A stretch of DNA of 33,318 nt from Lachnospiraceae bacterium (lineage in GTDB: Bacteria; Bacillota; Clostridia; Lachnospirales; Lachnospiraceae). The notes below the pieces were generated by a model. That model searched no databases and was not told the origin of the DNA. It saw nothing but the letters and a program-made list of their open reading frames with translations. Position numbers and translations under genes: made by a program. Numbering within the stretch: the stretch's first letter is position 1; each line of letters begins with the position of its first letter. Positions 1 through 33,318 of this stretch are shown in pieces. Location of the stretch: positions 1-33,318 of the forward strand of contig JAETTM010000048.1 of the NCBI GenBank assembly GCA_021769135.1. The letters are read 5' to 3'.

Positions 1-25
1 AGCCAAGTGCCGTGCTTGCACGAGC

Positions 26-113
26 ATTTGGCGAATGCCGCGAGGGTCAATACCCCGCTGCTCTGCAGCGCTGCAAATTTGATGCCCCGTTGCTTGCAGC
101 GGGGTTGTTGACT
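26..113 (+). repeat. 88-bp structured repeat, copy 1
   Basis: This stretch is identical over 88 bp to 8371-8458. It contains a perfect 12-bp palindrome (TGCAGCGCTGCA, 64-75) and three complementary arms: CCCCGCTGC (53-61), CCCCGTTGC (85-93) and GCAGCGGGG (96-104). Arm 3 can pair with arm 1, extended by GTCAA/TTGAC, or with arm 2, closing a CTTG tetraloop, but not both at once. The open reading frame that runs through it (12-194) is not considered a gene, because the same sequence sits outside any frame at the second site. Likely a small dispersed or mobile repeat; its family is not identified. Confidence 0.85.
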
Positions 114-225
114 ACAGATGCTTCACGAAGGATTTCGGAATCTGCTTTGGAAAACATAGCTGGTGAAGCGGAGACCGTGAGCGAGGTTTTTTAAGGGGAA
201 AAAGTATACCGTTTATCCTTATTCC

Positions 226-307
226 ATGTTATAATGAATTGCGCTGATGCGCAAGCAGGTCATCAATTTCCTGACGGAAATTGGTGACATATGTTATAAT
301 GAATTGC
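226..307 (+). promoter_or_regulatory. Duplicated extended -10 promoter with hairpin between the copies
   Basis: A 17-bp sequence containing an extended -10 (TGTTATAAT) occurs twice, at 226-242 and 291-307. Between them lies a 13-bp hairpin (arms 259-271 and 276-288, loop TGAC, one G-T pair). The second -10 (295-300) has a possible -35 CTGACG at 271-276 with an 18-bp spacer, inside the hairpin, and is about 40 bp before the glycosyltransferase start at 340. The rest of 1-339 holds the 88-bp repeat and no convincing gene. Confidence 0.55.
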
Positions 308-339
308 ACCATAAAACTATAGTGGGAGAAGGATATAAA

Positions 340-1686
340 ATGTTACCAAAGGTGAGTATTATTTTACCGGTCTACAATTCGGAAAAAACAATCGAAAGGT
401 GTATAAGCAGCATAGTCAACCAGGAATATAGAGATTTTGAGCTGCTTCTTGTGAATGACGGGAGTACCGATTCCACGGGGGAGATTTGCGATAAATGGGC
501 GAAGGGGGATTCGCGTATCCGGGCCATCCATAAAGAAAACAGCGGGGTGTCGGATGCCAGGAACCTGGCTCTGGCGGAAGCGTCAGGGGAGTATTTGCAG
601 TTTGTGGACAGCGATGACTGGCTTTCATTGGAGGCGACGGGACGTTTTGTGGAGATTGCCGAACGCTATCGGTGCGATTTAGTCATTTCCGATTTTTATC
701 GTGTGGCCGGGAAACGCAAATCCCATAAAGGAAACATTGGCGAGGACGGGCCTTTTTCCCTGGAAACCTATGCCGCCTATATGATGGAAAAACCGGCGGA
801 TTTTTACTATGGCGTATTATGGAATAAGCTTTACCGCAGGGAAATCGTGGAGCGTTTCGGCCTTAGGATGGATCCGGCGGTGAGCTGGTGCGAGGACTTT
901 ATGTTTAATCTGGAATATCTCCGCTATGCAAAAGTGTTCTGCGCGATACAGATTCCTTTATATTATTATGTGAAAAATAAGAATTCGTTAAGCACCCAGG
1001 GGATGAGCTTTTCCAATACGGTAAAGATGAAAAAAGCGGTATTTGCCTGCTATAATAATTTTTATAAAAAAGTGTTTTCCGAAGAGGAATATGAGAAACT
1101 CAGGCCCCGGATTTACCGGTTCCTTATAGATGCTGCAAGCGATGGGGCGGTTCCCTTCTGGGCAAAAAAGCTGGGGGAGGATGGCAGCCGCCTTTCTTCC
1201 GGCATCTTAAACGGAAAAGGCAGGATAGCGGAGCAGTATCGGCAAAGGAAGCTGTTGGACTGCTATTTGGAGCCGGTTGCCATCCGCTATGAGCTTTCCA
1301 TAAAGGAAGTGCGCCTGCTTTACCATCTGGCGGAAGCGGGGGAAGAGGCAGAGCCGTGCAGCAAACAGGAACTGGCGGATTTGCTGTCGGAATCGGTGCA
1401 GGATATTTCCCATCAGCTCCGCAGGCTGGAAGGGAAAGAGTACTTACAGGTGAAGGCGGTTTCACAAAAGGAAGGATATGACAAAGGAAAATGGAAGGCG
1501 CTGCAGATTGCTTTTTTACCGGAGGCGCAGTCCATTTTGGAAGAAATGAAAGGCGTCCAGGCGGACTGCATGGACGCGGAATTTGCTTTCCTTTCCCCGG
1601 AGGAGAGGAAAATTTATCTGGATTTGACACAAAAGGTGGAAGCGGGAGTCAGGGAAAAGCTTCATACCCGCCGGCTTTCAAAATAA
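340..1686 (+). CDS. Family 2 glycosyltransferase with C-terminal winged-helix domain
   Basis: A 448-residue protein. Residues 4-120 form a GT-A glycosyltransferase fold: VSIILPVYNSE at the N-terminus, LLLVNDGSTDST (36-46), NSGVSDARN (67-75) and the metal/nucleotide-binding DSDD at 90-93. An ED pair at 185-186 fits the catalytic base region. Such enzymes transfer a sugar from a nucleotide donor onto a glycan or lipid at the inner membrane face; no membrane segment is visible. From about residue 316 to 441 the sequence looks like a MarR-type winged helix: a helix, SKQELADLLSESVQDISHQLRRL as recognition helices, a basic wing, and LSPEERKIYLDLTQKV as the closing helix. The start at 340 has GGAGAAGGA 9 nt upstream; the frame is open from 247 but without such a site. 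The 3' end overlaps the convergent gene by 25 bp. Glycosyltransferase is secure, the MarR assignment moderate. Confidence 0.85.
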   Translation: MLPKVSIILPVYNSEKTIERCISSIVNQEYRDFELLLVNDGSTDSTGEICDKWAKGDSRIRAIHKENSGVSDARNLALAEASGEYLQFVDSDDWLSLEATGRFVEIAERYRCDLVISDFYRVAGKRKSHKGNIGEDGPFSLETYAAYMMEKPADFYYGVLWNKLYRREIVERFGLRMDPAVSWCEDFMFNLEYLRYAKVFCAIQIPLYYYVKNKNSLSTQGMSFSNTVKMKKAVFACYNNFYKKVFSEEEYEKLRPRIYRFLIDAASDGAVPFWAKKLGEDGSRLSSGILNGKGRIAEQYRQRKLLDCYLEPVAIRYELSIKEVRLLYHLAEAGEEAEPCSKQELADLLSESVQDISHQLRRLEGKEYLQVKAVSQKEGYDKGKWKALQIAFLPEAQSILEEMKGVQADCMDAEFAFLSPEERKIYLDLTQKVEAGVREKLHTRRLSK

Positions 1687-3512
1687 GGGAATTTTTCCAG
1701 CGCTGCCAGGATATCCTGAAAATCTTCCTTGGGGGCAATATCGATGTAGCGCTCTAAAAGTTCCGTTTCCTTTTCTTTATATCTGCCGTAAAAAATATCG
1801 AATAGATTATGCCCCCGGATATATGTTTTGATATCCTCCATATGCTCTTTGATATCCTCCGCCGTTTCCAGGTCTTTGCCCAGCACTTCTTTTAAATGCT
1901 GCCCGCTGGAGAGGCGGTGGAGATATTCTTTCCATTTTTCCAGAAGGGTTTCATAGAATGCTTCTTCGGATTCCACAACTTGCAGTTTGGCCATAATCCG
2001 GGGATTTAAAAAGTAATTCTCAAAGGAATAATATTTTAAAATCAGCACATTTTCCGGGCGGACCCTTGGGAGCTTATCCGTTTCCTCCATGTTGCGTTCC
2101 TCATAGTAGCGGCAAAGCTGCCTGCCTAAAGCAGCTGGGTCTTTGCCGTCGCTGTCGCGGATCATCAGGAACTGGTCGCGCAAATAAATCTGGTTCATAT
2201 ATTTTAAATTGGCATAGGTTTTAATATTGGTACAACTGTTCGTGGTGATGATGGCAATGCGGAACAAATGGCCCTGATTATCGAAAGTTTCGGAGTAATA
2301 TTTGCGCAGCAGAAGGGGCAGGCGGGATTTGTCCTGCTTTCCTTCCACAATAAAGACGAAGTTCACATTCATCAAATCCCCGGCGGTGTAGCCCAGGTCG
2401 TCCAATATAGCGCTGATATCGGTTTTTTCCCGGATGCCGGAGGAACCGTCTTCCCGGATAATGACCTGGCGTATCTGCCTGCTGTTGAAATTGGGCAGCA
2501 GGTTAGGGGAATGGGTGGTGAAAATCACCTGATTCTTTCGGGAAAGCCGGTAAAGGATTTTCCCCGAGGTTTTCTGGAGGCTGGGATGGAGGAAAATTTC
2601 CGGGTCTTCGATGAGGATAACGCTGGGCAGATTTTCCTCTATTTCCGCATAGGCTTCCAGCAGGGAGAGAAGATAAATGGAGCGCATTCCCTTGCCCATC
2701 TGGGAAATGGGTTTGGTCATGTCCTGGGCCGGCTGCCAGATTTCCGTCGTGACCTGTAAAATCTTTTCCACATCCCGGTTCATGGTGTAGCGGATGTTTT
2801 CCCGCCCGCCGTTTTTATGGAAACTCTCGTTGACTTTTTTGGCAAACGCATCCAGGTTGAGCTGGTAGAGCTTATAATCCAGCAGCTTGGAAGTTTCGAA
2901 TACATCCAGCTCATCCGGGGTTTTCTGCTGGATTAAGCCGATGCAGTTGAAACAGTAATTGCATTTTTTCGCCTGATTGAACATACAGCATTCGGTGCGC
3001 ATCCGCTGCAGGATTTCATCCTCCTGCAAAAGCAGAAGATCCTGCTGGAGAAGGTCTAAACGCCGCTCGGTATCCACATGGTAGATTTTTGGGAAGACTT
3101 CCCGGATATAGGGGTTGTTTTTATTTATCCCGTCCTGATAGCGGATTCGGCCTTCCCGGTTGGCGGACATAGTGAAAGTGAGCTTGTTTTCGGAAAAAGA
3201 AGGGAGCTTCCGGCAAAAATCCTGCATCCAGGCTTCCTGCCGCCGGTACTGGCTCACAATGCCCTTGCGGTGTAAAAGGGCCAGGTCTTCATTGGAAAAG
3301 GATAAGGTGACCCCAATCTCTATATTGGTGCCGTCTTTGGCAAAATCTGCCGGGCTGATTTCATAATCCCCGCCCACCGCCCGGACGGCATCCAATACCG
3401 TGGTTTTCCCGGTGTTGTTTTGGCCCACTAAAATTAAGGCGTTTTCGATGTCCTGCAAATCGATGCTGTGTATGGACTTAAAATTACGGATACGGAGTTC
3501 TGTGATTTTCAT
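1662..3512 (-). CDS. OLD-family ATPase with TOPRIM nuclease domain
   Basis: A 616-residue protein of the overcoming-lysogenization-defect type. The ABC-like ATPase half has Walker A GQNNTGKT (30-37), the signature-like region SQMGKGMRS (270-278), Walker B VILIEDPE (298-305) and the switch histidine TTHSP (332-336). The TOPRIM half has the FIVEGKQD glutamate (390) and a DSD acidic motif (452-454), as in ATP-driven nickases/nucleases. A cysteine cluster at 175-190 (CC-x7-C-x2-C-x2-C) lies where a coiled coil is usual and may bind zinc or an Fe-S cluster. No UvrD-type helicase (GajB) follows, so it looks like a stand-alone class 1 OLD protein rather than a Gabija pair. GAGGA precedes the start. 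It ends convergently, overlapping the glycosyltransferase. Confidence 0.85.
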   Translation of the reverse strand: MKITELRIRNFKSIHSIDLQDIENALILVGQNNTGKTTVLDAVRAVGGDYEISPADFAKDGTNIEIGVTLSFSNEDLALLHRKGIVSQYRRQEAWMQDFCRKLPSFSENKLTFTMSANREGRIRYQDGINKNNPYIREVFPKIYHVDTERRLDLLQQDLLLLQEDEILQRMRTECCMFNQAKKCNYCFNCIGLIQQKTPDELDVFETSKLLDYKLYQLNLDAFAKKVNESFHKNGGRENIRYTMNRDVEKILQVTTEIWQPAQDMTKPISQMGKGMRSIYLLSLLEAYAEIEENLPSVILIEDPEIFLHPSLQKTSGKILYRLSRKNQVIFTTHSPNLLPNFNSRQIRQVIIREDGSSGIREKTDISAILDDLGYTAGDLMNVNFVFIVEGKQDKSRLPLLLRKYYSETFDNQGHLFRIAIITTNSCTNIKTYANLKYMNQIYLRDQFLMIRDSDGKDPAALGRQLCRYYEERNMEETDKLPRVRPENVLILKYYSFENYFLNPRIMAKLQVVESEEAFYETLLEKWKEYLHRLSSGQHLKEVLGKDLETAEDIKEHMEDIKTYIRGHNLFDIFYGRYKEKETELLERYIDIAPKEDFQDILAALEKFPYFESRRV

Positions 3513-3568
3513 GGGATTCCTCGTTTCTCATATGGGAGTCATATACTTAAAGCGGTTTCGTTTCCTTC

Positions 3569-4774
3569 CTAAAAATGGTCCGGCATGGGAAGTGAAAACG
3601 GAATGGGGAACCAATCCTTCGGCTCGCCGCCCACCGGCCGGGGATGGAGAAATGAGCCGGTGGAGAAAATTTTCTCCTGCAAATCCATGGAAGAGAGCGC
3701 AGCACAGCTATGGGAATCGCCTTTATGGCAGCTATTCGAGCCGGAACTTCCGGCTGCCGAATCGTCTGCATGCCCCATGGAAAAGGAGATGCTGCCCTTT
3801 TCTACCCATAAACTCATTTCCTGGCCGTCAATGAGAAGGCGGAGACAGCCATCGCTCAAAAGCCCCGATGCCATCTGCTTTAACGCCAGCATGGCAGGGA
3901 GGGCATGCTCCCAGCAGAAAACCCGCATATTTCCGCCCTGCTGTATATCAGCGGCTTCCGCAAAAGTATCCAAAATCTCCGCAATCTCCCTGTTCCAGGC
4001 AGGCATAAAGATGTCGAAACTCTCCTTTTGGCAGATATTGCTCCAAAGCTTTATCACAGGAGCATAGTCGGACGCATCGAAAAGAAGCAGTTCGGAAAGG
4101 GAATCTTCCCCGGATGCTGAGAAATATCCGGCAAAACGGTCTTCCTTCCACACGGCATACAGCCGATGGTTTATGCCGGTGAGAGTATAATACATCTGGG
4201 ATAAATCGCGGATGACATGAACCGGCGTCCGGGAATGAAGTCCATGAATCTTTTCCAGGACGTCATCGTCAGGGCTGCTTACGAGCTCAATCCGGTAAGG
4301 GGCGGTGCTGACATCCTTTAACCCATGGCGGATATTATCCTTAATTACGGCATAGCGGAACTCCGCCCCGCCTTTGGAATACCCATAATATTGGTAGCGC
4401 TGCCTGTGCCCGTCGAGGACCGCCAAATCCATGTGTTGTTCCATCATCCATTGATTGGCCATGGCCATCAGTTTCTTCATATGCCCTTCCCCCCTGGCAT
4501 AGGGATGTACGGAAACAGAGCCTATAAAACCGCAGGAAAGCCGATGGGCGGCAATCTGCATTTCAAACGGAAGGACGGCCACCACCGCCCGGATTTGCCC
4601 GGCTTCATTCAGCGCAAGAAAATGAACCGCTTTCCCCTCAAAGCCATCCCGGTATTCCCGGGGATACAGCGCTTTAAAGTCATGGGGGCGGTGTGAGAAA
4701 CTGAACACATAGTTGATAAAGTCAATATAGTTATCCCGGTCCTGCGGGCCGGCGATGCGATAAGTATAATTCAT
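3569..4774 (-). CDS. GNAT N-acetyltransferase, Eis-like
   Basis: A 401-residue protein with the Eis-type architecture: an N-terminal GNAT domain, a second GNAT-like domain and a C-terminal tail. The acetyl-CoA pyrophosphate loop is visible as SVHPYARGEGHMKKLM (88-103), with R94-G95-E96-G97 forming the R-x-G-x-G signature, and YQYYGYSKGG (127-136) is the usual strand before the active-site turn. Eis proteins acetylate aminoglycosides or peptide amines in the cytosol; the substrate here is unknown. AAGGAG lies 7 nt before the start. It is transcribed in the same direction as the OLD gene, 56 bp upstream of it, so the two may be cotranscribed. The C-terminal 60 residues are Ser/Gly/His-rich and look poorly conserved. 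Confidence 0.75.
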   Translation of the reverse strand: MNYTYRIAGPQDRDNYIDFINYVFSFSHRPHDFKALYPREYRDGFEGKAVHFLALNEAGQIRAVVAVLPFEMQIAAHRLSCGFIGSVSVHPYARGEGHMKKLMAMANQWMMEQHMDLAVLDGHRQRYQYYGYSKGGAEFRYAVIKDNIRHGLKDVSTAPYRIELVSSPDDDVLEKIHGLHSRTPVHVIRDLSQMYYTLTGINHRLYAVWKEDRFAGYFSASGEDSLSELLLFDASDYAPVIKLWSNICQKESFDIFMPAWNREIAEILDTFAEAADIQQGGNMRVFCWEHALPAMLALKQMASGLLSDGCLRLLIDGQEMSLWVEKGSISFSMGHADDSAAGSSGSNSCHKGDSHSCAALSSMDLQEKIFSTGSFLHPRPVGGEPKDWFPIPFSLPMPDHF

Positions 4775-4838
4775 GGCTGACTCCTTATTTTTTGCTATTA
4801 TTAGCTGTTATTATACCATCGCTGTCTGGTTTTTTCTA

Positions 4839-4858
4839 TGCATTTATGATAAAATGCA
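4839..4858. promoter_or_regulatory. Inverted repeat in divergent intergenic region
   Basis: TGCATTT, a 6-nt spacer and AAATGCA form a perfect 7-bp inverted repeat between the minus-strand acetyltransferase and the plus-strand AraC gene. A minus-strand TATAAT (4810-4815) lies nearby. It may be an operator for the AraC protein; no site of the same kind was noticed elsewhere in the window. Confidence 0.35.
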
Positions 4859-4964
4859 AAGATAGCTGTTTATAAATGGGTTTGTGTTGAACTATTGCAG
4901 GGAACTGGTAAAGGGAAGAAAAGGCGGTAGATGCGGAAAGCTATGTATAAAGGGGGGGAGCGGA

Positions 4965-5876
4965 TTGGTAGAATTAAGTGAAGTAAAGCTCTATACAGGC
5001 AGTAAAGAAGAAATACTGCCGGAGGTAATAGCAGGATTTCCGTACATTACCAATAAGGTACGGTTTCAGAGCGGGGCGAGGAATTTTGCGCCATGGCATT
5101 GGCATAAATCGGTGGAGATTTTTTATATAGCAGAAGGGGCATTGGAATACCATACGCCGAAAGGGAAGCATATTTTTCCGGCGGGTTCCGGTGGAATGGT
5201 CAATTCCAATATATTGCATATGACAAGGCTTCCAGGGAAAACTACAGGCAATGTGCAGCTTCTCCATATTTTCGATGCGGCATTGATAGCTGGAGGACAG
5301 GGCGGCTGGATTGAACAAAAATACGTGCTTCCCATTAGTATGGCGAGGAACCTGGAGTTGATTGCGCTATATCCGGAGAACCCGGAGCATAGGATGGTTT
5401 TGGATAAACTGGCGGAATCCTTTCAGATACCCGAAGAAGATTTTGGGTACGAAATACAGCTGAGGAATATTTTGTCGGACATATGGATACAGCTTTTTGA
5501 AATATCCAGGCCGCTATTGGACCGTATAGAAAAGCAGGACAAGAAAAGCGATAAAATGAAATCCATGATGGTTTATGTGCATGAACATTACAAGGAGAAA
5601 ATACGGATTACGGAGCTGGCGGCGGCAGGGTTTTGCAGCGAAAGGGATTGCTATCGGTTATTCCAAAAATGCCTTCATATGACGCCGATAGAATATATTA
5701 CGAGCTACAGGCTTCAGTGCGCCCGTCAGATGCTGGCAGAGGGCGGAGAAACGGTAACTTATATCAGCCAGGCGTGCTGCCTGGGGAGCAGCAGCTATTT
5801 CGCCAAACTTTTCCGGGAAGAGATGGGCTGCAGCCCTCTGGAATATCGTCAAAAATGGCAGAATAGTGATAGATAA
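4965..5876 (+). CDS. AraC family transcriptional regulator with cupin sensor domain
   Basis: About 303 residues. The N-terminal half is a cupin ligand-binding domain: FAPWHWHKSVEIFYI (41-55) carries the H-x-H/E pattern and HIFPAGSGGMVNSNILHM gives the second cupin motif. The C-terminal 100 residues are an AraC double helix-turn-helix, with ITELAAAGFCSERDCYRLFQ and the closing CSPLEYRQKW. The start is taken as TTG at 4965 because GGGGGGAG sits 5 nt upstream; the frame stays open to a GTG at 4884 that lacks a good site. It is divergent from the Eis-like gene and upstream of a HAD remnant and an MFS transporter, so a role in controlling sugar uptake is plausible. The inducer is unknown. Confidence 0.85.
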   Translation: MVELSEVKLYTGSKEEILPEVIAGFPYITNKVRFQSGARNFAPWHWHKSVEIFYIAEGALEYHTPKGKHIFPAGSGGMVNSNILHMTRLPGKTTGNVQLLHIFDAALIAGGQGGWIEQKYVLPISMARNLELIALYPENPEHRMVLDKLAESFQIPEEDFGYEIQLRNILSDIWIQLFEISRPLLDRIEKQDKKSDKMKSMMVYVHEHYKEKIRITELAAAGFCSERDCYRLFQKCLHMTPIEYITSYRLQCARQMLAEGGETVTYISQACCLGSSSYFAKLFREEMGCSPLEYRQKWQNSDR

Positions 5877-5892
5877 TGACAGGAATAGGGTA

Positions 5893-5919
5893 TTGCCGGA
5901 AAGCGGGGATGGATATAAT
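5893..5919 (+). promoter_or_regulatory. Possible promoter before HAD remnant and MFS gene
   Basis: TTGCCG (5893-5898) and TATAAT (5914-5919) are separated by 15 bp, shorter than ideal, and are followed by the hairpin leader at 5950. Confidence 0.4.
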
Positions 5920-5949
5920 AATAGGGAATTGAAACTTAAATGAATTTGA

Positions 5950-5974
5950 GCGCAAAAAACTGCGCAGAAATGGG
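5950..5974 (+). promoter_or_regulatory. Hairpin-SD leader element, copy a
   Basis: GCGC, an 8-nt A-rich loop and GCGC are followed by AGAAATGGG. The same layout precedes other start codons in this window (7823, 13146 minus, 20362, 21941, 22272, and possibly 11413). Here the ATG at the usual spacing is 5982, which opens only a 12-codon frame (5982-6020) overlapping the HAD remnant, so the element appears to have lost its original gene. Confidence 0.5.
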
Positions 5975-6007
5975 ATGAAATATGAAAAGCGGCAATAGGA
6001 GAATATT

Positions 6008-6292
6008 ATGGCTGGAGTGATTTTTGATTTTAACGGAACTATGTTTGACGATTCATCGAAGCAAAGGCAGGTATGGCTTGCTTATGCGGAAGAGTCTTTT
6101 CACAGGACGATATCGGAGGAAGGCTATGTTCGTTTCACCGAAGATACCATACGCCTTTTGGACAGGCTGAAGCGGAAAGGAATCCCGTTAGCCATCGCAA
6201 CGGCATCGCCGAAATCCAATGTGGACTGGTATTGGGAAAGGTTTTGCCTGGAAAAGTGGTTTGAGATGGACAACATCGATCGGCAGTTTTGA
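6008..6292 (+). pseudogene. HAD-superfamily phosphatase remnant (beta-phosphoglucomutase-like)
   Basis: The 94 codons start with the HAD motif I strand VIFDFNGTMFDD (4-15) and contain the motif II region IPLAIATASPKSNVDWYWERF (59 onward, threonine/serine of TAS). Between them the cap domain, normally over 60 residues, is missing: the frame jumps from the first helix (about residue 37) to the helix preceding motif II. The frame ends after FEMDNIDRQF, where a full enzyme would continue to the motif III lysine and motif IV acidic pair. Motif I reads DFNGT, with Asn in place of the second Asp. AGGAGA precedes ATG 6008, so it may still be translated. Judged a deletion remnant rather than a short functional enzyme. 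Confidence 0.75.
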
Positions 6293-6370
6293 TGAAGTGG
6301 AAGATTCCCTTTTGGAGTCTGGGCCATGTTAACCGGACGGGAACGAACATATCGTAAAGCGAGGGTACAA

Positions 6371-7600
6371 ATGACAGAAATGAGGACAAAAATGACAACA
6401 AGGTTTTCTATAATTGAAATTTTCTTTTGGATGGCACTGGGCGATGTGATAGGGTTTGTCAGCATTTTTTTGCTTGAATGCGGCTTTAATAATGCCCAGA
6501 TAGGGATAATTGTGGCTTTGGCATGCGGGATTTCTGTAATTTTGCAGCCTATAGTAGCCAGCTATGCCGACATGCCCCAGAGCTTGTCTCTAAAAACGAT
6601 TATCCTTATACTGACCGGGCTGCAGATTGTAATCAGCCCTTTTTTGACGGTTCTGTACCAGAAGAACTTTTGGGCAACGGGGATTTTGTACTGTATATTA
6701 ATTGTGGGAATACATACGCTGAACCCGTTGATAAATGCATTGGGAACAGAGTGCATCAATCAGGGGAAACAGCTGAATTTTGGTGTGGCGAGGGGAATCG
6801 GTTCCGGAGGATATGCCGTTTTATGCTACATATTGGGTATTGTTCTGGCAAGGACCCAGGCCAGTATACAACCATTAACCGCATGCCTTATTTTCATCGG
6901 ATTGGCAATCAGCGTGATGTGTTTCCCCTTTGAAAAGAGGAAGGAAACGGAAGAGACAACCGAAGGAAAAGAGGCAGGCGGGGGCGGGAATGACCGGAAA
7001 GCCCGCAATACCCCATGGGAATTTTTTTCCAGGTATAAAAAGTTTGGAGTTGTTTTAATCGGCTGTGTCCTGCTGTATAGTTCCCACATGATGGTGGGCG
7101 GTTTTGGATTTCAGATTGTGGTCAGCAAGGGGGGAGGGAGCGAGGAAGCAGGAATTGTCATGGCTATAGCAGCCCTGGCGGAGCTGCCGGTGCTCTTTGT
7201 ATTTGCTTATATGCTGAAAATTGCCCGGTGCGATATATGGGTTCGGATTTCGGCCATAGCTTTTATGGTGAAGGCATTGCTTACTTTTTGGGCAACCAAT
7301 ATGACCTTTTATTATTGCGTTCAGGCTTTACAGCTTCTGGGGTGGGGCCTGTTCACCGTAGCGTCCGTATATTACGTAAATGAAGTGATAGAGAAAAGGG
7401 ATGCCATTAAAGGGCAGGCCTATATGACGGCGGCTTATTCCCTTGGCTGTATTATAGGGGCAGCAGCAGGGGGGAAACTGATAGACGCCAAAGGTGTGGA
7501 TACCATGCTGCTTTGGGCAACGGCAGCTTCGCTGGTGGGGATGGTTATCCTCCTGTTTGCCGCTGGCAGTGCAGCGAAGGAACATGGCTATAGCGTCTGA
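6371..7600 (+). CDS. MFS transporter, oligosaccharide/nucleoside:H+ symporter-like
   Basis: A 409-residue membrane protein with about 12 hydrophobic segments in two blocks of six, split by a charged cytoplasmic loop (roughly residues 190-220, rich in Glu, Lys and Gly). The N-terminus RFSIIEIFFWMALGDVIGF and the GFNNAQIGIIVAL turn resemble the MFS_1-like/LacY-type branch that imports sugars or nucleosides with protons; the substrate cannot be read. The start at 6371 is preferred because GAGGG lies 5 nt upstream; ATG 6326 and 6383 are in frame but less well placed. It follows the HAD remnant closely and may share the 5893 promoter. The stop is followed after 2 nt by a palindromic repeat. Confidence 0.8.
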   Translation: MTEMRTKMTTRFSIIEIFFWMALGDVIGFVSIFLLECGFNNAQIGIIVALACGISVILQPIVASYADMPQSLSLKTIILILTGLQIVISPFLTVLYQKNFWATGILYCILIVGIHTLNPLINALGTECINQGKQLNFGVARGIGSGGYAVLCYILGIVLARTQASIQPLTACLIFIGLAISVMCFPFEKRKETEETTEGKEAGGGGNDRKARNTPWEFFSRYKKFGVVLIGCVLLYSSHMMVGGFGFQIVVSKGGGSEEAGIVMAIAALAELPVLFVFAYMLKIARCDIWVRISAIAFMVKALLTFWATNMTFYYCVQALQLLGWGLFTVASVYYVNEVIEKRDAIKGQAYMTAAYSLGCIIGAAAGGKLIDAKGVDTMLLWATAASLVGMVILLFAAGSAAKEHGYSV

Positions 7601-7602
7601 TT

Positions 7603-7640
7603 TCAGCAACAGGGCAGTCGCGAGGCTGAACTGTTACTGA
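7603..7640 (+). repeat. GNRA-capped palindromic repeat, copy A
   Basis: Outer arms TCAGCAACAG and CTGTTACTGA enclose an inner stem CAGTC/GGCTG capped by GCGA, with GG opposite AA between the two stems. The same fold recurs at 13333-13365 (minus) and 24195-24230. It lies directly after the MFS stop and has no U-tract, so it is not a classical terminator. Confidence 0.7.
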
Positions 7641-7660
7641 TTTCCGCGCAGCTGATTGAG

Positions 7661-7885
7661 ATGCTATTGCAGGAGGCAGGAAAAGCTGTTATCATTAGGA
7701 AGGATGACATAAGGGTTATGAATGCCTATATAAACAGGGACCATGGGCAATCTGTAGTTTTTCTGATACGGAAAAATCCGTCGAAGACAGAGCCGGAACT
7801 GTTTTACTATAGTTTTGATTGGGCGCTAAAGCGGCGCGGAAATGGAGTGAAAAATGTCAATAAAAAGAGTAAGGGCATATTTTAA
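7661..7885 (+). CDS. Uncertain small hypothetical ORF
   Basis: A 74-codon frame, open back to the MFS stop codon, overlapping the start of the ybaK gene by 32 bp. Residues such as AVIIRKDDIRVMNAYINRDH look protein-like, but no family is recognised. No clear ribosome site precedes ATG 7661; ATG 7718 after AAGGG is an alternative start. It may be the tail of a lost gene or non-coding. Confidence 0.25.
   Translation: MLLQEAGKAVIIRKDDIRVMNAYINRDHGQSVVFLIRKNPSKTEPELFYYSFDWALKRRGNGVKNVNKKSKGIF
7823..7847 (+). promoter_or_regulatory. Hairpin-SD leader element, copy b (ybaK)
   Basis: GCGC, a 7-nt loop and GCGC are followed by GGAAATGGAG, which supplies the Shine-Dalgarno sequence 6 nt before ATG 7854. 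The arrangement matches the other leader copies. Confidence 0.5.
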
Positions 7886-8315
7886 AGAATATGGAATGGA
7901 GAGCAGAATACTGGAATTCGATGTATCCAGCGCCACGGTGGAACTGGCTGCCGCCGCGCTGCACTGCGAGCCGGAGAGGATAGCGAAGACGCTTTCTTTT
8001 ATGGTGGACGGCCACGGGATACTGGTGGTGGCCGCAGGGGATGCCCGGATTGACAACCACAAATATAAGGAGCAGTTCCATACGAAGGCAAAGATGCTTT
8101 TCAAGGAGGAAGCGGAAACTTTGATTGGTCATGCGGTAGGCGGGGTATGCCCTTTTGCTGTTAATGAAGGCGTGGATGTGTATCTGGATGTATCGCTGAA
8201 ACGGTTTGAAACGGTATTTCCGGCCTGTGGGAGCTCTAACAGCGCCATTGAACTGACAATTCCGGAAATGGAGAAGTATTCCAAGCCTGTGGGGTGGGTG
8301 GACGTGTGCAAGTAG
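7854..8315 (+). CDS. YbaK/EbsC-family aminoacyl-tRNA deacylase-like protein
   Basis: A 153-residue single-domain protein of normal family length. It carries the family landmarks: the substrate-pocket region CEPERIAKTLSFMVDGHGILVVAAGDARID (about 38-68, with the conserved KTL lysine), GHAVGGVCPFAV (92-103), the usual glycine-rich GG-x-P turn, and VFPACGSSNSAIELT (122-136). Members hydrolyse misacylated tRNAs such as Cys- or Ala-tRNA(Pro) in the cytosol. GGAG lies 7 nt before the start. The gene stands alone; the 88-bp repeat follows 55 bp downstream. Confidence 0.9.
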   Translation: MSIKRVRAYFKEYGMESRILEFDVSSATVELAAAALHCEPERIAKTLSFMVDGHGILVVAAGDARIDNHKYKEQFHTKAKMLFKEEAETLIGHAVGGVCPFAVNEGVDVYLDVSLKRFETVFPACGSSNSAIELTIPEMEKYSKPVGWVDVCK

Positions 8316-8370
8316 CAAGGTTTTTGGCGTTGAGATTGCCGGAACGATAGACAAATGTGGGAGGGCTTCT

Positions 8371-8458
8371 ATTTGGCGAATGCCGCGAGGGTCAATACCC
8401 CGCTGCTCTGCAGCGCTGCAAATTTGATGCCCCGTTGCTTGCAGCGGGGTTGTTGACT
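8371..8458 (+). repeat. 88-bp structured repeat, copy 2
   Basis: Base-for-base identical to 26-113, with unrelated flanks on both sides. It ends 10 bp before the truncated PD-(D/E)XK frame, so insertion or recombination here may have removed the 5' part of that gene. Confidence 0.85.
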
Positions 8459-8468
8459 TAAAGAATCC

Positions 8469-8918
8469 GTGGGGAAAGACGGGGAGGCCTTGGAAGGCTT
8501 CTGTAATGCTTTGCAAAATGGAGATGCGGAAGGGGTAGAGAAGTATTTTACAGAATATTTGAAAAGAACTATCAGTATCCGGGATACGTATATAAAAAAA
8601 GAACGAAAGGAAAATTTCTACCATGGCATCCTATTGGGTATCTTAGGGTTTAAAGAACGATGGGGAGTGTCTTCCAACCGGGAATCAGGGGAAGGATACA
8701 GGGATATTCTGATAGAAACGGATGACATGGAGACGGGAATTGTGCTGGAAATAAAGTATGCCCAGGAGGGCAATCTGGAAGCAGGATGTAAGGAGGCGCT
8801 GGAGCAGATAGAGAAGAGAAATTATGAAGAGGCTTTGCGGGATGAGGGGATAGAGAGAATTTTAAAGTGTGGGATTGCGTGCTTTAAGAAGCGTTGCAAG
8901 GTGATGTTTTCGGATTAG
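8469..8918 (+). pseudogene. C-terminal fragment of AAA-ATPase/PD-(D/E)XK nuclease protein
   Basis: The 149 codons match the C-terminal end of the common clostridial proteins that pair an N-terminal AAA-ATPase-like domain with a PD-(D/E)XK nuclease-like domain, usually over 500 residues in all. The recognisable parts are FYHGILLGILG (about 50-60), SNRESGEGYRDILIET (68-83, first catalytic Asp), GIVLEIKYA (E-x-K, about 89-97) and the closing CGIACFKKRCKV. The ATPase domain and the front of the nuclease domain are missing. The 5' end is an unconvincing GTG just after the 88-bp repeat, with no ribosome site. The nuclease core could still fold, but this is best called a 5'-truncated remnant. Confidence 0.75.
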
Positions 8919-8960
8919 CGCGCCGGGATGGAACTGCCTACCGCGCCAGGCATCGGCCCA

Positions 8961-8993
8961 TGATGCAATTCTGATGCAATCATAGTTTATAAT
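8961..8993 (+). promoter_or_regulatory. -10 box preceded by tandem 9-bp repeats
   Basis: TGATGCAAT occurs twice with a 2-bp gap (8961-8969 and 8972-8980), one helical turn apart, just upstream of a TATAAT (8988-8993). There is no good -35, so the repeats may be an activator site for the deacetylase gene. The rest of 8919-9116 shows nothing else. Confidence 0.4.
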
Positions 8994-9116
8994 TAACACA
9001 AGGATGGCTGGCGAAGCCTGGCATCCGTTGTTATGCATATACAAAAGCTGTAGATGATGGAAGGGATATGGATTATTGCTATGAGGTGTCAGAATCAGAA
9101 AAGAACAGAAAGAAAA

Positions 9117-10193
9117 ATGAACAAAATAATGAAAAAAGCGGTTATAGCGCTGCCGTTAGCCATGCTTTTGCTTTTTACAGGCTGCAAAGGCTCGGAAGCC
9201 AGGACGGAGAATCATGGCCAGGCAGAAAACAATGCTGATTCCATTGGAATGGAAAATCAAAATGAGCAGGGGAATATGGCCGGGGAAGGGCAGCAGGATG
9301 GACAAAGTGGAGTCAAGCAGCAGCCCATAGATGAGGGGCAGGAACTGCCCGCATCGGATAATGATTCCGGGGAAGGGCAGCAGGAAGAAAATCAAGGGGA
9401 AGACGGGGGGCAGGACAAGGAACTGGACAGCGAAGACGCCGGCCTGGACGGCGGAGCGGCTGACGAAAAGAAAAGCAGGCCCGAGGGCTGGGAACTGGAA
9501 TTCGCCTCGGAGGACTGGGGGCTGTCCTTCGGCGAGCCGGGCACACAGCCGGTGGGCAATGCTTCTGCGGAGGATTTGGCCTGGTATGACGCTTATTTTG
9601 TGGGGAACGATGAGGAAAAAGTAATTTACCTGACCTTCGACTGCGGCTACGAGAACGGCAATACGGAGCCTATTTTGGATGCCCTGAAAAAGCATAACGC
9701 GAAAGGCACATTTTTCGTGGTAGGCCATTTCCTGGAAACGGCCCCGGATTTGGTAAAGCGTATGGCGGAGGAAGGACATGCGGTGGGAAACCATACCTAT
9801 CGCCATCTGGATATGCCTACCATATCCGATATGGAGGATTTCCGGAAGGAAATGGATGGTGTGGCCGACTTGTTCCGGGAGATTACCGGCAAGGAACTTT
9901 CGCCCTATTACCGCCCGCCTCAGGGGAAATGCAATACGGCTAACCTGGAAAAGGCGCAGGAACTGGGATATTGCACGATTTTCTGGAGCCTGGCCTATGT
10001 GGACTGGGATACGGACAACCAGCCAAGCCACGAAGAAGCCTTTAGTAAGCTGACCTCCAGGGTGCATCCTGGAGCCATCGTACTGCTGCACAACACTTCC
10101 CGCACCAACGGGGAGATTCTGGACGAGCTCCTTACTAAATGGGAAGGGATGGGATACAGCTTCAGGCCACTGTCGGAATTGACGGGGAAATAG
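9117..10193 (+). CDS. Lipoprotein polysaccharide deacetylase, PdaA-like
   Basis: A 358-residue lipoprotein. Residues 1-23 are a type II signal peptide (lysines, then ALPLAMLLLFTGC, lipobox Cys 23). Residues 24 to about 145 are an acidic, Gln/Glu/Gly-rich linker. The NodB domain follows: LTFDCGYEN (172-180, Asp 175 catalytic), HTYRH (226-230, metal ligands), YYRPPQGK (264-271) and IVLLHN near the C-terminus. TFDCGYEN, together with the FWSLAYVDWD stretch, resembles Bacillus PdaA, which deacetylates N-acetylmuramic acid on the way to muramic delta-lactam in spore cortex. Here it would act outside, anchored to the membrane. The start at 9117 is chosen because it gives a normal signal peptide; the upstream ribosome site is weak, and the frame is open to 9054. 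Confidence 0.85.
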   Translation: MNKIMKKAVIALPLAMLLLFTGCKGSEARTENHGQAENNADSIGMENQNEQGNMAGEGQQDGQSGVKQQPIDEGQELPASDNDSGEGQQEENQGEDGGQDKELDSEDAGLDGGAADEKKSRPEGWELEFASEDWGLSFGEPGTQPVGNASAEDLAWYDAYFVGNDEEKVIYLTFDCGYENGNTEPILDALKKHNAKGTFFVVGHFLETAPDLVKRMAEEGHAVGNHTYRHLDMPTISDMEDFRKEMDGVADLFREITGKELSPYYRPPQGKCNTANLEKAQELGYCTIFWSLAYVDWDTDNQPSHEEAFSKLTSRVHPGAIVLLHNTSRTNGEILDELLTKWEGMGYSFRPLSELTGK

Positions 10194-10227
10194 AATGGGC
10201 TGCAGGCATTTGGCTTTTTGGAATTGT

Positions 10228-10258
10228 TTGAGAAAATATAGAAAATTTGTGCTATGAT
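10228..10258 (+). promoter_or_regulatory. Promoter of the DUF3829-like lipoprotein gene
   Basis: TTGAGA (10228-10233), a 19-bp spacer and an extended -10 TGCTATGAT (-10 hexamer 10253-10258), 40 bp before ATG 10299. Confidence 0.45.
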
Positions 10259-10298
10259 AGATTAATATAAGAAATGGATATTAAGGAGGATAAGGAAA

Positions 10299-11396
10299 AT
10301 GATGAAGAAAGCTATGTTGGGAAAGCTGTCTGCCGTTCTGGCCCTTTCGATGGTATTGGCAGGCTGCGGGCAAAGCGGAGGAAGCGCCCAGACAGAAAGA
10401 GGAACATCGGGAACGATGAAAGAAGAGGGTATCAGGAAGTCGGCCGATGATTCGGATGAAGATGCGAATACGGCCGAAGAAGAGGCGGATGCCGGTGGAA
10501 CGGACGAATCGGCCGATATGGAAACGGACATTACCCCGGAGCAAATGGATTTGATTAAATATAATTACTATGTGGATTTGAACAATGAAATCGTGGAAGT
10601 GTTTGACGATATCGACAGTTATTACCAGGTGGTGGATTATGCCGAAGAATTCTCACTGCTGCCGGATACCGGGCTTACTTATGGATATAGTATATACAGC
10701 CTGAACACGGATTTAATTGATGATTGCGTGATGTTAGCTGATATGGAGCCGGCCTACGAGGGGATGGATGACCTTGTAAAAGAGATGGAAGAGCCGCTGC
10801 GGGATTTAATGACGACATTTTCCGATATTAGCGGAAGCTATACATATGCGGATAACCAATATGCGGAAGCGAAGGAATACCATGCAATCATTTACGGTGC
10901 GGCGGAGGAATTTGCCCCGCTTGGATACGAATTTATGGATGCCATTGCCGTGGTAGGCGCGGAAAGGGCAGCCGCAGAGGAAGAGCAGATGAAAGCGGAT
11001 GGGGAACTGATTCGTTATAATGCCAGCCGCGGGATTAGTATCGGCCAGCAAGTTTTAAATGAGATTTACAGCCAGGGGATTACGGATGAAAATATTACCG
11101 AGATGGACCTTACGGAAATCCGCAAGCTGTACGATGAACTTGTGCAGGTGGTTGCCGATTATGATGCGGCAACGGCGGATAATGACCAGTTGGTAAAAGA
11201 ATCGCTCAGCAATTCCAGCCCTTTTGATGGATTGTACAACGCGTTGATTCAGGCCCTGGAATGGATGATAAAGCAGGTGGAGAGCGGGCAGCCCCTGGAT
11301 TTGAGCGGCTCCGGCGCGCCCCTTGGCTCCATAGGGCATTTTTCGGAAACTTTGGGGAAATGTATTGACAGGTACAATTCGGTCTTCGTAGGATGA
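10299..11396 (+). CDS. DUF3829-like lipoprotein of unknown function
   Basis: A 365-residue predicted lipoprotein: lysines, then LSAVLALSMVLAGC (lipobox Cys 23). An acidic, low-complexity Ser/Glu/Asp linker runs to about residue 80. The remainder is mostly helical and begins KYNYYVDLNNEIVEVFDDIDSYY, which resembles the YN-x-x-V-x-x-x-N opening of the DUF3829 helical repeats; later segments repeat the pattern (ELIRYNASRGISIGQQVLNEIY; KLYDELVQVVADYDAA). No catalytic motif is visible. AAGGAGG lies 9 nt before the start. The thymidylate kinase gene follows 46 bp later in the same direction. The domain call is tentative; export and lipidation are well supported. Confidence 0.75.
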   Translation: MMKKAMLGKLSAVLALSMVLAGCGQSGGSAQTERGTSGTMKEEGIRKSADDSDEDANTAEEEADAGGTDESADMETDITPEQMDLIKYNYYVDLNNEIVEVFDDIDSYYQVVDYAEEFSLLPDTGLTYGYSIYSLNTDLIDDCVMLADMEPAYEGMDDLVKEMEEPLRDLMTTFSDISGSYTYADNQYAEAKEYHAIIYGAAEEFAPLGYEFMDAIAVVGAERAAAEEEQMKADGELIRYNASRGISIGQQVLNEIYSQGITDENITEMDLTEIRKLYDELVQVVADYDAATADNDQLVKESLSNSSPFDGLYNALIQALEWMIKQVESGQPLDLSGSGAPLGSIGHFSETLGKCIDRYNSVFVG

Positions 11397-11412
11397 CAGC
11401 CGGATAAACAGG

Positions 11413-11437
11413 CTGCAAAAGCAGTGCAGGAATGGAG
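11413..11437 (+). promoter_or_regulatory. Possible hairpin-SD leader element, copy g (tmk)
   Basis: CTGC-AAAA-GCAG followed by TGCA and GGAATGGAG, 5 nt before ATG 11443. It is a looser match to the leader family than the others. Confidence 0.35.
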
Positions 11438-11442
11438 AAAAT

Positions 11443-12105
11443 ATGGCGATGAAAAAAGCAGCGACAGAAGATGTGGTACAAACAGGCAAAGGGAAGTTCA
11501 TTGCGTTGGAAGGGATAGACGGAAGCGGGAAGAGTACCCAGATCCAGTATCTGGCGGAAAGGCTGAAAGAGAAGCAAATCCGCTATTATACCACGATGGA
11601 GCCCACCGATTCCCCTATTGGCTCATTAATACACCAGATTATGACTGGAAGGGTAAAGACGGATAACAGAGTGATTGCCGCTTTGTTTGTGGCGGACAGG
11701 CTGGACCATCTGCTCAATGATGTGAACGGGATTGCCCCTATGCTGGAAGAGGGGATTACGGTGATTTCGGATAGGTACTATTTTTCCTCCTATGCGTACC
11801 ACAGCGTGGATATGCCTATGGATTGGGTGATTTCGGCCAACAGCCAGTGCAGCGATATCGTAAAGCCTACCGCTACAGTATTTATTGATGTGGCTCCAGA
11901 TACGGCGTTGGAGAGGATTGCAAAGAACCGCTTCCACAAAGAGCTTTTTGAAAAAAAATCCAGGCTCATACAGGTGCGGGAAAAATATCTGGAAGCATTT
12001 GAAAAGCAGAAGGATATGGAAAATATTATTCTGGTGGATGGGAACCGGCCGCCGGAGAAAATCGCAGAGGATATCTGGGGGCAGTTGGAAAAGTATTTTC
12101 TATAG
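11443..12105 (+). CDS. tmk: Thymidylate kinase
   Basis: A 220-residue P-loop kinase that would phosphorylate dTMP to dTDP in the cytosol. The P-loop is LEGIDGSGKSTQ (22-33). The EPTDSPIG turn near residue 53 replaces the usual REPGGTPIG, as in the more divergent archaeal-type branch. FVADRLDHL supplies the DR motif, VISDRYYFSSYAY the base-binding DRY region, and a lid with NRFHKELFEKK follows. GGAG precedes the start. A 17-residue extension lies before the first strand. The position, behind a lipoprotein gene rather than in a holB/DNA-replication neighbourhood, suggests it may be a second copy; this needs the rest of the genome to judge. Confidence 0.85.
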   Translation: MAMKKAATEDVVQTGKGKFIALEGIDGSGKSTQIQYLAERLKEKQIRYYTTMEPTDSPIGSLIHQIMTGRVKTDNRVIAALFVADRLDHLLNDVNGIAPMLEEGITVISDRYYFSSYAYHSVDMPMDWVISANSQCSDIVKPTATVFIDVAPDTALERIAKNRFHKELFEKKSRLIQVREKYLEAFEKQKDMENIILVDGNRPPEKIAEDIWGQLEKYFL

Positions 12106-12153
12106 GATTCATGGAACCTTTTTATGCCAAAGGCAGGGCGAAAGATGTACAGC

Positions 12154-12180
12154 GGGCAGGGGATGGTCATTCCCCTGCCC
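12154..12180. terminator. GC-rich hairpin between convergent genes
   Basis: A perfect 10-bp stem (GGGCAGGGGA / TCCCCTGCCC) with a 7-nt loop lies 48 bp after tmk and overlaps the stop codon of the convergent AraC gene. No U-tract follows on either strand, so termination is plausible but unproven. Confidence 0.45.
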
Positions 12181-13138
12181 GATTGCGATAGGCGCATGGG
12201 GTCATGTGGTAATAATCCTTGAAAATCCGGTGAAAATAACTGGTATTGTCGTACCCGGCCAAAGCGATGATATCTTCAACGGGAAGCGCGGTGGTGGAAA
12301 GCAGGAAGGCCGCCTGGTTCAGGCGTTTTATTTGGAGAAGCTGCTTAAAGGTATGGCCGGAATATTTTTTTACGGTTTTGCTGACAGCATAAGCGGGCAT
12401 ATGCAACTGGCAGGAAATTTCCTCCAGCTTTGCTGTGCGGTAATTGGTTTCGATATATTTTAAAACAGTAAAAACAAGATGCTGCCCATATTGGGAAGAG
12501 TCATTCATATTAATCCGGTCCGTATGGTTGAGGAGATGGAGGAACAGAAGGCCCATAGTAGCCTGATTGATATTGCGGCGGTTTGGCTGGCTGTTTAAGA
12601 GCGACCAGATGAGGTTTTCCACCAGGTTTCTGATAGGAAGGATATCAATGGACTGGAAATGTAAATATTCGGTGACATTTTTATCCGGCTTTAACGTGCC
12701 GATAAGAAAATCCCGCAGTATGTTTTCTTCCTCCAGCATCACAAGCACCCGGTCGAAGAATTCCGGCAGGATAATAAAATTAACGGCGATATCCTCCATG
12801 CCCGCCGGGAGGATTTCATGTACGGTATTAGGGTTTAGCAGAAGGATTTCCCCGGTATTCAGGGTGAGGGCGGCGGAGCCGTTGATGATGTGGGTGGTTG
12901 CCCCGCTGCACATATAAATCATTTCTATATAATTATGCTTGTGGGCGGGGAAATGGACGAAGCGGGTGTGCGGGCGGATATCGATGAGTTTCCCCAGGGT
13001 AAGCATTTTGCGGCTGTCCACAATAAAATCAGGCTCATTGGTATACAAATTTTTTTGGACGTTTTTTTCTCCGGAAAGAAGAAGCTTTTCTTCTTCAGAG
13101 ATTTCTTTCAGGTGATTCAGCAGGCTTGATTCTATCAT
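12167..13138 (-). CDS. AraC family regulator, probable activator of the rhamnose operon
   Basis: A 323-residue regulator. The N-terminal cupin domain shows FVHFPAHKHNYIEMIYM (60-76, H-x-H) and GEILLLNPNTVHEI (96-109). The C-terminal AraC domain (about 220-320) has LEEISCQLHMPAYAVSKTVKKYSG as the first helix-turn-helix and DIIALAGYDNTSYFHRIFKDYY as the second, ending MTPCAYR. It is the nearest regulator to rhaB and divergent from it, which is the usual layout for RhaR/RhaS-type activators, but the toxin-antitoxin remnant separates them. Matching 32-bp sequences lie upstream of both this gene and rhaB and are candidate binding sites. GGGGA precedes the start within a hairpin leader. Rhamnose as inducer is inference. 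Confidence 0.85.
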   Translation of the reverse strand: MIESSLLNHLKEISEEEKLLLSGEKNVQKNLYTNEPDFIVDSRKMLTLGKLIDIRPHTRFVHFPAHKHNYIEMIYMCSGATTHIINGSAALTLNTGEILLLNPNTVHEILPAGMEDIAVNFIILPEFFDRVLVMLEEENILRDFLIGTLKPDKNVTEYLHFQSIDILPIRNLVENLIWSLLNSQPNRRNINQATMGLLFLHLLNHTDRINMNDSSQYGQHLVFTVLKYIETNYRTAKLEEISCQLHMPAYAVSKTVKKYSGHTFKQLLQIKRLNQAAFLLSTTALPVEDIIALAGYDNTSYFHRIFKDYYHMTPCAYRNRAGE

Positions 13139-13145
13139 AGTTTTT

Positions 13146-13171
13146 CCCCATTTCTGTGCGGCTTTTTGCGC
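13146..13171 (-). promoter_or_regulatory. Hairpin-SD leader element, copy c (araC)
   Basis: Read on the minus strand: GCGC, an A-rich loop and GCAC, then AGAAATGGGG, ending 7 nt before the start codon at 13138. Confidence 0.55.
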
Positions 13172-13175
13172 ATGT

Positions 13176-13248
13176 CAAGTTTGCGGATGCCGCGCAGACA
13201 CAAACTTGGGATTGAAAATTTCTAATTTTCAATCTTTCTCTCCCCAAG
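13176..13248 (-). promoter_or_regulatory. Structured 5' leader with competing hairpins upstream of araC
   Basis: On the minus strand CTTGGG (13248-13243) can pair with CCCAAG (13210-13205), enclosing an 11-bp hairpin with a 3-nt loop (arms 13234-13224 and 13220-13210). Alternatively CAAGTTTG (13208-13201) can pair with CAAACTTG (13183-13176). The two foldings share CAAG, so they exclude each other. The structure lies between about 40 and 110 nt before the start codon. The 13139-13485 gap also holds a putative AraC site, a palindromic repeat and the toxin promoter. Confidence 0.45.
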
Positions 13249-13297
13249 AATGGCTTTTTTTCTTATTTTTTCCCAATATATCATAAATGAACATAAG

Positions 13298-13330
13298 ATG
13301 CAAATAAAGACGGTAAATGATACAAACTGC
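13298..13330. promoter_or_regulatory. Putative AraC-type operator, regulator-proximal copy
   Basis: Positions 13299-13330 match 14139-14170 at 29 of 32 bases. The half-sites ATGCAAA and ATACAAA are direct repeats 22 bp apart, about two helical turns, as for AraC-family dimers. Flanking sequence outside the 32 bp does not match. Confidence 0.5.
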
Positions 13331-13332
13331 AT

Positions 13333-13365
13333 GTGACAGTTCAGCCTTTCGGCTGTCCTGTCTCA
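13333..13365 (-). repeat. GNRA-capped palindromic repeat, copy B
   Basis: On the minus strand the inner stem CAGCC/GGCTG is capped by GAAA, with GA opposite AA and an outer stem GTGA..CAG / CTGTCAC carrying a 2-nt bulge. Same family as 7603-7640 and 24195-24230. Confidence 0.65.
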
Positions 13366-13443
13366 CAAAAACAGTGAAAGTATTTAGCCATATTCCTTGA
13401 AAAGTTTTTTATAGCATGGGTAAAAGTAAAAAAGATTGATTCT

Positions 13444-13469
13444 TGATAACTCATATGTTATCATATAAT
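13444..13469 (+). promoter_or_regulatory. Toxin-antitoxin promoter and operator
   Basis: A perfect 7-bp inverted repeat (TGATAAC / GTTATCA, 13444-13450 and 13457-13463) abuts a TATAAT -10 (13464-13469). TTGATA at 13443-13448 is a possible -35 with a short 15-bp spacer. The overlap fits autorepression by the HigA-like antitoxin. Confidence 0.55.
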
Positions 13470-13485
13470 CGAGAAAGGAAATAAT

Positions 13486-13763
13486 ATGTATACAGTAGAA
13501 TTTTACGAAGACAAAAATGGTGTATCCGAAGTGCATGATTATTTTATGAAATTAACGAAAGAAGCGGAAACAGATAAAAACGCACGAATAAATAGGAATA
13601 AAATATTTTCTTACATCAGGGCATTAGAAGAATAGATAACAAATTTGTGTTGGTGCATTATTATATAAAGAAGTCACAGAAGGCACCGAAAAAAGAGATT
13701 AGGAAAGCAATGAACAATATTAAAGACTGGATAGAAAGGAATGGTGGATATGAGCAATTATAA
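13486..13763 (+). pseudogene. HigB/Gp49-family toxin, frameshifted and internally deleted
   Basis: The first frame, from ATG 13486 after GAAAGGAA, gives MYTVEFYEDKNG..EVHDYF...NKIFSYIRALEE and stops at 13633-13635. In another frame from 13629 the sequence continues RIDNKFVLVHYYIKKSQKAPKKE..KAMNNIKDWIERNGG to a stop at 13761-13763. These are the N- and C-terminal parts of a HigB/RelE-like ribosome-dependent mRNA interferase. The middle (the strand with the conserved WELRPL region) is absent and the frame shifts by one at the junction. The toxin is therefore almost certainly inactive. The region is much more AT-rich than its surroundings, suggesting acquisition. The second part overlaps the antitoxin start. 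Confidence 0.85.
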
Positions 13764-14037
13764 AACCTTTAACGAAATGTTCAATGATGATAAAATTGTA
13801 TCTCCGGAAGAAAGGGAGCAAATTAATTTTCAGGTGGATTTAATCGGGAAAATGATTGAAGCAAGAGAAAAGAATGGACTTTCACAGCGTGACCTTGCGG
13901 AATTAAGCGGAGTAAAACAACCTGCTATTGCAAGGCTGGAAAGCATGAAATCAACGCCACAGATTGACACATTATTAAAGATACTTGCGCCATTAGGATA
14001 TACGCTTTCAATTACACCGATTGAAGATAAACGGTAA
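13750..14037 (+). CDS. HigA-like XRE antitoxin
   Basis: A 95-residue protein with a Cro/C1-type helix-turn-helix at about 42-80: NGLSQRDLAELSGVKQPAIARLE, where QRDLAELSG and QPAIARLE are the two HTH helices. The short N-terminal segment (YKTFNEMFNDDKIVSPEE) would contact the toxin. It would repress the module's promoter through the palindrome at 13444-13463. The start at 13750 is preferred over ATG 13741 because AAGGA (13736-13740) is 9 nt upstream of it and directly adjoins 13741. The toxin partner is broken, so this gene may survive as an orphan repressor. Confidence 0.85.
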   Translation: MSNYKTFNEMFNDDKIVSPEEREQINFQVDLIGKMIEAREKNGLSQRDLAELSGVKQPAIARLESMKSTPQIDTLLKILAPLGYTLSITPIEDKR

Positions 14038-14137
14038 AAGAGATATGAGATAATAAAAAAGCTCTTCCAAAGAGAACAGATATGACCCGATTATTGGACA
14101 GGCGTTTCTTCGGGATGCAGACCTTGTTCCGCTGGCA

Positions 14138-14177
14138 ATGCAAATAAGGACGGTAAATTATGCAAACTGCGTCCTTA
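14138..14177. promoter_or_regulatory. Putative AraC-type operator upstream of rhaB
   Basis: Direct repeats of ATGCAAA 22 bp apart (14138 and 14160) lie in a 32-bp block shared with 13299-13330. An 8-bp inverted repeat, TAAGGACG (14145-14152) and CGTCCTTA (14170-14177), overlaps it only in this copy. The block ends about 85 bp before rhaB. No clear -35/-10 was found between it and the gene, which suits an activated promoter. 14038-14137 shows nothing else. Confidence 0.5.
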
Positions 14178-14256
14178 CAATCCGGATGAAAAATAGTTAC
14201 AATTACAGTATATCTATTTAGGCAATCGCAAGGCCGATACGGGAAAGGAGGAGATT

Positions 14257-15660
14257 ATGGGGGATTATTTTTTGGCGGTGGATATCGGCGCCTCAAGCGG
14301 AAGACATATTTTGGGAAGCATGCAGGGGGGCAAGATGGAAATCGAAGAGGTGTACCGTTTTGAAAATGGGATGGTAAAGAAAAACGGGCATTTGTACTGG
14401 GATGTGGGGCACCTGGAAAAGGAGATTATCGCAGGGATGGCCAAATGCAGGGAAGCGGGGAAAATTCCCGTTTCCATGGGGATTGACACTTGGGCCGTGG
14501 ATTATGTGCTGTTAAATAAAGAGGATGAGATAGTGGGCAGCACTTATGGCTACAGGGATATGAGGACAAAAGGGATGGACGAGGAAGTGTACCGTATTAT
14601 CCTACAGGATGAGCTGTATGCGAGAAACGGCATCCAGAAGCTGATATTCAACACGGTTTACCAGCTGATGGCGGCGAAAATCCAGGAACCGGAAACTTTG
14701 GCCCAGGCGGACAGCCTGCTGATGATACCGGATTATTTTAATTTCGTATTGACAGGGGAAAAGAAAAGCGAGTATACCAATGCCACCACGGGGCAGCTGG
14801 TGGATGTGAAAACCAATGACTGGGATTGGGAATTGATGGATATGCTGGGCTTCCCGAAACATATTTTTAAGCCTCTTTCCATGCCGGGAACAGTAGTGGG
14901 CGAGTTGAAAGAGGAAATTGCAAAAGAAGTGGGCTTTCAGTGCAAGGTGATGCAGATTGCTTCCCACGATACGGCATCTGCCGTGCTGGCCGTGCCCTCC
15001 CTGGAGGAAGAGAGCCTGTATATCAGTTCGGGAACATGGTCATTGCTCGGAACGGAGATTATGAAGCCGATTTGTTCAAAGGAGAGCATGGAGAAAAATT
15101 TTACCAATGAAGGCGGCTATGGATACCGTTTCCGCTACCTGAAAAACATTATGGGGCTTTGGATGATTCAGTCGGTAAGGCATGAATTCGATGATGCTTA
15201 TTCCTTTGCGGAAATATGCAGGCGGGCGGAAGAAGAGAAGGACTTCCCTTCCAGGGTGGATGTGAATGATGATTGTTTCTTAGCCCCGGATAATATGACG
15301 GAGGAAATCCAGTCATACTGCGAAAAAACAGGCCAGAAAATCCCCCGTACGCTGGGCCAGCTGGCAACCGTGATTTACCAGAGCCTTGCGGAATGCTATG
15401 CGGAAACATTCACGGATGTGGAAAAGCTGACCGGGAAAAAGTACAAAGCGGTCAACATCGTAGGCGGAGGCTCAAATGCGGCATATCTGAACCAATTGAC
15501 GGCAGCCAAAAGCGGCCGCACCGTATACGCCGGTCCGGGAGAGGCCACAGCCATCGGCAACATCGCCGTACAAATGATGGAAGCCGGGGCACTGGACAGC
15601 TTACAGGAGGCGAGAAAATGCATTTTCCACTCCTTCGGGGTGGAAGAATATCAACCATAG
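14257..15660 (+). CDS. rhaB: L-rhamnulokinase
   Basis: A 467-residue FGGY-family kinase, close to the usual length, that phosphorylates L-rhamnulose to L-rhamnulose 1-phosphate. It opens with the ATP-binding phosphate loop LAVDIGASSGRHI (6-18). VSMGIDTWAVDYVLL (72-86) is the RhaB-type sugar site, SHDTASAVLAVP and SSGTWSLLG are the domain-hinge and second phosphate motifs, and NIVGGGSNAAYLNQLTA near residue 400 is the adenosine motif. AAAGGAGGAG lies 6 nt before the start. It is the first gene of rhaB-rhaA-rhaM-malQ, behind a putative AraC site. Confidence 0.95.
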   Translation: MGDYFLAVDIGASSGRHILGSMQGGKMEIEEVYRFENGMVKKNGHLYWDVGHLEKEIIAGMAKCREAGKIPVSMGIDTWAVDYVLLNKEDEIVGSTYGYRDMRTKGMDEEVYRIILQDELYARNGIQKLIFNTVYQLMAAKIQEPETLAQADSLLMIPDYFNFVLTGEKKSEYTNATTGQLVDVKTNDWDWELMDMLGFPKHIFKPLSMPGTVVGELKEEIAKEVGFQCKVMQIASHDTASAVLAVPSLEEESLYISSGTWSLLGTEIMKPICSKESMEKNFTNEGGYGYRFRYLKNIMGLWMIQSVRHEFDDAYSFAEICRRAEEEKDFPSRVDVNDDCFLAPDNMTEEIQSYCEKTGQKIPRTLGQLATVIYQSLAECYAETFTDVEKLTGKKYKAVNIVGGGSNAAYLNQLTAAKSGRTVYAGPGEATAIGNIAVQMMEAGALDSLQEARKCIFHSFGVEEYQP

Positions 15661-15661
15661 T

Positions 15662-15910
15662 GCGGAACTGGAATAAAAATAAAAAACAGCAAATCCCCGG
15701 GAAGTGCCCCGGAGAATTTACGGACGCAGAAAGCGGCCGGAAATTGCTTCGCGAGAAAAAGGGCACTGGAAGGGGATTTGCGGAACTGGAATAAAAACAA
15801 AAAACAGCAAGAACCCGGACAAGGCCCCCGGAGAATTTCAGGGCGCGAAGCGGCCGGAAATTGCTCCGAGATAAGGGGGCATTGGTAGGGTTTTTGCGGA
15901 ACTGGAATAG
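15662..15910 (+). repeat. Imperfect tandem repeat (118 and 116 bp) in the rhaB-rhaA gap
   Basis: TGCGGAACTGGAATA occurs at 15661, 15779 and 15895. The first two begin near-identical units of 118 and 116 bp that share several long blocks, including GCGGCCGGAAATTGCT. In the third, GAATA is followed by the working rhaA ribosome site GGAGG and the start codon, whereas the first two have A-rich sequence there. The array seems to be a duplicated rhaA leader, probably transcribed. No protein is supported in either strand. Confidence 0.8.
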
Positions 15911-15921
15911 GAGGAAACAAA

Positions 15922-17178
15922 ATGACAGTAAAAGAGAGGTATGAATCGGCAAAGGAACAGTATGGAAAGTTAGGTGTGGACACGGATGCGGCATTGGAGA
16001 CTTTGAAAAACATCCCCATTTCCATGCATTGCTGGCAGGGGGATGATGTCATCGGCTTTGACCATGACGGGCCTTTGACCGGGGGGATTCAGACGACGGG
16101 AAATTATCCGGGCAAGGCGAGGACGCCGGAAGAGCTGATGGCCGATATTGAGAAAGCGCTCAGCCTGATTCCCGGCAGGCATAAGGTGAATCTTCACGCC
16201 TGCTACGCTATTTTTGAAAAAGGGGAATATGTGGACAGGGATAAGCTGGAACCAAAACATTTTGCAAAATGGGTGGAATTCGGCAAGAAGAACGGGGTGG
16301 CATTCGATTTTAACCCCACATGCTTCTCCCATCCCATGGCGGAGGACAGCCTGACATTGTCCAGTCCGGACGAAAAAGTACGCAGATTTTGGGTAGAACA
16401 TTGCAAAGCCTGCATTAGGATTTCCGAATATCTGGCAACGGAACAGGGAAGCCCCTGCGCCATGAACATATGGATTCCGGACGGGATGAAAGATGTGCCG
16501 GCAGACCGTCTCGGCCCCAGGGCAAGGTTCAAACAGTCTCTGGATGAAATCCTGGCAATGCCTTACGATAAGGAAAAGGTCCTTGTGTGCCTGGAATCCA
16601 AAGTGTTTGGCATCGGTATGGAGTCCTATACCGTAGGCTCCAGCGAGTTTACTATAAGTTATGCGGCAAAGAACGGCATAATCAGCCTGCTGGACAACGG
16701 GCATTACCATCCTACGGAAGTGGTGTCCGACAAAATTTCTTCCATGCTTTTATTTAACGATAAGATTGCCCTCCATGTAACCAGGGGCGTGCGCTGGGAC
16801 AGCGACCATGTGGTGCTTTTCGATGATGAGACGAAAGAAATAGCCAAGGAAATCGTAAGGAACGATGCCATAGACAGGGTGCTTCTGGCATTGGATTATT
16901 TCGATGCAAGCATTAACCGCATCGCTGCCTGGGTAGTGGGCATGCGCAATATGCAAAAAGCACTGCTTTATGCCCTACTTTCCCCGAATAAGAAGCTGAA
17001 AGCTCTGCAGGACGAAGGCAGATTTACGGAATTGATGATGCAGCAGGAAGAACTGAAAACATATCCTTTCGGCGATGTATGGAACCGGTTCTGCGAAATG
17101 AACGGTGTTCCGGCAGGCGAAAGCTGGTTCGAGGATGTAAAGGAATATGAGGAAGAGGTGCTTTCAAAGAGAAAATAA
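15922..17178 (+). CDS. rhaA: L-rhamnose isomerase
   Basis: A 418-residue TIM-barrel metalloenzyme, matching the family length, that interconverts L-rhamnose and L-rhamnulose using Mn2+. Landmarks are SMHCWQGDDVIGF (34-46), TGGIQTTGNYPG (53-64), KVNLHACYA (88-96), VAFDFNPTCFSHP (126-138), and the metal region LLDNGHYHPTEVVSDKISSML (255-275). AGGAGG lies 7 nt before the start in the final copy of the tandem leader repeat. In the pathway it acts before RhaB and after RhaM. Confidence 0.95.
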   Translation: MTVKERYESAKEQYGKLGVDTDAALETLKNIPISMHCWQGDDVIGFDHDGPLTGGIQTTGNYPGKARTPEELMADIEKALSLIPGRHKVNLHACYAIFEKGEYVDRDKLEPKHFAKWVEFGKKNGVAFDFNPTCFSHPMAEDSLTLSSPDEKVRRFWVEHCKACIRISEYLATEQGSPCAMNIWIPDGMKDVPADRLGPRARFKQSLDEILAMPYDKEKVLVCLESKVFGIGMESYTVGSSEFTISYAAKNGIISLLDNGHYHPTEVVSDKISSMLLFNDKIALHVTRGVRWDSDHVVLFDDETKEIAKEIVRNDAIDRVLLALDYFDASINRIAAWVVGMRNMQKALLYALLSPNKKLKALQDEGRFTELMMQQEELKTYPFGDVWNRFCEMNGVPAGESWFEDVKEYEEEVLSKRK

Positions 17179-17207
17179 TTTCAGTTTGCTTCAGTGATTT
17201 GAAAATA

Positions 17208-17236
17208 TTGACGATTGGAAGCCTATATATTAAAAT
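17208..17236 (+). promoter_or_regulatory. Internal promoter before rhaM-malQ
   Basis: TTGACG (17208-17213), a 17-bp spacer and TAAAAT (17231-17236). It would allow rhaM and malQ expression apart from rhaBA. Confidence 0.5.
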
Positions 17237-17265
17237 AAGTGGTAACAGCTTACCGGGAACATTGG

Positions 17266-17303
17266 CTGTCTGGCGGACCGTGACTGCACGGATTGCCAGA
17301 CAG
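17266..17303 (+). repeat. Two-tier hairpin in the rhaM leader
   Basis: An outer perfect 9-bp stem (CTGTCTGGC / GCCAGACAG) and an inner perfect 5-bp stem (CCGTG / CACGG, loop ACTG) are joined by a 3/3 internal loop. The design resembles the GNRA palindromic repeats here but the sequence differs. No U-tract follows; it lies between the internal promoter and rhaM. Confidence 0.6.
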
Positions 17304-17385
17304 TTTCGTGTGCAAAGAAATGATGTATGGGAAACTGTATACAAAAAACCGGAACATTTATCAGAAAGGATGGAGGCGGCCATTT

Positions 17386-17697
17386 ATGATAAAAACATTT
17401 AAGATGAAGCTTTATCCGGGCATGGAAGCGGAATACGAGAAGAGGCATAACCAGCTTTGGCCGGAGATGATCGACATGATTCATGAACATGGCGGCAAAA
17501 ATTATACCATTGCCCTGGATCCGGAGACCTTGGTTCTTTTCGGATATATTGAGATAGAGGACGAAGAACTGTGGAATAAGGGGGCGGACACGGCGATTAA
17601 CCGCAAGTGGTGGGATTTTATGGCGGACATTATGGAGACAAACCCGGATAACAGCCCGGTATGCCATGATTTGAAGATGCTGTTCCATTTGGATTGA
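17386..17697 (+). CDS. rhaM: L-rhamnose mutarotase
   Basis: A 103-residue protein, the usual size for RhaM, which interconverts the alpha and beta anomers of L-rhamnose ahead of the isomerase. The family pattern is clear: an opening strand then LYPGMEAEYEKRHNQLWPEM (8-27, catalytic His), KNYTIALDPETLVLFGYIEIED (central sheet), NRKWWDFMADIM (the W-W motif) and a C-terminal LKMLFHLD. The start at 17386 has GGAGG 9 nt upstream; the longer frame from 17293 runs through the hairpin and has no such support. malQ follows after 33 bp. Confidence 0.95.
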   Translation: MIKTFKMKLYPGMEAEYEKRHNQLWPEMIDMIHEHGGKNYTIALDPETLVLFGYIEIEDEELWNKGADTAINRKWWDFMADIMETNPDNSPVCHDLKMLFHLD

Positions 17698-17730
17698 CAG
17701 GGAGATTTTTAAAAAAGGAGGTATAAAAAA

Positions 17731-19233
17731 ATGAATAGAGCAGCCGGGATTTTAATGCCTATCACGAGCCTGCCTTCACGCTATGGGATTGGCTGTTTTT
17801 CCCAAAGCGCGTATGATTTTGTGGACTGGCTGAAAGAGGCGGGGCAGACATATTGGCAGATTTTGCCTCTGGGTCCTACCAGTTACGGGGATTCCCCTTA
17901 CCAGTCTTTCTCCACTTTTGCGGGGAATCCTTATTTTATCAGCCTGGAAGCGTTGATAGAAGAAGGGGTTTTGACAAAAAAGGAATGCGACAGGGCGGAT
18001 TTCGGAAATAAGGCGGATGACATTAATTATGAAAAAATATATAGGAAGCGCTATCCCCTTCTAAGGAAAGCTTATGAGCGCAGCAATATAAGCGAGAATG
18101 CGGATTTTCTGCGTTTTGTGGAGGAAAATAAATGGTGGCTGTGGGATTATGCGTTATTTATGGCGGTGAAGGACCGTTTCGGCGGCATCCCATGGACGGA
18201 ATGGGCGGAGGATATCCGCCTGCGCTGGTCAAATGCCATGGATTATTACTGCAGGGAACTTTATTTCGATATCGAGTTCCAGCAATATATGCAGTTTAAG
18301 TTTTTCAGCCAATGGAGGGAATTGAAAGCCTATGCCAACGGAAAAGGAATCCGGATTATCGGGGATATCCCTATTTATGTGGCTATGGACAGCGCCGATG
18401 CATGGGCGCATCCGGAATTGTTCCAGTTGGATGAAAATAATGTTCCTACGGCGGTGGCCGGGTGCCCGCCGGATGGCTTTTCGGCGGATGGGCAGCTTTG
18501 GGGCAATCCCTTGTACCGGTGGGAATATCATAAGAATACGGGCTATGACTGGTGGATTTCCCGTTTGTGGTATTGTTTTCAGCTTTACGATGTGGTGCGC
18601 ATTGACCATTTCCGCGGCTTTGATGAGTATTATTCCATTCCCTATGGGGAAACGACTGCAATCAGCGGGCATTGGGAAAAGGGTCCCGGCCTGGAGCTGT
18701 TCCGTTGTATGGAGCAGCGGCTTGGCTGGCATGAGGTAATCGCGGAGGATTTGGGATATGTGACGGATTCTGTCCGCCAGCTGGTTCGTGACAGCGGTTT
18801 TCCGGGGATGAAAGTGCTTGAGTTCGCTTTTGATGCCAGGGATTCCGGTTCGGCCAATGACTATTTCCCGCATAATTATGCGGAAAACAGTATCGCATAT
18901 ACGGGTACCCATGACAATGAGACGATTGTAGGCTGGTATCAAAGCATTACGGAAGAGGAACGCCTGATGGCGCGCAATTATTTATGCGACCATTATACGC
19001 CGGAAAAATTGCTGTACAAATCTTTTATTTCCCTTGTAATGCGCAGCAATGCCAAAACATGTATTATTCCTATACAGGATTATCTTGGCTATGACAACAG
19101 CTGCCGTATGAACAAACCGTCCACTCTGGGGATTAACTGGCGCTGGAGGCTGAAAAAAGGGGAACTGAGCGAAGAACTGAAAGAAGAGATTTTAGCGGTA
19201 ACGAAGCGGTATGGAAGGATGAACTGGCAGTAG
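17731..19233 (+). CDS. malQ: 4-alpha-glucanotransferase (amylomaltase)
   Basis: A 500-residue GH77 enzyme of normal length that transfers maltooligosaccharide segments between alpha-1,4-glucans in the cytosol. Motifs in order: RAAGILMPITSLPS (3-16), QILPLGPTSYGDSPYQ (43-58), IIGDIPIYVAMDSADAW (209-225), VVRIDHFRGF (288-297, nucleophile D292), VIAEDLG (336-342, acid/base E339) and YTGTHDNETIVGW (390-402, D395). AAGGAGG lies 9 nt before ATG. It ends the rhamnose operon, where starch-type metabolism is not obviously needed. The convergent AraC gene ends 20 bp downstream. Confidence 0.95.
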   Translation: MNRAAGILMPITSLPSRYGIGCFSQSAYDFVDWLKEAGQTYWQILPLGPTSYGDSPYQSFSTFAGNPYFISLEALIEEGVLTKKECDRADFGNKADDINYEKIYRKRYPLLRKAYERSNISENADFLRFVEENKWWLWDYALFMAVKDRFGGIPWTEWAEDIRLRWSNAMDYYCRELYFDIEFQQYMQFKFFSQWRELKAYANGKGIRIIGDIPIYVAMDSADAWAHPELFQLDENNVPTAVAGCPPDGFSADGQLWGNPLYRWEYHKNTGYDWWISRLWYCFQLYDVVRIDHFRGFDEYYSIPYGETTAISGHWEKGPGLELFRCMEQRLGWHEVIAEDLGYVTDSVRQLVRDSGFPGMKVLEFAFDARDSGSANDYFPHNYAENSIAYTGTHDNETIVGWYQSITEEERLMARNYLCDHYTPEKLLYKSFISLVMRSNAKTCIIPIQDYLGYDNSCRMNKPSTLGINWRWRLKKGELSEELKEEILAVTKRYGRMNWQ

Positions 19234-19241
19234 AACGTTTC

Positions 19242-19280
19242 CGCCCCCATTCCTAACCATCCGCTTTATGGGTGGGGGCG
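19242..19280. terminator. Possible bidirectional terminator hairpin
   Basis: CGCCCCCA (19242-19249) and TGGGGGCG (19273-19280) form a perfect 8-bp stem with a 23-nt loop between malQ and the convergent AraC gene, overlapping the latter's 3' end. No clear U-tract is present. Confidence 0.35.
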
Positions 19281-20158
19281 ATGGAAGCGGCGTATTCCGA
19301 AGGGGACATCCCAGCCAGTTTTTTGAACTGCCTGGAAAAATAGTGGATGGAATTATAGCCCAGATAATCCGCAATCTGGGAAAAATTCAGCTGCTTTTGC
19401 AAGATGAGCTGTTTGGCAGCATTGATTTTCATCAAAGAAAAGTAGTCGATAATTCCGCAGCCCGTATAATCCCGAAAAAGCTGCTGCAAAAAGGAACGTC
19501 CAATCAGGTTGTCCTTGCATATCTGGGAAACGGAAAGATGCCCGCGAAGGTGTTCTTCCATATAAGAAATAATCTTATAAAAAAGTTCTTCATCCCCGTG
19601 CCCCACGCTGGAACCGGGCGCCAAGGCAAATATGCCGCTGTCTGCACTGTTGCGGCGTATCAACTGTATGAGAAGCTGCTGCAGATAGAGAAGGATCATC
19701 TGTTCGGAGCCAAAGGGAACGGCAGCATCAAAACGGCGAACCGGCTTTCGGCAGCCGGAATACGCTTGGGAATCAGAAAAGGCGAATCGGGCTTCTTCTA
19801 CAAGATGGCTGATGAGAGCCCGCTCGGGAGGGGCGACTTTCAGATTTTTGCATCGGAAAAAGTCCATGGCGGGGGAGCCGCATTGGAAACCGATGATGCA
19901 AAAACTTGCCGCGGCCGTTCCGCCAGCCTGTATCTTATGGAGTTCTCCAGGCGGATGGAAAAGAATATCATCTTTACATAAGGTATGGGGAAGCTGTCCG
20001 GACATAACGTTCAGTGTTCCTTTATCCACATATATAAATTCCCAGCAATTGTGGGATTCTTCCTGAAAGGAAATGCGGCTGGATAACTCAAAGTGACGGA
20101 AAAAAGCAATTTTATCAATATCCAGTTCCTTTTTCAGAGCAATATCTTCATAGGCCAT
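19253..20158 (-). CDS. AraC family transcriptional regulator
   Basis: A 301-residue regulator with a cupin-like N-terminus (SHNCWEFIYVDKGTLNV, 35-51, and DDILFHPPGELHKI, 63-76) and an AraC C-terminal domain (about 195-292): LSVSQICKDNLIGRSFLQQLFRDYTG is the first helix-turn-helix, FSQIADYLGYNSIHYFSRQFKKL the second, then MSPSEYAAS. AGGAGA precedes the start. It is convergent with malQ and divergent from the nucleotidyltransferase gene. It may regulate either neighbour; the sequence gives no inducer. Confidence 0.85.
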   Translation of the reverse strand: MAYEDIALKKELDIDKIAFFRHFELSSRISFQEESHNCWEFIYVDKGTLNVMSGQLPHTLCKDDILFHPPGELHKIQAGGTAAASFCIIGFQCGSPAMDFFRCKNLKVAPPERALISHLVEEARFAFSDSQAYSGCRKPVRRFDAAVPFGSEQMILLYLQQLLIQLIRRNSADSGIFALAPGSSVGHGDEELFYKIISYMEEHLRGHLSVSQICKDNLIGRSFLQQLFRDYTGCGIIDYFSLMKINAAKQLILQKQLNFSQIADYLGYNSIHYFSRQFKKLAGMSPSEYAASIAPTHKADG

Positions 20159-20214
20159 ATGGAATGTTCTCCTGCGGATGTCATTTTATATGAAAAGGTA
20201 TAATGTTACATATT

Positions 20215-20242
20215 TTGCGCGAGGCATTCAAATTGATATAAT
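20215..20242 (+). promoter_or_regulatory. Promoter of the nucleotidyltransferase gene
   Basis: TTGCGC (20215-20220), a 16-bp spacer and TATAAT (20237-20242), followed by a 150-nt leader that ends in the hairpin-SD element. Confidence 0.5.
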
Positions 20243-20361
20243 AAGAAGTATATATCATACATGCATGAAAAGAAAGCATATATTTCACAGATGTAGGAGA
20301 AGCTTTACATATCCTCCCGCATTGGTTATAATAGGACAAGAGCCGGAATTAAAAAGTTTAA

Positions 20362-20386
20362 GCGCAAAAATCGTGCAGAAATGAGG
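20362..20386 (+). promoter_or_regulatory. Hairpin-SD leader element, copy d
   Basis: GCGC, a 7-nt A-rich loop and GTGC are followed by AGAAATGAGG, which ends 6 nt before ATG 20393. Confidence 0.55.
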
Positions 20387-20392
20387 ATTAAA

Positions 20393-21310
20393 ATGAAAAA
20401 ACCAGTTTTAGTGATTATGGCAGCGGGAATGGGGAGCCGATATGGGGGATTAAAGCAGATTGACCCGGTGGATGAGCAGGGGCATATCATTATGGATTTT
20501 TCCCTGTACGATGCGGTGAAAGCGGGATTTGAAAAAGTTATTTTTGTAATTAAGAAGGAAAATGAAGCGGACTTTAAGGAAGTGATTGGCCAAAGGATTG
20601 CTGGAATAATGCAGACAGAATATGCATTTCAGGAAATTTCGGATATTCCGGAGGGCTTTGCTGTGCCTGAAGGCAGGCAGAAACCGTGGGGAACAGGACA
20701 TGCGGTTCGCAGCTGCAGGGAATTGGTGGATGGGCCGTTTGTAGTAATTAACGCGGACGATTATTATGGGAAGAGCGCCTTTTCCCAGATTTATGACTAT
20801 CTGACCTCTCATAGTGACGGGGAAAAAATGGATTATGCCATGGTGGGGTATGTGCTGGAGAATACATTGACGGAAAACGGCCATGTGGCCAGAGGCGTAT
20901 GCACTACCGATGCTGCGGGACATCTGACAGGGATTACAGAAAGGACGCATATCGAAAGGCGGGGGGAAGATACAGCCTATACGGAGGATGAAGGGAAAAC
21001 CTGGCATACCATACCGGAGGGCAGCGTTGTATCCATGAATCTTTGGGGATTTACGGAAAGCTTTATGAAGGAATTGGAGAAGGGTTTTGTTCCTTTCCTG
21101 GAAAAAAACATAAATGTAAATCCGCTAAAGTGCGAATATTTTCTTCCCAGCGTTGTGAACGGGCTGATAGAAGAGGACAGGGCGCAGGTAACCGTACTGA
21201 AATCCTATGACCGCTGGTATGGGGTAACTTATAAGGAAGATAAGCAGACTGTCATAGATGCTATCAGGAAAATGAAAGAAGACGGACTGTATCCGCAGAA
21301 ACTTTGGTAA
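20393..21310 (+). CDS. Sugar-phosphate-type nucleotidyltransferase
   Basis: A 305-residue single-domain protein of the NTP-transferase fold, making an NDP-activated compound from NTP and a phosphate. It opens KPVLVIMAAGMGSRYGG-LKQ (3-22), the glycine-rich nucleotide loop with its catalytic arginine and the following lysine. KPWGTGHAVRSC (about 97-108) contacts the base, and VVINADDYYG (117-126) supplies the metal-binding Asp pair. The C-terminus ends in an YDRWYGVTYKED-type segment and lacks the left-handed helix of GlmU. Identity of the sugar is not readable. ATG 20381 is in frame but lies inside the leader's SD, so 20393 is chosen. A strong terminator follows, so it is monocistronic. Confidence 0.85.
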   Translation: MKKPVLVIMAAGMGSRYGGLKQIDPVDEQGHIIMDFSLYDAVKAGFEKVIFVIKKENEADFKEVIGQRIAGIMQTEYAFQEISDIPEGFAVPEGRQKPWGTGHAVRSCRELVDGPFVVINADDYYGKSAFSQIYDYLTSHSDGEKMDYAMVGYVLENTLTENGHVARGVCTTDAAGHLTGITERTHIERRGEDTAYTEDEGKTWHTIPEGSVVSMNLWGFTESFMKELEKGFVPFLEKNINVNPLKCEYFLPSVVNGLIEEDRAQVTVLKSYDRWYGVTYKEDKQTVIDAIRKMKEDGLYPQKLW

Positions 21311-21349
21311 ATAGCGGTTGGGATACGTCATGGAAAATCATGGCAATGG

Positions 21350-21385
21350 GCCAGAAATCTAAAAAAAGGTTTCTGGCTTTATTTC
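21350..21385 (+). terminator. Rho-independent terminator after the nucleotidyltransferase gene
   Basis: An 11-bp stem (GCCAGAAATCT / AGGTTTCTGGC, one G-U pair) with a 6-A loop is followed by TTTATTTC. It lies 40 bp after the stop and just before the metal-operon promoter. Confidence 0.8.
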
Positions 21386-21410
21386 TATTATTAATCTATA
21401 AAAAAATATC

Positions 21411-21463
21411 TTGACATTTCCCAAAACAATGATAAAATGAACATATGAACAGTTATTCATATG
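21411..21463 (+). promoter_or_regulatory. Promoter and ArsR/SmtB-type operator of the Zn/Cd operon
   Basis: TTGACA (21411-21416), 16 bp, TAAAAT (21433-21438), then an 8-bp perfect inverted repeat CATATGAA-N6-TTCATATG (21442-21463) at the expected transcription start. The TGAA-N6-TTCA core is typical of ArsR/SmtB operators. Confidence 0.85.
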
Positions 21464-21505
21464 ATGATGCTTTAAAGCGGGCAGCAGGGAGAACAGGAGG
21501 CAGTT

Positions 21506-21877
21506 ATGAGACCGAAGGAAGAGCAGATTGAAAAATGCGAATACATTCATGTGCACGAAGACATTGTCCGAAAGGTGAACGAGCAAATGCCTGAGGAAGA
21601 CAAACTTTATGATTTGGCGGATTTCTTTAAAGTATTTGCGGATTCCACAAGAATCAAAATGCTATATGTCCTTATGTGCGGCGAAATGTGCGTTTGTGAT
21701 TTGGCGCAAATTTTAAATATGACCCAGTCGGCTATTTCCCATCAGCTAAGGACATTGAAACAGATGGATCTGGTGCGGAACCGGAGAGAAGGGAAGACCG
21801 TGTTCTACTCCCTTGCGGACGGCCACATTAAAACCATTTTAAGTCAGGGCCTCGACCATATCGAAGAGGAAGGCTAA
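21506..21877 (+). CDS. ArsR/SmtB-family metal-responsive repressor
   Basis: A 123-residue winged-helix repressor with both classical metal sites. The alpha3N-type site is suggested by C11 with nearby H15 and H17, and by C58, C62 and C64 in CGEMCVCDLA (the CadC-like CxC). The alpha5 site is D105, H107, H118 and E121. The DNA-recognition helix is TQSAISHQLRTLK (73-85). Metal (Zn, Cd or Pb) would release it from the inverted repeat at 21442-21463, derepressing itself, the HMA protein and the ATPase. AGGAGG precedes the start. A CadC/CmtR/SmtB-like role is inferred from the ligands and neighbours. Confidence 0.9.
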   Translation: MRPKEEQIEKCEYIHVHEDIVRKVNEQMPEEDKLYDLADFFKVFADSTRIKMLYVLMCGEMCVCDLAQILNMTQSAISHQLRTLKQMDLVRNRREGKTVFYSLADGHIKTILSQGLDHIEEEG

Positions 21878-21940
21878 GGCCTGCGGGGGTATTGTAGAAC
21901 TGGCGGAATAGAAGCTTTTTGGTAACCTAAACGGATTTTA

Positions 21941-21966
21941 GTGCAGAAATCAGCACGGAAATGGAG
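21941..21966 (+). promoter_or_regulatory. Hairpin-SD leader element, copy e
   Basis: GTGC, an 8-nt loop and GCAC are followed by GGAAATGGAG, 6 nt before ATG 21973. Confidence 0.5.
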
Positions 21967-21972
21967 AAGAAG

Positions 21973-22194
21973 ATGAAAAAAATGTATATTCTTGAGGATT
22001 TGGATTGTGCGCATTGCGCAGCGGAAATCGAAACTGCAGTTGGAAAGCTGGAAGGGGTCCATAGCAGTACGGTGACTTTCATGACCCGCAGGCTGGTAGT
22101 GGAAGTGGACGATGGGAAGGCGGATAAAATAACGAAGGAAATCAAAAAAGTGGTAAAAAAGTTCGAGCCGGATGTGGAGGTCATAGAAAAATAA
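21973..22194 (+). CDS. Heavy-metal-associated (HMA) domain protein
   Basis: A 73-residue stand-alone ferredoxin-like HMA domain. The metal loop is LDCAHCAAEIE (10-20, C12 and C15), in the D-x-C form typical of the N-terminus of Zn/Cd ATPases rather than the G-M-x-C form of copper chaperones. It probably hands Zn/Cd to, or senses metal for, the ATPase encoded 114 bp downstream, which itself lacks an HMA domain. The start at 21973 is chosen because GGAGAAG precedes it; ATG 21961 is part of the leader element. Confidence 0.9.
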   Translation: MKKMYILEDLDCAHCAAEIETAVGKLEGVHSSTVTFMTRRLVVEVDDGKADKITKEIKKVVKKFEPDVEVIEK

Positions 22195-22271
22195 GGCCGG
22201 GGATGGAAACGTGTTATAGAAATGCCGTATGGAAGTGTATATTGCAGTAAAGCATGGAAATACATATATAA

Positions 22272-22303
22272 GCGCGGTATAGAATACGGTGCGGAAACGA
22301 GGG
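22272..22303 (+). promoter_or_regulatory. Hairpin-SD leader element, copy f
   Basis: GCGC, a 13-nt loop and GTGC are followed by GGAAACGAGGG, 5 nt before ATG 22309. A longer loop than the other copies. Confidence 0.4.
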
Positions 22304-22308
22304 AGATT

Positions 22309-24180
22309 ATGAGTAAGAAATTGAAAAAAAGGATAAGGAGAGTAGGGGCGGGGGCTGTTATTTACCTGGCGGCGGTGATATTTTCCCGTTTTGCCCCGGC
22401 AATTCCCGCAGGCCCTTTCGATGTCAGCGCAGCCCTGCCCGTTTTCCTGGCCGCCTATATTGTCATAGGCGGGGATGTGGTGAGGAAGGCGGTAAAAAAT
22501 ATCGGGCACGGGCAGGTTTTCGATGAGAATTTTCTGATGATGGTCGCTACGGTAGGAGCATTTATCGTAGGCGAATATGCGGAAGCCGTGGCGGTTATGC
22601 TGTTTTACCAGGTAGGGGAATGCTTCCAGTCCTACGCGGTGAACAAATCCAGGAAATCCATTGCCGACTTAATGGATATCCGCCCTGATTATGCCAATGT
22701 AATCAGGAATGGGGAAACGGTGGAGGTGGGGCCGGAAGAAGTGGCCATCGGAGAGGTAATCCTTATAAAGCCGGGGGAAAGGATCCCGTTGGACGGCATG
22801 GTGATAAAAGGGGCTTCTTCCCTGGATACCATGGCCCTCACCGGGGAAAGCCTGCCCAGGGATGTTTCGGAAGGCGAGAACGTCATAAGCGGCTGCGTCA
22901 ACCTTTCGGGAGTGTTGGAAGTAAAGGTTTCGAAGAATTTCGGGGAATCAACCGTTGCGAAGATCCTGGATTTGGTGGAAAATGCAGGGAGCAAAAAATC
23001 GGAGGCCGAGCATTTCATTACAAAGTTTGCCAGATATTATACGCCGGTAGTAGTGGGCCTTGCCTTGCTCCTTGCCCTGATTCCGCCCCTTGTAACAGGA
23101 GGGGGCTGGCCCGGCTGGATATACAGGGCTCTCAGCTTTCTTGTTATTTCATGCCCTTGCGCCCTTGTAATCAGTATACCTTTGAGCTTTTTTGGAGGAT
23201 TGGGCGGAGCCAGCAGGGAAGGGATTCTGATTAAGGGCAGCAACTATCTGGAAGCTTTGGCGGATGGGGAAATTATCGTTATGGATAAAACAGGGACCCT
23301 GACAAAAGGTACTTTCGCGGTAAAGAAGCTGGTGCCGGCAGAAGGGGTTTCGGAACCGGATCTGTTGGAGACGGCGGCATATGCTGAAAGCTTTTCCAAC
23401 CATCCCATTTCCAAGTCGTTGATGCAGGCCTATGGCAAAGAGGTGGACAGCGCCCGGCTGAAAGATGTGGAGGAAGAAGCGGGGCATGGAATATGCGCGG
23501 TGATGGATGGGCATCGTATCCTGGCCGGAAACATCAGATTAATGGAAGGGCGCGGCATAAAGGCGGCGCAGACAGAAGAAATAGGAACTATTGTCCATGT
23601 AGCGAAAGAAAAAGAATACATGGGTTATATCGTGATTGCGGATGAAGTGAAAGAAGATGCGCCTGAAGCCGTGGCTGGATTGAAGGCGGCGGGCATGAAG
23701 CGAATCGCTATGCTGACAGGAGACCGAAAGAAGACGGCCGAAAGCATAGCCAGGGAATTGGGAATCCCGGAAGTATATGCAGAGCTGCTCCCCGGAGATA
23801 AAGTGGACCGGGTGGAAGAAATGATGGCGGCAAAATCGGAAAAGGGCAGGCTGATTTTCGTAGGAGACGGCATCAACGATGCTCCTGTCCTGGCCAGGGC
23901 TGATATCGGAATCGCCATGGGAGGCCTTGGATCCGATGCCGCTATAGAGGCGGCGGATGTGGTCATTATGACGGACGAACCCTCTAAAATCGCAAAAGCC
24001 ATGCAGATTTCCAGAAAGACCCTGGCAATCGTAAAGCAGAACATCGTGTTTGCCATCGGGGTAAAAGTGCTGGTGCTGCTTTTGGCGGCAATAGGAATGG
24101 CTTCCATGTGGGCGGCGGTATTCGCCGATGTGGGCGTGGCGGTGATTGCCATCCTTAATGCGATGAGGGCTATGAAATAG
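22309..24180 (+). CDS. P1B-type Zn/Cd/Pb-exporting ATPase without HMA domain
   Basis: A 623-residue heavy-metal pump that exports divalent soft metals using ATP. Visible parts: two N-terminal hydrophobic segments (14-55), TGES actuator (178-181), the membrane metal site SCPCALVIS (281-289), phosphorylation DKTGTLT (326-332), a nucleotide domain with SNHPIS and GHGI, the hinge VGDGINDAP, and the last membrane helix with ADVGVAV whose Asp is characteristic of the Zn/Cd (P1B-2) class. The usual N-terminal CxxC domain is missing and is encoded separately upstream. The frame is open to 22222, but GAGGGAG before 22309 and the protein's start favour the shorter form. Comparable to CadA/ZntA. Confidence 0.9.
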   Translation: MSKKLKKRIRRVGAGAVIYLAAVIFSRFAPAIPAGPFDVSAALPVFLAAYIVIGGDVVRKAVKNIGHGQVFDENFLMMVATVGAFIVGEYAEAVAVMLFYQVGECFQSYAVNKSRKSIADLMDIRPDYANVIRNGETVEVGPEEVAIGEVILIKPGERIPLDGMVIKGASSLDTMALTGESLPRDVSEGENVISGCVNLSGVLEVKVSKNFGESTVAKILDLVENAGSKKSEAEHFITKFARYYTPVVVGLALLLALIPPLVTGGGWPGWIYRALSFLVISCPCALVISIPLSFFGGLGGASREGILIKGSNYLEALADGEIIVMDKTGTLTKGTFAVKKLVPAEGVSEPDLLETAAYAESFSNHPISKSLMQAYGKEVDSARLKDVEEEAGHGICAVMDGHRILAGNIRLMEGRGIKAAQTEEIGTIVHVAKEKEYMGYIVIADEVKEDAPEAVAGLKAAGMKRIAMLTGDRKKTAESIARELGIPEVYAELLPGDKVDRVEEMMAAKSEKGRLIFVGDGINDAPVLARADIGIAMGGLGSDAAIEAADVVIMTDEPSKIAKAMQISRKTLAIVKQNIVFAIGVKVLVLLLAAIGMASMWAAVFADVGVAVIAILNAMRAMK

Positions 24181-24194
24181 AAATTGCAGGCATT

Positions 24195-24230
24195 CCGTAA
24201 CAGGGCAGCCGAAAAGCTGAACTGTTACGG
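24195..24230 (+). repeat. GNRA-capped palindromic repeat, copy C
   Basis: Perfect 9-bp outer arms CCGTAACAG and CTGTTACGG enclose CAGC(C)-GAAA-(A)GCTG with GG opposite AA. It sits 14 bp after the ATPase stop, as copy A sits after the MFS stop. Confidence 0.7.
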
Positions 24231-24257
24231 CAAGTTTGGCGCACGGTTGACTGATGC

Positions 24258-24286
24258 TTGACATATACCCCATGGGGGTATATAAT
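24258..24286 (+). promoter_or_regulatory. csoR-copA promoter with CsoR operator in the spacer
   Basis: Consensus TTGACA (24258-24263), a 17-bp spacer and TATAAT (24281-24286). The spacer carries TATACCCC / GGGGTATA (24264-24271 and 24275-24282), the GC-centred palindrome bound by CsoR repressors. Confidence 0.9.
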
Positions 24287-24386
24287 GGAACCGATAAAAC
24301 AAGGCGGTTCGTTATCTAATGGAATACTGCGCTGTCGGTGTGGTTAAAATAATATCGTATATGGGCAAAGGAAATGGTTATTAGGC

Positions 24387-24707
24387 ATGGGAGAGAATAC
24401 GCAGGAAGGAAAAGGCTGCTGTCATAGTATGAAAACAAAGGTTCGTCAGGAAAAGGAATATAAAGACCTGATACACCGTCTGAACCGCATAGAAGGACAG
24501 ATAAGGGGTATCAAGGGGATGGTGGAAGAAGACAGGTACTGTACCGATATCCTTATTCAGGTGGCGGCGGTGAACGCCGCGCTGAACAGTTTTAATAAAG
24601 TGCTTCTTGCCAATCATATCCGAAGCTGCGTGGTCAACGATATAAAGGACGGGAAAGAAGAAACGATAGACGAACTGGTAGAAACTTTGCAAAAAGTCAT
24701 GAAATAG
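24387..24707 (+). CDS. csoR: CsoR copper-sensing transcriptional repressor
   Basis: A 106-residue all-helical repressor. C52, H77 and C81 reproduce the Cu(I) ligand spacing of CsoR (25 then 4 residues), within YCTDILIQVAAVNAALN and LLANHIRSC. The basic patch RLNRIEGQIRGI (31-42) is the DNA-binding face. An N-terminal CCH (11-13) is an extra thiol pair seen in some clostridial members. Cu(I) binding would release it from the palindrome at 24264-24282, inducing itself and copA. ATG 24387 is in the expected place, although its ribosome site is weak. Confidence 0.95.
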   Translation: MGENTQEGKGCCHSMKTKVRQEKEYKDLIHRLNRIEGQIRGIKGMVEEDRYCTDILIQVAAVNAALNSFNKVLLANHIRSCVVNDIKDGKEETIDELVETLQKVMK

Positions 24708-24739
24708 AGTAAGCGTTTGAAAGGAGCATGGTTTTAGAT

Positions 24740-27310
24740 ATGGAACAATATATAGTAACCGGTATGAGCTGTGCGGCTTGCAGCGCCCATGTGGAGAAAG
24801 CGGTATCAAAAGTGCCGGGAGTCACAGCCTGTTCGGTGAGCCTGTTGACCAATTCTATGGGGGTGGAAGGAACGGCATCGGCACAGGAAATTATTCTGGC
24901 AGTGGAAAAGGCCGGATATGGGGCGAGCAAAAAGGAAAGCGGGAAAACGGGCCGGGAACGAGGGGCATCTGCCTTCAAAGAAGACGCTTTGAAAAAAAGC
25001 GCGCAAGAGGCGGAACGGGCGATGAAATGGCGGTTGGCGATTTCCATCGGTTTCTTAATTCCGTTAATGTATATTTCCATGCACCATATGTTTTACGAAT
25101 GGTTCGGCTTGCCTGTTCCATCCTTTATCAAGGCGGCTTTCCATGGGAATGAAAATGCCCTGGCCTTTGGGTTTGCACAGTTTTTGCTTTTGCTGCCTAT
25201 TTTATATGTAAACCAAAAATATTTTAAAGCGGGCTTTAGGGCATTGTTTCGGGGGAACCCGAATATGGACAGTTTGATTGCCATCGGGGCATCGGCGGCG
25301 GTGATATACGGTTGTTTTGCTATTTTTAGGATTGGCTACGGGCTGGGCCATGGGGATATGGCTTTGGTGGAACAGTATGCCATGGATATTTATTTTGAAT
25401 CGGCGGGCACTATCCTGACTTTAATTACGGTAGGGAAATACCTGGAAACCAAGTCGAAAGGCAAAACAAGCGCAGCGATTACGAAGCTGATGGATTTATC
25501 GCCCAAAACAGCGGTGGTGCTTCGGGAAGACGGCAGCGAAGAGCAGATTCCCACGGAAGAGGTCAAAAGGGGGGACGTGTTCCTAGTAAGGCCGGGCAGC
25601 CTTGTGCCTGTGGACGGCCTTGTGCTGGAAGGGAATTCCAGCGTGGACGAATCGGCGATTACGGGGGAGAGCATCCCGGTGGAAAAAAGCGCCGGCGATA
25701 AAGTGGTGTCCGCTACAGTAAATAAGGCGGGAGCATTAAAATGCCGTGCCGAGAAGGTGGGGGAAGACACTACTTTATCCCAAATTATCCGTTTAGTGGA
25801 GGAGGCCGGCGCATCTAAAGCGCCCATCGCCAGGCTGGCGGATAAAATCGCGGGGGTTTTCGTTCCGGTAGTGATAGGAATCGCCCTATTGGCAACGGCC
25901 ATCTGGCTGATAAGCGGGGCAGGATTTGAATTTGCCATGTCCGTAGGGATTGCGGTGCTGGTGATTTCGTGCCCTTGCGCCCTGGGGCTGGCTACCCCGG
26001 TGGCGATTATGGTGGGAACGGGAGTTGGCGCAAAATACGGGGTATTGATTAAATCGGGGGAGGCTTTGCAGGAGGCCAAAAACGTAGATACCGTAGTTCT
26101 GGATAAAACAGGAACGGTAACGGAAGGGAAACCAAGGGTTACGGATGTATTTGATTATAGTGGGAAAGAGGAAGAAACGGTCTGCCTCGCAGCGGCATTG
26201 GAAAAGCCAAGCGAACATCCTTTATCTGAAGCCGTAGTGGGATATGCCGGGGAATTAGGACTGGAACTGCCGGAAGTTACGGAATTTCAGGCCGTATTCG
26301 GCAAAGGGATTCAAGGGAAAATAGATGGGGTCCAATATTATGCGGGCAACAGGAAATTTTTGGAGGAAAAATCAGTCTTCCTGACACCGGAACAGGAAGA
26401 GAGAATAGAGAAGCTGGCGGAGGAAGGTAAGACTCCGCTGCTGTTTGGCAAGACCGGCTGCTTATTGACGGCTATCATAGCGGTAGCGGACACCGTAAAA
26501 GAATCCTCCGCAGAGGCCATCCGGCAGCTGCAGCAAATGCATATCCAAACCATTATGCTTACAGGGGACAATAAGAAGACGGCGGAAGCTGTCAGGAAGA
26601 AGCTGGGGATCCAGGAAGTGATTGCGGAGGTACTGCCGGGGGAAAAAGAGGAAAAAATCAGGGCATTGAAGGAACAGGGAAGAAAGGTCGCCATGATTGG
26701 AGACGGCATTAACGATGCCCCCGCGCTGGCCAGCGCGGACGTAGGCATTGCCATCGGAGCGGGCACCGATGTAGCTATGGAAAGCGCCGATATCATTCTG
26801 ATGAAAAGCGATTTGAGGGATGCGGTTACCGCCATCCGGCTGAGCAAGGCTGTTATCCGAAACATCAAGGAAAACTTATTCTGGGCTTTCTTTTATAACA
26901 GTATCGGCATACCCCTGGCGGCAGGGGTCTTATACCCGCTATTCGGATTGAAGCTAAACCCCATGTTCGGCGCTGCAGCCATGAGCTTAAGCAGCGTTTG
27001 CGTAGTTACAAATGCCCTGCGGCTCCGCAATTTCAAAGAAACGCCGAAAGCGGCAGCCCAAAATGGCAAATTTAAAAATAAACCCAAGGAGGAAAAACAA
27101 ATGACCAAAACAATTATTATCGAAGGAATGTCCTGCGGACACTGCACAGCCAGGGTACAGAAAGCCCTGGAAGCCTTGGATGGCATAACCGCCGTAACCA
27201 TGAGCCTGGAACAAAAAACAGCCGACATTTCTTTAAGCAAAGAAATCACCAACGAACTTTTGACAAAAACCATAACAGACGCCGGCTATGAAGTCGTGGA
27301 AATCCGCTGA
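24740..27310 (+). CDS. copA: Cu(I)-exporting P1B-ATPase with C-terminal CopZ-like domain
   Basis: An 856-residue copper exporter. An N-terminal HMA domain with GMSCAAC (8-14), eight membrane segments, TGES actuator (309-312), the Cu site [11 protein letters not shown] (410-420), phosphorylation DKTGTVT (455-461), SEHPLS (491-496), [10 protein letters not shown], and the last helices with [11 protein letters not shown] and [14 protein letters not shown], the N/Y and M-x-x-SS signatures of the Cu(I) class. A charged linker then leads to a second HMA domain (788-856, CGHC at 799-802). Start: AAGGAG at 24721 is 13 nt before ATG 24740 but only 1 nt before ATG 24728, so 24740 is preferred, with doubt. 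Regulated with csoR. Confidence 0.9.
27101..27310 (+). CDS. Possible internally initiated CopZ copper chaperone (nested in copA)
   Basis: Within copA, in frame, a perfect AAGGAGG (27086-27092) lies 8 nt before ATG 27101. Translation from here would give a 69-residue HMA protein, the normal size of CopZ, with [12 protein letters not shown] (8-19) as the copper-binding loop. It is equally the C-terminal domain of the full-length ATPase. The charged, repetitive linker just before it ([10 protein letters not shown]) encodes the SD, so an ancestral copA-copZ pair may have fused by read-through. Whether a free form is made cannot be told from sequence. Confidence 0.5.
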
Positions 27311-27342
27311 CATCCCTTGCGGATGCAGCTTCCCATACCCCA

Positions 27343-28047
27343 TCACCCCTCCTCAGCCATACGGTATCCAATCCCTATCTCCGTAAAGATATAATGGGGT
27401 TCCGCAGGGTTCTTCTCCAGCTTCCGCCTGATATTCGCCATATTGACCCGCAAGATGCGGTTATTATCATCCGCATAAGGCCCCCATACATTCGATATAA
27501 TGGAATCATAGGTAATCACTTTGCCGGAGTTCTGCGCCAACAGGGAAACGATTTTGAACTCTATCTGCGTCAGATGGACAGGAACTTTGTCCAAGGTAAC
27601 CAGCCTTTTTTCAAAGTCGATTTCCAGGCCTTTGGCGCGGTAAGGCCTTTGGGTGAGCAGGGAATCCGTATGGAGGCTGTAGCTGTGCCGAAGGGCGGTG
27701 CGTATGCGTGCCATGAGTTCGGAAGGGCCGAACGGCTTGGTAATATAATCATCCGCCCCGGTATCCAGGGCGAGAACCTTTTCCTGCTCCTGGGTGCGCG
27801 CCGATATGACGATGATAGGTATGCTGGCCCATGTACGGACTTCGCGGATGATATCGATACCGTCCATATCGGGAAGCCCTAAATCCAGAAGGATAAGGTC
27901 AGGGCAGCCCGAGGTAATAAGGGAAATGCCTGTTTTTGCATTGGGCGCGGTGGAAATCTTATACCCCTGGGAGGTAAGAGTGGTGGATATAAAATTACAG
28001 ATGCTTTTTTCATCTTCAATTAATACTATATAAGTTTTTGTATTCAT
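27343..28047 (-). CDS. kdpE: KdpE-like response regulator
   Basis: A 234-residue OmpR/PhoB-type regulator. The receiver has acidic pocket ED at 11-12, phospho-Asp in LILLDLGLPDMDG (about D55) and K in TKPFG. The winged-helix DNA-binding domain ends with a KdpE-typical stretch, DDNNRILRVNMANIRRKLE then a wing with EIGIGYRM. It is the second gene behind kdpD, 24 nt apart. An AAGGAAGG site is followed first by a 4-codon frame (ATG-GCT-GTC-ATA-TGA) whose stop overlaps the kdpE start, suggesting translational coupling. No kdpFABC genes are in the window. Confidence 0.85.
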   Translation of the reverse strand: MNTKTYIVLIEDEKSICNFISTTLTSQGYKISTAPNAKTGISLITSGCPDLILLDLGLPDMDGIDIIREVRTWASIPIIVISARTQEQEKVLALDTGADDYITKPFGPSELMARIRTALRHSYSLHTDSLLTQRPYRAKGLEIDFEKRLVTLDKVPVHLTQIEFKIVSLLAQNSGKVITYDSIISNVWGPYADDNNRILRVNMANIRRKLEKNPAEPHYIFTEIGIGYRMAEEG

Positions 28048-28071
28048 ATGACAGCCATGTCCTTCCTTATT

Positions 28072-29169
28072 TCATTCTGAACTATCCGGCAGGGAGAAAT
28101 AAAAATCCGTTCCCTGTTCACAGGGGGATACGTCGATCCTGCCTTTATGAGCGGAAATAATCGTTTTGCAGATGGAGAGCCCGATACCCATCCCCCGGGA
28201 GCTGTCCGCCGAACTGTTTCCGGTATAAGGGGTTCCGTCAAAAATGGTCTGGAGCCGTTCCGGGGGAATCCCGATACCGTAATCCCGCACGTGGAAAATG
28301 ACGGAACCGTTTTCTTTTTCTACATAGCAGGAAACAGGAAGCCGGCTTTTGGAATGCAGTACGGCATTTTCCAGCAGATTGATGAGCACTTGTTCTATGA
28401 GGATGGCATCCATGGGAAGCATAATCAGTTCATCGGGCACCTGTACCTGGATTCGGGCATCCGGGAGGCGCTTTTTTAGCCGGAGGACAGCTTCGGCCAC
28501 TACCTCTTCCACCGATTCATAAGATTTGTTCATGCTGGTTGCCCCTTCTTGGATTCGGGTGACGGAGAGCAGGTTTTCCACCATGTTCAGCAGCCAGTTG
28601 GAATCTTCATGGATTTGCCGTACCAGCTCATTTTTCTGGCGGTCATCGAGAAATGCCCCATTTTCCAGGTAGGAGCTGCTGGAGCCGATGATGCTCGTTA
28701 AAGGGGTGCGCAGATCATGGGAAATGGCGCGTAAAAGATTGGCGCGCATTTTTTCTTTCTCCGCCTCCACCAGGAGCCGTTCCCTTTCCGCAAGCATTTG
28801 CATTTGGCGTTTCGTGTAAGTGGTGGAGGCGCTGGTGATAAAAGAGATGGCCAGCATGCCGAGGAAAGTGACCGGGTAACCGGCCAGCGTGAAGTTCAGG
28901 GCCATATACGGGTAAGTGAAAAGGAAATTCACACAGATAACGCCGATAAGCGAAGCGATAATTCCCCAGAAATAGCCGTCTGTTCCGCGGGCAATCAAAA
29001 TTAAAGCCAGAATATATAAAAGGGCCACATTGGCGGAATTTTGCGATATATCAAAATATAGGAAAGAAAGGGCCGTGGCGAGGACAAGGAGCAGCAAGGT
29101 GAGCAGGGCATCCCTCCAGGGCCTCTTTTCAGCTGGAATTTCGGAAAAAAATTTAAAAAAACGGTTCAT
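28072..29169 (-). CDS. kdpD: Short KdpD-like sensor histidine kinase
   Basis: A 365-residue kinase matching the C-terminal part of KdpD. Four membrane helices (DUF4118-type, about 20-115) are followed by a linker coil, the H-box ISHDLRTPLTS (His about 150), an N-box LINLLENAVLHS, G1 DYGIGIP and G2 GMGIGLS. The large N-terminal cytosolic KdpD and USP domains found in the 900-residue enzymes, which bind second messengers, are absent. The GGAAT-type ribosome site is weak. It probably senses K+ or envelope state and phosphorylates the adjacent KdpE. Confidence 0.85.
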   Translation of the reverse strand: MNRFFKFFSEIPAEKRPWRDALLTLLLLVLATALSFLYFDISQNSANVALLYILALILIARGTDGYFWGIIASLIGVICVNFLFTYPYMALNFTLAGYPVTFLGMLAISFITSASTTYTKRQMQMLAERERLLVEAEKEKMRANLLRAISHDLRTPLTSIIGSSSSYLENGAFLDDRQKNELVRQIHEDSNWLLNMVENLLSVTRIQEGATSMNKSYESVEEVVAEAVLRLKKRLPDARIQVQVPDELIMLPMDAILIEQVLINLLENAVLHSKSRLPVSCYVEKENGSVIFHVRDYGIGIPPERLQTIFDGTPYTGNSSADSSRGMGIGLSICKTIISAHKGRIDVSPCEQGTDFYFSLPDSSE

Positions 29170-29255
29170 AAATATTCCTTTTCTGTGAAAAATTGGCAGC
29201 CGCTGCGTTTTCTGCCTTCCGAATATGGGCGGCTGTCGGCCTATTTTGCCGCTTT

Positions 29256-29284
29256 ATTGTATCATTTTTAAATGGGCGGCGCAA
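29256..29284 (-). promoter_or_regulatory. kdpDE promoter
   Basis: On the minus strand TTGCGC (29284-29279), a 17-bp spacer and TACAAT (29261-29256). The 5' leader downstream contains a 9-bp stem (29195-29203 with 29229-29237, one G-U). A plus-strand TTGACA (29300-29305) lies nearby for the divergent signalling genes, without a convincing -10. Confidence 0.55.
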
Positions 29285-29378
29285 TACATGCAAAAATCTT
29301 TGACATTTATGTTGAAAAATGGTAGGCTTATTATGTTGGCGAAGAGTGTCACTTAATATGTTAGAAAGAGGGAAAGTT

Positions 29379-30464
29379 ATGGTCAGGCAGCAAATATTGA
29401 TTGTGGATGATGAAGAGGTTAACAGAGCGATACTTGCGGAAATATTTTGTGATGATTATGAAATAGTAGAAGCTTCCAACGGAGGAGAGGCGGTGAAACA
29501 TCTGGAGGAGGACCAGAATATCGTGCTGGTTTGCCTGGATGTAGTTATGCCGGTAATGGACGGGTTCGATGTATTGGAGTATATGAAAGAACACGAACTG
29601 ATTCATAAGATTCCTGTTATATTGATTACAGGGGAATCGGTGGCTTCCAGCGAAGGGAAAGCATACGAATATGGGGTTGCGGATGTGATGCACAAACCCT
29701 TTTATCCCCATATTGTTATGCGCAGGAGCAGTAATATTATTGAACTTTACCAGAATAAGCTAAATATGGAGCAAAAGCTGAAAGAGCAGGAAGAAAAGAT
29801 TCGCGCCCAGGAAAAGCGCAACAGGGAAAATAATGAGTTTATGATCGATGCGCTAAGTACGGTAGTCGAGTTCAGGAATCTGGAGACCGGCGACCATATT
29901 AAGAGGATTAAATATTTTACGAGGATACTGCTCAAATATTTGGTGAAGCATTTCCCCCAATATGGGCTTACGCCGGAGCGGGTGGATGAGATTGCCAGGG
30001 CGTCTGCATTGCATGATATCGGGAAAATAGGTATCTCGGATGCTATATTGTTGAAACCGGGCCGTCTGACAGAAGAAGAGTTTGGGATAATGAAGGAACA
30101 TACGACTATAGGGTGTGAAATACTGAAAAGCTTCCGCCATAGTGAAGACAACGATGAATTTTTCAAATACTGTTACGATATATGCCGTTATCACCATGAA
30201 AGATGGGATGGAAAAGGCTACCCGGACAGACTGGAAGGGGAAGAAATCCCGATCAGCGCCCAGGTAGTGGCCGTTGCGGACGTCTATGATGCGCTGGTAA
30301 GTAATAGGGTGTATAAAAACGCCTATGCCAATGAGGTGGCTTTTAACATGATTATGGACGGGGAATGCGGACAGTTCTCTCCTGATATTCTGGAATGCCT
30401 CGCATTGGCGAAAGAGGATTTCTTTAATATAACGAAAGTTATCAATGATTCTTCTTTTACATAG
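29379..30464 (+). CDS. Response regulator with HD-GYP phosphodiesterase domain
   Basis: A 361-residue protein. The N-terminal receiver has DD at 10-11, phospho-Asp D54 in VCLDVVMPVMDG and K106. A coiled linker (130-150, EQKLKEQEEKIR) leads to an HD-GYP domain likely hydrolysing cyclic dinucleotides. All the signature residues are present: GDHIKR (171-176), HDIGKIGI (212-219), H241, HHERWDGKGYP (272-282), and VADVYDAL (299-306). GAGGG lies 7 nt before ATG 29379; the frame is open to 29319 but without support. First gene of the cluster with the histidine kinase and the second HD regulator, so probably phosphorylated by that kinase. Confidence 0.9.
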   Translation: MVRQQILIVDDEEVNRAILAEIFCDDYEIVEASNGGEAVKHLEEDQNIVLVCLDVVMPVMDGFDVLEYMKEHELIHKIPVILITGESVASSEGKAYEYGVADVMHKPFYPHIVMRRSSNIIELYQNKLNMEQKLKEQEEKIRAQEKRNRENNEFMIDALSTVVEFRNLETGDHIKRIKYFTRILLKYLVKHFPQYGLTPERVDEIARASALHDIGKIGISDAILLKPGRLTEEEFGIMKEHTTIGCEILKSFRHSEDNDEFFKYCYDICRYHHERWDGKGYPDRLEGEEIPISAQVVAVADVYDALVSNRVYKNAYANEVAFNMIMDGECGQFSPDILECLALAKEDFFNITKVINDSSFT

Positions 30465-30490
30465 GAGGTTTTAAGAATCCGGGGGATAAG

Positions 30491-31930
30491 ATGATGGAAA
30501 AAGATATGCTTTTTTCTTCTTTTGCAGACCAGGCGCTGGAAATGGTTCTCTTTTTTGACCAAAGAGGGGAAATATTATATGCAAACGCCACGGCAAAAGA
30601 AAAATTAGGATATGGGGAAGAGATATATCAGGTACATATCGGCGATATTTTTCCGGCTGTTTTTGAATGCTCGAAGGATGGCCCTGCCATTGAGCACAGT
30701 TTTGGCCCGGGTATTACAAATATTACCGCATACAGGAAAAATCAGACCTGTTTTCCGGTGGAAAGCAAATTGATGCAGGATGGGGACGGGCGGTATATAT
30801 GTATGTCCAATGACGTATTGGAAAAAGATTTTTTGGTTAAAGAGATTGCCCAGGTAAAGAATGAGGCGAAGCAGGCGGTGAAAGTCAAGACCGAATTCGT
30901 GGCCAATGTGACCCATGAGCTGCGTACGCCGGTGAACGGCATCCTTGGAAACGTGAAGGAGCTGCTGGAAGAGGAAACGGATACCCGCAAAAAGAAAAAG
31001 CTTCGCCTGATGGAGCGGTGCTGCGAAAACATGGGTATACTGATTAACAATATTTTGGATTTCTCCAAGCTGGAAGCGGGTAAATTTACCCTTGACCCGC
31101 AAAAATTCCGGTTTAAAAATATGATGGATTTTATAAAAGAGAGCCACGAGAGAAAGATTACGGAAAAAGGGCTGGATTTTGTGGTTTCCCTGTCCGGCGA
31201 TATTCCGGAATATGTGATAGCGGATGAATTGCGCATTGGGCAGATACTGAATAATCTGATATCCAATGCGTTGAAATTTACGGCGGCAGGGAAGATTTGC
31301 GTGGAGGTAATCAAGACCGCGCAAATTAATGACCGGGTGGAGCTGTTTTTTATCGTAACGGATACGGGGATTGGCATCGACAAGAAAGACGAGGATAAAC
31401 TGTTCCGTAGCTTTTCCCAGGTGGATGCCTCCATTTCCAGGACATATGGGGGAACCGGGCTGGGCTTGAATATCTGTAGGCAGCTGGTTGAACTGATGGG
31501 CGGAAGCATTTCGGTGGAAAGCGAAAAGGGGAAGGGCTCCAGCTTTTCATTTTCCATATGGGCATCCGTTCCGGAAGGGGAAAGCGCGCCTGCCAAAAGC
31601 GGTAAGGAACCAGCCTTGCAGCAGCTTGCACAGGAAAAGGTATATTGGGCGGGGATACCTCCGGCCGAAGGGGAAAAGGAAGAGGATTCCCGGCAGTACG
31701 GAACCGACGCCAACAAGGAGACGCTGAAGAAAACCTTATCCAAGCTAATCCTCAGCGTGGAAATGGATAACTGGGAGAAAGCGGAAATGTTTGCGGAGAC
31801 GGTACGGCAGCTGACAAAGGAGGCCCCAAAGGAAGTGAAAAGCATCGCCCTCAGACTGAAGATGGCAGTCCAAAAAGAGGACTATGATAAGACGAGCGCA
31901 GCTTTTGGAATGATGAAGGATATTATTTGA
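30491..31930 (+). CDS. PAS-domain histidine kinase
   Basis: A 479-residue soluble kinase with no membrane segments. Residues 1-115 look like a PAS sensor (ALEMVLFFDQRGEILYANATA). A coiled linker precedes the H-box VTHELRTPVNGILG (140-153, H142). The catalytic domain has the N-box LNNLISNALKF, G1 DTGIGID, F-box LFRSFSQVD and G2 GGTGLGLN. About 100 C-terminal residues after the kinase core are helical (KETLKKTLSKLILSVEMDNWEKAEMF); they resemble a transfer or dimerisation module but are not identified. The gene lies 26 nt after the HD-GYP regulator and overlaps the next gene's upstream frame, so the three form an operon. Confidence 0.9.
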   Translation: MMEKDMLFSSFADQALEMVLFFDQRGEILYANATAKEKLGYGEEIYQVHIGDIFPAVFECSKDGPAIEHSFGPGITNITAYRKNQTCFPVESKLMQDGDGRYICMSNDVLEKDFLVKEIAQVKNEAKQAVKVKTEFVANVTHELRTPVNGILGNVKELLEEETDTRKKKKLRLMERCCENMGILINNILDFSKLEAGKFTLDPQKFRFKNMMDFIKESHERKITEKGLDFVVSLSGDIPEYVIADELRIGQILNNLISNALKFTAAGKICVEVIKTAQINDRVELFFIVTDTGIGIDKKDEDKLFRSFSQVDASISRTYGGTGLGLNICRQLVELMGGSISVESEKGKGSSFSFSIWASVPEGESAPAKSGKEPALQQLAQEKVYWAGIPPAEGEKEEDSRQYGTDANKETLKKTLSKLILSVEMDNWEKAEMFAETVRQLTKEAPKEVKSIALRLKMAVQKEDYDKTSAAFGMMKDII

Positions 31931-31947
31931 CTGGAAAGGAAACCGGT

Positions 31948-33018
31948 ATGGGGGAAAGGACAGATATGAGTGCCGTTCGGATATTAATTGTAGATGACAT
32001 GGAAACCAACCGGGTTATTCTGGAGCAGATGATTGAAGATATGGGGTATCAGCCCATTCTGGCGAAAACGGGGGAAGAGGCGCTGGAACTGATACAGAAA
32101 TACATGCCGCAGCTTATATTGTCGGATATTTCGATGCCGGGGATGGATGGGTTTGAACTGTGCAGGATACTGAAAAGCAACGTGGAAACAAAAGATATTC
32201 CTGTTATTTTTATTTCCGCTTATTCGGAGACACCGGATATTGTCAAGGGATTTGCCCTAGGGGGGGAAGACTATATTACGAAGCCTTTTATCCCGGAAGT
32301 GGTAAAGGCAAGGGTGGGCGTGCGTCTGCATCTGTATGAGAGCAACAGGAAGCTGAGGGAGATGAACAGACGCCTGCAGGCATCGGTGAACGCCCAGCTT
32401 TCTCAAATTGAGCAAGGGAAGAAGAACGTGCTATATGCCCTGGCCGATGCGGCGGCCGAAAATGCGTTCTTCGATGTAAAATATACGAAGAGGGTGGGCG
32501 AGAACTGCCGTATCCTGGCACAGAGCCTTCAGCTGTCCCCTTTATTTGAGGACAGGATTTCCGATAGCTTTGTGGATACGATAGCGATTGCGGCGCCCCT
32601 GTGCGACATAGGCAATATCGCCATCCCAAGGGAAATCCTTCAGAAAATGTCGGATTTGACGGAAGAAGAGGCGGCGGTTGCAAGGCGCCATCCCCTTATG
32701 GGAGCAAAACTTTTGAGTGATATTTATACGGATAAGGACTATAATGATTTTATGAAGATGGCCATTGATATCGCGGGCTGCCATCATGAAAACTGGGATG
32801 GAAGCGGCTATCCGGAAGGGCGCAGCGGGGAGGATATCCCGATTGCGGCGCGGATTGCTTCCTTGGTCATTGTCTATTGTGCCTTAACGGAAAAGCGTTC
32901 TTATCGCCCAGCCCTCAGTATGGATGAAGCGCTGGCCGTTATGGGAAAGGATTCGGGGAAAAAATTTGACCCGGATATGTTCAGGGTTTATTGCAAAATA
33001 TATCGCCAGCTTTGTTGA
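31948..33018 (+). CDS. Response regulator with degenerate HD-GYP domain
   Basis: A 356-residue protein built like the regulator at 29379. The receiver is intact: DD (16-17), D60 in LILSDISMPGMDG, K112. The HD-GYP domain keeps H248 and HHENWDGSGYP (279-289), but the HD motif reads PLCDIGNIAI, with C219 replacing His and N223 replacing Lys, and the later VADVYDAL motif reads LVIVYCAL, with I308 replacing the metal-binding Asp. Two metal ligands are therefore lost and hydrolysis is unlikely; cyclic-nucleotide binding or protein contact may remain. ATG 31948 (AAAGGA, 7 nt) and ATG 31966 (GGGGGAAAGGA, 5 nt) are both good starts. Confidence 0.85.
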   Translation: MGERTDMSAVRILIVDDMETNRVILEQMIEDMGYQPILAKTGEEALELIQKYMPQLILSDISMPGMDGFELCRILKSNVETKDIPVIFISAYSETPDIVKGFALGGEDYITKPFIPEVVKARVGVRLHLYESNRKLREMNRRLQASVNAQLSQIEQGKKNVLYALADAAAENAFFDVKYTKRVGENCRILAQSLQLSPLFEDRISDSFVDTIAIAAPLCDIGNIAIPREILQKMSDLTEEEAAVARRHPLMGAKLLSDIYTDKDYNDFMKMAIDIAGCHHENWDGSGYPEGRSGEDIPIAARIASLVIVYCALTEKRSYRPALSMDEALAVMGKDSGKKFDPDMFRVYCKIYRQLC

Positions 33019-33106
33019 AAGGGAGCGGCTGGCGTTATAAAATAGCAAAAAAATAGAGGCCGGGAAAGGGATACAAAAAAACGGCAACTTCGGGAGGTTG
33101 AGGAAC

Positions 33107-33318
33107 TTGATATCGGACGAGGAATTTTTACGTATTGCGAATTATTTAAAGGGCCGGTATGGTATTGATATGGGCTCAAAAAAGGTTATAATGAATGGTA
33201 GACTGGAAAATTACATCAAGCATGAAGGATGGAAAGATTTCAGCGCATTTATGGATGCGCTGCAGAAGGATTCTTCCGGCAAGCTGGAAAAGGCTTTGGT
33301 TGACCATTTGACTACTAA
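33107..33318 (+). CDS. CheR-type methyltransferase, partial (N-terminus)
   Basis: Seventy codons run off the window end. They read ISDEEFLRIANYLKGRYGIDMG, then an R-LENYIKHEGW region and end LVDHLTTN, which is the N-terminal helical domain of CheR glutamate methyltransferases just before the ETYFFR segment. The start is TTG 33107 with GAGG 3 nt upstream, or TTG 33098; no ATG is in frame before the upstream stops. It follows the HD-GYP/kinase cluster by 88 nt, suggesting that the array includes a chemotaxis-like methylation arm. Confidence 0.75.
   Translation, partial: MISDEEFLRIANYLKGRYGIDMGSKKVIMNGRLENYIKHEGWKDFSAFMDALQKDSSGKLEKALVDHLTT

Follow-up and report, generated by a model that had tools for sequence, protein, structure and literature searches.

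Translational leaders in which an H-type pseudoknot abuts the Shine-Dalgarno sequence (SD) include those of the preQ1 riboswitches and of T4 gene 32. Among interspersed repeats, published accounts describe the BOX elements of Streptococcus pneumoniae as modular boxA-boxB-boxC repeats with about 100 copies per genome (PMC3049150), and the TAACTGA direct repeats of marine Beggiatoaceae as tandem 7-mers in regions mostly without an SD, for which a translational role was proposed (PMC4679880). Literature searches of open PMC papers returned no earlier description of the element reported here. It appears to be a mobile repeat of a kind not yet described, namely a cassette with its own ribosome-binding site (RBS).

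The window, by which we mean the whole stretch of 33,318 nucleotides analysed here (Lachnospiraceae bacterium, contig JAETTM010000048.1), had drawn attention through a recurrent leader motif, GYGC..GYRC followed by RGAAATGRRG. This motif forms module C, the 3' end of a modular repeat about 100–120 nt long that is composed of hairpin A, hairpin B, a variable linker, and C with its own SD. Read by sequence, the order is old SD, (hairpin A), hairpin B, linker, C arm with new SD, and host ATG, and hairpin A begins with a TTG or GTG that stands behind the old SD at the distance usual for a start codon. A genome-wide search allowing up to 3 mismatches found module B 34 times (control 0); 14 of the copies are letter-identical, and every one of the 34 has the sense orientation and is followed by a C arm and a start codon. 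An SD-like stretch of 5 nt or more stands ahead of the element in 29 of 45 full copies vs. 13 of 225 control windows, but some of these upstream SDs need not be the host's, because several copies (L069, L075, L082) have in common extra left sequence with an SD of its own. Copies consisting of C only are read as older, decayed elements in which the SD-bearing end was kept. We consider it probable that the repeat is a small interspersed Lachnospiraceae element, recently mobile at least, which in unrelated genes enters the gap between SD and start codon, in sense orientation, and takes over initiation.

The recurrence of the motif was confirmed: genome-wide, it gave 49 matches at 48 distinct sites, and the reversed pattern gave 0. 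The start codon lies 5–7 nt beyond the motif at 43 of the 48 sites, in agreement with the spacing given in the initial annotation, and at 47 of them an ATG or GTG 3–8 nt downstream opens an ORF of 40 aa or more, the spacing being exactly 6 nt at 31 of these. A further 340 kb of stretches from the same genome, chosen after the 49-match list was known and containing none of its sites, was searched together with the window; the full motif had 4 matches there, all in the window. In the same sequence the short core GYRC+RGAAATGRRG preceded a start in 11 of 11 cases (4 of them within the window), compared with 10 of 33 for RGAAATGRRG without GYRC, and five dinucleotide shuffles yielded 0, 0, 0, 1 and 0 core matches. 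Similarly, 55 of 57 distinct GYGCAGAAATGRRG sites at the own-genome loci examined precede a start (whole-genome total 113). The motif-site sets comprised 47 of the 48 sites (L003, with a long loop, was left out) and subsets of 46 and 44 (L033, L037 and L044 left out), and one motif search examined 80 of 110 stretches.

At all seven places named in the initial annotation, a GYGC-like..GYRC-like pair is followed by a GAAATG-type SD (Table 1). The consensus given there holds letter for letter at four of them (7823, 13146 on the minus strand, 20362 and 21941), while the copies at 5950 (AGAAATGGGA), 22272 (GGAAACGAGG) and 11412 (AGGAATGGAG) depart from it.

Table 1. Element copies and their parts in the window (model R1: 150 matches scored).
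Feature	Positions	Strand	Remarks
Complete element (A-B-linker-C, own SD), 98 nt	13139..13236	-	Between old SD region and araC start codon 13138
Old SD region at araC, TTGGGGAGAGAA	just beyond 13236	-	
Module A hairpin at araC, GATTGAAAATT/AATTTTCAATC	13210..13234	-	Includes TTG at start-codon spacing behind old SD
Module B hairpin at araC	13176..13208	-	Loop 13189-13198 (TCTGCGCGGC) complementary to SD-proximal arm
Module C at araC, GCGC..GCAC pair and SD	13146..13171	-	
Linker-hairpin remnant, CTTAAATGAATTTGAG	about 5935-5950	+	Ahead of the 5950 module C
Module C before 12-codon ORF upstream of HAD remnant	5950..5974	+	Model R1 E 4.1e-9
Short C-only copy ahead of ybaK (ATG 7854)	7823..7847	+	Model R1 match
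Degenerate C-like copy before tmk (ATG 11443)	11412..11437	+	Absent from model R1 matches
Short copy before nucleotidyltransferase (ATG 20393)	20362..20386	+	Model R1 match
Short copy before HMA protein (ATG 21973)	21941..21966	+	Model R1 match
Degenerate C-like copy, extended hairpin, before Zn/Cd P-type ATPase (ATG 22309)	22272..22302	+	Absent from model R1 matches

Two of these places differ from the earlier description. The 5950 copy had been taken as the leader of the HAD remnant but does not serve it directly: its ATG (5982) belongs to an ORF of 12 codons, and the HAD reading frame begins at 6008, preceded by an AGGAG of its own. At araC the hairpin-SD motif is indeed there, but only as the 3' end of the full element, whose arm (13153–13162) has one A-C mismatch to the B loop; araC orthologues in four relatives (G298, G299, G297, G307) carry no element at that place. 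The orthologue of ybaK keeps the C module in G298, has arm and SD without the 5' GYGC in G299, and has none of these in G307, G297, G148 and G296, and the tmk orthologue of G298 reads CGCAGAAATGGAG at the position of the copy. Full A-B-C elements precede the nucleotidyltransferase gene in G307 and the HMA gene in G298. Folded alone, only two of the six short window copies reach z <= −2 (5930–6020, −2.00; 22270–22330, −2.57).

The GYGC/GYRC stem itself was dropped as a conserved structure: it has no compensatory changes beyond those in shuffles (140 of 500 as high) and no double change. The proposal of a shared translational control element nevertheless survives in part, since a conserved structure with compensatory changes does abut the SD, consisting of hairpin B and a loop-arm pairing. 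The B loop pairs with the 10 nt immediately before the new SD (0 of 20000 permutations), as determined on 80 of 90 B+C candidates, the other 10 being excluded for a 5' stem poorly similar to the B consensus. Loop-arm pairing played no part in choosing the candidates, but they had to form no fewer than 9 of the 10 stem-B pairs, and therefore the stem-B part of the covariation result obtained from them is biased upwards. In copies picked by sequence similarity alone, stem B has 31 double changes at 7 positions, and its pairing exceeds that in 5000 of 5000 re-pairings. The ratio of G-U to A-C in stem B is 44/15 in 94 copies picked by similarity alone and 80/48 at the loosest threshold; an earlier value of 41/8 was inflated because its copies had been preselected for pairing. 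For the loop-arm pairs the ratio is 37/30. Selection on the sense RNA, over DNA, is favoured, not proven.

Pairing between B loop and C arm probably forms an H-type pseudoknot, but in folds computed without pseudoknots B together with the C hairpin is usually preferred. The alignment of short-linker copies covered 54 of 56 (L036 and L157 left out). The predicted fold would have a stem B of ~10 bp, a core of ~7 bp (GCGCGGC/GCCGCGC), 3-nt crossing loops and an A-rich third loop, and would end immediately upstream of the new SD. Hairpin A would sequester the old initiation site, while the pseudoknot would keep the new SD free of upstream pairing, and this shielding might allow the RBS to be swapped without silencing the host gene. 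At the gathering score, Rfam had 0 matches in the window, and at 14 element-bearing loci its matches were limited to TwoAYGGAY and SAM, both lying outside the element.

Some gut bacteria carry a few to nearly two hundred copies, and the motif also occurs in Lachnospiraceae bacterium 28-4. In 16 genomes of the genus, four of them less than 90% complete, core copies number 0, 0, 0, 1, 1, 2, 4, 10, 12, 22, 45, 46, 49, 113, 118 and 185, with a control of 0 in all. For 12 of 18 own B-bearing sites, five relatives supplied orthologues with an identity of 75% or more (those below were ignored), and at 11 of the 12 at least one orthologue is empty, in most cases with an ordinary SD meeting the start codon. 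By the rule of the script, the 40 orthologues comprise 26 empty, 8 full, 5 C only and 1 B only. These comparisons are between species, at 76–94% nucleotide identity over gene starts, and not between strains; presence/absence between species was also found at araC, HMA and the nucleotidyltransferase. In the closest pair, the occupied site reads GGGAGAGGGGGCGGAAGA-element-ATG and the empty one GGGAGAGGGGGCAGAGGAATG. One site scored as empty, L280, has GAAATGGAG but lacks the arm; it may represent a decayed copy. The HMA gene of G299 is an exception to the position rule, with the 3' end of the element ~30 nt upstream of the ATG and a plain SD between. Taken together, the empty orthologues and the SD-like run ahead of the element argue for a mobile, MITE-like cassette that replaces the RBS; it is short, and its many near-identical dispersed copies (34 of B, 14 identical) are without a coding gene. 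The suggestion in the initial annotation that a mobile cassette had been inserted at start codons is thus well supported by occupied and empty orthologous sites, patchy copy number and old SDs left upstream.

How the element spreads is a separate question. Recombination or gene conversion between SD-spacer-start sequences through short homology, rather than a transposase, is unlikely in our view but has several observations on its side: SD-spacer-NTG sequence is present at both ends, some copies are nested (L045, L006), and 11 of the 54 copies show anchored repeats of at least 6 nt, mostly SD-like, between their flanks (mean of 3.5 in permutations, 0 of 5000 as high). Summed over copies, such flank repeats, which might reflect target-site duplication, were equalled in 94 of 5000 permutations when anchored and in 0 of 2000 when unanchored. 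However, the terminal homology is short and most copies lack it, with no flank repeat of at least 4 nt in 33 of 54 and varying junctions, and an efficient process must be assumed to account for precise copies at unrelated genes.

An ancestral regulatory leader, riboswitch- or thermometer-like, that was inherited, often lost and kept for control of a regulon is quite improbable. It would account for the compensatory changes, for the sense orientation at inspected sites and for the occupation of some sites in several species, such as ilvD (own genome, G298, G299 and G296), but it is at odds with the empty genes, mostly having an ordinary SD, that occur in 11 of 12 orthologous sets, with 14 of 34 B copies being letter-identical at unrelated genes, and with a range of 0 to 185 copies inside one genus. 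Host functions also speak against it: gene families are diverse with no common function in two family scans of 74 host genes each, out of 190 listed (one window gene was added by hand).

Descent from IS200/IS605 or REP/RAYT elements, with single-strand transposition, subterminal hairpins and mobilisation by a Y1 transposase, is very unlikely. Hairpins do lie near both ends with no inverted repeat joining them; no terminal inverted repeat connects the two ends (by program in one full copy, L072, and by eye in others), and the L072 inverted repeats of at least 7 nt correspond to hairpins A and B and to the loop/arm pair. However, PF01797 counts do not track copy number, which led us to reject this driver: at E 1e-6 no match was found in G298 (118 copies), G148, G306 or G307, and matches are most frequent in the copy-free G301 (9, some of them fragments). 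A reverse transcriptase or group II intron was likewise rejected, PF00078 at E 1e-10 not being found in G304 (46 copies), G307 (22) and G306 (10). Phage or plasmid spread was also set aside, as one 100-nt element query had no plasmid match at E 0.01. On viral contigs, 3 stretches contain the element, two of them (L291, L292) preceding a putative serine recombinase gene and one (L293) a putative cation ATPase gene, as judged by eye. Matches also occur in 16 'Bacteriophage sp.' records, and genes viewed by eye in four of the 13 retrieved seem bacterial.

A leader-peptide or attenuator device, in which the NTG of hairpin A opens a coding leader, is hardly credible. The NTG does stand at start-codon spacing behind an SD, and in 17 of 45 full copies the ORF ends between −30 and +15 nt relative to the host ATG; in the remainder it ends past +15 (14 copies), ends before this interval (5) or runs for 200 codons without a stop (9). 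But the frame is not conserved, only about one third of copies (13 of 45) being in frame with the host ATG, and the one peptide tested, from L006, had no NCBIfam match, for which reasons a coding leader was rejected. Finally, chance combination of A/G-rich SD context with GC pairs, which would appeal to SDs being alike everywhere, has practically no standing, having already been refuted by controls, both shuffled and reversed, that gave no matches or almost none.

The mobile cassette, as we read it, may change translation of unrelated host genes. Whether it represents a class of mobile RNA element specific for the translation start, one that would enter the gap between SD and start, duplicate or supply an SD, and install a pseudoknot leader on 100 to 200 unrelated genes of a genome, is close to an even question, and we put it forward tentatively. 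If confirmed, this would be a selfish sequence able to rewrite translation initiation at many genes, it would provide naturally matched orthologues with and without the leader in which the effect of structure just upstream of the SD could be measured, and it would warn that gene callers may misplace starts at element-bearing loci.

Unlike the preQ1 and T4 gene 32 leaders, the element has no common host function or Rfam match, and its copies proliferate. MITEs, ERIC and the Rickettsia palindromic elements are, like it, small hairpin-forming repeats that alter transcripts or proteins, but as described in the accounts available to us none targets the SD-start junction or replaces an RBS (PMC10969869, PMC2229807). 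The TAACTGA repeats are similar in being many, mostly forward, and several nt from starts of functionally unrelated genes (PMC4679880), whereas our element is a structured cassette with compensatory changes, its own SD, and occupied and empty sites. BOX is likewise short, modular, predicted to fold as transcript, and patchy across related species, but it has terminal inverted repeats, target duplications and over-representation between convergent genes (PMC3049150). The element described here, by contrast, sits where insertion should damage, including ahead of genes read by eye as thrS and murC and ahead of acetate kinase (Pfam), and is apparently tolerated because it brings its own RBS; all 34 of its module B copies are in sense orientation, upstream of start codons and next to the SD.

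The motif GYGC, loop, GYRC, RGAAATGRRG, for which the initial annotation had proposed a shared translational control element or a mobile cassette at start codons, was searched for on both strands of the own genome (4.43 Mb, 152 contigs), where it has 49 matches, two of them overlapping to leave 48 distinct sites, and none when read backwards. At 47 of these 48 sites an ORF of 40 or more amino acids begins at a start codon 3–8 nt downstream, the spacing being exactly 6 nt at 31. The expected excess at starts over shuffled sequence was borne out with the shorter core GYRC+SD, all 11 occurrences of which in 373 kb (4 in the window) precede a start, compared with 0–1 matches in each of five shuffles; the SD string without GYRC does so at 10 of 33 places. 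These 373 kb comprise the window and 17 other own-genome stretches of 20 kb, which were chosen after the full-pattern list was known and hold none of the full-pattern sites. Likewise, GYGCAGAAATGRRG, present 113 times in the own genome, stands before a start at 55 of 57 distinct sites in the own-genome loci examined, the two exceptions being L029, where the ORF is short, and L045, where the site is the inner SD of two nested elements. A sequence-structure model of the core gave 150 scored matches in the own genome, five in the window and roughly 110 (counted by eye) with E < 0.001, although it is no independent test of position because start-codon columns are part of the model. Within the window, the exact consensus is found at four of the seven genes to which the motif had been assigned, and the other three places depart from it. 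The copy at 5950 leads into a 12-codon ORF and not, as had been thought, directly into the HAD remnant, a 94-aa ORF weakly similar to beta-phosphoglucomutase-type HAD hydrolases and apparently a remnant.

This motif forms the end of a larger element. Alignment of the upstream sequences revealed two long contexts common to copies. The full element consists of hairpins A and B, followed by a linker and by module C, the motif itself, with its arm and its own SD. Hairpin B has 34 copies in the own genome at no more than 3 mismatches (14 letter-identical; no match for the reversed control). Every one of them lies in the sense direction with a C arm and a start codon downstream, the host ORF being only 29 aa at L080.

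Modules of the element and positions of individual copies and features
Feature	Position	Sequence or description
Hairpin A		AAGATTGAAAATTnnnAATTTTCAATC; variant GAGTGAAAGA..TCTTTCACTC
Hairpin B		CAAGTTTGTG-TCTGCGCGGCATC-CACAAACTTG
Linker		most often 12-13 or 28 nt; range 7-37 in 80 copies, longer in a few
C end		arm GCCGCGCAGA, then AATGRGG, about 6 nt, host ATG
araC copy	13139-13236	sole complete element in window; other window copies C-only
94-aa ORF, window	6008-6292	HAD-like
L045	about 2870-3034	nested elements
L006	about 443-574	nested elements
L086	G000:C30:20684-20716 + upstream	extra palindrome CTAGTACTCCGTACTCA / TGAGTACGGAGTACTAG
L298	G000:C149:26537-26575	CGAGATTTGTG..CACAAACTCG type
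L190, neighbouring copies	5328-5391 and 5421-5484	unusual B loops TCTAAAAGATATC and TCTGAAAGATATC

In the nested loci, a second element lies between the older element's SD and the host start, and at L086 the palindrome is inserted within the hairpin A loop. L298, an own-genome locus, carries an element of a different subfamily that is also seen in other species' loci, which suggests transfer between species or coexisting subfamilies. Among 45 full copies, 13 have the NTG of the left end in the reading frame of the host gene; at L038, L072, L102, L105, L125, L127, L199, L205 and L209 an in-frame NTG is followed by no stop for 200 codons, and gene callers may therefore extend host proteins through the element.

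Judged by sequence comparison, the element is patchy and behaves as mobile. A 14-nt core is present in 81 of 294 genomes of the order, mostly in one or few copies with islands of high number, and orthologous gene starts occur in both occupied and empty states. The araC element, for example, is missing from four relatives; the HMA gene has a full element in G298 and a short one in the own genome; and the nucleotidyltransferase has a full element in G307, short ones in the own genome and G298, a degenerate one in G299, and a plain leader in 12 of 15 relatives. At the HMA gene of G299 (L213), the one clear exception seen to the start-codon position rule, about 30 nt, including a plain SD, separate the element's 3' end from the ATG downstream. 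Orthologues in five relatives (at least 75% identity) were found for 12 of 18 own B-bearing sites, and the 40 orthologues were classed by script as 26 empty, 8 full, 5 C only and 1 B only. The idea of a mobile cassette inserted at start codons is thus supported by an empty orthologue in 11 of the 12 sets and by core copy numbers of 0 to 185 among 16 genomes within the genus (control, 0 in every genome). The closest occupied and empty pair reads GGGAGAGGGGGCGGAAGA[TTGAAAATT...GAAATGGAGTAAAGA]ATG versus GGGAGAGGGGGCAGAGGAATG, and such comparisons therefore place the insertion point between SD and start codon. In agreement with this, among 45 full copies taken from several species, 29 carry an SD-like run of 5 nt or longer at start-codon spacing before the element's own first NTG; such a run is present in 13 of 225 control windows.

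A sequence of 6 nt or more that ends at the left junction is repeated in the right flank of 11 of 54 full copies, the nested L006 among them, a number never reached in 5000 permutations (mean 3.5). The anchored repeat sum is weaker (94 of 5000 permutations as high) and the unanchored sum stronger (0 of 2000). Of the 54 copies, 33 have no anchored repeat of at least 4 nt. These repeats fit either decaying target duplication or homology-guided entry. Neither Y1 transposases nor reverse transcriptases, considered as mobilisers, follow copy number.

The 4-bp stem of the motif did not hold up as a conserved structure, its covariation being no higher than in shuffles, and no double changes were found in it among B-bearing copies. 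Hairpin B showed changes on both sides at 7 of 10 pairs in a first alignment; since those copies had been required to pair, the count was repeated on 94 copies (41 distinct stems) picked by similarity to the two stem strands alone (14 of 20 matches). This set has 31 double changes at 7 positions, with pairing above all 5000 re-pairings. G-U and A-C cells number 44 and 15, respectively (80 and 48 in 124 copies at the loosest threshold; 11 and 3 in 32 own copies), counts that favour selection on the sense RNA but are not proof of it. Further, the B loop is complementary to the SD-adjoining arm: in 80 copies chosen without regard to this pairing, 709 of 800 cells are Watson-Crick and 37 are G-U. 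When the 45 distinct loop/arm combinations were re-paired, none of 20000 permutations scored as high as the real pairing. At one position, 54 sequences show six standard pair types and 24 double changes; such counts are inflated by related sequences, but the changes nonetheless recur across species. Because the outer U-A pairs are weaker, we infer a 7-bp core which, together with crossing loops of 3 nt and a third loop rich in A, would form a feasible H-type pseudoknot. With pseudoknots disallowed, energy folding of two full copies gave the B and C hairpins, and that of L165 the loop-arm helix. Of the six short window copies, four have folds no better than those of shuffled sequence. In the neighbouring L190 copies, complementarity of the B loops to the arm is largely lost.

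Taken together, we hypothesize that the host promoter transcribes a leader containing the element, in which hairpin A might cover the NTG behind the old SD and weaken initiation there, while the B/C pseudoknot directly 5' of the new SD might hold it unpaired, so that ribosomes would initiate at the host ATG. The element would thus swap the RBS, and C-only copies may be decayed elements in which the SD-bearing end is needed.

Scanning a genome collection with the C core returned at least 110 stretches. Lachnospiraceae or one of its genera is named in most of the 80 titles listed, and a few titles bear broader or different names (Bacillota, Clostridia, Acetivibrio, Candidatus Caccomorpha). A start codon lies 2–9 nt downstream in 73 of the 80 stretches examined (58 at 6 nt), counting ORFs that reach 40 aa or continue past the end of the stretch, one of which is cut off there at 28 aa. 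The host proteins are varied: 74 own host genes gave 107 Pfam families, the commonest in 4 genes, and 74 from other species gave 90, the commonest in 5. Hosts named by Pfam include acetate kinase, dihydroxy-acid dehydratase, glutamine synthetase, ribosome recycling factor and CTP synthase. Visual inspection of N-termini also identified thrS and murC. The element also occurs in 'Bacteriophage sp.' records from human faeces (L314-L326, MT83xxxx); in the four whose genes were inspected it precedes ones that seem bacterial, and these records may therefore be bacterial DNA in phage preparations. In two IMG/VR contigs (L291 and L292) it precedes a gene that, by eye, looks like one for a large serine recombinase, which may offer a route for its transfer from one species to another.

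A description of the element was not found in the open PMC literature, the sole literature covered, which is weak evidence of absence; the term 'start codon' does not occur in a MITE review (PMC10969869), a 2007 review (PMC2229807) and a stem-loop family survey (PMC2267715). BOX repeats resemble the element in being of like size, modular and present in similar copy number, but they are found in excess between convergent genes (PMC3049150). The TAACTGA repeats of Beggiatoaceae (PMC4679880) share its start-codon position; unlike the element, they are short tandem repeats, mostly without an SD.
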